A DNA stretch of 64,000 nt. Origin: Baylisascaris procyonis. Lineage: Eukaryota; Nematoda; Chromadorea; Rhabditida; Ascarididae. Location: assembly GCA_037389465.1 (NCBI GenBank), contig JAZARR010000072.1:75001-139000 (forward strand). Direction: 5' to 3'. Shown in pieces: positions 1 to 64,000 of the stretch. The position numbers and the translations under genes were made by a program. Below the pieces are notes generated by a model. The model worked only from the letters and a program-made list of their open reading frames with translations, did no database searches and was not told where the DNA came from. Every line of letters begins with the position of its first letter. Position 1 is the stretch's first letter.

Positions 1-2240
1 TTCTCAATTGCACGTCATATAAATGATCGATCTAATAGAAAAGTTCTTGTTTTTGTCCGAGATTATTTTTGATTCTGATAGAGCTTTTAATGCTCTTTCG
101 AATGTATCTAGTCACTCTTCCCAAATCTTGTTCCTTTATACAGTTATAGGCCCTCATTTATCGATGACTATGCAATTTTTCTCAATTGCACTGCATATAA
201 AAATTCGATCTAATAGAAAAGTTCTTGTTTTTGTCCGAGATTATTTTTGATTCTGATAGAGCTTTTAATGCTCTTTCGAATGTACCTAGTCACTCTTCCC
301 AAATCTTGTTCCTTTATACAGTTATAGGCCCTCATTTATCGATGACTATGCAATTTTTCTCAATTGCACTGCATATAAAAATTCGATCTAATAGAAAAGT
401 TCTTGTTTTTGTCCGAGATTATTTTTGATTCTGATAGAGCTTTTAATGCTCTTTCGAATGTACCTAGTCACTCTTCCCAAATCTTGTTCCTTTATACAGT
501 TATAGGCCCTCATTTATCGATGACTATGCAATTTTTCTCAATTGCACTGCATATAAAAATTCGATCTAATAGAAAAGTTCTTGTTTTTGTCCGAGATTAT
601 TTTTGATTCTGATAGAGCTTTTAATGCTCTTTCGAATGTACCTAGTCACTCTTCCCAAATCTTGTTCCTTTATACAGTTATAGGCCCTCATTTATCGATG
701 ACCATGCAATTTTTCTCAATTGCACGTCATATATATGATCGATCTAATAGAAAAGTTCTTGTTTTTGTCCGAGATTATTTTTGATTCTGATAGAGCTTTT
801 AATGCTCTTTCGAATGTACCTAGTCACTCTTCCCAAATCTTGTTCCTTTATACAGTTATAGGCCCTCATTTATCGATGACCATGCAATTTTTCTCAATTG
901 CACGTCATATAAATGATCGATCTAATAGAAAAGTTCTTGTTTTTGTCCGAGATTATTTTTGATTCTGATAGAGCTTTTAATGCTCTTTCGAATGTATCTA
1001 GTCACTCTTCCCAAATCTTGTTCCTTTATACAGTTATAGGCCCTCATTTATCGATGACTATGCAATTTTTCTCAATTGCACTGCATATAAAAATTCGATC
1101 TAATAGAAAAGTTCTTGTTTTTGTCCGAGATTATTTTTGATTCTGATAGAGCTTTTAATGCTCTTTCGAATGTACCTAGTCACTCTTCCCAAATCTTGTT
1201 CCTTTATACAGTTATAGGCCCTCATTTATCGATGACTATGCAATTTTTCTCAATTGCACTGCATATAAAAATTCGATCTAATAGAAAAGTTCTTGTTTTT
1301 GTCCGAGATTATTTTTGATTCTGATAGAGCTTTTAATGCTCTTTCGAATGTACCTAGTCACTCTTCCCAAATCTTGTTCCTTTATACAGTTATAGGCCCT
1401 CATTTATCGATGACCATGCAATTTTTCTCAATTGCACGTCATATAAATGATCGATCTAATAGAAAAGTTCTTGTTTTTGTCCGAGATTATTTTTGATTCT
1501 GATAGAGCTTTTAATGCTCTTTCGAATGTATCTAGTCACTCTTCCCAAATCTTGTTCCTTTATACAGTTATAGGCCCTCATTTATCGATGACCATGCAAT
1601 TTTTCTCAATTGCACGTCATATAAATGATCGATCTAATAGAAAAGTTCTTGTTTTTGTCCGAGATTATTTTTGATTCTGATAGAGCTTTTAATGCTCTTT
1701 CGAATGTACCTAGTCACTCTTCCCAAATCTTGTTCCTTTATACAGTTATAGGCCCTCATTTATCGATGACCATGCAATTTTTCTCAATTGCACGTCATAT
1801 AAATGATCGATCTAATAGAAAAGTTCTTGTTTTTGTCCGAGATTATTTTTGATTCTGATAGAGCTTTTAATGCTCTTTCGAATGTACCTAGTCACTCTTC
1901 CCAAATCTTGTTCCTTTATACAGTTATAGGCCCTCATTTATCGATGACCATGCAATTTTTCTCAATTGCACGTCATATAAATGATCGATCTAATAGAAAA
2001 GTTCTTGTTTTTGTCCGAGATTATTTTTGATTCTGATAGAGCTTTTAATGCTCTTTCGAATGTACCTAGTCACTCTTCCCAAATCTTGTTCCTTTATACA
2101 GTTATAGGCCCTCATTTATCGATGACCATGCAATTTTTCTCAATTGCACGTCATATAAATGATCGATCTAATAGAAAAGTTCTTGTTTTTGTCCGAGATT
2201 ATTTTTGATTCTGATAGAGCCTTTAATGCTCTTTCGAATG
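1..2240. repeat. 178-bp tandem satellite array, about 12.6 copies, truncated by the window edge
   Basis: A 178-bp unit recurs head to tail from the first base to about 2,240, where the match stops inside a unit after TTCGAATGT. Copies are almost identical and fall into two classes by a short variable block: GCATATAAAAATTCG (units ending near 190, 368, 546, 1,080, 1,258) or GTCATATAAATGATCG (near 12, 902, 1,436 and on to 2,148; a one-base variant near 724). A second variable site reads GTATCTA or GTACCTA. Each unit can be read as about 67 codons followed by a stop, a by-product of the repetition. It is unrelated to the 160-bp satellite found after 21,683. The array continues leftwards out of the window. 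Confidence 0.97.
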
Positions 2241-4498
2241 TGTCGAAATCCGTTGTTCGAATCTCATTTCCTTACTGTATATTTTCACATTTATTGCGAC
2301 GATTTATTTCAGAGTGACCAGTGCCGCGTCGCTCGCTGAAGACGCGCGCGGTCTCTCTCCGTCTCTCTCTTGCGCCTGCGCTTGTGGCTAATGTTACCCT
2401 CACCGACTCAGATGGATGCTGCAGTGCGTAGGTGTTCGCACTGCAGCATAATGCATCCCGATAAAAAAACATCCGGCATCGAACACTCTCATCGCGGTTT
2501 TTAGTGCCATCAATAAACAATTGCAAAGTTTTACTTACTTATCAGCATGTGCACGCCAAAATAACTTTGATTTCAAGGTATTAAGGTCGCCAGTACCAAA
2601 AATGGGTTCGAGCAGCAATTTTGTATATGAGATAAGAATTTGCGTGGAACAAAAGCGGGGAGGTTTTAATTTATTTTTTCTTAGGGGGAGGGGGAGGGGT
2701 AATGTGGTGAATAAACGCGAGTACAACACCCATAACGGGGCGCTATGTTGCAATCCTCGATTACACTTCACTAATGGAATATCATTTGCTTTATATTTGC
2801 CACGCCAACCACCAATTTACGAGTAGGCACTACATCTCGGCGAATATTTCTTTTGTTCTTTTTCTACAAAATCTCCTCTAGAATCTTGAAAGAAACCCTC
2901 CCTTTCCTTTGGGATCGACGAGTCCTTCTCTTCATAATACTCAAAAAAAAATTCCTCGTCTGAAATATAATGTGCAGTTAACATGGCGCAAAACTTCGAA
3001 ATAACACCTCCCTTCTGTTTCGAAAAATTAGGGACTTATCGTGGGAACATAAAACAGAACAACAGGTAAAGGCTTCACAACCCTCCGTCTTCTCAGAGGT
3101 CATCGAGGTGGAAGTTGTCTCTCATTGAGGTTTTGAGGTGGAAGGTGCCACAGCTTGGGGTTCAAGTATCCCCTCTAGTAAGTACCTGTAAGTACCCCTC
3201 TAGTAAGACGACTCCTCAGCTATCTACGAACGCAAAATAAATATCAATATCTGCAGCTATCAACATAGACCGCTTAACAACACTCTTGTCGATGTGAATT
3301 TCCACGTTTAGAGGTTTTACTTCGAAGTATTTTTAAAGATTTAAGTGTTGTGGAAATCTCCAGAGATAAAGGTTTTTCTCTTAACGTTTTGCATAAAACT
3401 GATGGATTCAAGGGAAACAGAAATGCCCGTTCTTCCTACTGTCCCTTTCCTCCCCCGCGTTACTAAAAATTGAAAGTGGGGTTTCATTCGTAAATTTCTG
3501 TTTGATTATGAATGTTCGGAGATTTGGAGACAGCAATAGAAGAAATAGCCTGGAATGATTTGCTTTAAAACCACCGCTACTGATAGTATCGCCTAATTTG
3601 CGTAAGGGAAATGGCGCAAATTACATGCTAAGTCAAAGGTTATTCGGAGTTCGCAAACGGCAATTGAGAGTGTGAGAAAAAATAAAGGAGGTTTTGCATC
3701 CGGTCAAGCTTTTTTCCATTTACTAAAGTAAAAAAAATATTCTATATAAAAAATTTTGAAAGCGCTTAGAGCGACTAGAGGCATCAATGTGCTATTGTAG
3801 ATGTTTTATAATTTGCTGCTAAAATATAAGAGTGGCAGTTAAAATTCCATCAATACAAATTGCCAAGTCATCAAGTGCGCTTCTCATGTTTTTGAGATTT
3901 GTGGACCATTTGTCATTAAGTTGTATTGTTCTTACATAAATCAGTCGCATTTCTAGGTTCGTTCAATAGATTGCGGATTAGAACTTCTACAGTTGATATT
4001 AATTGTGGACTTTATTGTCGGTTACATTTGTTTTGCATTAATTATGAGTTCTTCACATTGTGTCTACTTCGACAAGCGCTCTGAGGGATTAGCTAATGGA
4101 GTGCAATGAGAGCAAGGATGAAGACCTTAGTTATCAGGACGATCGTTTTCTGCTTTGATGGATAATTTCCCCACAGTGAGGAATGGGTGGGAGGGGAGGG
4201 GGTGGAGAAGGGGTCCCTCGGAGACCAGCGTCTCTCCTCCCTTGTTCATCCGCTAAGGCTATGATGGCTTTCGCTTCTAATATTTCCCATGATAAATCAT
4301 CTTTCCAGAATTGAATAAAAGATCACATTATGAGATGTATCGTTAGTTATTACTTTATTACATTAAATAATACTTAATTAGTCATTAAATAATGGTTGGT
4401 CGTTTCGAAGTTTCGGTCACCTTGTCAGTTCCATTCGAATGTTTCTGCGCTGTTGTTATTCTTGAGAGAGAATGCCAGCTGAACTTTATTTAATTTCA
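2241..4498. other. Non-coding stretch between the satellite and the TFIIE-alpha gene
   Basis: No reading frame here resembles a known protein. The first 200 bases after the satellite are GC-rich (around 2,330-2,410, with a CT-rich tract near 2,351) and carry a perfect hairpin at 2,416-2,449. The rest is AT-rich with scattered poly-A and poly-T runs. It lies directly upstream of the gene starting at 4,545, so it may hold the promoter, but I see no convincing core promoter element. Confidence 0.5.
2416..2449. other. Perfect inverted repeat (13-bp stem, 8-base loop)
   Basis: ATGCTGCAGTGCG at 2,416-2,428 is followed by an 8-base loop and its exact reverse complement CGCACTGCAGCAT at 2,437-2,449. 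The element could fold as a cruciform or an RNA hairpin, or be a palindromic protein-binding site. It sits about 2.1 kb upstream of the first exon of the TFIIE-alpha gene. No function is assigned. Confidence 0.85.
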
Positions 4499-4499
4499 G
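4491..4499 (+). promoter_or_regulatory. Candidate trans-splice (spliced-leader) acceptor
   Basis: TAATTTCAG ends at 4,499, 45 bases before the first ATG of the TFIIE-alpha gene. TTTCAG is the nematode 3' splice-site consensus, and trans-spliced leader acceptors typically lie just upstream of the start codon. It could instead be a cis-splice acceptor for an unseen 5' UTR exon. The sequence fits either; the assignment is inference. Confidence 0.35.
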
Positions 4500-4544
4500 G
4501 TATTTCATCACCGATAATGTTTATCAGTCGTTTGTCAGCGAAGG

Positions 4545-4630
4545 ATGTATGTTGATGTCGTAAATGGACAACGCAAAGCAAATGAACAAATTGGCATCGT
4601 ATTAAACGAGATTCCAGATGATTTGAAAAG
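4545..4630 (+). CDS. gtf-2E1: TFIIE-alpha exon 1 (start codon to DDLKR)
   Basis: ATG at 4,545 opens 28 codons ending in IVLNEIPDDLK plus AG, the first two bases of an Arg codon that is completed by exon 2. The block VLxEIPxxLKRL is the conserved start of the TFIIE-alpha winged-helix region. The donor is AAAAG/GTTCCA, weak but in the phase demanded by exon 2. Reading through into the intron gives FQNLFHW, which does not fit the family. Confidence 0.8.
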
Positions 4631-7600
4631 GTTCCAAAATTTATTTCATTGGTTCATTAATTTCGTTGATCATATGGATCAGCTTTTAATTGCATGTAGA
4701 ATGAAAATATTCAACCGTTCAATGAGTCAGCTATCGGCTAAATTTATTGATGCAGCCATGAGATTATGCCTCGGACATTAGTTGGTGGGATCTCTTTAGC
4801 TAAGCATTCATTAATGTTGAGCCTTCTTCGATGATATTCGCTTCATCACTCAAAGAATTTAATTCAAATTAGAATGATTGTTTGAAATAATAATAAAGAA
4901 AAGGGAAATTTTTGCTTTGAGACGTCAATAAACCAGCCGATTGCCTCTTAAAGCTAACATAAAGAGAATTTTTATGATTGAGTTGATTCTCAACGTTGTC
5001 GAGTGCGATTGCCCTCACCGAACCTGTCAAAGTGGATGTAAATGAAAAGTAAGTAAGGATATGTCAAGGTAAAGAACTGATTGAATAAAGACCTTCTTTA
5101 TCTAATGACATAATTTGTTTTAAATTATTCGATCGTTACAGTCCTTTAGGACTTGAAAAGAGGTGCTGGAAGGATTCACTTTGGATCCTTCTGTAGATCA
5201 ATTGTCTTACTGCGCAACCATCGAGAAGGTTCAGCGCAGAATGGTATGGACAGATGAGCGATGTCTTTAATGTGAGCATCTTTTGTTTTTATAGAGTCCT
5301 GCTTGCCAACCCGCAAGTGGGGACATTTCTTAGCAGGTATCTGTCAAAGAGCCGTCCCTGAGAGTGGGAATGTAAAGGGCACACATCTATGCCAAGCGTC
5401 GCTGTGTAGCCATAGGTTTCCCCAAATGTTGTGCATTTTGCAGAGTGAATCGCCTCCATTCTATTTTGCTGCCTTCTTCCCCTCACCCATCATGTTCATC
5501 CCCAGGTGTATATTAAGGATTTGACAAAAATTGCTACCACTGAAGGGTGCGTCTTTTTTTCTAGGCTCGTGGCTTATATTGCGAAAGCGTTTTATGGACC
5601 GGAGTTCTACGTTGTCCTGCATTATATCTATCTCAGCGCAACCATCAGGGAGGAAGAATTACGCATCAAAACCACCTTCGATCAACGTTTTCTACGCAAG
5701 GTGAGTGCTTCGAAAATTCGGTTGTAGCCAGTGAAAGGTGAGGAAAGTGGGATAGAGTGGAGGTGCGCTCCATGATGTCAACTATTCTTTTTCTATTTGC
5801 CCATCTAGGTCAGTGATCCCATTTAGAAATCCTATTTGTAGTAAAAGTTGTTAATGTAGCCGTAATTATCACCTATTCGTTGAATTCTTTCCTGATGTTG
5901 TTTGTAAGCCAAGTTGTAATAAAGGTGGAATAATATCATTTGCCAACATTTCTATTAGAAAAAAAATTTTCGAGGGAATCCCTGTTTTGAAAAATTTTCT
6001 CACCTAAGACAACAGTCAGCATGCGATTGGAATCTCTACGCATCTCTCTTCTGTGCCACTAATCTTCCTTTCGGGCAGAATCCCCACTATTCCTTCTAAG
6101 GTTGTGCAGTTTTAGTAATATATGTCGCCGTCCAGAGGGGACGATCAGGAAGGCAATATTACAGAAATACATTTTATTGAAGAAGTTGAAGTCGTTGAAG
6201 AAATTCTAAAAATTCCAGTTTTCTTACTTGAGATGTGTCTATTTTTACTGAGAAAGTGCAGAGAGTTGATAGCTTATTTTAAAAGTTTGTCTTTGTCATT
6301 GAATTTTTTCCATCAGAAAATCAAAAGTCCATCATTTCTCAATGGGCTTTCATTCTATTCATGTGGGCATTAACCTTCTTAAGTCGTCAATCCCCTCTAC
6401 TGGTAAGTCATCGTTCAACACCTGTCACTGTAACCATGGAACGTTTTTCTCATCTGACCATGATCCTCTTTTTATTTTCATAGTTACTGTTTTGATTAGA
6501 TAAGTTATTAAAGTTGTATGGGTATTATTGGTGACAAAATTGTATTCGATGAAATAAATATTTTATATTAACAGATTCTTGCGCAGTTGAAAATCGACAA
6601 AATTGTAACTGAACGATGCGAGATGGAAGAGACGGGTGGTCGTGTTCATAGGGTTGCCTACTATCATGTCAACTACCGTGGTTTAATCAACGTTGTTAAA
6701 TATAAGCTCGACCACATGAGGTTTCTATATCTTCATTCTTTTTCTTTCTCCATCACCTGTTCTTCATTACAGATTTCTTTATGCTAATGCTTCTCATCGT
6801 CTTAGAAAAGTCGACGCGTGATATTCTTTAAATGAAAACCTGATGACGGAGGACCGGGAGAGGGGATAAGAGGTGGGGGAGATGGGGGTTTGTCATACGA
6901 ATAGTTTCTGAGGTTTGCTGAACCTGTGGTACCCATTATTAAAGCATTAGGGGAATTGGCACTTGTTTTGAACAAGGAGCGTTAAGAAGATCATAATTTA
7001 CCAAATGCATTAGAAATGTGACGAGCAAAGATCCTTAGAAAAATTTTCATGTTTTTCATTCTGAGGGAGGGGCGGGGAGAGGACATAAGAGGTGCAGGGA
7101 AAGGAGGGGTATGGGGACGTTCCCGTCGTACAACTAACGCGCTATCGATCGCTCAGTTACCATTCTTCTCGCTTTGTTTATTTTCATCGTTTTGCTGGTT
7201 TCATTAACAATGTGAATCGAACTGCAGCAAAATAAAGTATTGCCCTTTGGCCCAGTTAGTAGCCACACAGTCCAATTCCCCTTACTCGAACTATAATTTG
7301 GAAAGTTTTCTAATCCACAGTTTCGATCGAAATTGCTAATACGTGTTAGGAAGCTATCGGAGACCATTTTTTCCATAGTGGAGTTGGCGTTTGAGGGTAA
7401 ATTTCATGATAGTTATGGGTTTCGATGACTTGCTTATTTGGCTAAAAACATTGTGCTAATTTGACTAAAAACATCGAAATTGTTGTATTTTCTGATGATT
7501 TTTCTCTAAGTTTTCTGAAATTTTAGATTTTCTGACCACTTTGTGAATATCACTTCTTCCCTGGAATCTCGAGAGCGGGACCTACATCTCGTGCGTTACT

Positions 7601-10600
7601 TACAATAAGACCTGAGATAAAGAGTTGGAAGTTTTCCTTCTCAATCAGGCCTAAAACGAGAGGAGGAAATGCTCTGACATCATAGATGTTTCCACTTGCA
7701 TGCGTCCTTCTTTCTCGGCACATTAATGATGAGGACAACATGCAAATGTCCTGCTCAATGATATTTAGACGGCGATTGGAAGTGAAGGAAAGTGAGACGA
7801 TGTCGAAGATGTCCTATAAGTGCATTGGGTGTGATTCCACCTATGGCGCATTGGATATGGATAGAATATTCGACGTATCGACGAGCAAGATGAAATGTTA
7901 TCGTTGCCAACAGGAAGTGATAATTCAGGAATCCATCTTTCCCAGTCCACAAGCTCGGTTCGTTGTTCTAATTTTTGACGAAAATTTTGCATGAATTTTG
8001 TATCTTTCACTTGACGAATATCTTTGGCCGCTAGATGATAACTGTCCAGGTGTTTATTATTTGGCTGTGGCACGTACGACAAGATGAGAACGGCTAATTT
8101 CCTCGGGAGCAGTTTGACACTATTTGGTGATATCGGAATATATACTTGCCACCTCTTCCTTTCTTCTTTTCCTACTCCTTAGCCATAAATGAACGCGCTG
8201 CTTTCTTGCTCGCGAAGAGACTCTACTTGCGATGATAGCTTGCAGATGGTTTATACTTATCTTTCTTGTCAATCCTTTTCATGAATAAAAAGAAATGAAA
8301 GGTCGGTGCACGTGAGTAACTTTAGAGAAAAGAAGAGCTGGTGAGAGAAGATAGTTATTAAGCTCAGATCCTAACCTTAGTAATCGCACATTCTTTCGAC
8401 TATTCTGACAGTGATGCTAGATCTAACCAATATAAGCTCACTGAACAGTGGTTCTTCGATAGCTTTTCAATTTGATCGTGCTATATTTTCTTGGCGAGGG
8501 CCCTGTCCAAATCCATGTTGGGCGAAGTTAACCACTGTTACCTTTCGGCGTCCTCATGCGCAATGATTCGCTCTGTTCGGAGTAGGGTGGAGAGTCTGCA
8601 GCGATGGCAAAATATTTTTGAAGTCATGCCCAGATCAGAAGGAGTAGGAACTCTGACGCAACGTCTCTTAGTGTTCCGTTCCGATGCGCCTTAAGGATGT
8701 TGATTTGCTGCAACTTGCTTTATTTCATTTCATGAAGATTTCATCAGAAGTTTGAGAAGGTGAGGCATGGCCTGAAGTAGCTATGAGCATTCAGTCATTT
8801 CGAATGTTAGTTGCTCATTGATTTATTTTGTGATCTTAATGCTTCTTGAGGACTTCGTGGTCCACGTTATTTTTTATATTTTCACTTTATGCAGTTGTTC
8901 CGTTTTCTTAGATCGTCATTGGCAAATTTCAACGACCAGATGATGCGTATCTTCATATTGCTGGAAAGGTTGGAAGGAATCCGATTGGCTCATCATTTAC
9001 TCGAACCACCGATCGGACCGACCACCAGTAATCTATCGAAAGGTTTTGCTGGATTAGATCGAAAATGAGCCTGAAAAATGAAAATAATTGAGATTTAAGC
9101 CATTGCTGAATGAGAAGGAAATTTTTCTCATGTACCTGGTAGGGCAAGATTAAATTATGGATGACCCCAGTGATGTCACAGAATGCCTATTCAGATCACG
9201 GCATCTAAAAATGCGAAACATTATTTGTTCAACATCGGTCAATCGGCTGTTTGATTTTCTGTGAAGCAGACAAGGCTAGGAAAGAAAACTTTCTGCTGTA
9301 CATATAATATACAATTAGATTTTGATGTGTGTTAACGAGTGATCTATTGTGAGCAAATGAGTTTCGTGATTGCAGTGATAGTGGTGATCTGTCCTTGTGT
9401 AATAGGCTGTATGCTCACGTTTGTTTGATCTTGATGTGGTATCTCCCCCGTTTGAATTATGATCTCCCCATGCCTTTAGGGCCGTAGCCGAGGCTATAAA
9501 TAGGCTGCGGTCTTGCTTGTTAATTAGCCGCTGTGTTTTCGCAACTCGGGTTGAGTAACGTCTACCCGTAGTAAACGAGTTGCGCTTCTTTCCTCCGCTG
9601 CTAGCCACAACGCCCCACGTGGTCGCAGTGTCTTTAGTCGCAGTTCTGTTACAACAGCGCATTATTCCAGCACTAATATATCTTAGGTGATAATTAAGTA
9701 GGATTGATTGCGTCGACCGTTTAGCCTTCGCCTGTAAATAATTACATCCATATCAATCAAATATGTAACCAATCAACCCCTTCCTTCCTGCTGCTCTCCC
9801 TCGATCCTCCAACTGCCCTCCTCCTTCCCACAACCTTTTTGCTTCTTCTACGCTGTCGAACCGATAGTACATGAAATATCTGTTTCAATTTGAAGGGAGT
9901 GTGCAGAATTTATGTAGCGCAGTTCCATTAGTTCGTATTGAGTAACTAAAGATCAAAGCTTTTCTGAAATCATTTAGTTTTTTTCGTTAGGAACATAGAT
10001 AAGGTAATTTTCCGTAACTGAGATATCACTTTCAGCTGAAGACGAGAAGACTGTTCAAATGAATGAGCATGCCTTCAACGGATCAGCTTCGATCACTCAC
10101 TCAGCGATGCAGCAAGGTAGCATAACGATCCATATGGAAGGCGAAAACACGTCGTCGAAGACCGAGGGAAAAGAAGTCATCCCGTGGCTGCACAATGGAG
10201 CGCAACCGCCTCTTAGTTTCGTGAAGGTAACTTTTATCTCCATTCGAGCTTGATCGAAGAAAACGTTAGGGCCAGATAAGAGTTGCCTGATAGATGCTAT
10301 AGGATGCATCTATTTCATCTGGTGACTTACATAGCCGAGGAATCAAGGGATTATATATCGTAGAAGGGTGGAATCAAGAAAGGAGTAGAAAGAAAACTGG
10401 AATCGCTGTCCATGGATTGAAGTTCAACCCTCGGATATCGGGCGTTTTCAGCAGACTATCTGAAATATCTATCGTTGATGGGATTTTGGTGGTGATATGA
10501 GATTAGCGCTCGGTTAACCCAATTATGTGCATCTTTAATTCTGGCGCTTCGTTCAGCTCAAGAATAGCAAATTCTTATTTGTTAGCAGTCTGCAGCTGAT

Positions 10601-12430
10601 CCATGAAAAAATTTCTAGAGTGGTGTGGAGAAACTGTCTTTATTTGTGGATGGTAACAGCGAGATGATAAAATAATAGAAGCGTTTGAGAAACGAACGAA
10701 ATAAATGAACACTTATGTGCTGCAAGAAACATTTTATTACGGCAAGTTACTTCAGCGGGAATTATTGCCAGAGGGTGTTCAAACAACAGCGTTCGTGGGT
10801 TGTATGAAACTGAAGGCAAAAGAAGACCGACCGAACTTAACCTCTGAGGGAATAGGCCGGGGTTCCTTACCTTCATTACTTGGGGTAATGCGTTACGCTC
10901 GGAAACAAACTGAAAGCGATGTTTTGTGCTGTCATTTGTCTGTCATTGAGCCCGAGCTCTTCAATTTTAATGTGAAGCTTACCTTGACGGTAAAGGAAGT
11001 GTACTTATCAAAGCTTCTATGATATATAAATGAAATTAGGGCATTTTATAACTACCACGATAAGAAGGAAGAAAAGCTATCAGATCTTCTCTTTCTTCGT
11101 TCTCTACCCAACATTGAAAATACCGTCCAACATTTCGCGGTTTGGTTCTTTCCAATGGACAAATCAACCCGCAAAACCATACTCGAATGTCTGATGGTCT
11201 TTCTCGAGTACCTCTTGTTTTCCGTTAAGCTTCGAATGATGTATGTGTATAAATGCGATCAAATATTCAAGCTTAAGGAGGTTGAAAATTCACGAGAGGA
11301 TGTCAGTTATTCAGTAGTTTGTTCCGCTAGGAAAGATGATATCGATTCATCATCGGGCAGTCCAATCGTAACCGACATTGAGGATCTTCTCATGGATGAA
11401 TTTAAGGAGGTTAACATTGCTCTTCTTTTCTCTTTCTCTTGTTTGTCTTTGTAACTCAGAAGCAAGATAATACTTACTCATGTATCGCTTCTAATCGTAC
11501 CGGTCCCTATGCGTACCTCACGATGCCTCCCTTCTGTGACTGAGGGAGGGGCAGGGGGAATTGAGCAACACTTGAATCATAGCATCACTTTGCAGGATTA
11601 TAAATGATGGACCAGTCGTTTAAAACTGGATCATAGAAGATCCTCCGTAAACGTTTCAGCGAAGCCTTGCCAACGGTTTCGGTTTTTTGTGTTTTTTGCG
11701 AGTTTCTCTAAGGGCCCATTAAAGTGACTTCATACGTGCAGGTTCATTTGTTTGATTTTCGGTAATTGCAGCTGGTAAATCAAAAAATTAGATCGCAAGT
11801 TTGTCAATAAAGACGGTTACATTGGCGAAGTTGGATGGGGATCACTTGCATCTAGATAGTATGGAATTTATTTTTCACACTCGTTATAGACTTCCCAGGC
11901 TGGATATAGGTTTCGGCCCCAGTACAAACATTAATAACCATGTTTTTCTGTTTTTTGAATATTGAGGTGAATTCTGTCGCAAAAAAAAAGGAAAACTCTT
12001 GCCGTCCCATTCGTATCATTTCATCAAAAAAGCGTGCCGTTCCATTCAACAAAAAAAAAACGCGAAAATTCTATCTCAGCCAGTCCTTCATTTACTTGCT
12101 TTGAGTGGTTGTTGAATCTTCCGTTGTTCTTTTAAAAAAGAGCAGATTTCGAATCCGTATGATTTTGCCGTGTAACGTTACACTTTCATTCGCCAAATTT
12201 AGGAGACATCATCGCGTATCGAGGTCGAAATGACGAAGGAGACCGCCGACTGCGACTTGATTTCGGAGGGTTCCGAAAGTGAGAACGGAGAAACGATATA
12301 CGTGGATGGTAGACGATGCCCTGTCGATGAGTTGACACCTGAACTCGTCCTTCAAATGACTGCGGCCGAGAAAGAAGCGTATGTGCGCATTACGCAGGAA
12401 AACTTTGATGGTAATTCTTTTGATGGATAA
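4545..12430 (+). CDS. gtf-2E1: General transcription factor IIE subunit 1 (TFIIE-alpha), seven exons
   Basis: TFIIE-alpha joins the RNA polymerase II pre-initiation complex in the nucleus, where it recruits and stimulates TFIIH. The proposed coding exons are 4545-4630, 5565-5700, 6575-6720, 7769-7957, 8912-9042, 10036-10226 and 12203-12430. They total 1,107 nt (368 aa plus TAA), every junction phase agrees, and each intron begins GT and ends AG. In order the protein shows: an LNEIPDDLKR start; a winged-helix region with AFYG (about residues 25-110); VVKYKLDHMRRR; a zinc ribbon with C141, C144, C166 and C169; a LLEPP linker; and a C-terminal PELVLQMTAAEKEAY block. This is the layout of metazoan TFIIE-alpha. 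The vertebrate protein is longer; an extra acidic exon near 11,272-11,409 would keep frame. Several donors (GTTCCA, GTTTCT, GTTTTG) are weak. The identity is firm, but the exact exon ends rest on homology and phase only. Confidence 0.88.
5565..5700 (+). CDS. gtf-2E1: TFIIE-alpha exon 2 (winged helix)
   Basis: The acceptor is TTTTTTTCTAG ending at 5,564. The exon reads (R)LVAYIAKAFYG and on to FDQRFLRK, and ends at a strong donor, AAG/GTGAGT. The AFYG motif, the acidic EEELRIK segment and the FDQRxLRK segment match the TFIIE-alpha winged helix. Phase 2 in, phase 0 out. Confidence 0.85.
6575..6720 (+). CDS. gtf-2E1: TFIIE-alpha exon 3 (winged helix end, KYKLDHMR)
   Basis: The acceptor is TTAACAG ending at 6,574. 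The translation starts ILAQLKIDKIV and ends INVVKYKLDHM plus AG, which becomes Arg with the first base of exon 4. The VVKYKLDHMR segment, between the winged helix and the zinc ribbon, is among the most conserved parts of the family. Donor GTTTCT; phase 0 in, phase 2 out. Confidence 0.87.
7769..7957 (+). CDS. gtf-2E1: TFIIE-alpha exon 4 (Cys4 zinc ribbon)
   Basis: The acceptor is ATATTTAG ending at 7,768. The exon continues DHMR with RRLEVKESE and then gives a Cys4 zinc ribbon, KCIGC...MKCYRC, with 21 residues between the two pairs as in the human protein. It ends ...SPQA plus CG (Arg completed in exon 5) before GTTCGT. The ribbon supports structure and TFIIH contact in the known family. Confidence 0.88.
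8912..9042 (+). CDS. gtf-2E1: TFIIE-alpha exon 5 (helical linker)
   Basis: The acceptor is TTTTCTTAG ending at 8,911. The translation (R)SSLANFNDQMMRIFILLE followed by RLAHHLLEPP aligns with the conserved helix after the zinc ribbon (ARFNEQ-like, then LExxP). The donor GTTTTG at 9,043 leaves phase 1, as required by exon 6. Read-through would stop after eight more codons. Confidence 0.78.
10036..10226 (+). CDS. gtf-2E1: TFIIE-alpha exon 6 (variable linker)
   Basis: The acceptor is CACTTTCAG ending at 10,035 and the donor is AAG/GTAACT. The exon encodes about 64 residues rich in Ser, Thr, Glu and His, including VIPWLHN, which may correspond to the PIWL region of other TFIIE-alpha proteins. Phase 1 in and phase 0 out both fit the neighbours. 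Homology in this part is weak; the call rests mainly on splice sites and phase. Confidence 0.65.
11272..11409 (+). CDS. gtf-2E1: Possible extra (perhaps alternative) acidic exon of TFIIE-alpha
   Basis: Between exons 6 and 7 an open stretch encodes an acidic, serine-rich segment ending DIEDLLMDEFKE just before a GTTAAC donor. Both ends are phase 0, so including it keeps the frame of exons 6 and 7. TFIIE-alpha normally has an acidic stretch just before its conserved C-terminal block, and the seven-exon model lacks a strong one. The acceptor (ATTCAAG or CTTAAG) is poor, so the left boundary is unsure. Confidence 0.35.
12203..12430 (+). CDS. gtf-2E1: TFIIE-alpha exon 7 (conserved C-terminus and stop)
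   Basis: The acceptor is CAAATTTAG ending at 12,202. After an acidic start the exon reads IYVDGRRCPVDELTPELVL and then QMTAAEKEAYVRITQENFDG, the conserved C-terminal block of metazoan TFIIE-alpha. TAA at 12,428-12,430 closes it. A good GATG/GTAATT donor lies 21 bases before the stop, so the last residues could instead come from another exon, but none is evident. Confidence 0.82.
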   Translation, partial: ETSSRIEVEMTKETADCDLISEGSESENGETIYVDGRRCPVDELTPELVLQMTAAEKEAYVRITQENFDGNSFDG

Positions 12431-12648
12431 TTAGCAAAGAGGTTAATTGATTTCTTGAAACTCTATCGTAAAATCCGTGGCCTGTTTTGTTGGATGTGAC
12501 TGTTTTTCCATTCACACTTTATTGTATCCTACCTAGAGTACTGTTTTTTTTCATTGATATGATTGTTCTCCATTGTTTTTTCCTTTCCCACTTTATTATT
12601 GTATCCAAACTGTAATCTTCAGTAATATCCGAAGATATTTGCTCAGGC

Positions 12649-12654
12649 AATAAA
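12649..12654 (+). terminator. Candidate polyadenylation signal of the TFIIE-alpha gene
   Basis: AATAAA occurs about 220 bases after the stop codon and is the nearest canonical hexamer in an AT-rich 3' region. A 3' UTR of this length is ordinary for a nematode. Confidence 0.35.
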
Positions 12655-13537
12655 TTAACGAGGACTGGATCTGACTTGTTTATCACTGTCTGGGTCAGTG
12701 CTACCATCCTTCGCGGTTTCATTCCGTGGTATGTTGTAGTTGGTCAGTATTATTGCTACTTTTTGAAGTACATACGTTTGTTTTTATTCTGTTCTCGTGC
12801 AACACAGACGTTTTGTCCGGTATTTTTTCGAATTTGTGAGAAATCACATACAAAAGGTCGAGCGCATTTTTCCCTAATTTTATTTTATTCTCTGAGCTTG
12901 TCATATTCACTCTTTTCTGTATTCAGAATGAATGCCTTATCTTTGCGTGTCATAATTAATTCCTCAACTTCTCTTGCTTTACTCTGCTCTATGGATATAA
13001 ATGGCTTCGATCATGTGTGCGAGAGATGGTGAGGCTAAGCGCACTAGGAGATAGGCCCTCTCGACTTTCCCTGCAAAGCCCTTCGTTTACATTGTAATGC
13101 AATTTTTCCCCTTTCTAAAAACTGCTTGTTTCCTACTGCTTATATTGTATGCACATTCCACAATTCGTGCCAAAAATTTTGCAGCATTAATGGCGAATTG
13201 TTTTATTCCTTTGTCGTTCAATGACTGTGCATAAATGGTGATCAAAGAAACATTACAAAAACTTCGCATCGCTGTCTCAAAATGCGCAAATAAAATATTT
13301 CGCGATGGTGGGATCCGAGACTGTTCTTGTTTAGCACGAGTCAACGTCGGGAATAACTTATGAAACCTTATGTAAATGAGTCTTTTAAAGAGAGGACCTA
13401 AGGTTGCTGCATTAATGTGTGATCAGAACACCTGCAACCATAAAAATATGTTCATTGCCGATCAAAATTGTGATGGTGTGGTTTTGCGCCTGCGTGCATT
13501 CTAGGCTGCAGCTTTTCTGAGGGACGGAAGGGGAGCG
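12655..13537. other. Intergenic stretch between the TFIIE-alpha gene and the LTR of BEL copy A
   Basis: AT-rich sequence with only short, unrecognised reading frames on both strands. No repeat unit of either satellite is present. It ends abruptly at the first base of an LTR at 13,538, so the boundary between gene territory and the satellite/transposon block falls exactly at this LTR end. Confidence 0.5.
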
Positions 13538-13882
13538 TGTGGCGAATCTAGTCGGGAAGAATGCTTACTGAGACAAAGACGCTGCTTATATAGTACCAAT
13601 AATTTGCATATTATAATCAAAATTAAGGCGACAACAACACTTCATTCAATGTGGGTATGTAAAATGGTCACAATAAGGACAAAATAAGTACTTTCACTGG
13701 TAGTAATATTTTATTTCTTTTCCTTTCTTTGAATTAAGCATTCCTTTGAATAATTAATGACAACAGCAATACATTCAAACATCTGCAATCATTTGGACTA
13801 TCATTACAATAGCATACATTTTGAATCATTCACATGTAAACAATTTGAAGGTGATTCGCAGGATTGGTTCGCGTTTGCGACA
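13538..13882 (-). repeat. 3' LTR of BEL copy A (composite)
   Basis: In element orientation it runs from TGTCGCAAACGCG to ATTCGCCACA. It contains a TATATAAGCAGCG promoter-like box. Bases 13,667-13,882 match the 3' LTR of copy B almost perfectly, whereas 13,538-13,666 carry many substitutions and lack the 26-bp internal duplication of copy B. The LTR is therefore joined from two sources at about 13,667. Confidence 0.88.
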
Positions 13883-14604
13883 TTCCGGGGGGGAAAGGGT
13901 AGGGGGAAGAAATTTATTGAAGTTTTTGGGAAAATTTTGTTTGATGAGGTTTTGTATTTGTGAGTCACCTTCGGTAGCGAATGAGACATTATTAAAGAAT
14001 TGAAAACTACAAACGCTACAGAAGCGGTTGAAAATGGGTTGATCGTGGATGGTGTGAAATGTGCATGCTAATCACTGTCCAAGAAATGCACAGAATTCCT
14101 TTAACGCAATATTGTGTTGATAGTCGGATGCAGATAAAGCTGCAGATGATAACCACGCGAAATATTGCGAAGAGTAGATAGATGATGGACAGAGATAGAT
14201 AAATTATGAGTCTTAATAGGATAAGAGCTCCTTTAGGGACGCATCGAGGATTTTCAATAAACGTCAGGCAGAAATAATAATGGATTAGCCCGCGAAATGG
14301 TCTTGGTGAGCACTCTAGTTTGATGCGCTTTGATACAAGACCTGATTTTCAAGCGTAATCGTAACTGTGTAGGATTTTATCAAGACTTCTCTAGGGAAAA
14401 TTAAGGTTTTGTCATTATCAGGATTATCGCGATATGTGCAATATGGTGCGGAACAAATTTTCATGATATTGAGTAAGTGGAGATGATAGTAACTCCTCGT
14501 TGATTACGTTCCGTAGTACAATTTTCACATTGAGTATGTTTTATTGTGTCATATTTTTGTCCAAAATAGATTTGTCCAAAAATACATGGGAATCATACCC
14601 CAAA

Positions 14605-15249
14605 CTAATGTTGGAATTTCTTCGTTACGAATATAGTGTGCCATTTCGTCAGTTTGGTTGAAACAGAATTGCATTCTCGTTTTATAGCAGATGTTATTCT
14701 TACAAACGTCCGATGCATTTGTTCTTGTGCATTTCCTACGCGCATTTTGCTTTCGTGCAAGTTGTAGATTCTGTACGAAAATGTGCGACTATCAAAATGT
14801 TGAATTTGTGCGATAGCGGTTTCCTGAGGTACTGAATCATACTTTGGGTCAAGAGTAAGGGCACATAACCAATTCGAGTTCTTTATGTTCGTTAAATTTA
14901 TTGTTTGTGATTTCATTATTTCCCTTAATTCTCCATTGTAATAGTCAGAGGCCCATATTGGACAGGAACCTCTTGGCCTACGCATGCCATTCTCACGTAG
15001 ATGTGTATGAAGGCACTGCTTGGGTTCCTAACACACTTGTCCCTCGATTGTCCCTTTTACTAAAAGTCTACTTGATATGCAACTGGGGAAATATAGGAGA
15101 GTAGTCCATTTTTGACGGGGACCACCTCTCTCTTTTTGGTTTCCACATATTATTTGAAAAAGTGTAAGTATACTCAGGATGGAAAAGGCACATTTGGCAG
15201 TAGATGAACATGAAATTCTCGATGAGCCATGTTTTATTTCATTGTTCAT
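14605..15249 (-). pseudogene. Envelope-like remnant of BEL copy A
   Basis: Mirror image of 54,065-54,709 in copy B. Two open pieces follow the integrase: one with a signal-peptide-like hydrophobic stretch (CAFSILSILTLFQIICG), the second of 126 codons with NLTN and scattered cysteines. The position after integrase suggests an envelope remnant, but I recognise no family motif and it is much shorter than the TE2 or TE4 envelopes. Confidence 0.4.
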
Positions 15250-18200
15250 TTGTTTCGATCATATCTCGTGGTTGACCATTAATGTCATCCTTGGTTGGTT
15301 CTTCCACTTCCAAAGGATATAGTAAGTTAATGGGTCGGTTGAGACGATGCCCATTCGGCATTTGAGCAACTGCAGTCCGAATTTCTTTGTCTGCACTGAC
15401 GTGGAGACGTATTATTTGGCCTAATTTCCATGCTCCACGATGCAGGTTTTCGTCACGAACTAGTACAATTTGTCCAACCTTCGGAATCTGTCGTGCGATG
15501 ACGCGGGGATGTCGATGGAACATTGTTTGTTTTTCTCTTAAGCTAAGGAGATATTCTCCTGACTAGACTTTCCAGAACTTGTCCACGTTATGAGTATTTT
15601 TTCTCCAGATGTCTACTAATCTCTGTCTGTTGTCAGGATCATATTCTGGATCTTCATAGTCTTCTTCTAATGAGGGAAACCCATTTTTGGCGTTGTGAAG
15701 CAAAAAGTCGATCGGTCTCAATACCTTGAATTCCACTTCTTCATTTACGTAGGCTAATGGGCGAGAATTTATTGCCGCTTCTGTTTCGATCAGTAACCTA
15801 TTAAAGTCATCATATTGAAGAACTTTTCTGCCAAGCATTTTTCTCATGGAGCATTTCACTAATCCAATGAGTCCTTCATAAAATCCGCCCTTCCAAGGAG
15901 CCATTTCTGTAATAAATTTCCATTTGATCCCCTTTCTTGCGAGGTATTCTACAGAGTCGTCATCGTGGATAATGTTGTCCCATACATCGTTTAGAGTTTT
16001 CGCTGTTGCTGTGAACTGCGTTCCGTTATCAGAGAAAATCGTTTCTGGCCATCCTCTTCTGCTGATAAATCGCCTAAAACATTGAAGAAATTAGAGGGCG
16101 GATAAGTTGTTGACTATCTCCATGTGAATGGCTCTGGTTACCAAACATTTGAATGAGCAAACCCAAATTTTGGTTTTGTTAGCTACAATTTTAACTATTA
16201 CGGGCCCCCAGTAATCAGCTCCTGTATTCTGGAATGGTCGTGCTTGTTGAGTACGTTCCTCGGGGAGTGGAGGCATAGGTGGCAGTGCAAATGGTCCTCC
16301 TTGAAATCGTTTGCATTTGTTACATGAGTTAATTACTCTCTTGACGGCAGCACGCCCTCTAGGAATCCAAAACGTTTGTCGAACATCCGTTGTATGTGAA
16401 ACACCGCGTGGAAGAGGCGATTATGACTTTCAAGAATGATTAGATCAGTCACAGCACTCCTTGAAGGTAGCAGAATTGGGAATTTCGTATTTTCGGATAA
16501 ATTAGCAGTGGACGAGCGGCCGATGCATCGTAAAATTCCGTTGTTATCAATTTTAATCCCGAGAGCGTAACAGAGATGTTTCTTATTGTTCCGAAGTGCT
16601 TCGTAAACGTCATGGTAGTATCCCCTTTGGAATTCTCGACAAATAGCAAAGGTCGCTATTCGTATATCATTGCTAGAGAAACAGCTTAAATCAGCCGGCA
16701 TATGGCCTAGAAAGGTAACTTTCTCTGCTATTTTATTACGTAGCGCTGGATTTAGCTTGTCCCAGACCTTCACTTGCAGAAACTTTAGACAGCGGGAAGC
16801 TATTCTTTGTAGCATACCGAATGAAGACACATGAGAACCTTCTGTAAATAAGATTCCTCGGATTTCCACGCTAATGGCTTCGGCGGCGATCTCGATCTCT
16901 TCTTTAAGAGCTCCTCGGGCAATGTCTTCTTGGGTGGTTGGCCACTGATCGGAGGATAGCGCCAACTACGAGGGTCCGTTCCACCAAAGTTTACTGAGTG
17001 AAAGTTCTTCAGGTGTCATGCTCTCGTAGCGATGTCCGCTGGGTTGTGTGATGAAATGACGTATTTGAAATGAATATTCTTCGCGTGTTTAATTTCTTGT
17101 GTTCGATTAAAAACAAATGTGGGAAGTATTTTGGTGGTGTTTAGCCATCGTAAAACGCATTTCGAATCTGTCCACAAAAAACGTTCGAGCGTTGGCAATT
17201 GAAGTTGTTCAGAGACAAATATTAATGCTCGCGTCCCGATTAGTACAGCCATCAATTCCAGATGAGGGATCGTTATTTCCTTCGTTGGAGCGAGTCTAGT
17301 TTTGGCGTAGAGAAGTTTGCAAGTTATCCCTTTCGTCGAGTTGCTGCGAAGGTAGACGCACGCTGCGTACCGTTTTACGGAGGCGTCAACAAAACAGTGT
17401 AATTCTATTGCGGCGTCAACTTGTTCGACGATTTTTCGAGGAATTTTAAATGAGGGGTGTTTTTGCCAAGTTTGGTAGAGCGCTTCCCATTCTCGGTGGA
17501 TATCTTCTGGTATCTGATCATCCCATCCATTTTTTCTTTTCCACATGTCTTGAATAAGGCTTTTAGCCTTGAAAACGGCGGGTGAAAGATAGCCGAGAGG
17601 GTCAAATGTGGAACCTAATGTCTGTAATACGGACCTTTTACTGATCTGTTCAGTATTTTGAGGACAGCGTATCTGAAGCTGGATTTCATCGGAGATCGGG
17701 TTCCATGGGATTCCTAAAAACTTCATTGCAGTAATTTTTGCTCTATCTTCCTAGCGGTGGGACCATTGGAGGTCCATTCTCTTTTCATTGAGATTTGATG
17801 AAAAATTTGTTTTGCTTCATGGTAGACGTGAATTGCTTCATGAGAATTTTCTGTTCCTATCATTACATTGTCTACATAAATACCTTGTAATATCTGTTGT
17901 GCGGTTGTTGCTCCGATTGTCTGTAAATGATGTCTGAGGTGGCGTTGAGAAGAAAGGGGCTGCTGACTATTCCAAACGGAACTCTCTCAAAGCGGTAATG
18001 TTCAATATTCTCCGTAGAAAACGCTTTATGAAGTTCCTTGAGCCAGAGAAACCTCGTGACGTCCCGATCTGCCGGGTTAAGCTGAAGCTGTAGAAAGGCT
18101 TTCTCCACGTCAGCGAGCAAGACGATTGATTTTGTACGAAAGCGGAGAAGGAGACCGCAGAGATCAGGCAGAAGTGACGGCCCAAGCAATAAACATTCGT

Positions 18201-19475
18201 TGAGACTGCTGCTTCTTTGGCTGGTTTTGGCGGATGCGTCATGTACGATCCGCATCTTCGTTGTCGATTTGTCGAGTCTAATAATTGGATGATGTGGTAA
18301 GTAATAAATAATTGGTCCATCTGCTTTGTCTGCCTCGCACCTTTCGATGATTTGTTGTGAGAGTTGTTCTTTGATGGTATCATCATATTTGCGCAGGAGA
18401 TCGCTGTTATCGCTCAGCCGTTTTATCAAGAATTTCAGTCTTCCGACGCTTAAATAATAGTTGTCACGGAGAGGAAATCTGGGTGAAGTGTTTCTCCATG
18501 GCCACGAAACAGTGTAGCGTCCATCTGTCAGAGAGGCAGATTTGTAAAATTGGCGTACCGCTTCGTCGTCATCCCTTTGATCTGACGGATCTGTTATACC
18601 AATAGACTCGAGATTCCACTATTGGTCTAGATTTAATTCTTCGTGTCTGACAGGAGAGTTGCACGATACGGAGGTATTGTTTTCTTCATTGATTTCTAAA
18701 TTTCTCTTTTGCGACATCGCTCTTCCGGTGAGAATAGGTCCAAACTTGGTTGGCACGAGAAAGAGATGAGGAGTCAGCTTTGTTATGGGCTGTGCTTCAA
18801 GGGTATCCCACATAAGGTCAGCTCCAATGAGGATATTTGGCGTCACATTTTCGTATTTTATAATGGGTTGTTGGGAGGCTTTTTCTTCAACAAAGGCGTG
18901 GACATTCCCTTGTTTCAAACACGACATTAATGCAGGCACTGTATTCAGCTCCACTCTTTTATACTCTCCGTTTTTATATTGTAGTTGGATGCTCACTACT
19001 TTAGAATCATTTTTTTTGTGGCTTAGCGGAAAGAAATGTTGACTCAGACAAAGTTTGTTCTTGTGTTATTTCTAGTTGAAGCCTTTTTGCGAGCCTTTCT
19101 GTGATAAATGACATCTGACTACCACAATCGAAAAAAATAACTGCCATCGCTGCTTTCATATTAGAAGGATTGCGCGCGGTTGTTTGAGCAGTTAACAATA
19201 AAACGGGTGTATTGCGAGGTTCTACTTCAGTATCTAACAGTGCTTGAACCAGGGTAGAATTATCGGAATTCTGAGGAAGTAGCCCTTCAGTTTTCTTCAG
19301 TTTTCTGTGAGCTTATAGCATGCGATCCGTTATCAGTCATAAATGAATGGACAGGAATGACAGATTGTTTTTTCTTTTTACTATATGCGTTAGGTAAGGG
19401 AACTGGTCTTGGTAACTCGGCTGTGTTCTCAATTTGATTGTTCGTGGGAAGATTCCTTGGATATGTGAAATTCAT
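15239..19475 (-). pseudogene. Pol (protease, RT, RNase H, integrase) of BEL copy A, broken
   Basis: Reading the minus strand, the pieces are protease (19,198-19,007, DCGSQ active site), RT (18,429-17,872, catalytic YVDNV at 17,878-17,864 in another frame), RNase H (17,726-17,016) and integrase (16,965-15,239). The breaks match those in copy B, so they arose before the duplication. Differences seen from copy B include an Arg instead of Trp in the TKMxIVHDAS segment of RT and an Ala instead of Thr at the start of the integrase piece. Confidence 0.85.
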
Positions 19476-19574
19476 GTGATTGCTATAAGCTCTTTGATTA
19501 CTTGTATTTCTTGTGTTGTTAAAGTCATGCTTGTTCGTGAAGGTAAGTTGTTTATTTTCAGTACTTGCGATGTA

Positions 19575-20944
19575 TTACGCGCAAAGTGCTCTGTTATGAT
19601 GCTGTCCACAATGAATGCACGTTCGTGAATATGTGCACTGTTGGGCAGAATGTGTATTTGAGGGACATTTGTGGCATAGGTTTAAAATACGCATACGTTG
19701 GAGTCTTTGGTCCACTGTTTTGTAAACAACGCATGCTTCATTCAGATGGGCCCCTGGCAGAAAGCGCAAGGATGCAGTTCACGATTCCGTGTTTCCCGGT
19801 GTTTTTGTAAAATGGAAAAGGTTTCATTTCGGATTGGTGAAGATACATCGACGTGATCTTGAATCTTGTTATTTGCAGGGGAGTTTTGAATTATATCTTA
19901 CGCTTCCTCCCTAATACTGACTACTCTGTCGAGGGCCTTAAGTAGTTCGTCAGTTTGCCAAATCTCATCGGCCGTCTTTTCTCCGCCCAGCTCTATGAGA
20001 AGAGCGTGAGGTGATTTTTCTTGGATAATGAGAGCAATGCTTGTTTGATTTATGCGTTCGCCAAGCGCTCTTAATTGGCGACAACATTTTTCAGCTGCTT
20101 CGAGGGTATTACGGAAATCCTTTGTGCGCATAGTACATGTAGGAAGGAACCTTTCGCAACTGATTATACCAAGAGAGTTTTATAGTATTTGGGTTTCCAA
20201 AGCAACGCTTGATTATGTCCACAGCTTCTAAATAATGGGAAGAGGTGACCGACAAGCCTTCTATGGCGGCATGGGCACGTCCTTTTAGGCATCCAAGTAA
20301 ATAATGATACTTTTGTACTTGAGATATGTTTTGTCCGTGGACTGCATCACGAAAGAAATCCCAAAACTCATTAAAGTGCAATGAATCACCTGCGTAAGTT
20401 GGCAGGTGTTGCGTTGGTAAGGCAAGTCCGGGTGTTGCTGGCGGGTTGGTCGTATTATATTGCTGGACGTTGCCGCTGGCGTTGACTGTGTTGAATAGTT
20501 TTCGATGTCGAATATCGTCGTTTGCATAAGCTGGCAATTGTTGTGTTGCTGAAGTAAATCTGGGTGTTGCTGGCGGGTTGGTTGTGTCGTATTCTGGGAT
20601 GTCGGCGTTGATTGTGCTGAATTGCGGTCTGTGTTGAATCTTGTTATCCGCATAAGCTGGCAACTTTTGCGTTGGTGAAGTAAGTCCGGGCGTTGCTGGC
20701 GGGTTGGTGGTATCGTATTGCTGGATGTTAGCACTGTCGTTGATTTGTTGAATGGGCGGTCTACGTTGCATTTCGTCGTTTTGTACGGTTTCTTCTTTAC
20801 AGTTACTACCATGTTGACACCACTTCGATTTTTGTCGTATTCCCGTAGTTGTTGATCGACTTCATCGAGAGTTTCTCGAAGTTCCTCTAGTTTCTCTTGG
20901 CTTTCATGCCATATCTCGAGGAAGTTCCCTTCACTTCGCGTCAT
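19575..20944 (-). pseudogene. Gag of BEL copy A, broken by frameshifts
   Basis: Mirror of 48,370-49,739. It has the N-terminal charged coiled-coil-like segment, three tandem TTNPPATP repeats, a Pao-type capsid region (HFNEFWDFFRDAVHG) and zinc knuckles (CHKCPSNTHSAQQC, CIHCGQHHNRALC), in three different frames. It differs from copy B by a Val/Ile change in the third repeat. Confidence 0.82.
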
Positions 20945-21026
20945 TTATTCGTACAGTTCTTCTTCTTCTTTGGCGCGATTAGGAGGGGACGTTTGAATCA
21001 ATTGCGCCCATTCTTCATTTCTTTTA

Positions 21027-21319
21027 TTCTCCAGATGTCTACTAATCTCTGTCTGTTGTCAGCGTCATATTCTGGACCTTCACAGTCTTCTTCTAATGAG
21101 GGAAACCCATTTTTGGCGTTGTGAAGCCAAAAGTCGATCGGTCTCAATACCTTGAATTTCACTTCTTCATTTACGTAGGCTAATGGGCGAGAATTTATTA
21201 CCGCTTCTGTTTCGATCAGTAACCTATTGAAGTCATCATATTGAAGAACTTGTCTGCCAAGCATTTTTCTCATGGAGCATTTCACTAATCCAATGAGTTT
21301 TTCATAAAATCCGCCCTTC
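21027..21319 (-). pseudogene. Duplicated integrase fragment between PBS and gag, copy A
   Basis: A 293-bp piece of the integrase 3' half (GGFYEKLIGLVK to RQRLVDIWR) sits directly after the primer-binding site, upstream of gag. It is the mirror of 47,995-48,287. Being present in both copies, it predates the inverted duplication. Confidence 0.88.
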
Positions 21320-21334
21320 ACCTCGGGCACCAGT

Positions 21335-21677
21335 TGTGGGGAATTTCGTGCGGAGAATGTTTATTGAGACAAAGACGCTGCTTATATGGTGGCAATGACA
21401 TGCATATTACAATCAGAATTAGGGCGTTATTAACATTACGTTTAATATGGGTATGTAAAACAGTCACAACAAGGACAAATTAGGTAACTTCACTGGTAAC
21501 AATATTTCATTTCTTTTCCTTTCTTTGAATTAACCTTTTCTTTGAACAACTAATGACAACAGCAATACATTCAAACATTTGCAATCATTCAGATATCATT
21601 ACAGCAGCATAGATTATGCATCGTACATATGTAAACAGTTTGAAGGTGAATCACAGGATTGGTTCGCCTTTGCGACA
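21335..21677 (-). repeat. 5' LTR of BEL copy A
   Basis: 343 bp, the mirror of 47,637-47,979, with a TATAAGCAGCG box and an AATAAA signal close to its 3' end in element orientation. The satellite starts immediately outside at 21,678, with ACAAC as the target-site base group. Confidence 0.88.
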
Positions 21678-21682
21678 ACAAC

Positions 21683-24600
21683 CGTAGAAAAAACTGCATG
21701 TTTGTGTTACAAGTTTCGTGTCTCTGTGATGCATTCCTTGATCGCTGCAGAGAGCGATGGTTCTTACAGCAAAGGTAAATCATGCCCACCAATTGAGCTG
21801 AAATTTCACAGAGCAAAATTATTTGCCGTTCAGAGCACAACTGTGGAAAAAAAACCGCATGGTTCTGTCACCAGTTTTGGAGCCTCTGTCATGCGTTATT
21901 TGATCGCTGCAGAGGGCGATGGTTCCTACAGCAATTGTACTCGCTGCGCATCAGCTGAGCTGAAATTTTGCAGAGGAACATTATTTGGCGTTGCGAACCC
22001 AACTGTAGAAAAAAAAACTGCGTGTTTGTGTTACAACTTTTCGTGTCTCTGTGATGCATTCCTTGATTGCTGGAGAGAGCGATTCTTCCTAAAGCAGCAG
22101 CACCTCCCGCGCATCAACTGAGTTGAAATTCTGCAGAGGAACTTTATTCGGCGTTCCGAACACAACCTTGGAAAAAACTGCATGTTGGTGTTACAAGCCT
22201 TCGTGTCTCTGTGATGCACTATCGGATCGCTGCAGTGGGCGACGGTTCCTACAGCAATTGTACTCGCTGCGCATCAGCTGAGCTCAAATTTTGCAGAGGA
22301 ACATCATTTGCCGTTCTGAACTGTACGGTAGAAAAAAACCGCATGTTTCTATTGCAGGTTTGAGAGTCTCTGTGATGCGCCATTCGATCGGTGCAGAGAG
22401 CGATGGTCCCCCTAGCAATTGTGCTTCCCGCGCATCAATTGAGCTGAAATTCTGCAGAGGAACATTATTTGGCATCTTGAAGTGAACGGTAGCGAAAAAC
22501 CGCATGTTTCTGTCAAAAGTTTTCTTGTTTCTATGATGCCCATCGATCGGTGCAGAAAGCGATTGTCCCCCCAGCAAACGTACTTCGTTCTCATCAATTG
22601 AGCGGAACTTCTGCAGAGGAAAACTATTTGGCGTTCCGAACTCAACGGTAGAAAAATACTGCATGTTTGTATTACAAATTTTTGAGTCTCTGTGAAGCAT
22701 TAGTGGATCGCTGCAGCGAGCGATGGTTCCTACAGCAAGAGTGCTTACTGCTATTCAAGTGAGCTGAAATTCTGCAGATTAACAGTATCTGGTGTTATGA
22801 ATCCAACGGCAGAAAAAAATGCGTGTTTCCATCACAAGTTTCCTTGTCTCTGTGATGAAAAATTAGATCGCTGCGGAGAGCGATGGTCCCCTGGCAAACG
22901 CGCCTCCTGCGCATCAACCGAGCTGAAATTCTGCCGAGGCACATTACTCGGCGTTCTGAACTGAACGGTAGAAAAAACGGCAAGTTTCTATAAAAAGTTT
23001 CCGAGTCTGTGATGCATCATTGGATCGCTGCGGAGAGCGATGGTCCCTCCAACAAGCGTGCTTCCTGCGCATCAATTGAGCTGAGATTTTGCAGAGGAAC
23101 ATTATTTGGCGTTCTGTAGTGAACGGTAGAGAAAAACCGCGTGTTTCTGCCACAAATTTTCTAATTTCTGTGATGCACCATTGGATCGGTGCAGAGAGCG
23201 GTGGTCTCCCGGGAAACGTGCTTAGTGCGCATCAAGTGAGCTGAAATTTTGCAAAGGAACATTATTTGGCGCTCTGAGAACAACGGCAAAAAGCCTCATT
23301 TTTCTGTCACAAGTTTTCGAGTTTCTCTGATGTATTATTGCGTCGCTCCAGAGACCGATGGTTTGAACAGCAAAGGTGCCACCTGCGCATCAACTGAGTT
23401 GAAGTTCTGCAGAGGAAGATTATTTGGCGTTCTGAACTCAACTGTAGAAAAAAACTGCATGTTTGTATTACAAGTTTTCTTGTCTCTGTGATGAAAAATT
23501 AAATCGCTGCAGAGACCGATGGTCCCCCTGGCAAACACGGTTCCTGCTCATCAGCTGGGCTGAAATTTTGCAGAGGAACATTACTTCGCGTTCTGAACTC
23601 AACTGTAGAAAAAAACCGCATATTTCTATCACAAGTTTTCGAGTCTCCGTGATGCACTATTGGATCACTGCAGAGACCGATGGTTCCTATAGCAAAAGTA
23701 CCTCCTGCGCATCAACTGAGCTGAAGTTCTGCAGAGGAGCATTATTTTCGTTCTGAAGTGAACGATAGAAAAAAAGCCGCATGTTTCAATCACAGGTTTC
23801 CGAGTCTCTGTGATGCATTATTGGATCGCTGCAGATAGCGATGGCCCCCCAGCAAACGTGCTTCCTGTGCATCAGCTGACCTGAAATTTAGCAGAGGAAC
23901 ATCACCTGGCGTTCTGAACTGAAGAGTAGAAAAAACCGCATGTTTCTATCACAAGTTTTCGAGTCTCCGTGATGCACTATTGGATCACTGCAGAGACCGA
24001 TGGTTCCTATAGCAAAAGTACCTCCTGCGCATCAACTGAGCTGAAGTTCTGCAGAGGAGCATTATTTTCGTTCTGAAGTGAACGATAGAAAAAAAGCCGC
24101 ATGTTTCAATCACAGGTTTCCGAGTCTCTGTGATGCATTATTGGATCGCTGCAGATAGCGATGGCCCCCCAGCAAACGTGCTTCCTGTGCATCAGCTGAC
24201 CTGAAATTTAGCAGAGGAACATCACCTGGCGTTCTGAACTGAAGAGTAGAAAAAACCGCATGTTTCTATCAGAAGTTTTCGAGTCTCCGTGATGCACTAT
24301 TGGATCGCTGCAGAGACCGATGGTTCCTATGGCAAAAGTGCCTCCTGCGCATCAACTGAGCTGAAGTTCTGCAGAGGAGCATTATTTTCGTTGTGAAGTG
24401 AACGATAGAAAAAAAGCCGCATGTTTCAATCTCAGGTTTCCGAGTCTCTGTGATGCATTATTGGATCGCTGCAGATAGCGATGGCCCCCAGCAAACGTGC
24501 TTCCTGTGCATCAGCTGACCTGAAATTTAGCAAAGGAACATCACCTGGCGTTCTGAACTGAGGAGTAGAAAAAACCGCATGTTTCTATCACAAGTTTTCG

Positions 24601-25631
24601 AGTCTCCGTAATGCACTGTTGGATCACTGCAGAGACCGATGGTTCCTATAGCAAAAGTGCCTCCTGCGCATCAACTGAGCTGAAGTTCTGCAGAGGAGCA
24701 TTATTTGGCGTTCTGAAGTCAACTGCGGTAAGAAACTGCATGTTTGTATTACTGGTTTTCATGTCTCTGTGATGCATTGTTTGATCGCTGCAGAGAGCGA
24801 TGCTTCCTACAGCAAAGGTACCTCCTGCTCATCAACTGAGCTGAAATTTTGCAAAAGAACATTATTTGGCGCTCTGAACTCAACTGTAGAAAATACCGCA
24901 TGTTTGTGTTACAAGTTTTCGAGTCTCTGTGACCCGTTGTTTGATCGGTGCAGAGGGCGATGGTTCCAACAGCAAAGGTACTTCCTCCGCATCAACTGAG
25001 CTGAAATTCTGCAGAGAAACATTATTTGTCGGTCTGAACTCAACTGTGGAAAAAAACTGCATGTTTGTATTACAAGTTTTCGAGTTTTTGTGATGTGCCA
25101 CTGGATCTCTTCAGAGAGCGATCGTGCCCCCAGCAAGCGTGCTTCCTGCGCATGAACAGAGCTGAAAGTTTGCTGTTGAACATTATTTGGCGCTCTGAAC
25201 AGAACGGCAGAAAAAACCGCATGTTTCTGTCACAAGTTTTCGAGCTTCTGTGATGCATTATTGCATCGCTGCAGAGAGGGATTGTTCCTACAGCATTCCT
25301 GCGCATCAATTGTGCTGAAATTTTGCATAGGAACTTTGCCTGGCGTTCTGAAGTGAACGGTATAAAAAACTGCATGTTTGTTCGTACTACAAGTTTCCGA
25401 GTCTCCGTGATGCATTATTGGATCGCTGCTGGGAGCGATGGTCCCTCGGTAAACGTGCTTCGTGCGCATCAAGTGAGCTGAAATTTTGCAGAGGAACATT
25501 ATTTGGCGCTCTGAACAGACCGGCAAAAGAACCGCATGTTTCTATCACAACTTTTCGAGTTTCTCTGATGCGCCAATGGATCGCTGCGGAGAGCGATGGT
25601 CCCCCAGCAAACGTGCTTCCTGCGCATCAAG
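21683..25631 (+). repeat. ~160-bp satellite array, forward orientation, left block
   Basis: About 25 monomers of roughly 159-161 bp. Landmarks in each are GTAGAAAAAACCGCATG, GTCTCTGTGATGCA, GATCGCTGCAGAGAGCGATGG, CTTCCTGCGCATCAACTGAG and GAGGAACATTATTTGGCG. Monomers differ from each other by perhaps 10-25%, except a recently homogenised sub-block at 23,606-24,720. The array is interrupted by TE2 at 25,632 and resumes after it at 33,796. The open frames that cross it reflect the monomer length (159 is a multiple of 3), and I do not regard them as genes. Confidence 0.93.
23606..24720 (+). repeat. 320-bp higher-order repeat inside the 160-bp satellite, about 3.5 copies
   Basis: Two distinct monomers alternate as a 320-bp dimer: one carries CACTATTGGATCACTGCAGAG and TCCTATAGCAAAAGT, the other CATTATTGGATCGCTGCAGAT and TGGCCCCCCAGC. 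Successive dimers near 23,617, 23,937 and 24,257 are nearly identical, while neighbouring monomers outside are much more diverged. This is local, recent amplification. Confidence 0.88.
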
Positions 25632-26061
25632 TGTGGCGAATCGCGAGTACATTCATGAAAGCTCATGCCGTCATGGCGACTCGCTGGCGTCGTTGAATAG
25701 GAAAAGACCTTTAGCCGTCTCAGCGGCGCCAGCTAAGATGGACAGCCGATGCCCCTGCACCGGAAACGAAACAAAGCTAAAAGGAAACATGGCCTAGAAA
25801 AGGAGGCGAGAGGCCGGATCGGAAATGGTCAACGTAGTCGAAGGCGGAGTTGAGCAAGGGGATATATGCAGCCCAAGCTCAGTTCTGTCGTTCGCGTGCT
25901 AGCCAACGGCCACAAAGTGGCCTTCTACAGTGCTTCGCCTTTCGTTCGCCTTCAGTGCTTCGCCTTTCGTTCTACCCCGCTTCCACCTCAACGTTGAAAT
26001 TACTGAACGTAATTGCTTTGTAACCCTTTCAAGTAAGCTGACCCATCTCTCGTTCAGTACA
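25632..26061 (+). repeat. 5' LTR of TE2 (430 bp)
   Basis: TGTGGCG...AGTACA, bounded by TSD TCAAG on the left and by the PBS on the right. It contains a GATATATGC box (possible TATA element) that is missing from the 3' LTR, and about two copies of the 25-bp CTTCGCCTTTCGTTCGCC minisatellite unit. Confidence 0.93.
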
Positions 26062-26081
26062 TGGGGGCTGAAGCCAAATCG
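26062..26081 (+). other. Primer-binding site of TE2
   Basis: TGGGGGCTGAAGCCAAATCG starts at the base after the 5' LTR. A TGG start at this position is the usual complement of a tRNA 3'-CCA end. The first bases resemble the PBS of the Gypsy element TE3. Confidence 0.7.
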
Positions 26082-26096
26082 TAACCGTGAGCATCA

Positions 26097-27460
26097 ATGG
26101 CATCCACTGCATACCTAGCGTCTCTAAAAGTGAAAGCTAACCTATTAAAGGCTGCTACGAGCAGCATACGTTTTCCCGATTTGCGTCAGCTCGCCACCGA
26201 ACCTGACTCACAAGCGGCATTCCGGACAGCCCTTTTGCAAGTGAAGGCGGCAATTCGAAAACTCGAACGCCATCTTTCCGATGTTGAGGCTGACCATAGC
26301 GCTTGGCACGAATATATAAAGCAGCTACGCACCGCCGCGGAAAGAACCAACGAAGCTTCTATCTATCAGACTCTCGTGGAAGCACCAGGTAATTTTCTGA
26401 TCGTATTGGGTGATGCCCGAAATGTGCTTGATGACCTTATTACCGCCAAGCAAAATCTTGAGCTGCACATAAGCCGATCAATCTCGCCAAGTGACAGCGT
26501 CCCCACGGGAAATAGCACGCCTGTGCACCAACCACAGCAGACTACGCCAATGAACACGATCCAGTTGCCTAGAATGCAAATTCCGAAGTTCGATGGACAG
26601 TACCGCAAATGGCCACAATTCTGGGCCACGTTTCTTCACACCGTTGACTCCCAACCACTCGCAGAAATCCAGAAGCTTTCCTATCTACTGTCTTTCCTCG
26701 AAGGCAAAGCGCTAGAGGCAGTAGGTGGATTCACGGTAGCCCCGGAAAATTATGAAGCCGTCAAAACAACGCTCCAACAACGATTCGGGAGATCAGAAGT
26801 GCTACTGAAGTCATTGTACGCGGAGTTACAAGACACAGTACCCCCCGCAAAGGACCTCGAAGAATGCGTTGCGACCGTCGAGCGCATTCTACAGCAACTG
26901 AGCAAATGGGAGAAAATATCGACAATGCGCAAACCGAGCTTTGCATTGAAAAACGGCTACCGCGCTGGGCGCTATTGGAAGTTGAAAAAGCGAAAGAGAC
27001 CGATGAAGCCTGGAGCGTTCAAAAACTGAGGAGCAAACTTCAAGCAATTGTCCGCATTCGGGAGAACATGCGAAGAGCGATCACAGAGAGGGCGCCACAG
27101 GAGAACCGCCAAGCCCAAAGACACGACGGAAGGCGAGGACGAAGAAATTCGGGAGCTGCAAAACGCGAAGAATGCTTGAGCCATACGTCAGCATTACCGG
27201 CAGTAGCGAAGCGGCAAATCGAAAGCAGGAAAGCACGCGACTCTAAACGAACGGTATGTGCGTTCTGCAATTAGGCACATTGGGCCGATGCTTGCACACA
27301 TTATGCCACTTTGAAGGAGCGGTTTGACCGCACCAGGCAATTACGCCTTTGCTTTAAGTGCCTCAGAGAAGGACGCAATCAAAGCGATTGTACGCGAAAT
27401 GTCTTCTACTACCATTGCAAGCGCAAGGGACATCCAACGGCACTATGCAAAACGTGGCAT
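26097..27460 (+). pseudogene. Gag of TE2 (capsid and zinc-knuckle region), frameshifted
   Basis: ATG at 26,097 opens 310 codons with an N-terminal helical segment and a Pao-type capsid region (IPKFDGQYRKWPQFWATF, then LSYLLSFLEGKALEAV). The frame must shift near 26,905, where the other frame takes over with MGENIDNAQTELCIEKRLP, and continue to the zinc knuckles. The first knuckle (CAFCN-stop-AHWADAC) is cut by TAG at 27,272. The second has lost its His (CFKCLREGRNQSDC) and the third its first Cys (FYYHCKRKGHPTALC). All three metal sites are therefore damaged. Confidence 0.85.
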
Positions 27461-28435
27461 CGATCGCAGCAGCAGAAAGAAGAGAATCCTCGCGGAGAGA
27501 CCCAAGCTCAGACGGTTCGCACAGCGACAGCTATCGCGTCACCAGACCAGCAAACGCAAGACAGAACGGTGTTACTTCTATCTACCATTGTCGACGTGAA
27601 GGCGGATGCGCCACATGCGAAAACGCTCAAGGTGCCTGTGCTATTCGATACAGGGAGCGAACGCTCGTTTATCACGGAAGAAATGGTCCAGAAACTAGGC
27701 ATAAAAACGGAGCACAAGCAACCGTTGGTTGTTGACGGATTCGGCGGAACACAAACGATGCGCTGCACGTCTGCGCGCATCAAACTCAAGATGAAACGCA
27801 CTGATGGACGATCGTTCACCATGTTCGCGAACTCAGTACCAAAATTGGTAAGCGAAATTGCAGTCGCCAAGCTAACGGGAAAAATACTACAGCAGATCAG
27901 TTCGGCAAAGAGCGTCAGTCTACCGACAGTCATGGTCAAGCCCCAGATCCTCGTGGGAGCGGACTATTTCCATGAAATCTTCAGAGAGAGCTCCTCAACA
28001 AAGCTGCCTTCAGGATTCCATTTAATATGCACCTGTCCAGGCGACATGGTTAGCGGAAAAGGACGTAGCAAGCGCTACTGCGGCTCTTCAAAGGCCCTAA
28101 CAAAACCTTCGAACCGTTACTGCTGTAATGTTGCCAACGTAAAGGACGAGTTGGAAAAATTCTGGTCACTGGAACTGGTAGGAGTCCAGGACCCCTTTCT
28201 ACAAACGGACGATGAGCTCGCCACGAAACAATTCAATGAAAGTATTACCTTTAAGGACGGGCGATACTACTGCAGCTGGCCCTGGAAGCGTAATGGAAAT
28301 AAGCTCGGCAGCAACTTCGGCCTTTGTTTGGGTCGCCTAAAGACGTCACTTAAACGGCTCCAAAAGGATCCCGACCTGCTCAAGGCATATGAAAAGACAT
28401 TCGACGAGCAGCTGAAGATGGGCATAACCGAATAG
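27461..28435 (+). pseudogene. Protease and RT N-terminal linker of TE2
   Basis: A retropepsin-like aspartic protease with an intact active-site motif VLFDTGSERSFI, followed by the conserved linker of BEL polyproteins (PQILVGADYF, then FWSLELVGVQ, CSWPWKRNG). It processes the Gag-Pol polyprotein in live elements. It ends at an in-frame TAG (28,433-28,435), after which the same frame continues into RT. Confidence 0.85.
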
Positions 28436-29713
28436 GTCAAAAATGCAAAGCCAGAAGGCCCACTGTACTACATGCCACACCAGGTGGTCGTTCGACCAGA
28501 CAAGGCTACAACGAAATTCAGGATTGTATACGACGCGTCCTCGAAAGCAGGGAAAGACGAGCGCTCGTTAAACGATATGCTGCTCAGAGGGCCACTTCTT
28601 TTAGCAAATCTGTGCGGAATCTTAATTCGGGCCCGACTAGCTCCGATACTCATAACCGCGGACGCCGAGAAAGCATTCTTACAGCTAGGTCTGCATGACG
28701 ACCAACGAGATGCGGTACGATTCATTTGGGTGAAGGACGTAGCCGCACCAGTCGATTCGTCAAATTTGAGGGTGTTCAGATTTACTCGCGTGCCCTTTGG
28801 TGTAATCTCCTCACCTTTCCTGCTGAACGCCACAATCCGACACCATCTGAAAAGGGAAACGACCGAGTTGAGAGAGGAGATACAAGACAACATTTACGTT
28901 GACAATGTATTCCTGACCGCACAGCAGGTATCCACGGCCATCATGAAGAGCCAAGAAGCAAGGAGCATCTTTGAAGAAGCTCATATGAATCTTCGAGAGT
29001 TTCGAAGCAACAGTTTAGAAGTCCTTTCTGCATTGAACGAGGACTCAGAACAAGCGCAGCACAATGTTACGTTACTAGGAGTCACGTGGCACCTCCGGAA
29101 CGACAAGATGATCTTCAACACTAAGAAGTGCAGCAAAAGCCCAGCAACCAAACGACAATTCCTTGCATATACGGCAGAGTTCTACGACCCCCTCGGACTA
29201 CTCACGCCGGCCACGCTTCCGTTGAAACTATTTCTTCAACAGTTGTGGAAGAACGAATACGACTGGGATCAACCCTTCGACAACGCTGACAGTCAAGATG
29301 CTGAGACACTACTGCAGCGTTTTCAAGGACAGTCACTCAAGGTGGACCGGAAACTCACAGAGGAAATGGACAAAGAGTGCGCCGAAATTCACGTCTTCGT
29401 GGGCGCCTCTAAAGATGCATATGCCGCCATGGCGTATTCACGCTCATACAGCGAAAATCGCTATCTACGCTCACTACTGATGTCCAATAGCAGAGTGGAT
29501 CCAATACGCGGCATTACGATCCCGCGACTCGAACTGATGGCCGCCCTGATCGGCAGCAGGTTGCTCCGTTTCATACAGGAACAGCTGAGGCACACCGGAC
29601 CGACGTTCTTCTGGAACGATTCGCAGGCAATTCTGCACTGGATCGCGACAGCTACCACTGTGGATCGCTTTGTCGACAATCGAGTTGCCGAAATTCGCAG
29701 AAGCCCGGCATAG
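28436..29713 (+). pseudogene. Reverse transcriptase and RNase H of TE2
   Basis: RT motifs are all present: FRIVYDASSK, ADAEKAFLQLGL (first catalytic Asp), FGVISSPFLLNA and the catalytic NIYVDNV. RNase H follows, with ELMAALIGSR (Glu) and WNDSQAILHW (Asp). The first RNase H Asp, expected in a CFVDAS-like motif, is Gly here (VFVGAS, about 29,397-29,408), which would abolish catalysis. The frame stops at TAG (29,711) just before NPADLASRG, which carries the last RNase H Asp. Confidence 0.88.
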
Positions 29714-31423
29714 TTTCGGTACGTTGAGAGTGCCAACAATCCTGCTGACTTAGCATCCCGTGGTCTCACCATCGCAGAACTTGAGCGATGCAGTCAATGG
29801 TGGCAAGGACCCTCATTTCTGCAACAAGGAAGCGAGTATTGGCCTGAATGGACGGTTCCACACAGCCCAGTGACGCTGGTGACTATCTCAAAACCGCTAC
29901 TGCCGGCCGGCATTATTGAATGCGAAAGGTTCAGCTGCTTCAACAAGCTTAGACGAATAACAATACAAGTGCTTCGAGCCATCAAGCGCATGCTGAGAAG
30001 CACCCAAGTCCACCTACAACGGCAGTTCTGGGAAGTGGTGAGACTGGAGGGACCCGCCACAGCGAGCGAACTGAAGTGGGCAGAGGTTATCCTCGTCTCA
30101 CAGGAGCAAACTAAGGCAGGCGAGGAAGTCGAGCGGAACACCGGCAACGTCGACCTTTATCAGGACGAACGAAGAGTTTTGAGATGCATAGGAAGGCTGC
30201 AGCATGCAGCACTACCAGAAGAGACGATTCACCCAGTCTTCCTCCCAAAGTCATCGGCCCTCACTAAACTCATCATCCTAGCCCGACACAAGGAATCGGG
30301 GCATACCGCAGTGTCACAGACGTTGGCCAGCGTCAGGGAACGCTACTGGGTTCCACAGGGTCGAGCGACGGTCAAGCGCGTGCTTCGACGACACTGCATG
30401 ACGTGCCGCAAATGGAATGCACAGCCCTTCAGACTTCCGGCCTTCCCTCCATTACCAGAAGAGAGGACACGTGCAGCGCGAGCCTTCCAGAACGTTGGCC
30501 TTGACTACATGGGACCTATAACAGTACGCGACTAGGGAGGCCTTTGCAAACGATGGATAGCCCTCTTTACCTGCCTGGCCACTCGAGCCATCCACCTGGA
30601 AACAGCAAACAGCCTGTCAGCAGAACAGTTCCTACAGGTCTTGAGACGGTTTATTGCCAGAAACGGTTACTCTACCAGTGTGATACTGGACAACGCGCCT
30701 CAATTCCAGTTGGTCAAACAGGTCATGCAGAACGCTGTTGCCACGTCTATTACATGGCGATTCATTACGCCCTTCGCACCCTGGAAAGGAGGAGTATACG
30801 AACGGCTGGTAGGCCTAACTAAAACAGCTTTCCGCAAAGCAGTCGGCAGAAGGCTGTTGAACGAGGAAGAATTCACAACGCTAGCGATTGAATGTGAAGC
30901 TATAGTGAATAGCCGACCACTCACCTACGTAGACTCAGCCATCGGAGAGATACTAAGTCCAATCGACTTTCTCCGACCGCGGGCAATTATAGCAGACCGA
31001 GAACCAAGCTCCGACAGCGACAACGACCCAGACTACACAGAAGGTAATCGTGGAAAGCTGCTGAGGCTCTGGAAGGCAACAGTCGTCAGCTTAGACCGTT
31101 TCTGGAAGCTCCGGACGCAAGGATATTTGTTGAGCCTCCGACAAAGGTACCGCAGGGAACGTCAACAGCCCTGCCCAGTTACGGGCCGTGCACCATGAGA
31201 ACATGAAGTCGTCATAGTCGCCGAGGATGGTCTGCCCAGAGCAGAATGGAAGCTAGGCAAGGTTGAAAAGGTGCACAAGGACGGCGGCGGGAAAACAAAG
31301 ACTGTAAACGTCAGAATGCCAAACGGTCATGTGCTAAAGAGACCAGTGAACATGCTCTACCCCCTCGAAGTGTCTGAGGAAGAAAAGGAAACGCAAATAG
31401 CGCCACACAGGAAGAATTCGTGA
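29714..31423 (+). pseudogene. Integrase of TE2 with C-terminal DUF5641-like tail
   Basis: After NPADLASRG the frame reads an HHCC zinc region (HKESGH...CMTCRKW) and a DDE core: GLDYMGP, VILDNAPQF and GGVYERLVGL. The end is the C-terminal domain typical of BEL integrases (AEWKLGKVEK...RPVNMLYPLE). TAG at 30,533 and TGA at 31,196 interrupt it; otherwise one frame covers it. It ends TGA at 31,421, overlapping the start of the envelope frame. Confidence 0.88.
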
Positions 31424-33240
31424 AACACCCTGCAGACGGAAACCTGCAGGAAGAGGAAACTGAGGAAGCGGAGGAGAATCGAAACGAGCGTAAAACTCCC
31501 AGAAGATTGTACTCACACACGTTGTCCACAGTACTGGTCGTACTACTCACAACCTTCGTATTGGCAAGCAGCGCGCCTGCGAAACCACTATTTCACATAT
31601 GCGTCAAACGTGGCCACGGCGTGTATATGAAGATGCCCGACAAATTAAACCATACGGACGTCCGCGAGGAAACACACGGCTACCCACAAACCGTGGAAGT
31701 GTTGAACAGGGCGTTCATTTCGGCGAATGCAACTTTCTGCACAAAAATGACGCGCACCGTCTGCACCAAGTGCTTCTTTCGATGGAGTTTGGCTGTCACC
31801 GGCGATGAAACAAGGGTCCAGAACATCACTCCATCGCAATGTTGGGAGATGCGACAAACACTGGAGCTCAGTGGCATACGTCTCGAAGCAATTGACGAAA
31901 ACCGATGGGCGTACAGACAGCCAACTAAATATAGCTACGGCTGGATCGGAACACGATGCCATACAACCACAAATTACCGTATGGAACAAGGAGTAATCAA
32001 GTTCTACGATGGCTTAAGTCGTTCATTGGGATGCGATAAGACTCTGGGAAAATGCGTCACAGCCACGGAGACGATCCTGTGGGACCCAAGTGAAGTGACG
32101 GACCGATGTCCTTATCGAACGCTGGGAAAGGTGACCGCTCAAGTATCAAACCGATTCTCACAATCCCTTCAATGCAAGCAGTATTCGTCAGAACCAGGGA
32201 TACGCAGAACGGTACAAGCGTCGACACAATATGCAAGTTTCGGAGAGCCGAGATGATGAAAAACGGAATCATTATAGAATTCAGTCCCGAAGAACAGCTC
32301 TCTCGAGAAGAACGAAATCGTGTGCTCATCGGGAGGACGCTGTTTGTCGAGCAACTACCAGAAGAAATCAATAAGAAAAGCGACGTCTCCGTAAACGCTA
32401 AATTACAGTTCCTGTGGAACAAGCTCAATGAACGAGAACAAGAAGTGACTCGGGAAATTCGGTACAGAATTTGCGAGCAACACAACCGCCTCCTTTGGCT
32501 GATCGAAGCTCTGAGCAGAACTGACCCAAATACGGCAGCGCGAATACTCCTTAAACGAATGGATATCACTGCAGAAAATATAGGGGACCTGCTGAAAGTA
32601 TTCCCATGCAAGAAACTGGAGATATCCGAGGCTTTCATAGACCACAAGGTCGGCGGCAAGTGCTACCGAGATCTCCCGGTACGCTACAAGGACAGGATCT
32701 TGTTCGTCCAACAAAGATCACGGGAACTCAAGACCACAGCGGAAAAAATCACCTGTAGCGAGATCAGAACGAAACAGGACAAAAGGATTGCGGAGGAATG
32801 GGCACGTCAAACTGAGGAAGAGGAACCAATTTTCGACGCGCCACCGCTCACGGACATATCTGAGGAAAGGCTTCAGTCCCTGCTAAACATGTTCGAGAGG
32901 ATGCATCAAGCATGGGAAAACCTTCAAAGGAAAGGGAAAAGTCGATGGCCGATTCCATACGAGACGAAGCGGAGGAAATTATCAAGGCTGCCAGCAAAGC
33001 AATCGACAAATCCACTGTCACTATCGCGAAGGAACTCGAGGACATCGCCTCGCAATGGCGTTGGACCATAGTTGCGGCGATCGCGGTGGGATTAGCAGTC
33101 GCAGACGCCGCGGCGGCATACTTCGGTCGACAGTACGTCCTCTACCTGGCGGGATGCTGCCTTGGAAGATGTCGACAGGAGAAGAGAAGAGCGACTAGAG
33201 CGGCACGTGAACAGATAGAAACTCCGACGAGGATGCAGAG
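31420..33240 (+). pseudogene. Envelope glycoprotein of TE2, split over three frames
   Basis: Three overlapping pieces (31,420-32,256; 32,106-33,071; 32,912 onward) together give a hydrophobic signal-like segment (STVLVVLLTTFVLA), a Cys-rich ectodomain (RTVCTKCFFRW, YGWIGTRCHTTTNY), a long helical region (NAKLQFLWNKL, then CEQHNRLLWL, NTAARILLKR, IGDLLKVFPC) and a C-terminal membrane anchor (TIVAAIAVGLAVADAAAAYF). The same blocks recur in the intact envelope of TE4, which shows where the two frameshifts fall (about 32,130-32,230 and 32,905). The helical region resembles the central helix of class III (herpesvirus gB-like) fusogens; this is inference. Confidence 0.75.
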
Positions 33241-33288
33241 TTTTGAACCGATCTGGGTGCCTCTTGCAAACTTCCAAGACCGCGGGAG

Positions 33289-33795
33289 TGTCGCGAATCG
33301 CGAGTACATTCATGAAAGCTCATGCCGTCATGGCGACTCGCAGGCGCCGTTGAATAGCAAAAGACGGTTAGCCGTCTCAGCGGCGCCAGCTAAGACGGAC
33401 AATCGATGCCCCTGCACCGGAAACGAAACAAAGCTAAAAGGAAACATGGCCCAGAAAAAGAGGCGAGAGACCGAATCGGAAATGGTCAACATAATCGAAG
33501 GCGGAGTTGACATGCTCAATTCCGTCGTTCGCGTGCTAACCAACGGCCACAAAGTGGCCTTCTACAGTGCTTCGCCTTTCGTTCGCCTTCAGAGCTTCGC
33601 CTTTCGTTCGCCTTCAGTGCTTCGCCTTTCGTTCGCCTTCAGTGCTTCGCCTTTCGTTCGCCTTCAGTGCCTCGCCTCTCGTTCGCCTTCAGTGCTTCGC
33701 CTTTCGTCCTACCCCGCTTCCACCTCAACGTTAAATCTACTGAACGTAAGTGCTTTGTAACCCTTTCAAACAAGCCAAACCAAATCTTCAGTACA
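33289..33795 (+). repeat. 3' LTR of TE2 (507 bp)
   Basis: Begins TGTCGCG and ends AGTACA before the TSD TCAAG. It is 77 bp longer than the 5' LTR because the 25-bp minisatellite has about six copies (33,566-33,710) instead of two, while about 20 bp including the GATATATGC box is absent. Confidence 0.93.
33566..33710 (+). repeat. 25-bp minisatellite in the TE2 3' LTR
   Basis: AGTGCTTCGCCTTTCG followed by TTCGCCTTC forms a 25-bp unit repeated about six times with single-base variants. The matching stretch of the 5' LTR (about 25,929-25,975) holds about two copies. Confidence 0.9.
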
Positions 33796-35399
33796 TCAAG
33801 CGAGCTGAAATTCTGCCGAGGAACATTATTTCGCGTTCTGAACTGAAGGGTGGTAAAAAACGTTTCTATCACAAGTTTTCGTGTCCCCGTGGTGCATTGT
33901 TTGATCGCTGCAGAGAGCGATGCTTCCTACAGCAAAGGTTCCTCCTGCGCATCAACTGAGCCGAAATTCTGCAGAGGAGCATTATATGGCGTTTTGAAGT
34001 GAACGGTAGAGAAAAACCGCATGTTTCTGTTACAAGTTTAGCACTCTCTGCAATGCACCATTAAATGGATGCAGAGAGCTTCGCGTCCTGCGGCAAAGTA
34101 CTTCCTGCGCATCAACTGGGCTGAAATTCTGCAGAGGAACATTACTTGTCGTTCTGAAGTGAACAGTAGAAAGAAACTGCATGTTTGTAGTATAGGTTTT
34201 CGTGTCTCCGTGATGCATTTTTTACCGCTGCAGAGAGCCATGGTTAGCACGGCAAATGTGCTTCCTGAGCATCAACTGAGCTGAAATTCTGCGGAGGAGC
34301 ATTACTTTCGTTCTGGAATGAACGACAGAAAAAGCCACATGTTTCTGTTACAACTTTTCGAGTTTCCGTGATGCGCCATTGGATCGCTGCAGAGAGCGAT
34401 CCTCCCACCAGCAAACGCGCGTCCTGCGCGTCAACTGAGCTGAAATTTTGCAGAGGAACATCAGGTGGAGTTCTGAACTGAACAGTGGAGAAAAACCGCC
34501 TGTTTGTATTACATGTTTCCGAGTCTCTGTGATGCACCATTGGACCGGTGCAGAGAGCGATGGTCCCCCAGCAAACGTGCTTCCTGCGCACCAAGTGGGC
34601 TGAAATTTTGCAAACGAAGATTATTTGGCGTTCTGAACTGAAAGCTAAAAAAACCGCATGTTTCTATCAGAACTTTTCGAGTTTCTGTGATGTTTTATTG
34701 CGTCGCTGCAGAGAGGGATTGTTCCTACAGCAAAGGCACTTCCTTCGCATCTTTTGAGCTGAAATCTTGCAGGGGAACATTACTTGGCGTTCTGAAGTGA
34801 ACGGTGGAAAAAACTGCTTGTTCGTGTCAAAAGTTTTCGAGTTTCTGTGATGCGACATTGGATCGGTGCAGAGAGCGGTTCCCCCGGCGAACACGTTTCC
34901 TGCGCACCAATTCGGCTGAAATTTTGCAGAGTAACGTCATGTGGTGTTCTGAAGTTAACGGTAGAAAAAAGCTGCATGTTTGTATTACAAGTTTTCGAGT
35001 TTCTGTGGTGCACCATTGGATCGGGGCAAAGAGCGATTGTCCCCGGCAAGCGTCCTTTCTGCGCATCAACTGAGGTGATATTCTGCACAGAAACATTATT
35101 TGGCGTTCTGAGGCGAACCGTGGAAAAAAGCCGCATGTTTCTATTACATGTTTCCGAGTCTCTTTGATGCACCATTGGATCGCTGCAGAGAGCGATGGTC
35201 CCCCCAGCAAGCGTACTTCCTACGGATCAATTGAGCTGATACTCTGCAGAGAAACATTATTTGGCATTCTGAACTGAACGATAGAAAAAACCTCATCTTT
35301 CTATCAGAAATTTGGGAGCCTCTCCGATGCGGTATTGGATCGCTGCAGAGAGCGATGGTCCCCCGAGCAAAGGTGCTTCCTGCGCATCAGTTGAGCTGA
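33796..35399 (+). repeat. ~160-bp satellite array, forward orientation, central-left block
   Basis: Continues the array broken by TE2, in the same orientation as 21,683-25,631 (TGCAGAGGAACATTATTTGG, then GTAGAAAAAACCGCATG). About ten diverged monomers. It ends at CTGAAATTC at about 35,404, where the AT-rich inversion junction begins. Confidence 0.92.
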
Positions 35400-35472
35400 A
35401 ATTCAGTTATGTTATATATAATTATATAACAACACAATTCTGTTCAATTATACATAACAACAGAATTTCACA
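35400..35472. other. AT-rich inversion junction of the satellite
   Basis: TGAAATTC on the left and GAATTTCA on the right are inverted copies of the same satellite segment. Between them lies about 60 bp of AT-rich sequence that is itself an imperfect palindrome (GTTATGTTATATATAATT against AATTATACATAAC). To the left all monomers run forward; to the right all run in reverse up to 56,947. Confidence 0.85.
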
Positions 35473-37454
35473 TGAGCTGATGCGCAGGAAGCCCGTTTGC
35501 TGAGGGGACCATCACTCTCTGCAGCGATCCAATGGCGCATCACAGAGACTCGAAACTTCTGATAGAAACTTGCCGCTTTTCTGTACCGTTCAGTTCAGAA
35601 CGCCAAATAATGTTCCTCTGCAGAATTTCAGCTCAATTGAGGCGCAGGAGGCACCTTTGTTGTAGGGACCATCGCTCTCTGCAGCGATCAAACAATGCAT
35701 CACAGGGACAAGAAAACTTGTACTACAAGCATGCGGTTTTTCTCTGCTGTTCACTAATAATGTTCCTCTGCACAATTTCAGCGGAATTGATGCGCAGGGA
35801 GCATGCTTGCAGTAGGAGCCATCGCTCTCTGCAGCGATCCAATATTGCATCACAGAAACTCGAAAACTTGTGATAGAAACTTGGGGTTTTTTTAACCGTT
35901 CATTTCAGAACGCCAAATAATGTTAATATGCAAAATTTCAGCTCAGTTGATGAGAATGAAGCACGTTTGCTGGTGGGACCATCGCTTTCTGCAGCGATTT
36001 AATGGTGCATTACGGACACTGGGAAACTTCTAACAAAAACTTGCGGCTTTTTCTATCGTTCACTTCAGAAAGCCAAATAGTGTTCCCCTGAAGAATTTCA
36101 CCTCAGTTATTGAGCAAGAACGACGCTTGCTGTAGGAACCATCGCTCTTTGCAGTGATCAGAAAATGCATCACAGACTCACGAAAACTTGTGATAAAAAC
36201 ATGCGGTTTTTTTCTACCGTTGAGCTCAGAACGCCAAATTACCTTCCCCTGCAGAATTTCAGCTCAGTTGATTCTCAGGAAGTATCTCTGCTGTAGGAAC
36301 CATCGCTCTCTGCAGCGATGACATAACGCATCACAGAGACCCGAAAACTTGTAATACAAGCATGCCTTTTTTTCTATCGTTCAATTTAGAGCGATAAAGT
36401 GTTTACCCGAAGAACTTTAGCCGAGCTGATGCGCAGGAAGCACGTTTGCTGGTGGGAGCGTCGCTCTCTGCAGCGATCCAATGGTGCATCACAGAAACTC
36501 GAAAAGTTGTAACAGAAACATGTGGCTTTTTCTATCTTTCAGTTCAGAACGAAAGTAATGCTCCTCCGCTGAATTTCAGCTCAGTAGGTGCTCAGGAAGC
36601 ACATTTGCCGTGTTAACCATGGCTTTCTGCAGCTGCAAAAAATGCATCACAGAGACACGAAAACCTGTACTACAAACATGCAGCTTCTTTCAACTGTTCA
36701 CTTCAAAACGACAAATAATGCTCCTCTGCAGAATTTCAGCTCAGTTGATGCGCTGGAGGTACTTTTGCTGTAGGAACCATCGCTCTCTGCAGCGGTCGAA
36801 TAATGCGTCACAGAGACTAGAAGACTTGCGATAGAAATCTGCGGCTTTTTCCACAGTTGAATTCAGAACGCCAAATAATGTTCTCCTGCAAAATTCAGCT
36901 CAGTTGATGCGCACGAAGGACGTCTGCTGTTGAGACCATCGCTATCTGCAGCGATATAATGGTGCATCACAGAAACTAGAAAACTTGTGACAGAAACATG
37001 CTTTTTTCTCTACCGTTCACACCGGAACGCCAAGTAATGTACCTCTGCAGAATTTGAGCTCAGTTGATGCGGAGGAAGTCCTTTTGCTGTAGGAACCATC
37101 GCTCTCTGCACCGATCCAATGGCGCATCACAGAAACTCGGAAAATTGTAATACAAACTTGCGGTTTTTTCTACGGTTTCGTTCGGAACGCCAAATAATGT
37201 TCCTCCGCAAAATCTCAGCTCAACTGATGCGCAGGAAGCACGTTTGCCTTTGGGACTATCGCCCTCTGCAGCGATCCATTTTGGCATGACAGAAACAACG
37301 AAACCTTTGACACAAACATCGGTTTTTCGCTGCCGTTCACTTCAAAACGTCAAATAATGTTCCTCTGCAGATCTTCCGCTCAGTTCATGTGCAGGATTCA
37401 CCATTCCTGTAGGAACCATCGCTCTCTGAAGCGATCAGACAATGCATCACAGAG
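35473..37454 (-). repeat. ~160-bp satellite array, reverse orientation, central-right block
   Basis: About twelve monomers in inverted orientation (CATGCGGTTTTTTCTACCGTT, AACGCCAAATAATGTTCCTC, CAGCTCAGTTGATGCGCAGG). TE3 interrupts it at 37,455 and it resumes at 45,501. Confidence 0.92.
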
Positions 37455-37796
37455 TGTAACGATTTTGATCGTTATGTAAATCGATCATGATGGTAGAGCA
37501 GCGGGATTACCTCATTGTATGTCGTGTACTATGTGTTGCTCTATTAACTATCGCTTTGATACTCTGAGATGGTATATAAGGGCTGTCATTGCCCAGTGTG
37601 GCCATTATTATTGTCATCGTTGTTGTAAGCGTGCCTCGTCGTGTGGAGTTGAGGGTGCGAGCCGTGAGGATCGTCGTTGTTCGGTCGATTGAGATGCTCA
37701 CGCGGCCAAGTAGGGCCGCTTCGATTTAATAAATTGTTTGCTTCTGACGGGTGTTCGACGAGAAACCGGGGGGCCCGAAGGAGGGCGGGCCTTACA
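37455..37796 (+). repeat. 5' LTR of TE3 (342 bp)
   Basis: Starts with a small hairpin (TAACGAT-TTTG-ATCGTTA) and contains a TATA box GGTATATAAGGG (about 37,571-37,582) and AATAAA (37,728-37,733). It ends CCTTACA directly before the PBS. Confidence 0.94.
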
Positions 37797-37816
37797 TGGG
37801 GGCTCAGCCGGTGAAC
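37797..37816 (+). other. Primer-binding site of TE3
   Basis: TGGGGGCTCAGCCGGTGAAC follows the 5' LTR without a gap. The TGG start fits pairing with a tRNA 3' end; the primer tRNA cannot be named from this alone. Confidence 0.7.
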
Positions 37817-37820
37817 ACCC

Positions 37821-40147
37821 GTGGTAGTCACTGCTAGAGTGTGCTACCAGTTAACAAAGCCTCAGGCAAGAGGCTCGTGTGTGTGTGTCCGCCGAGTGTG
37901 GAGCACGGAGTTGCGCAAGAAGCGCAGAGCACTAGTGCGCGAGGGGGCGCAATGCAGTGCTGAAGGCATAGGTGGCAAGTGCCATAGTTGCCTTCTCTTT
38001 TCTTTTCTTTTGCACGATCGCTCGTGTTTGATTGGTGCAAAGGCTCCCAAAGTATCTAACACATCTGCTGCTGCAGGTTGTGGGGAAGAGATGGAGGAGC
38101 AGTTCTTCCCAAACGAGGAAGACGTAATCGGCCAACAAGACGAGGCACGAGTGAGCGACCGTGCAGACACGACAAAAGAACAGGTCAGTAAAGACCTTTG
38201 TTTTGAAGTAGAAAGGTGTAAGAGTTGGTGCGCTATAGACGCACGCAACCAGGTGGAGGAGATAATAGGGGATGTGCAAGACATCCTAGTGGAAGAGGTG
38301 AGTGACGTGCCGAATATCGCTGATACGGTTAGGAAAGCTTTCCAGCCGTGATCAGAAAAATTTTCTGCGTGGCAGCATGAACTGAATAAGGTCATGCAAG
38401 TTTTGGTGAAGTTAGAACGAGAAAAAGAGGTACCGTCACAAGGGCCTAGAGGAGCTGTAAAGTATGAGGCGATAGCCGAAGCTTTTGGCATAACATCTCC
38501 TCGACATCTTTGTAAGGCGTTGAGAGTGAGTCAAGATGATAGCATGAGGCCCCAAAAAGAATGCTCAGGTGAAAGTGTGCTATCACGAGAAGATCAAACA
38601 CTGCAAGAGAACGCAAAATTAAGAAAAGAGTTAAGAAACGCGCAGGAAAGCATAGCACAGTTTAAGAGGTATGCTGATATGTCGCATGCTGAATTGAGCC
38701 GATTCCAGGTGACCGGAGCTGCTGAAGACCTGGACGGGCGAAGTGATGGGGCCAAGCATCAACAGCAACGTAAAGGTAATACCATGTTTGCCTTTGCTAG
38801 AGAGGAGGCGGAAGATATTCCGCTGTTGGAAGATTCAGCAACCGGTATAAGAGGAAGATCAGGAGGAAGAAAAGGGAAAGAAGTAAGAGGTGACAAAAAG
38901 CAGGAGGCCATGTGCGCAGATGAGGATACTTGGCCATATATTAATGGAGTTCCATTCCAGATGCAACGTCGAGCTTCACAAAGCGCAAACGAACCCACCA
39001 TGGAGAACCCGCGAAAAGTGGAAACGATGTGGCGACCCAGATCAGGTCAGTCAGGTTCCACTGATGGGATACAGCTAGGAGAAAGCGCAGGAGGAGGAAG
39101 TAAGGAGTCCGCACGGCTCGTAGAGCTGGTGTTACAATGCACTCGGCGTATGCAAGCCCCACTTCCACCGTTAGAGAAGTTCACCGGAAAGGGAGAACAG
39201 GCGGCAAAGTTTGATGACTTTGTTGAAGAATTCCTCCTACGGTTCGAGCACGAGAATGATCGGACCAAAATCATGTAGTTGAAAGCATTTCTAGCAGGGC
39301 TCGCTCGGGATGCGTTTCTAGGAATTCCATTGCATATACGCGAGTGTGGCAGCTTCAATGAAGTGATAAATGCATTGAAACTTGCAATCACTGATAGCTC
39401 TAAAATCACTCGCCTGCGCAAGCAAGTGAGTTGCAGCTTCTCAAGTGGGAAAAGGGGCAATCACTTGTAGAATTTTTCGCCGAAGTGGATAAGAAGGTAG
39501 CGGCAGCATGTCGATCCACAATACATACAGACATGGCAGCTGTGGATGAACGCAACTGTAGCATTGCGATGCAAGCATTATCTTTTGAGCCAGAGTTGGC
39601 AGGTTGGCAGCAAGGGTGCATTATGCAGTGGCAGCTGCACCCAGAGGAGCTTTATTCAGTGTGCTAAAGCAAGCCGCGACAGAATGGGAAAGAGTATCGC
39701 GTAGTATGCAAAGTAGGTATTATAATAAATCAAATTCGAATGAAAATGTTGGAAATCGCTGCAGCCGCGAATACTCTGAGTGGGAGCCTAGTTGAGTCAA
39801 GAGGACTCATAACTGGTGGCTGGCGGCGGACACAGCTAGTGCACGCCAGTAAGGGGCCTGGCCTGACAAATGATAACCAGCCTAAGCCAAACAAATATAA
39901 TAGGCAAAGCGAAGGAGCACGCAAACAAGTGAATACGCGCAATTCCCGATGGCCCCAGCGCACGTTCAAAACAGCAAATAGCGGTAATAGCTCTGGAAGA
40001 GTAGCTAAGCTAATGAAAAGGGAAAGAGTGAGCAATCCCTAAGTATGTGCTATGAGTGTAAGGGAAGAGGCCACACAGCTCGCGTATGCCCGTCAGCAAC
40101 GGTGCATAGAGTATCTGTGGCTAAAGCAGCCACTCCAGAGACAAAAC
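37821..40147 (+). pseudogene. Gag of TE3 with CCHC zinc knuckle, broken
   Basis: One frame runs from about 37,821 to 39,470 with internal stops (TGA at 38,349; TAG at 39,276). It includes a charged helical part (38,394-38,700) and a Gag core (LPPLEKFTGKGEQAAKFDDF and on to LRFEHEND). Two other frames carry the rest (KGQSLVEFFAEVDKKVAAAC, then VLKQAATEWERVSR). A single zinc knuckle, CYECKGRGHTARVC (C-x2-C-x4-H-x4-C), lies at about 40,048-40,089. The gene is not functional as it stands. Confidence 0.82.
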
Positions 40148-40256
40148 CGGAGCCTAGTGACCCAATTGAATTAAGAGTCACACGCACAGAAGCAGCCCAG
40201 CAATATGAGGACGTAGTCGGCAATAAACTGGTAGTAAAATTGCTAGGTGATGGGGT

Positions 40257-40775
40257 TTGCTTATGGCATTGTTGGACAGTGGAGCTATGGTTGCACTTAT
40301 CTCAGTACCCGCACTGAGAAAAATTGCTGCAGCCAAAGGAGCTGAAGTCTTAGCTGAGAAAATAGACAAGGGGGACGAACAGCGCTCACGGATTGTGAAA
40401 GATGCATCGGGAAATATAATGCAAATCCTGGGTAAGGTCGCCATCGAAGTCGAATGGGCACGGCGTAAGGAAGTAGTGCAGATGTTAGTGCCAGCATCCT
40501 TCGCGGGAGAGGAGGACATTGTGCTGGGTATGAACGCATTAGGTGCATGTCAAGAGTGGCGAGAACAAACGCTGCAAGCAATGCAAGCGCAAGCAAAAGA
40601 TTCTATTATTGTAGCGGCAGAGGCGGCGCTTATACCGCCACGCGCACAGAAGTTGGTCCAAGGCAAAGTAAGAGGACCTAGTAAAAACTGGGGAGTTTTG
40701 CGGCCGTGCCGAGAGGAAGTGCAAGAAGGTCTAGTGCAGGTAGATGGCAATAGACGATGCGTGCTTTTGGCATGA
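40257..40775 (+). pseudogene. Protease region of TE3
   Basis: The aspartic protease motif MALLDSGAMVALIS sits at the start of a 172-codon open stretch and DIVLGMNAL follows, the usual protease core of Gypsy elements. TGA at 40,773 separates it from the linker (40,788-41,220) that leads to RT in the same frame. Protease would cut the Gag-Pol polyprotein. Confidence 0.8.
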
Positions 40776-40787
40776 AACGATCATGAC

Positions 40788-41220
40788 GTGAGTAGTCACA
40801 TCAGAAAGGATGAATTATTGGGGAATATGGAGGAAGCATGCGTAGTAACCGCGCAAGTAGTAGAAGAGGCACGCAGTAGGGACGAATGTCGCTCTGAACA
40901 AGCCGCAAAAAGGGATGACGCTGAGTGGCAGCAAGATGACAGAGTGAAATCTTTGCTGGAGGTGCTGAAAGTGGGGCAGATCCCTACAAAAGCGCAAATA
41001 AGACGGCAACTACGGCAGCTAGTAGTGCAACACCGTACAACATTCGCGATGTGCGATGAGGAATTGACCCAAACAGATGTAGTGGAGCATGACATTGTTA
41101 CCGGAGATGCCGCGCCTATTAAGCAAGCGCAAAGACCCGTCCCACTCGCGTTAAGGGACAAGGTTAAGGCAATGTTGGCAGATTATCTAAAGAAAGATAT
41201 CATCCGAAGAAGCGATAGCC
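40788..41220 (+). pseudogene. Protease-RT linker and RT N-terminus of TE3
   Basis: The open frame contains EEELT-like and VEHDIVTGDAAPIKQ and RPVPLALRDKV segments, typical of the region before the Gypsy RT fingers (…HxIxTGxAxPIKQ). At a run of five C (about 41,219-41,223) the frame must slip by one base to continue as SPWSNPIVLVKKRDG. Confidence 0.8.
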
Positions 41221-41880
41221 CCCTGGAGCAATCCAATAGTACTTGTTAAGAAGCGCGATGGCAACCTTCGATTTTGTGTTGACTACAGAAAATTAAACAA
41301 AGTAGTGCAAGCGGATGCGTACCCGCTACCGCATATTGATAATATGCTCCACAGTTTACAAGAAAAATGCTGGTTTTCGAAATTTGCTTTGGCATCCGGA
41401 TATTGGCAAGTTAAACTAAAAGAGTCAGCTAAACCGAAAACTGTCTTTGCGACTCTAGGAGGCCATTTCGAGTTTAATGTGCTTCCCTTCGGGCTGACAA
41501 CTTCACCAGCATGTTTTGAAAGAATGATGGAAAAGATATTAGGAACGGCGTTAGAGGAAGATGTGTTCGTCTATATAGACGACATATTAATTGCGACTGA
41601 GACTCCCGAGCAGCATAAAGAGGTGTTTAGAGAAGTGCTGCAACGCATGGATGCTGCGAACCTAAAACTGAAGGCAAATAAGTGCGAGCTTTTTCGAGAC
41701 GAGATAAAGTTCCTAGGCCATCGTATGAATGCGCAGGGTATTCGGACAGATCCTGAAAAGGTAGATGCCGTGATGAACTTCCCCAAACCAAAAACCGAAC
41801 ATGACCTGCGGAAGTTTATGGGTATGTGCAGCTATTATCGGAAGTTCATAGAGAATTTTTCGCGCATAGCGAAACGACAT
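41221..41880 (+). pseudogene. Reverse transcriptase of TE3, first catalytic Asp replaced
   Basis: Reads IVLVKKRDGNLRFCVDYRKL, then FSKFALASGYWQV, LPFGLTTSPACF and FVYIDDIL. The YIDD motif is intact. The Asp expected in SKFDLASGYWQ is Ala here (GCT at 41,386-41,388), so the polymerase active site lacks one metal ligand. The frame slips again near 41,880, before RNase H. Confidence 0.88.
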
Positions 41881-42550
41881 GCTGAAGAAAGGGGAGACTA
41901 TGAAATGGAGAGTAGAGACAGAAGCAGCGTTTATGGAGCTTAAGAAACGCCTTTCCACAGCCCCGGTTCTCGCACAGCCCAACATTAGCGAGGCGATAAA
42001 TGGGCATGCACCTTTTACAATCACTACAGACGCTAGTAGGGTAGGCTTAGGGGCAGTGTTATCACAGAAGGGCAAGGACGGTTACCTTCATCCTATTTAC
42101 TATGCCTCGAAAGCATGCTCAGGAGCAGAATCGCGTTACCATATTACGGATCTGGAGGCATTAGCAGTTATCTTTGCCGTCCGTAAATTTAAATTTTATA
42201 TATATGGCACGAAAGTGGTAGTTTTAACTGACCACCAACCGTTGCTAGCACTGTTTAAGAATCCGCATGTTTCTAACCGAATTCTCAGATGGAGCCTCGA
42301 ACTCCAAAGTTACAACCTCGATATAAGATATGTAAAGGGGAAATTGAATAGCTCAGCGGACGCATTAAGCCGAATGTATGAACTGCAACCTCAGAGTGAT
42401 CAAGCGCAGGTTGTAGAAATGGAAAATGATCTAGTGATCATGCAACTAAGCTCAAATAGCTCTTGGTTGCCCGAACTGAGAGAAGAGGAGGAGTTTAAAG
42501 AAGCTATCCAACACCTAGATCAAGGTCAGGAGGTCCCAAAACTTTCTTGA
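41879..42550 (+). CDS. RNase H of TE3
   Basis: A 223-codon open piece with ITTDASRVGLGAVLSQ, DLEALAVIFAVRKF, VLTDHQPLLAL and SADALSRM, giving the D-E-D-D set of a Ty3/Gypsy RNase H. It would remove the RNA template during reverse transcription. It is in a different frame from RT, and integrase follows in a third frame after TGA, so it could only be made with frameshifting or after repair. Confidence 0.82.
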   Translation: MLKKGETMKWRVETEAAFMELKKRLSTAPVLAQPNISEAINGHAPFTITTDASRVGLGAVLSQKGKDGYLHPIYYASKACSGAESRYHITDLEALAVIFAVRKFKFYIYGTKVVVLTDHQPLLALFKNPHVSNRILRWSLELQSYNLDIRYVKGKLNSSADALSRMYELQPQSDQAQVVEMENDLVIMQLSSNSSWLPELREEEEFKEAIQHLDQGQEVPKLS

Positions 42551-42563
42551 GAACGGTGAGCTA

Positions 42564-45020
42564 ATGAGAATAAGCGAACATGGGCGAATTCAAAGGGTGG
42601 TGCCGAGGAGTCATAGGAAAGCACTCTTCGAGCAAACGCACTCAGGAGTGTTCACAGGCCATTTAAGTGCACGCAAAGTAGCACGCACCCTAGCGCAGAG
42701 ATACTACTGGCCAACAATGTACGAAGATGTAGCAAAATGGCACCGAAGTTGTCTGCTTTGCGTAGCGCACAAGACGCAACCTCGTAAGATTCCGCCGCTA
42801 GAAGCGATTATCACAACAAAGCCTTATGAGCTAGTTGGAATAGATGTGCTTGAGTTGGGACTCGCTACCGCAGGAAACAGATACGTCATTACAATGATAG
42901 ACGCATTCTCTAAATGGTGTTCTGCTTATCCAATACCCAACAAATCCTCTACCACAATAGCAAAGACGATTGTAGAGGAATGGATAGCGCATGAAGGCCG
43001 ATGTCCACAATTTTTATTGTCGGACAGAGGAAGAGAATTCGAAAATGAGTTAATGCAGGAAATAGCTCGTAGCTTCGGAATAGAGCGGAAATTTACGGTG
43101 GGGTATAATCCTCGCGAAAATGGCCTTACTGAAAGGACGAACAGGACCTTAATTTCCATGCTGGCAAAGAGTACCGTGGTTCCAATGGAGTGGGACCGCA
43201 AATTACCCTTTGTGCTATATGCATACAACACAGCACCACATGAGGTGACGGGAGAAAGCCCATATTTTCTCTTAACGGGACTCGACCCTATCTTTCCAGA
43301 TGATCCGACACCTTCTGGAGACATAACGATGTACATGATAGATTTGGACGACTATCGCACTGAGTTACTTGTAGGGTTAAACGAAATTAGAGCACAAGCC
43401 TCTAAGAATATTGCAGAAGCGCAAGCAAAGGCTAAAAAGTACTATGACGAAAGATATCATGTGCGCGTGGGCCAGTTTAAGGTAGGCCAGAGAGTGTTGG
43501 TCTTTACGCCACTTCAGAAGACGCGTAACCAACACCCCAAGTTGATGGGTCAGTATCAAGGACCTTACAGGATTCTAGAGTTGTCTGAAAACAGTGCATT
43601 AGTACGGCGGATTCGAAAACAAGAAGAACCGTTTAGAGTTCAGTTAGATCATCTCAAAAGAGTCCCAGATGAGGTTGGACAAACCGCACAGATAGGACCA
43701 GCTAAGAAAAGAAGAAAATTAAAAGAGAATAAACGCCAAATAAAGCAGCTGTTGAAGCGCAAAAATGACCCCTGTCGAGGTTACATGGTGTCATGTTGCG
43801 GGAAAACGGCTATGAAGCGTGTAAGATTCGCCAATGGAGAGGGAAAGAAATGGGCAGTAGCGCTGAACAAAACTCCATGTGGGCAACATCAGCGATGCGA
43901 GGAAGCAGAATGTGCAGGAGGCGTGAGTCTCGGGGAGGTAGTGCGATTCGCACCAGCCGAAGTGGCATCTATCCGATTCATCCGAATGGATGAACTAGCG
44001 GCTGCAGTGGCATTTTGGCGATCACCTAGACCGCAACATGAAAAAGTCGATAAGTTGCTATCTGAACCATATACATGCCATCGGCGACCCTCCTCGAAAG
44101 ACATATATGATGCGGTAGTCACGTTAACAGCTGCGTGCCCTCAGCGCAAAAGGGTACAGGAAATTACTTTTGGCTATCCACTATTTTCAGATCTTACTGA
44201 AAACATAGCACAGCGAGATATGTACGCGGAAGCAAATGAGTCCCTAAGAGCGGAAATAATGGCTTCCAGGGGTTCCACCAAGAAACCCGTAGCAGTGTTT
44301 GGGGAAAAGAACGCACAGACCGTATCACATGTATGTGAGGAAGCCGAGTGGATAGCAATAAATGGAGTGCAACATGAGGCGACAATGTCATTCCAAAACT
44401 GGTATGAGTTGTGTGAGCCGTGGGAGTATGGACGTACTACAAGACTGGGCATATTCATGCTAGATATGCAAGCCACAAATGCAGATGCACGCCTTCTCCA
44501 CAACATAAAAGCCAATAGGGCAGGCGTCAAGGTCATCGTTGTTGCACCTCCAGCTGGGCTCAAATACATTAATGAGCACCGCAAGATGAGGGAATGGTAC
44601 CTCCCACTTAAAGATGAACTACAAAGTGAGCAGTTCACCCTAGCCGGCTGGGACGGTGGGCCGGATCATCTAAATATCACAGCGATGGTCGGCAATTTAC
44701 CAATTGAGGATGGAACGAAGCTGTGCAATGATCGTGCAGAACTGAACGTCCTAGAAGCAGCGAAACTATTACGTGCCATCAACTACGCATACGATGTCCA
44801 CCTCGCTATACGTGACAATTCGCAGCAGCCCGACATTATCAACCCGCCGCAGTGTCCCGACGCTTTCAACAATCATCGTCAGTGGCGCGACGTGGGTTTC
44901 ACCACATGGAGCAGAAGCAGCATCCGCGGTCAATACTATCGACGACAACCACAGGGCCGATCGGGTAAAGCCAATCCATATCGACATCGTGGCAGTGGAG
45001 CGAAGCGTCAATATCATTGA
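42564..45020 (+). CDS. Integrase of TE3 with a ~400-residue C-terminal extension (818 aa)
   Basis: Residues 1-395 form an intact Gypsy integrase: HHCC zinc region (HSGVFTGH...CLLCVAHK), catalytic D94 (GIDVLE), D154 (LSDRGREF) and E190 (GLTERTNR) with the canonical 35-residue D-E spacing, and a C-terminal SH3-like segment (VGQRVLVFTP...GQYQGPYRIL). A basic stretch (KKRRKLKENKR) leads into about 400 further residues not expected in this family. These hold cysteines and histidines (MVSCCGKTAMK, CGQHQRCEEAEC) and a later part with VAVFGEKN (residues 574-582), VKVIVVAPPAG (655-665) and WDGGPDHLN (696-704). The spacing hints at an SGNH-hydrolase-like fold without the catalytic Ser, which is speculative. 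The ORF ends 133 bases before the 3' LTR. Confidence 0.9.
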   Translation: MRISEHGRIQRVVPRSHRKALFEQTHSGVFTGHLSARKVARTLAQRYYWPTMYEDVAKWHRSCLLCVAHKTQPRKIPPLEAIITTKPYELVGIDVLELGLATAGNRYVITMIDAFSKWCSAYPIPNKSSTTIAKTIVEEWIAHEGRCPQFLLSDRGREFENELMQEIARSFGIERKFTVGYNPRENGLTERTNRTLISMLAKSTVVPMEWDRKLPFVLYAYNTAPHEVTGESPYFLLTGLDPIFPDDPTPSGDITMYMIDLDDYRTELLVGLNEIRAQASKNIAEAQAKAKKYYDERYHVRVGQFKVGQRVLVFTPLQKTRNQHPKLMGQYQGPYRILELSENSALVRRIRKQEEPFRVQLDHLKRVPDEVGQTAQIGPAKKRRKLKENKRQIKQLLKRKNDPCRGYMVSCCGKTAMKRVRFANGEGKKWAVALNKTPCGQHQRCEEAECAGGVSLGEVVRFAPAEVASIRFIRMDELAAAVAFWRSPRPQHEKVDKLLSEPYTCHRRPSSKDIYDAVVTLTAACPQRKRVQEITFGYPLFSDLTENIAQRDMYAEANESLRAEIMASRGSTKKPVAVFGEKNAQTVSHVCEEAEWIAINGVQHEATMSFQNWYELCEPWEYGRTTRLGIFMLDMQATNADARLLHNIKANRAGVKVIVVAPPAGLKYINEHRKMREWYLPLKDELQSEQFTLAGWDGGPDHLNITAMVGNLPIEDGTKLCNDRAELNVLEAAKLLRAINYAYDVHLAIRDNSQQPDIINPPQCPDAFNNHRQWRDVGFTTWSRSSIRGQYYRRQPQGRSGKANPYRHRGSGAKRQYH

Positions 45021-45153
45021 TATGTTTTCTTTCGTGACTTGACCGGTGTTGTTTGTAACTTACATTCTTTTGATCATGTTTTATGATGTTTATCGTTCGT
45101 TGACTCTGTTATATGTATGAACGCTCGGGGCGAGCTTTTGCGACCCCCAGGCA
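45021..45153. other. Short non-coding spacer before the TE3 3' LTR
   Basis: 133 bases with no reading frame. The last bases before the LTR (CGACCCCCAGGCA) do not form a clear polypurine tract; GGGGCGAG further upstream is the only purine-rich run. Confidence 0.5.
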
Positions 45154-45500
45154 TGTAACGATTTTGATCGTTATGTAAATCGATCATGATGGTACAGCAG
45201 CGGGATTACCTCATTGTATATCGTGTACTATGTGTTGCTCTATTAACTATCGTCTTGATACTCTGAGATGGTATATAAGGGCTGTCATTGCCCAGTGTGG
45301 CCATTATTATTGTCATCCTTGTTGTAAGCGTGCCTCGTCGTGTGGAGTGAGGGTGCGAGACTGAGCCTGAGGGTCGTCGTCGTGCCGCCGATTGAGGTGC
45401 TCGCGTGGCCGAGTAGGGCCGCTTCGATTTAATAAATTGTTTGTTTCCAACGGCTGTTCGACGAGAAATCGGGGGGCCCGAAGGAGGACCGGGCCTTACA
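45154..45500 (+). repeat. 3' LTR of TE3 (347 bp)
   Basis: Same start (TGTAACGATTTTGATCG) and end (GGGCCTTACA) as the 5' LTR, with a cluster of differences in the CGTCGT-rich part around 45,350-45,400. It is followed by the TSD CAGAG. Confidence 0.94.
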
Positions 45501-47636
45501 CAGAGACATCAATGCTTGTACTACAAACATGCAGTTTTTTCTATAGTTGAGTTCAGAACGCCAAATGATGTTTCACTGCAGAATTTCAGCTCAATTGATG
45601 CGCAGGAAGCACGTTTGCTGTTGAGACCATCGCTCTCTGCAGCAATGTAATGGGGCATCAGAGAAACTAGAAAACTTCTGACAGAAACATGCTGTTGTTT
45701 TTCTCTACCGTTCACTTCAAAACGCCCAACAATGTTCATCTGGAAAATTTCAGCTCAACTGGCGCGCAGGAAGCACGTTTGCTGAGGGGACCATCACCTT
45801 CTACAGCGATCGAATGGAGGATCACGGAGACCCGTAAACTTGTGATAGAAACTTGCGGCTTTTTTCTACCGTTCAGCTCAGGACGCCAAACAATGTTCCT
45901 CCGGAAAATTTCAGCTCAGTTGATCCGCAGGAGGCAACTTTGCTGTAGGAACAATCGCTCCCTGCAGCGATCAAATAACGCATCACAGTGACTCGAAAAC
46001 TTATAATACAAACATGCGGTTTCTTCTATCGTTCACTTCAGAGCGCCAAATAGTGTTCCCCTGAAGAACTTCAGCTCAGTTGATGCGCAGGAAGCACGTC
46101 TGCTTGTGGGACCTTCGCTCTCTGCAGCGATCCAATGCGCGTCACAGAAACTCCAAAATTTGCAATAGAAACGTGCGGTTTCTTTATCGTTCACTTCAGG
46201 GCGCGAAATGGTGCTCCCCTGAACAACCTCGGCTCAGTTGATGCGCAGGAGGTACCTTTGCTGTAGGATCCATCGCTCTCCGCAGCGATTTAATGGTTCG
46301 TCACAGAGAACCGAAAACTTGCAATACAAACATGCGGCTTTTTTCTACAGTTGAGTTCACAACGCCAAGTAATGTTCTTCTGCAAAATTTCAGCTCAATT
46401 GATCAGCAGGAAGCACGTATGCTCGTCGGACCATCAGTCTCTGCAGAGATTTAATTGTTCTTCACAGAGACCCGGAAACTTGTGAAAGAAACTTGCGGTT
46501 TTTTTCTACCGCTCAGTTCAGAACGCCAAGTAATGTACCTCAGCAGAGTTTCTCCACAGTTGATGCGCAGGAGGCATCTTTGCTGTAGGAACCGTCGCTC
46601 TCTGCGCGATCAAAGAATGCATCAGAGATAGGCGAAAATTTGTGACGGAAACATGCGGTTTTTTCTACCGTTGAGTTCGGAACGCCAAATAATGTTCCTC
46701 TGCGAAATTTCCGCTCAGCTGATGCGCAGGATTCACGTCTGCTTGGGGACCATCGCTCTCTGCGGCGATTGAATGGTTCGTCACAGAGACCCGGAAACTT
46801 GTTATAGAAACCTGCGGTATTTTTCTACCGTTCAGTTCAGAACGCTAATTGGTGGTCCTCTCCAGAATCTCAGCTCAGTAGATGCGCAGGAAGTACCCTT
46901 GCTGTAGGAACCATCGCTGTCTGCAGCGACAAACAGTGCATCACAGATACACGAAAAGTTGTGGTACTAACATGCAGTTTTTTTCAACAGTTGTGTTCGG
47001 AACACCAAATGATGTTCCTCTGCAAAATTTGAGCTCAGCTGATGCGCAGCGAGTACAATTGCTGTAGGAACCATCGCCCACTGCAGCGATCCGATAGTGC
47101 ATCACAGAGACACGAAGGCTTGTAACACCAACATGCAGTTTTTTCCAAGGTTGTGTTCGGAACGCCGAATAAAGTTCCTCTGCAGAATTTCAACTCAGTT
47201 GATGCGCGGGAGGTGCTGCTGCTTTAGGAAGAATCGCTCTCTCCAGCAATCAAGGAATGCATCACAGAGACACGAAAAGTTGTAACACAAACACGCAGTT
47301 TTTTTTCTACAGTTGGGTTCGCAACGCCAAATAATGTTCCTCTGCAAAATTTCAGCTCAGCTGATGCGCAGCGAGTACAATTGCTGTAGGAACCATCGCC
47401 CTCTGCAGCGATCAAATAACGCATGACAGAGGCTCCAAAACTGGTGACAGAACCATGCGGTTTTTTTCCACAGTTGTGCTCTGAACGGCAAATAATTTTG
47501 CTCTGTGAAATTTCAGCTCAATTGGTGGGCATGATTTACCTTTGCTGTAAGAACCATCGCTCTCTGCAGCGATCAAGCAATGCATCACAGAGACACGAAA
47601 CTTGTAACACAAACATGCAGTTTTTTCTACGGTTGT
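45501..47636 (-). repeat. ~160-bp satellite array, reverse orientation, right block
   Basis: About thirteen reverse-oriented monomers between TE3 and BEL copy B. From about 47,004 to 47,636 the sequence is nearly identical (inverted) to 21,678-22,310, because it lies inside the large inverted repeat. Left of 47,004 the two arms are only related in the way any two monomers are. Confidence 0.92.
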
Positions 47637-47979
47637 TGTCGCAAAGGCGAACCAATCCTGTGATTCACCTTCAAACTGTTTAGATATGTACGATGCATAA
47701 TCTATGCTGCTGTAATGATATCTGAATGATTGCAAATGTTTGAATGTATTGCTGTTGTCATTAGTTGTTCAAAGAAAAGGTTAATTCAAAGAAAGGAAAA
47801 GAAATGAAATATTGTTACCAGTGAAGTTACCTAATTTGTCCTTGTTGTGACTGTTTTACATACCCATATTAAACGTAATGTTAATAACGCCCTAATTCTG
47901 ATTGTAATATGCATGTCATTGCCACCATATAAGCAGCGTCTTTGTCTCAATAAACATTCTCCGCACGAAATTCCCCACA
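47637..47979 (+). repeat. 5' LTR of BEL copy B (343 bp)
   Basis: Starts TGTCGCAAAGGCG and ends ATTCCCCACA. It has CATATAAGCAGCG (about 47,925) as a TATA-like box and AATAAA at 47,949-47,954, 26 bases before its end, so the R region would be short. Confidence 0.9.
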
Positions 47980-47981
47980 AC

Positions 47982-47994
47982 TGGTGCCCGAGGT
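47982..47994 (+). other. Primer-binding site of BEL copies A/B
   Basis: TGGTGCCCGAGG begins two bases after the LTR end; the mirror in copy A is at 21,332-21,320. It has the TGG start expected for pairing with a tRNA CCA end. The integrase fragment begins immediately after it. Confidence 0.7.
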
Positions 47995-48287
47995 GAAGGG
48001 CGGATTTTATGAAAAACTCATTGGATTAGTGAAATGCTCCATGAGAAAAATGCTTGGCAGACAAGTTCTTCAATATGATGACTTCAATAGGTTACTGATC
48101 GAAACAGAAGCGGTAATAAATTCTCGCCCATTAGCCTACGTAAATGAAGAAGTGAAATTCAAGGTATTGAGACCGATCGACTTTTGGCTTCACAACGCCA
48201 AAAATGGGTTTCCCTCATTAGAAGAAGACTGTGAAGGTCCAGAATATGACGCTGACAACAGACAGAGATTAGTAGACATCTGGAGAA
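47995..48287 (+). pseudogene. Duplicated integrase fragment between PBS and gag, copy B
   Basis: 293 bp that match the integrase core and linker at 53,421-53,713 at all but 11 positions and without any indel (about 96% identical). It encodes GGFYEKLIGLVK to RQRLVDIWR, including the catalytic Glu motif of integrase but no start of its own. It is read through from the PBS and ends in unrelated sequence (ATAAAAGAAATGAAG). It has no plausible role here as an enzyme. Confidence 0.92.
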
Positions 48288-48369
48288 TAAAAGAAATGAA
48301 GAATGGGCGCAATTGATTCAAACGTCCCCTCCTAATCGCGCCAAAGAAGAAGAAGAACTGTACGAATAA

Positions 48370-49739
48370 ATGACGCGAAGTGAAGGGAACTTCCTCGAGA
48401 TATGGCATGAAAGCCAAGAGAAACTAGAGGAACTTCGAGAAACTCTCGATGAAGTCGATCAACAACTACGGGAATACGACAAAAATCGAAGTGGTGTCAA
48501 CATGGTAGTAACTGTAAAGAAGAAACCGTACAAAACGACGAAATGCAACGTAGACCGCCCATTCAACAAATCAACGACAGTGCTAACATCCAGCAATACG
48601 ATACCACCAACCCGCCAGCAACGCCCGGACTTACTTCACCAACGCAAAAGTTGCCAGCTTATGCGGATAACAAGATTCAACACAGACCGCAATTCAGCAC
48701 AATCAACGCCGACATCCCAGAATACGACACAACCAACCCGCCAGCAACACCCAGATTTACTTCAGCAACACAACAATTGCCAGCTTATGCAAACGACGAT
48801 ATTCGACATCGAAAACTATTCAACACAGTCAACGCCAGCGGCAACATCCAGCAATATAATACGACCAACCCGCCAGCAACACCCGGACTTGCCTTACCAA
48901 CGCAACACCTGCCAACTTACGCAGGTGATTCATTGCACTTTAATGAGTTTTGGGATTTCTTTCGTGATGCAGTCCACGGACAAAACATATCTCAAGTACA
49001 AAAGTATCATTATTTACTTGGATGCCTAAAAGGACGTGCCCATGCCGCCATAGAAGGCTTGTCGGTCACCTCTTCCCATTATTTAGAAGCTGTGGACATA
49101 ATCAAGCGTTGCTTTGGAAACCCAAATACTATAAAACTCTCTTGGTATAATCAGTTGCGAAAGGTTCCTTCCTACATGTACTATGCGCACAAAGGATTTC
49201 CGTAATACCCTCGAAGCAGCTGAAAAATGTTGTCGCCAATTAAGAGCGCTTGGCGAACGCATAAATCAAACAAGCATTGCTCTCATTATCCAAGAAAAAT
49301 CACCTCACGCTCTTCTCATAGAGCTGGGCGGAGAAAAGACGGCCGATGAGATTTGGCAAACTGACGAACTACTTAAGGCCCTCGACAGAGTAGTCAGTAT
49401 TAGGGAGGAAGCGTAAGATATAATTCAAAACTCCCCTGCAAATAACAAGATTCAAGATCACGTCGATGTATCTTCACCAATCCGAAATGAAACCTTTTCC
49501 ATTTTACAAAAACACCGGGAAACACGGAATCGTGAACTGCATCCTTGCGCTTTCTGCCAGGGGCCCATCTGAATGAAGCATGCGTTGTTTACAAAACAGT
49601 GGACCAAAGACTCCAACGTATGCGTATTTTAAACCTATGCCACAAATGTCCCTCAAATACACATTCTGCCCAACAGTGCACATATTCACGAACGTGCATT
49701 CATTGTGGACAGCATCATAACAGAGCACTTTGCGCGTAA
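48370..49739 (+). pseudogene. Gag of BEL copy B, broken by frameshifts
   Basis: ATG at 48,370 follows a TAA and opens a charged, coiled-coil-like N-terminus (ESQEKLEELRETLDEVDQQL). The frame then changes near 48,540 to one with three tandem repeats of 42-44 codons containing TTNPPATP and LPxYA, and the Pao capsid region (LHFNEFWDFFRDAVHG, LLGCLKGRAHAAIEGL). After 49,183 a further frame carries EAAEKCCRQLRALGERINQ. Zinc knuckles (CHKCPSNTHSAQQC, CIHCGQHHNRALC) end the region; a first one is split by a frameshift near 49,555. Confidence 0.84.
48591..48930 (+). repeat. Three in-frame tandem repeats in the BEL gag
   Basis: AACCCGCCAGCAAC begins at 48,609, 48,735 and 48,867 (spacing 126 and 132 bp, both multiples of three). 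Each unit encodes TTNPPATPxxTxxTQxLPxYA; the last runs on into the capsid start. The mirror in copy A is 20,384-20,723. Confidence 0.88.
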
Positions 49740-49838
49740 TACATCGCAAGTACTGAAAATAAACAACTTACCTTCACGAACAAGCATGACTTTAACAACA
49801 CAAGAAATACAAGTAATCAAAGAGCTTATAGCAATCAC

Positions 49839-50695
49839 ATGAATTTCACATATCCAAGGAATCTTCCCACGAACAATCAAATTGAGAACACAGCCGAGTT
49901 ACCAAGACCAGTTCCCTTACCTAACGCATATAGTAAAAAGAAAAAACAATCTGTCATTCCTGTCCATTCATTTATGACTGATAACGGATCGCATGCTATA
50001 AGCTCACAGAAAACTGAAGAAAACTGAAGGGCTACTTCCTCAGAATTCCGATAATTCTACCCTGGTTCAAGCACTGTTAGATACTGAAGTAGAACCTCGC
50101 AATACACCCGTTTTATTGTTAACTGCTCAAACAACCGCGCGCAATCCTTCTAATATGAAAGCAGCGATGGCAGTTATTTTTTTCGATTGTGGTAGTCAGA
50201 TGTCATTTATCACAGAAAGGCTCGCAAAAAGGCTTCAACTAGAAATAACACAAGAACAAACTTTGTCTGAGTCAACATTTCTTTCCGCTAAGCCACAAAA
50301 AAAATGATTCTAAAGTAGTGAGCATCCAACTACAATATAAAAACGGAGAGTATAAAAGAGTGGAGCTGAATACAGTGCCTGCATTAATGTCGTGTTTGAA
50401 ACAAGGGAATGTCCACGCCTTTGTTGAAGAAAAAGCCTCCCAACAACCCATTATAAAATACGAAAATGTGACGCCAAATATCCTCATTGGAGCTGACCTT
50501 ATGTGGGATACCCTTGAAGCACAGCCCATAACAAAGCTGACTCCTCATCTCTTTCTCGTGCCAACCAAGTTTGGACCTATTCTCACCGGAAGAGCGATGT
50601 CGCAAAAGAGAAATTTAGAAATCAATGAAGAAAACAATACCTCCGTATCGTGCAACTCTCCTGTCAGACACGAAGAATTAAATCTAGACCAATAG
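49839..50695 (+). pseudogene. Protease region of BEL copy B
   Basis: Two open pieces in different frames. The first (to 50,307) holds the active-site-like motif VIFFDCGSQMSFITERLA, with Cys where most retropepsins have Thr or Ser after the Asp. The second (50,318-50,695) holds ILIGADLMWD, the conserved protease C-terminal block of BEL elements, and ends in an in-frame TAG (50,693). A one-base slip joins them. Confidence 0.8.
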
Positions 50696-50698
50696 TGG

Positions 50699-51590
50699 AA
50701 TCTCGAGTCTATTGGTATAACAGATCCGTCAGATCAAAGGGATGACGACGAAGCGGTACGCCAATTTTACAAATCTGCCTCTCTGACAGATGGACGCTAC
50801 ACTGTTTCGTGGCCATGGAGAAACACTTCACCCAGATTTCCTCTCCGTGACAACTATTATTTAAGCGTCGGAAGACTGAAATTCTTGATAAAACGGCTGA
50901 GCGATAACAGCGATCTCCTGCGCAAATATGATGATACCATCAAAGAACAACTCTCACAACAAATCATCGAAAGGTGCGAGGCAGACAAAGCAGATGGACC
51001 AATTATTTATTACTTACCACATCATCCAATTATTAGACTCGACAAATCGACAACGAAGATGTGGATCGTACATGACGCATCCGCCAAAACCAGCCAAAGA
51101 AGCAGCAGTCTCAACGAATGTTTATTGCTTGGGCCGTCACTTCTGCCTGATCTCTGCGGTCTCCTTCTCCGCTTTCGTACAAAATCAATCGTCTTGCTCG
51201 CTGACGTGGAGAAAGCCTTTCTACAGCTTCAGCTTAACCCGGCAGATCGGGACGTCACGAGGTTTCTCTGGCTCAAGGAACTTCATAAAGCGTTTTCTAC
51301 GGAGAATATTGAACATTACCGCTTTGAGAGAGTTCCGTTTGGAATAGTCAGCAGCCCCTTTCTTCTCAACGCCACCTCAGACATCATTTACAGACAATCG
51401 GAGCAACAACCGCACAACAGATATTACAAGGTATTTATGTAGACAATGTAATGATAGGAACAGAAAATTCTCATGAAGCAATTCACGTCTACCATGAAGC
51501 AAAACAAATTTTTCATCAAATCTCAATGAAAAGAGAATGGACCTCCAATGGTCCCACCGCTAGGAAGATAGAGCAAAAATTACTGCAATG
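50699..51590 (+). pseudogene. Reverse transcriptase of BEL copy B
   Basis: Contains VSWPWRNTSPRFPLRDNY, IVHDASAKTSQRSSSLNE, LADVEKAFLQLQLNPADRD (first catalytic Asp) and FGIVSSPFLLNATS in one frame. The catalytic YVDNV (51,436-51,450) is in another frame, so a frameshift sits just in front of the active site. TKMWIVHDAS has Trp where copy A has Arg, which is the usual residue, so the change probably arose in copy B after the duplication. Confidence 0.86.
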
Positions 51591-52298
51591 AAGTTTTTAG
51601 GAATCCCATGGAACCCGATCTCCGATGAAATCCAGCTTCAGATACGCTGTCCTCAAAATACTGAACAGATCAGTAAAAGGTCCGTATTACAGACATTAGG
51701 TTCCACATTTGACCCTCTCGGCTATCTTTCACCCGCCGTTTTCAAGGCTAAAAGCCTTATTCAAGACATGTGGAAAAGAAAAAATGGATGGGATGATCAG
51801 ATACCAGAAGATATCCACCGAGAATGGGAAGCGCTCTACCAAACTTGGCAAAAACACCCCTCATTTAAAATTCCTCGAAAAATCGTCGAACAAGTTGACG
51901 CCGCAATAGAATTACACTGTTTTGTTGACGCCTCCGTAAAACGGTACGCAGCGTGCGTCTACCTTCGCAGCAACTCGACGAAAGGGATAACTTGCAAACT
52001 TCTCTACGCCAAAACTAGACTCGCTCCAACGAAGGAAATAACGATCCCTCATCTGGAATTGATGGCTGTACTAATCGGGACGCGAGCATTAATATTTGTC
52101 TCTGAACAACTTCAATTGCCAACGCTCGAACGTTTTTTGTGGACAGATTCGAAATGCGTTTTACGATGGCTAAACACCACCAAAATACTTCCCACATTTG
52201 TTTTTAATCGAACACAAGAAATTAAACACGCGAAGAATATTCATTTCAAATACGTCATTTCATCACACAACCCAGCGGACATCGCTACGAGAGCATGA
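51588..52298 (+). pseudogene. RNase H of BEL copy B
   Basis: 236 open codons with FDPLGYLSPAVFKAK (RT connection) and the four RNase H acids in LHCFVDASVKRY, PHLELMAVLIG, LWTDSKCVLRW and NPADIATRA. The domain itself looks complete; only its connection to RT and integrase is broken. It would degrade the RNA strand during reverse transcription. Confidence 0.85.
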
Positions 52299-52348
52299 CA
52301 CCTGAAGAACTTTCACTCAGTAAACTTTGGTGGAACGGACCCTCGTAG

Positions 52349-54075
52349 TTGACGCTATCCTCCGATCAGTGGCCAACCACCCAAGAAGACATTGCCCGAG
52401 GAGCTCTTAAAGAAGAGATCGAGATCGCCGCCGAAGCCATTAGCGTGGAAATCCGAGGAATCTTATTTACAGAAGGTTCTCATGTGTCTTCATTCGGTAT
52501 GCTACAAAGAATAGCTTCCCGCTGTCTAAAGTTTCTGCAAGTGAAGGTCTGGGACAAGCTAAATCCAGCGCTACGTAATAAAATAGCAGAGAAAGTTACC
52601 TTTCTAGGCCATATGCCGGCTGATTTAAGCTGTTTCTCTAGCAATGATATACGAATAGCGACCTTTGCTATTTGTCGAGAATTCCAAAGGGGATACTACC
52701 ATGACGTTTACGAAGCACTTCGGAACAATAAGAAACATCTCTGTTACGCTCTCGGGATTAAAATTGATAACAACGGAATTTTACGATGCATCGGCCGCTC
52801 GTCCACTGCTAATTTATCCGAAAATACGAAATTCCCAATTCTGCTACCTTCAAGGAGTGCTGTGACTGATCTAATCATTCTTGAAAGTCATAATCGCCTC
52901 TTCCACGCGGTGTTTCACATACAACGGATGTTCGACAAACGTTTTGGATTCCTAGAGGGCGTGCTGCCGTCAAGAGAGTAATTAACTCATGTAACAAATG
53001 CAAACGATTTCAAGGAGGACCATTTGCACTGCCACCTATGCCTCCACTCCCCGAGGAACGTACTCAACAAGCACGACCATTCCAGAATACAGGAGCTGAT
53101 TACTGGGGGCCCGTAATAGTTAAAATTGTAGCTAACAAAACCAAAATTTGGGTTTGCTCATTCAAATGTTTGGTAACCAGAGCCATTCACATGGAGATAG
53201 TCAACAACTTATCCGCCCTCTAATTTCTTCAATGTTTTAGGCGATTTATCAGCAGAAGAGGATGGCCAGAAACGATTTTCTCTGATAACGGAACGCAGTT
53301 CACAGCAACAGCGAAAACTCTAAACGATGTATGGGACAACATTATCCACGATGACGACTCTGTAGAATACCTCGCAAGAAAGGGGATCAAATGGAAATTT
53401 ATTACAGAAGTGGCTCCTTGGAAGGGCGGATTTTATGAAGGACTCATTGGATTAGTGAAATGCTCCATGAGAAAAATGCTTGGCAGAAAAGTTCTTCAAT
53501 ATGATGACTTTAATAGGTTACTGATCGAAACAGAAGCGGCAATAAATTCTCGCCCATTAGCCTACGTAAATGAAGAAGTGGAATTCAAGGTATTGAGACC
53601 GATCGACTTTTTGCTTCACAACGCCAAAAATGGGTTTCCCTCATTAGAAGAAGACTATGAAGATCCAGAATATGATCCTGACAACAGACAGAGATTAGTA
53701 GACATCTGGAGAAAAAATACTCATAACGTGGACAAGTTCTGGAAAGTCTAGTCAGGAGAATATCTCCTTAGCTTAAGAGAAAAACAAACAATGTTCCATC
53801 GACATCCCCGCGTCATCGCACGACAGATTCCGAAGGTTGGACAAATTGTACTAGTTCGTGACGAAAACCTGCATCGTGGAGCATGGAAATTAGGCCAAAT
53901 AATACGTCTCCACGTCAGTGCAGACAAAGAAATTCGGACTGCAGTTGCTCAAATGCCGAATGGGCATCGTCTCAACCGACCCATTAACTTACTATATCCT
54001 TTGGAAGTGGAAGAACCAACCAAGGATGACATTAATGGTCAACCACGAGATATGATCGAAACAAATGAACAATGA
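52349..54075 (+). pseudogene. Integrase of BEL copy B with DUF5641-like tail
   Basis: Pieces in two frames: the N-terminal region with ILxESHNRLFHAVFHIQR, the CNKCKRFQGG zinc half, the core with GADYWGPVIVK, IFSDNGTQF and GGFYEGLIGLVK (D, D, E), and the C-terminal part GAWKLGQIIRLH and RPINLLYPLE. In-frame stops interrupt it at 53,221 and 53,749. The segment 53,421-53,713 is the source of the fragment next to the PBS. Confidence 0.87.
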
Positions 54076-54709
54076 AATAAAACATGGCTCATCGAGAATT
54101 TCATGTTCATCTACTGCCAAATGTGCCTTTTCCATCCTGAGTATACTTACACTTTTTCAAATAATATGTGGAAACCAAAAAGAGAGAGGTGGTCCCCGTC
54201 AAAAATGGACTACTCTCCTATATTTCCCCAGTTGCATATCAAGTAGACTTTTAGTAAAAGGGACAATCGAGGGACAAGTGTGTTAGGAACCCAAGCAGTG
54301 CCTTCATACACATCTACGTGAGAATGGCATGCGTAGGCCAAGAGGTTCCTGTCCAATATGGGCCTCTGACTATTACAATGGAGAATTAAGGGAAATAATG
54401 AAATCACAAACAATAAATTTAACGAACATAAAGAACTCGAATTGGTTATGTGCCCTTACTCTTGACCCAAAGTATGATTCAGTACCTCAGGAAACCGCTA
54501 TCGCACAAATTCAACATTTTGATAGTCGCACATTTTCGTACAGAATCTACAACTTGCACGAAAGCAAAATGCGCGTAGGAAATGCACAAGAACAAATGCA
54601 TCGGACGTTTGTAAGAATAACATCTGCTATAAAACGAGAATGCAATTCTGTTTCAACCAAACTGACGAAATGGCACACTATATTCGTAACGAAGAAATTC
54701 CAACATTAG
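54065..54709 (+). pseudogene. Envelope-like remnant of BEL copy B
   Basis: Follows the integrase with an 11-base overlap. It has an initial hydrophobic signal-like stretch (FSILSILTLFQIICG) and then, in another frame, 126 codons with NLTN and few cysteines. No similarity to the TE2/TE4 envelope blocks is visible by eye. Envelope is the best guess from position alone. Confidence 0.4.
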
Positions 54710-55431
54710 TTTGGGGTATGATTCCCATGTATTTTTGGACAAATCTATTTTGGACAAAAATATGACACAATAAAACATACTCAATGTGAAAATTGTACTA
54801 CGGAACGTAATCAACGAGGAGTTACTATCATCTCCACTTACTCAATATCATGAAAATTTGTTCCGCACCATATTGCACATATCGCGATAATCCTGATAAT
54901 GACAAAACCTTAATTTTCCCTAGAGAAGTCTTGATAAAATCCTACACAGTTACGATTACGCTTGAAAATCAGGTCTTGTATCAAAGCGCATCAAACTAGA
55001 GTGCTCACCAAGACCATTTCGCGGGCTAATCCATTATTATTTCTGCCTGACGTTTATTGAAAATCCTCGATGCGTCCCTAAAGGAGCTCTTATCCTATTA
55101 AGACTCATAATTTATCTATCTCTGTCCATCATCTATCTACTCTTCGCAATATTTCGCGTGGTTATCATCTGCAGCTTTATCTGCATCCGACTATCAACAC
55201 AATATTGCGTTAAAGGAATTCTATGCATTTCTTGGACAGTGATTAGCATGCACATTTCACACCATCCACGATCAACCCATTTTCAACCGCTTCTGTAGCG
55301 TTTGTAGTTTTCAATTCTTTAATAATGTCTCATTCGCTACCGAAGGTGACTCACAAATACAAAACCTCATCAAACAAAATTTTCCCAAAAACTTCAATAA
55401 ATTTCTTCCCCCTACCCTTTCCCCCCCGGAA
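54710..55431. other. Non-coding 3' region of BEL copy B
   Basis: 722 bases without a credible reading frame. Just before the 3' LTR lies a pyrimidine-rich tract (CTTCCCCCTACCCTTTCCC..., 55,404-55,427), where a purine-rich tract would be expected on this strand. The mirror in copy A is 13,883-14,604. Confidence 0.6.
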
Positions 55432-55802
55432 TGTCGCAAACGCGAACCAATCCTGCGAATCACCTTCAAATTGTTTACATGTGAATGATTCAAAATGTAT
55501 GCTATTGTAATGATAGTCCAAATGATTGCAGATGTTTGAATGTATTGCTGTTGTCATTAATTATTCAAAGGAATGCTTAATTCAAAGAAAGGAAAAGAAA
55601 TAAAATATTACTACCAGTGAAAGTACTTATTTTGTCCTTATTGTGACTATTTTACATAATCATATTAAACGTAATGTTAATATCGCCATATTAAACGCAA
55701 TGTTAATATCGCCTTAATTCTGATTGTAATATGCATATCATTGCCACTATATAAGCAGCGTCTTTGTCTCAATGAACATTCTTCCCGACAAAATTCGCCA
55801 TA
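55432..55802 (+). repeat. 3' LTR of BEL copy B (371 bp)
   Basis: TGTCGCAAACGCG...TTCGCCATA, followed by TSD GTTGT. It has an internal tandem duplication of 26 bp (CATATTAAACGTAATG..., 55,661-55,712) not found in the 5' LTR, and many substitutions relative to it. Confidence 0.9.
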
Positions 55803-56947
55803 GTTGTGTTCGGAACGCCAATTAGTGTTCCTCTGAAGAATTTCAGCTCAGTTGATGCGCAGCAGGTACAATTGCTGTAGGAACCACCGCTCTCTGCGGC
55901 GATCAAGCAATGCATCAGAGAGACACGAAAAGTTGTAACACAAACATGCAGTTTTTTCCAAGGTTGTGTTCGGAACGCCGAATAATGTTCCCCTGCGAAA
56001 TTTCAGCTCAATTGATGAACAGGAAGCACGTTTGCTTTGGGAACCATCGCTCTCTGCAGCGATTTTATGGTGCATTACCGAGACTGGGAAGGTTGTAACA
56101 CATACATGCGGTTGTTTCTGTCATGCACTTCAGAACGCCAAGTGGTCTTCCTCTGTAGAATTTCAGCTCAGTTGATGCGCAGGAGACACCTTTGCTATAT
56201 TAACCGTCCCTCTCTGCACGATCAAACAATGCATCACAGAGAGACGAAAACTTGTGATAGAAACATGCCTGCAGGAGCCATCGCTCTCTGCAGCGGTCAA
56301 ATAACGCATCACAGAGACTCGAAAACTTGTGGCAGGAACATGCATTTTTCTCTGCGGGTTCACTTCAAAACGCCAAATAATGTTCTTCTGCAATATTGCA
56401 GCCCAATTGATGAGCAGGAAGCACGATTGCTGAGGGGACCATCACTGTCTGCAGCGATCGAGTGGCGCATCACAGAGACTCGGAAACTTCTGATAGAAAC
56501 TTGCAGTTTTTTCTACAGTTGAGTTCAAAACGCCAAGTAGTGTTCCTCTGCAGAATTTCAGCTCAGGATGCGCAGGAAGTACATTTGCTGTAGGAACCGT
56601 CGCTCTCTGCAGCGATCAAGCAATGCATCACAGAGGCACGAAAACTTGTAATACAAACATGCAGTTTTTTCTACGGTTGTGTTCGGAACGCGAAATAATG
56701 TTCCTCTGCAGAATTTCAGCTCAATTGATGCCCAGGAACCATGCTTGCGCTTTCTGGGGGTCGCTCCCTGCAGCGATCAAATGGCGCATAGCAGAAACTC
56801 GAAAGCTTGTGATAGAAACATACGGCTTTTTTCTGCCGTTCAGTTCAGAGCGCCAACTACTGTTCCTGTGCAGAATTTCAGCTCAGTTGACGCGCAGGAA
56901 CTACATTTCCTGGGGTGGGGGGGGCATCGCTCTCTCAGCGATCCAAT
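55803..56947 (-). repeat. ~160-bp satellite array, reverse orientation, far-right block
   Basis: Seven or so reverse-oriented monomers between BEL copy B and TE4. Monomer boundaries are less regular here, with some short units (near 56,260-56,290). A G-rich run (TGGGGTGGGGGGGGC, about 56,913-56,928) lies close to the TE4 junction. Confidence 0.9.
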
Positions 56948-57462
56948 TGTGGCGAATGGAGATCGTTGAAGCCGAGTCGTAGAACGTTGCCCCGGCGATC
57001 CGGCTGAAGCGGCAACTGGCCGGCGTGTAGTTGGGTTTGGTCAGCGATGCCGAGTTATCCGCTCCTGCCTTATATAGCGATCCCCATGAATGGGGAGTTG
57101 CTATCAGTTGAAGATCGTGCCATTTCCGTTTCTTGAATGGGGCCTCATTGTAAATGGAGGATGGCCTTTTTCTTCCTTCTATGAATAAGGATTCGTCAGC
57201 TGCTGCCCGTTGATTCAGCAGCGTAACCTCGTCGTGAATGGAGAATCCCCTTTGTGGTGGGGACCCGTAGAATGAACGAACGAATGAATTTACTGACGTA
57301 AAGTGGCGCTTTTATAGAGCTTTTACAAAGACAAAGATTCTGACAGATAATTCACATTTTTGTTTCAAAGAATTCATAAATGTGAGAAATAAACACTTTA
57401 AGTCAAAACGATTTGAGAAAGAGAACAGTTTTGGATCTTATCAACGATTGTTGTGCGAATTG
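56948..57462 (-). repeat. 3' LTR region of TE4 (left end certain, right end not)
   Basis: Begins (plus strand) TGTGGCGAATGG at the satellite junction. It contains a TATA box on the minus strand (CTATATAAGG, complement of 57,069-57,078) and CATTCGTTCGTTCATTC short repeats. The LTR start, near or just after the envelope stop at 57,463, cannot be fixed because the second LTR is outside the window. Confidence 0.7.
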
Positions 57463-60400
57463 TTAGCCGACAACGGAATCTTCGGAATGTTCAGCATTTG
57501 CTTCTTCTCGACACTCCCCGCGGGAAATTTTCATCGTTCGCATTGTTCTGGTCTTCCGGAGAATCGATCTCCTTAGTGGAGAGAAAATCATTTCTCGTTT
57601 ACTTTCCGCTCTTTCCAGAATTTGCACCTCTTGGAGTGTCTTCTGTGGAACAGTATGGCCTCGTGTCGTTTTCTGCAGTTCCGCTCCTGTGTCTTCCATC
57701 TCTGGCAGTCGAAGTTGCACCTTCACTTGTTTCGTCCGCCGTTTAATTTGGCATCTACACGCCAGCACTGCGCCTATTCCAAGTGCGATGAAGATGGAAA
57801 CTGTTATTGTGGTTTTAATCGCGACACCACTGACGTCATCCAGAACTTCTTGAATTTTGTGTGTGGCCACGCCAATTTCTCGTTCGGCTTCCCACAGTAG
57901 ACGTTCACCTTCATCACGTAGGGAATCAATTCCGCTTTTCCGTGTCCCACTTGAAATTGTGTTACCTTCCTTGAAACGTCTCATCTCTGCTGAAAGCATG
58001 GACAAGGCGAGGCTGATTCTTTCTTTCTCGATTGATGGCAAAGCTCCTGCCTTGAACGTTTGATGCTGAATTGCTGGGATATTTCTTGAAGAGAAGTTGT
58101 CGAAGCTCTCTATCCCCTTTTCATTGCAAGGATAGATGAGCAATGAATTTGTGTCTCGTAGAATTGCGCAGACATCTTCCCTTTGCAGTAGCATTCTCGC
58201 AGCCACGGTCGGAGGTGCCGCCTTAGCGTTGATTATGAGTGCATTCGTTAGTTCACAAATTGATCTCCACACGGTCCGGAACTGTTCGTTAATCTGATCT
58301 TTCAAAAGCTCATAAACAAATTGTAGCTTTGCGTTTATGGGATCGTGTGAAGCTTCCGACGATTGAAGCGAACTGGCAAGAATTGTCGTATATTCCTGCA
58401 CACGGTTTACGTGTCTCGCCGTCAACATCGTTGATGACGGGTCTGTTCGTGTCAAATGCAACCAGTTCATCCGACCGATCTCGATTGGATGAGATTTTAT
58501 CCATTCCCTGAAGTCTCCTGAAACTCTTGGGTCATTGAAGATGACGATAAAGTTGTTGTCCATCCAGTGCACTTCACTCAAGCTGCATTCACGGAAGAAC
58601 CCAGAGTAATTATTAAAGGTAAAGGAAGCTTCCAAATCGGGAACAAGTACAGAGTGAGAAGTTGCGAAAACTTCATGCTCTCCGAGAGACTGAAAGTGGC
58701 AGATTGATTTTGCCTCTGAGACATTCCACAGGAGAGTGTAGTCAGTGAGACAGAAACCATCCGTGATTTTACACTTTGTTGTGAAATCTGCGGTGGTTGT
58801 GATCAGTTTGTCGTCACTGTAAATAGCTAAGGAGCCGAACTGAACGACGTAGTTTGACGTTGTGGTACAACGTGTACCTAATAGTCCGTACGAGAATCCT
58901 TCGGGAAAGTTTGTCTCCCAGCGGTCACGTGCTCGTTGTATCATTGGACTTTCGTTGAATTGTTTGTTAGCAGCCAACTTTGAACATAATTGGGGGGAGA
59001 TCGCACTAACATTTTTGTAATCGGTCGTTAACTTCAGAGTCCAGTGGAGAAATGAGTTTGTGCACACTGTGCGAGAAATGTTGGTGCAGGACACAGCTGG
59101 AATCAAAACGTGAGTGCGGCTGTAAATTGTGGCCTTTGTCCAGACTGTGGTCTCTGAATTACTGATTTGCGAACAGTTTTGAAGGTGGGGATATCTCAAT
59201 TGCACCCCGGCTTTCGATGCGTTGTACCACAATTGTGCCGACGTGGCGTTTATCCTACTGCTAACAACGGTAATTAACATGAGGCAAGCGACAACCGATA
59301 GATTCACGCCGAGTTGGCGCGCTTTGGAACGGGTGAGCGGACCTCCGTGAACTGATGTCGAGTTGTCCTTGCCCGAATTAGCGTCTTCATGGCTTGCTGG
59401 ATTGCTATGCTCCTCCGACTCCGAGCGTGAAGCGTCACTATCAGTGATCTCAAGTGGAAAAAGGAGGTTTACTGGACGAGTAATTTTTCGTTGAGAACCA
59501 CACTGAAGTTCGGCGGAACGAATTTTCCCGCCTTTTCCTTCGATTAGTTTTGAAATGATGCCAAGCTTCCATAAAGCTCTTGGCTTTGACTCATCGTGAA
59601 TAAGCACTACACGACCCAGTTGAGGCTCGTTGGCGTTAACTAACCTTGGGGTCCGATGTTGACGTTGCGAGCGTTCCCGTAAGGCAAGTAGATACTCGGT
59701 CTCCCAGACCTTCCAGAATCGTTCAACGAATCTGTTGGATTCTGACCATGCATCCAGTAGTTTTTCGCGGTTGTTAATTGTTGGGTAGTATTCTTCTCCA
59801 GTATCTGAGTTTGCTTTCGTTCTTATAACAACTTCCATTGCCTTGTTTGGTGTCGCAGCAATAAGATCGATTGGTCGAATCACTTGTAGTGACTCCTTAT
59901 CGACATATGTCAAAGGTCTTGAGTTGACGATAGCTTCGCACTCGCTCAGTAAGGTTTGAAGAAGTTCGTCGTCGACAAAGGCTCTACCAATCATTCGTCG
60001 AAGGGCTTTCTTCGTGATTTGAACCATCCTTTCGTAAATGCCTCCTTGCCAGGGAGCTCTTTCTGTGATATGTGTCCACCGAATTTCATTTAGGATCTGG
60101 TCAGTCGCCCTTTCCGCGAGGAGGAATGTGGAGGCGTTGTCAGACAATATTGTTCTCGGTTGACCTCTACGAGCTATGAATCGACGTAGGCATAATAAGA
60201 AGGCTTGACTTGAACAGTCGGAAACGACTTCGAGATGAACAGCCCGGGACCACAGACACGTAAAAAGTGCTATCCAACGTTTTGTTCCACCCTTTCCTTT
60301 TTCTTCGACGCTCTTGTTTTTGACGTGAATGGGCCCGAAATAGTCAAGTCCGACGTCTGCGAATGGTTTGCCAGGAACGGTGCGAGCAGTTGGTAATGGT

Positions 60401-60804
60401 GGAAACTTAGGAAGTCGAAACGGTCGTGCACGCCAGCGTCGACAGTCCATGCAATATCGGTTGATCGTCCTTTGGACAGTTGCTCTCCCTTGAGGGATCC
60501 AGAATAGTTGTCTCATTGTATTGAGTGTTTGAGCAGATCCAGCATGAGCGAGTCGTTTATGTGTTTCCAAGATCAGTAGACGAGTCACAGCACTATGTTT
60601 GGGTAGAAAGATTGGACGGATTGATGCTTCTGGCAGCCTGGAGGTTATTATTCGTCCTCCACATCTATACACCCCGTCACTGCAGGACATTTCGAAAGAG
60701 TTAATTTCAGTTTCACCGACAACCTTTTGCGCGTCGCGAATGAGGCACTGTTTTGCTTCCTTGAAGTCGGTTGCAGAGAACGGTCCTGTCGCGCTGATTT
60801 TCAT
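57463..60804 (-). CDS. Integrase plus envelope polyprotein of TE4 (1,113 aa, intact)
   Basis: Residues 1-455 are a BEL integrase: zinc region H82, H87, C118, C121; catalytic D154 (GLDYFGP), D222 (ILSDNASTF) and E258 (GGIYERM) with 35 residues between the last two; and the tail RALWKLGIISKL with RPVNLLFPLE. An acidic linker leads to a hydrophobic signal-like segment (about 500-520), then a Cys- and Asn-glycosylation-rich ectodomain (NCSQ, SCTNISRTVC, YGLLGTRCTTTSNY), a helical region (826-893; NAKLQFVYELL, SICELTNALI, TVAARMLLQR, YPC), a membrane anchor (about 998-1,016, TVSIFIALGIGAVLA) and a basic tail. The frame stays open upstream past NPADLATRG near 61,110, so this is the end of a Gag-Pol-Env polyprotein. 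The helical region resembles class III fusogens; this is inference. Confidence 0.92.
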   Translation of the reverse strand: MKISATGPFSATDFKEAKQCLIRDAQKVVGETEINSFEMSCSDGVYRCGGRIITSRLPEASIRPIFLPKHSAVTRLLILETHKRLAHAGSAQTLNTMRQLFWIPQGRATVQRTINRYCMDCRRWRARPFRLPKFPPLPTARTVPGKPFADVGLDYFGPIHVKNKSVEEKGKGGTKRWIALFTCLWSRAVHLEVVSDCSSQAFLLCLRRFIARRGQPRTILSDNASTFLLAERATDQILNEIRWTHITERAPWQGGIYERMVQITKKALRRMIGRAFVDDELLQTLLSECEAIVNSRPLTYVDKESLQVIRPIDLIAATPNKAMEVVIRTKANSDTGEEYYPTINNREKLLDAWSESNRFVERFWKVWETEYLLALRERSQRQHRTPRLVNANEPQLGRVVLIHDESKPRALWKLGIISKLIEGKGGKIRSAELQCGSQRKITRPVNLLFPLEITDSDASRSESEEHSNPASHEDANSGKDNSTSVHGGPLTRSKARQLGVNLSVVACLMLITVVSSRINATSAQLWYNASKAGVQLRYPHLQNCSQISNSETTVWTKATIYSRTHVLIPAVSCTNISRTVCTNSFLHWTLKLTTDYKNVSAISPQLCSKLAANKQFNESPMIQRARDRWETNFPEGFSYGLLGTRCTTTSNYVVQFGSLAIYSDDKLITTTADFTTKCKITDGFCLTDYTLLWNVSEAKSICHFQSLGEHEVFATSHSVLVPDLEASFTFNNYSGFFRECSLSEVHWMDNNFIVIFNDPRVSGDFREWIKSHPIEIGRMNWLHLTRTDPSSTMLTARHVNRVQEYTTILASSLQSSEASHDPINAKLQFVYELLKDQINEQFRTVWRSICELTNALIINAKAAPPTVAARMLLQREDVCAILRDTNSLLIYPCNEKGIESFDNFSSRNIPAIQHQTFKAGALPSIEKERISLALSMLSAEMRRFKEGNTISSGTRKSGIDSLRDEGERLLWEAEREIGVATHKIQEVLDDVSGVAIKTTITVSIFIALGIGAVLACRCQIKRRTKQVKVQLRLPEMEDTGAELQKTTRGHTVPQKTLQEVQILERAESKREMIFSPLRRSILRKTRTMRTMKISRGECREEANAEHSEDSVVG

Positions 60805-61121
60805 CCAGCAGGCCGATGAGTGAGGTTTACTGATTTTCCGAAGAAATCGGAGTGTGGTTGCTGCAGTTCTTAGAAGGCGGTTCCAGCTGCTAAATCGATT
60901 GGCATTGAAAACGTGCTCAGCGGAATGTTGCCTCTCGAGTACCTCACAGACGGTGCTATCAATAGCTTTGGCACCGCTTGTTGGATTTGGATCAGTTGGT
61001 AGTCCAGTTTGATCAGGCCAGTTGTCCGGTGCTTTTGAAATAAAAGAGGGTCCTTGCCACCACTGTAAGTTGTTAACGAGTTCTTCTGGTTTGAGACCTC
61101 GTGTTGCCAGGTCCGCTGGAT

Positions 61122-64000
61122 TCAGATCTCCTGGTACGCAATTGTCATCCCTTTGATGGGCGCTAGACGATTCTTTGACATGACAAGAGAAGAACCTTCT
61201 TTGGAGGTAGCGAACACTACGGACGCGTATGCCGCTTTAGAAGAGTCGACAAAGCAATGAAGAAACTTCGGTTGCCCAATTTGCCGTTTGATGCTAATAG
61301 GTTGACTATGCCATCCTTGAATAAGTGTTTTTGCTCGTTGAAACTCGGCTTTCTCGAGCGTATCGTCCCATCCGTACTCCATATGCCAGAGAGTTTGGAT
61401 GAAGACCTTGATCGGCAGCGTTGCTGGTGTGAGATACCCAAGTGGGTCGAATACGCTGGCTACCCACGATAGCAACGTTCGCTTTGTCATGTCACCGAAC
61501 TCGAATTTTTTGAATATAAACGAAATTTTGTCTGTGCGCACGTCCCATGGGATGCCGAGAATTTTTGCATTTGTCTCGTTTTGACGATCCTCTACTTTCC
61601 AACGCTCTCGAAGTGCTGCGGAATTTGAATTTAACTCTCGTAGATTCATTCCCGCAAGTTGGAACAGTTTCTTGCTTGCATCGCATTTCTTTGCAGCCTC
61701 GTCAATAGTTGCTGCTGTGAGCATAATGTTGTCCACGTACATGTTGTGCAGCAGCTCCTGTGCAACAGCTGAGTCGTTGTGGAGTTTGAGGTGATGGCGA
61801 ACTGTAGTCGCGAGAAGAGAAGGTGAAGCGATCACGCCGAATGGGATTCTCGCGAACCGAAATATACGCAGATTGTTCCTCGTCAGTTGGCTGTTCAGAT
61901 TCTTCAGCCATAAGAAGCGTGTAGAATCTCGATCACTTTCTCTCAAACCGATCTGTAAAAAGGCTTTCTCCAAATCTCCTATGACTACTACTGTCGGAAT
62001 TCGGAACCGCAGTAAAATACCTGTCAAATCAGGGAGATATATTGGTCCTCGTAAGATCGCTTCATTCAAACTATAACCGGTTTTTCTCATTTTGCTCGAC
62101 GCGTCGTAAACGAGTCGAATTTTCGTTGTGTTACTCGTTGGTTTTACAACAGCTTGAATGGGCATATAGTACGTACGCTTCTGTTCGGGTTTGTTTGTAA
62201 CATCTTCCATGATACCTGCCTCCAACTGCTGCTTGAGAAGTTTGTCGCATTGTAGGAGCAGTTCTGGGTTCAATTGCAGCCGCTTGATAGTCGAAATGAA
62301 CCTCTGCAGGCAAAGTGCATAGTTATCATGAAAGTGAATTTCATCCTTCCATGGCCACCCGACACTGTAACGACCAGCCACAAATTCAATGGTGTCCTCG
62401 AACTTTTGCAAGGCCACGTCGTCATCCGTAGTCGTTGGATCTTCCTTGATACCAATAAGTTCCAGCTTCCAGAAGTCTTCTACAGGGTCATTCGTTAGAA
62501 TAGGTAGCGATGTAGAAGACGTTGAGTAGTACCAGCCCGTCGCTGGTAGTAGCTGGCCTTTGCCGCATACGAGGGGGCCAACTATAGATTTGATCAGGGT
62601 GAAGCCCGATGGCAGCTTCTGGGCAGAAGAAAGATCAACGAGCTCACTAAATTGGTCTATTCCAATTAGGAGTGATGGAGTTTCGGCATGTGTACATGAT
62701 TTTACAATGTCTTGTTGTAAGGGAACGTTTGCCGTCAGTTGAACGGTTTTGAGTGGCTGTGTAAGCTTGGGGACCACGTGTGCGGTAAGCGGGATTGATT
62801 TTTGTTGCTGGTCGCTCAATAGGAGCTGCACCACATTGGTGGAGAGCGTTTGGATGGGTGTTGCTCCAAAACCGTTGATAGCTAAACGCTTTTTTGCAAT
62901 AGTAGGTAACCTGAGTTTTTGCGCGAGTTCCGCAGTGATGAAAGTACGGTCACTACCAGTGTCAAAAAGAACAGTAACAGACTTACTGTGAAGTGTGAAG
63001 CTTGGATTACTGACCTTTGCTGTAGCCGTAAGCAACAAAACCTGTTCGTTGTCGCCTGAAGTGTCCTCAGTGAATAATTTTCGACCGAGTGTCGCATGGT
63101 TGGCCTGAATGGGTTCGCTAGTCTGTTGAACGCTCTCTTCGGCAACACTGACCGTTGAGGAATCCTTGAAATCAGTCCGCTTCGTCTTAGAATTGCAGAG
63201 GGCTTGATGATGACTGGTACTGCGACAGTAATAGCACGGTCGGTGAGACGGGCAGCTCTCGGAAAAATGGCCCTTGCGCAAACAACGCAAACAGATTTTG
63301 AGCTTCTTTGCACGGCTCTTGCGTGCTTCGACATCTTGAAAGCGAGTACATAAGGCAGCCCAATGAGGCGAATTGCAGAACGGACACGGCGGTGGTTCCT
63401 TTCTATGCGTGAGAGTTTGTTGTCGACCCTTGCGATTTGGGCTAGTTAGAGGTTGACGCTTCTGAGTTGAAGTAAAGGCTGACGACTCTTCAATCTTTTC
63501 TTTGGTCAAAGTTGGTTCGTCACCTTTTCGTTTAGTTGAGCGGTCTTGTGACCATTTGAGTTGCTCCTGAATTCGGAGTGCTGTTTGCAGATGCGAGCAT
63601 AGGGATTCGACGTCCCATCCTGGATTGCGTTCCTTTTCCTTGTATATTTCCATCAAAGTGCAATTCGGCAGCTTGCTCTCAATTATTGTCTCGAGGAGAG
63701 GATTGTTGATTTGCTCGCCCATCTCCTTCAATTGGCGTACGATCGTAAGAATTGTGTTCACATTGTCATGGAAGGAACTTCGTTCCGTTGGCTTGAGTGC
63801 TTGCAGTTGTGAATGCAGAGTGCGACGTAATGCGTTGAGATTGCCGTAGCGCTGCATTAATGCCTCTTTGATAACCGAATAGTTGTTCTCGTCAAACGCG
63901 TACCCGGCTACAGTTCGCGCCGCTTCACCCTCAAGGGTGCTGAGAAGGTACGATAGCTTGTGTACCGTTGGAATAGGAGCTTCATCAACTGAATGTTGGA
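61122..64000 (-). CDS. Gag-Pol of TE4: capsid end, zinc knuckles, protease, RT, RNase H start (partial)
   Basis: The frame is open to the window edge (KLSYLLSTLEGEAARTVAGY, a Pao capsid block, is encoded at about 63,900-63,960). From the Met at 63,857: zinc knuckles CPFCNSPHWAALC, CLRCLRKGHFSESC and CYYCRSTSHHQALC; protease VLFDTGSDRTFI; linker FWKLELIGI and VGWPWKDE; RT with LVYDASSKMRK, GDLEKAFLQIGL, FGVIASPSLL and MYVDNIML; and RNase H start FLHCFVDSSKAAY. All these sites look intact. It ends with GMTIAYQEI and a stop where other BEL elements have TIPxLELMA: a deletion removes the middle of RNase H. Confidence 0.92.
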   Translation of the reverse strand, partial: QHSVDEAPIPTVHKLSYLLSTLEGEAARTVAGYAFDENNYSVIKEALMQRYGNLNALRRTLHSQLQALKPTERSSFHDNVNTILTIVRQLKEMGEQINNPLLETIIESKLPNCTLMEIYKEKERNPGWDVESLCSHLQTALRIQEQLKWSQDRSTKRKGDEPTLTKEKIEESSAFTSTQKRQPLTSPNRKGRQQTLTHRKEPPPCPFCNSPHWAALCTRFQDVEARKSRAKKLKICLRCLRKGHFSESCPSHRPCYYCRSTSHHQALCNSKTKRTDFKDSSTVSVAEESVQQTSEPIQANHATLGRKLFTEDTSGDNEQVLLLTATAKVSNPSFTLHSKSVTVLFDTGSDRTFITAELAQKLRLPTIAKKRLAINGFGATPIQTLSTNVVQLLLSDQQQKSIPLTAHVVPKLTQPLKTVQLTANVPLQQDIVKSCTHAETPSLLIGIDQFSELVDLSSAQKLPSGFTLIKSIVGPLVCGKGQLLPATGWYYSTSSTSLPILTNDPVEDFWKLELIGIKEDPTTTDDDVALQKFEDTIEFVAGRYSVGWPWKDEIHFHDNYALCLQRFISTIKRLQLNPELLLQCDKLLKQQLEAGIMEDVTNKPEQKRTYYMPIQAVVKPTSNTTKIRLVYDASSKMRKTGYSLNEAILRGPIYLPDLTGILLRFRIPTVVVIGDLEKAFLQIGLRESDRDSTRFLWLKNLNSQLTRNNLRIFRFARIPFGVIASPSLLATTVRHHLKLHNDSAVAQELLHNMYVDNIMLTAATIDEAAKKCDASKKLFQLAGMNLRELNSNSAALRERWKVEDRQNETNAKILGIPWDVRTDKISFIFKKFEFGDMTKRTLLSWVASVFDPLGYLTPATLPIKVFIQTLWHMEYGWDDTLEKAEFQRAKTLIQGWHSQPISIKRQIGQPKFLHCFVDSSKAAYASVVFATSKEGSSLVMSKNRLAPIKGMTIAYQEI

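Follow-up and report, generated by a model that had tools for sequence, protein, structure and literature searches.

A near-identical inverted copy of an old BEL/Pao retrotransposon in Baylisascaris procyonis satellite DNA, apparently made by recombination between repeats

The stretch of Baylisascaris procyonis DNA analysed here, hereafter the window, comprises 64,000 nucleotides, i.e. bases 75,001-139,000 of contig JAZARR010000072.1 (C72; 593,039 bp); it was compared with 272.8 Mb of genome sequence in 293 contigs, and coordinates are those of the window unless another contig is named. The window contains a large inverted repeat, the arms of which lie at 13667-22310 (arm A, plus strand, with the sense strand of its element being minus) and 47006-55647 (arm B, minus strand, with the element sense strand being plus). 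The repeat is present in the sequence far beyond chance, and its description as near-identical in the initial annotation is borne out by alignment of arm A with the reverse complement of arm B, which gives 8 substitutions and two 1-base indels over 8,644 bp. The substitutions are at 14091, 15904, 16962, 18252, 20468, 21631, 21736 and 22243, and the indels, both in runs of A, at 21847 and 22009 (all arm A coordinates). Because the arms carry indels, the mapping rule first proposed for them, x to 69,314-x, holds up to about 21,847 and breaks beyond, and the alignment moves the start of arm B from the annotated 47,004 to 47,006. Similarity departs just outside the arms, at 13,666 and 13,655, and from 22,311 onward.

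The element carried by the arms is a BEL/Pao LTR retrotransposon, with Pao-type peptidase and reverse transcriptase (RT) domains, an LTR pair and a short target-site duplication; in arm A the Pfam matches to Peptidase_A17 (4.2e-52) and RVT_1 (4.4e-8) lie in separate frames. Some differences between the arms fall in codons. An Arg (A)/Trp (B) change sits in frame with RVT_1, and a Val (A)/Ile (B) change sits in frame with DUF1759, which we take to be gag-like, in agreement with the previous assignment of these changes to RT and gag, respectively. An Ala (A)/Thr (B) change is likewise present, at 16962/52352, but its placement in integrase is unconfirmed, the frame concerned (16333-16965) being without a Pfam match when the four element frames were scanned. 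The arms further differ by Met (A)/Val (B) at 15904/53410, and the change at 14091/55223 is silent. A tRNA-type primer site presumably adjoins the inner LTR of arm A, on the minus strand. Within the element, a 298-bp interior stretch (15597-15893) is repeated at 21022-21319, beside the inner LTR, with 96% identity, an arrangement that is mirrored in arm B.

A 2.5-kb piece of the element body (16,000-18,500) has 6 genome matches, all 6 candidates having been scored; these are the two arms, followed by sequences of 95, 90, 85 and 64% identity. The inner LTR with its satellite (21,500-22,310) has at least 83 genome matches (40 of 135 candidates scored), and among the matches listed 99% is reached by the two arms only. 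No third copy of the arms was found among the genome matches listed, in a search that skips very common words and so does not imply absence. Overall divergence between the arms is 8/8,642, i.e. 0.09% (95% interval 0.04-0.18%). The innermost 680 bp holds five of the 10 differences (p 0.0005, or 0.02 when substitutions alone are counted) and the arms are therefore unevenly diverged, a point against the copying proposed below. Six differences, those outside the satellite, were polarised against relatives elsewhere in the genome; two are derived in A (14091, which rests on one relative, and 20468) and four in B (15904, 16962, 18252 and 21631), as expected if both copies have aged.

The two sites at which the arms lie, here termed A and B, have different surroundings. 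Site B is a complete native BEL insertion with matched 5-bp target sites. Its element (47,637-55,802) has GTTGT on both sides, at 47632-47636 and 55803-55807 (both plus strand), and the unit phase of the surrounding satellite is continuous from flank to flank. The first of these target-site copies is inside the duplicated tract and the second outside it, so that their identity assigns the inner part of the tract to B. The inner LTR of B, assigned by LTR alignment, is at 47637-47979 and its outer LTR at 55432-55802, beyond which satellite on the minus strand (55803-56912) continues; this outer satellite is missing outside A. The outer LTR of B carries a 26-bp tandem duplication (55661-55713) without counterpart in A or in the other 18 aligned LTRs, one of which (C132b) is gapped there.

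At site A, by contrast, the flanking bases are GAGCG (outer) and ACAAC (inner), i.e. the target sites are unmatched, and the outer LTR is a chimera of two LTR lineages joined in exact register. LTR comparison and trees place its first 118 bp (13538-13655) in another LTR lineage than B; this part is 82.2% identical to the outer LTR of B but 92-94% identical to LTRs on contigs C170, C182, C42, C74 and C48. The remainder (13656-13882) is of B type, with 226 of 227 positions identical to B. The switch lies after 13,655 and, from the nearest differing sites, at most at about 13,703, in a block that is conserved between the lineages. When informative sites were compared with the C170 LTR, 2 were B-like and 16 foreign-like in part 1, versus 27 and 0 in part 2 (Fisher p 2.4e-10); across six comparison LTRs the Fisher p values range from 2.4e-10 (C170) to 2.4e-6, the weakest being that for C132a, with 11/17 and then 22/0. 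Outside A the sequence is not satellite, and a genome search with 13,300-13,520 (40 of 65 candidates scored) gave that stretch alone. In the wider region 9,000-13,500, the other matches listed are confined to a dispersed repeat at about 9,322-9,630 (40 of 272 candidates scored).

At its inner end, arm A comprises an inner LTR (21335-21677, from LTR alignment) and, copied along with the element, some 630 bp of satellite (21678-22310, plus strand), after which A's own satellite resumes. The break, 22,310/22,311, is inside the satellite unit at 22,170-22,323 (unit positions 8-161), and the unit phase is kept across it. Inward of the break, the next ten unit pairs in the register of the arms (offset 10) are 0.74-0.80 alike, the mean for left-right pairs generally being 0.79; thus, in this one genome, no raised unit similarity was found just inside the arms in that register. 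The earlier view that the arms are copies of a single insertion rather than two insertions is therefore sustained in part. The inner junction, i.e. the inner LTR, the five target-site bases and about 630 bp of satellite, is common to both arms, but the outer ends differ, B having matched target sites and satellite, and A a chimeric LTR, unmatched sites and non-satellite DNA.

The spacer between the arms contains satellite and two other LTR elements, as annotated, both on the plus strand. The first (25632-33795) has Pao-type peptidase and RT domains and target sites TCAAG/TCAAG, and the second (37455-45500) has integrase zinc-binding and rve domains and target sites CAGAG/CAGAG. The accompanying statement that the spacer is not palindromic requires qualification, as the satellite array itself folds back at 35,406/35,458. 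Its units are in plus orientation from 21,681 to 35,406 and in minus orientation from 35,458, and are cut at unit positions 131 and 134, respectively. The centre of the fold-back (35407-35457), at which the units reverse orientation, consists of about 50 bp of A+T-rich, self-folding sequence within 35380-35490. The 111-base centre folds on itself with a z score of -7.9, because the flanking inverted units require folding, and 35,390-35,475 had a genome match to itself only. Part of the left array (23602-24717) is a recently amplified tract of two units (about 320 bp), with units 97-100% alike to their best match.

The relationships of the outer and inner LTRs of the two sites (A_out, A_in, B_out and B_in) were investigated with a chosen set of 19 LTRs, four from the arms and fifteen from fetched loci, using separate trees for part 1 (n=17) and part 2 (n=18). 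Both trees omit B_in on account of its near identity to A_in, and the part 1 tree also omits C132b, which is mostly missing there. In the part 1 tree, A_out falls in another clade (98/96); grouping of A_out with B_out is rejected (p-AU 0.005), as is grouping of A_out with its own inner LTR, A_in (p-AU 6e-5). In the same tree A_in is sister to B_out (92/87, unstarred). In the part 2 tree, A_out and B_out are sisters (100/97), and the pair groups with C132b (91/74), apart from B's own inner LTR; a tree constrained to join the pair to A_in is worse by 14.8 log-likelihood units (p-AU 0.079), and so is not formally rejected. Two comparisons with the C74 LTR bear on the outer LTR part. A_out is about equally similar to it in both halves (92.4 and 92.5%), and B_out switches its leaning between its own inner LTR and C74 from 17/8 in part 1 to 5/18 in part 2 (p 0.0017); the same switch tested with C48 and C170 gives p 0.024 and 0.26, respectively. 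A scan of the arm against fetched relatives, aimed at an internal switch of affinity, gave no decisive one; similarity to C132 was 87.9-98.0% in windows starting at 13,538-20,038, then 82.7 and 76.8% in the next two windows, which lie over the gag repeat, and 83.0-93.6% thereafter.

For the inner part of the tract, the direction of copying, B to A, is firmly supported by the target site, the satellite phase and the sister relationship of B_out to the inner LTR in part 1. For the outer part of the LTR, the same direction has weaker standing; the coherence of A_out with C74, the switch in B_out and the part 2 grouping point to A as its source, and this part may have travelled from A to B, i.e. 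the exchange may have been two-way. A plain B to A transfer of the whole tract was hence lowered in our assessment, as the LTR similarities, site counts and trees allow the reverse for the outer LTR.

The locus combines LTRs of mixed lineage, an unmatched target site and breakpoints in register in homologous sequence, by which a product of ectopic recombination between LTR elements is recognised. The two breakpoints are LTR to LTR at the outer end and satellite to satellite at the inner end; together with the presence of matched target sites at B only, they fit ectopic homologous recombination better than a blunt inverted duplication. We propose that a BEL/Pao element would have inserted long ago at B, in the right-hand, minus-oriented half of the 160-bp satellite array, leaving GTTGT/GTTGT, and that locus A would already have had a related LTR adjoining the non-satellite DNA. 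Much later, ectopic homologous recombination would have copied about 8.6 kb into the left-hand, oppositely oriented half. An end at A may have paired with the LTR of B; synthesis would then have traversed the element and its inner LTR and run on through about 630 bp of flanking satellite before the new strand rejoined A's own satellite through homology. The outcome would be an inverted copy, produced by long gene conversion or break-induced copying. We regard such conversion-like copying, with the element native to B and two-way exchange counted as one of its forms, as probably the correct explanation, and infer a single event of this type.

An alternative is that a crossover between the inverted A and B LTRs inverted the intervening stretch, and that a second crossover, in satellite and between a chromosome with the inversion and one without it, later gave both places the same element end. 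Such a course predicts breakpoints in LTR and satellite, as observed, and an outer LTR at B that is native in part 1 and A-type in part 2, which is where the trees lean. It requires, however, two events, and if both arms carry the inner end of A, then the 5/5 target-site match, the satellite phase at B and the pairing of B_out with A_in (92/87) become coincidences; we thus regard it as unlikely. An assembly or library artefact, such that one arm would be absent from the animal, also appears improbable, judged from sequence alone. Oddities of assembly elsewhere, namely duplication of COX1 on contig C136 and same-score pairs of COX1-like matches on C80 and C81, speak in its favour, but the sequences joined are only 82% (LTR part 1) or 74-80% (satellite) alike. 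Identity at the outer switch extends over no more than about 50 bp, little for an overlap of long reads; an artefact would also need two joints, 8.6 kb apart, and each arm has its own derived states.

The fold-back of the array may be relevant to how A and B came together. Mirror-paired units are slightly more alike than expected from permutation (p 0.008 for the inner 8, 0.016 for 10, 0.011 for 12 and 0.004 for 22). The effect is small, the mean residual being 0.0141 in the mirror register versus 0.0136 at one other register, and the best mirror pair, at 92.3%, is equalled by one same-side pair. An older fold-back of the array is likely from the switch in orientation, and the unit similarities support it modestly. 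The arms themselves are not mirror relics of that fold-back, because A and B differ in distance from the centre (36 and 26 unit matches, respectively, with matches cut by the spacer elements counted as units) and because unit similarity immediately inside the arms (offset 10) is not raised. The folded array might, by inference, aid the pairing of A and B. A stronger form of this proposal, in which the array is a standing pairing device whose oppositely oriented halves repeatedly exchange, so mirroring elements, and the 8.6-kb arms are the latest product of continuing two-way conversion in a gene-poor nematode satellite palindrome, seems to us doubtful.

It is still less probable that A was the donor and that gene conversion moved the whole tract from A to B. 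The coherence of A_out with the C74 LTR in both halves and the grouping of B_out part 2 apart from B's own inner LTR are compatible with this direction, but the inner and outer LTRs of A form no pair in part 1, and the GTTGT match and satellite phase at B would be due to chance. Replication template switching with microhomology, giving a blunt inverted duplication, is the least probable of these processes; it typically yields inverted copies close to their source, as here, but microhomology does not demand that both joints be in register, as they are in LTR position and satellite phase. Two independent insertions are ruled out by the inner target site and the roughly 630 bp of satellite that both arms share, a mosaic formed during reverse transcription by the satellite in the tract and the unmatched target site at A, and a simple inverted segmental duplication by the differing outer flanks and an outer joint that is an in-register LTR chimera.

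With respect to conversion-like copying from B, the divergence of its LTR pair (K2P 0.135, compared with 0.065 and 0.068 for spacer elements 1 and 2, all over aligned LTR parts) permits a relative dating. Set against the 8/8,642 between the arms, this LTR divergence makes the insertion some 150 times as old as the copy. The nematode mutation rate is near 2.7e-9 per site and generation, and the copy may thus be some 10^5 generations old, a rough, order-of-magnitude figure which assumes no later conversion. The element appears to be a dead, old retrotransposon that acquired a mirror copy about 25 kb away by recombination between repeats.

Ectopic recombination between repeats is a known process, of which this locus offers another and unusually legible example. 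LTRs at different human loci are described as exchanging sequence by ectopic gene conversion and becoming patchworks of lineages (PMC4921805). The outer LTR of A is likewise a lineage patchwork, but the tract here is 8.6 kb long and lies inverted in the same contig, and it takes in most of an element and the satellite beside it. The lack of a matching target site is a criterion for inter-element recombination of LTR retrotransposons. In keeping with this, site A has LTRs of different lineages and an unmatched target site; a pair of LTRs from different subfamilies is elsewhere read as an annotation error or as possible inter-element recombination (PMC6298018). By contrast with such recombinants, the counterpart with its target site persists here, 25 kb away, and the event is therefore directly readable. 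Another parallel lies in Y-linked copies that undergo gene conversion and in mammalian palindromes (PMC6325706, PMC8794474). As in Y-chromosome palindromes, near-identical inverted arms flank a spacer in repeat-rich DNA; unlike those palindromes, the arms carry element frames rather than genes, and this one genome gave no evidence of repeated conversion. A literature search recognised no paper treating this locus, which is not proof of absence.

The wider significance is that a transposable element has apparently been multiplied by recombination rather than by transposition, and that counts of new insertions can mistakenly include copies made by recombination. Should the fold-back array indeed promote exchange, it would allow inverted-repeat pairing in satellite DNA to be tested in a natural setting.

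Several other features of the window and genome were observed. On the 42-kb contig C136, COX1 is present twice, 14,755 bp apart, and COX1-like matches with many stops occur on contigs among C80, C81, C198 and C219, with same-score pairs on C80 and C81; these duplicate and COX1-like matches are either nuclear mitochondrial copies or retained assembly duplicates. The C136 COX1 shares 92-96% identity with its five best protein matches, three of which are named (Rhabditida 94%, Litoditis 93% and Caenorhabditis briggsae 93%), so that it probably indicates a rhabditid nematode, provided that C136 is not a contaminant. At about 378.7-379.4 kb on C72, two LTRs of the same family lie side by side in opposite orientation. 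The left edge of the window (1-2241) is occupied by a second satellite, with a 178-bp unit in 12.6 copies and 98% matches. Beside the array on the right, a 1,257-codon open frame (57463-61236) has matches to DUF5641 and Integrase_H2C2 and a weak match to rve, and marks another LTR-type element.
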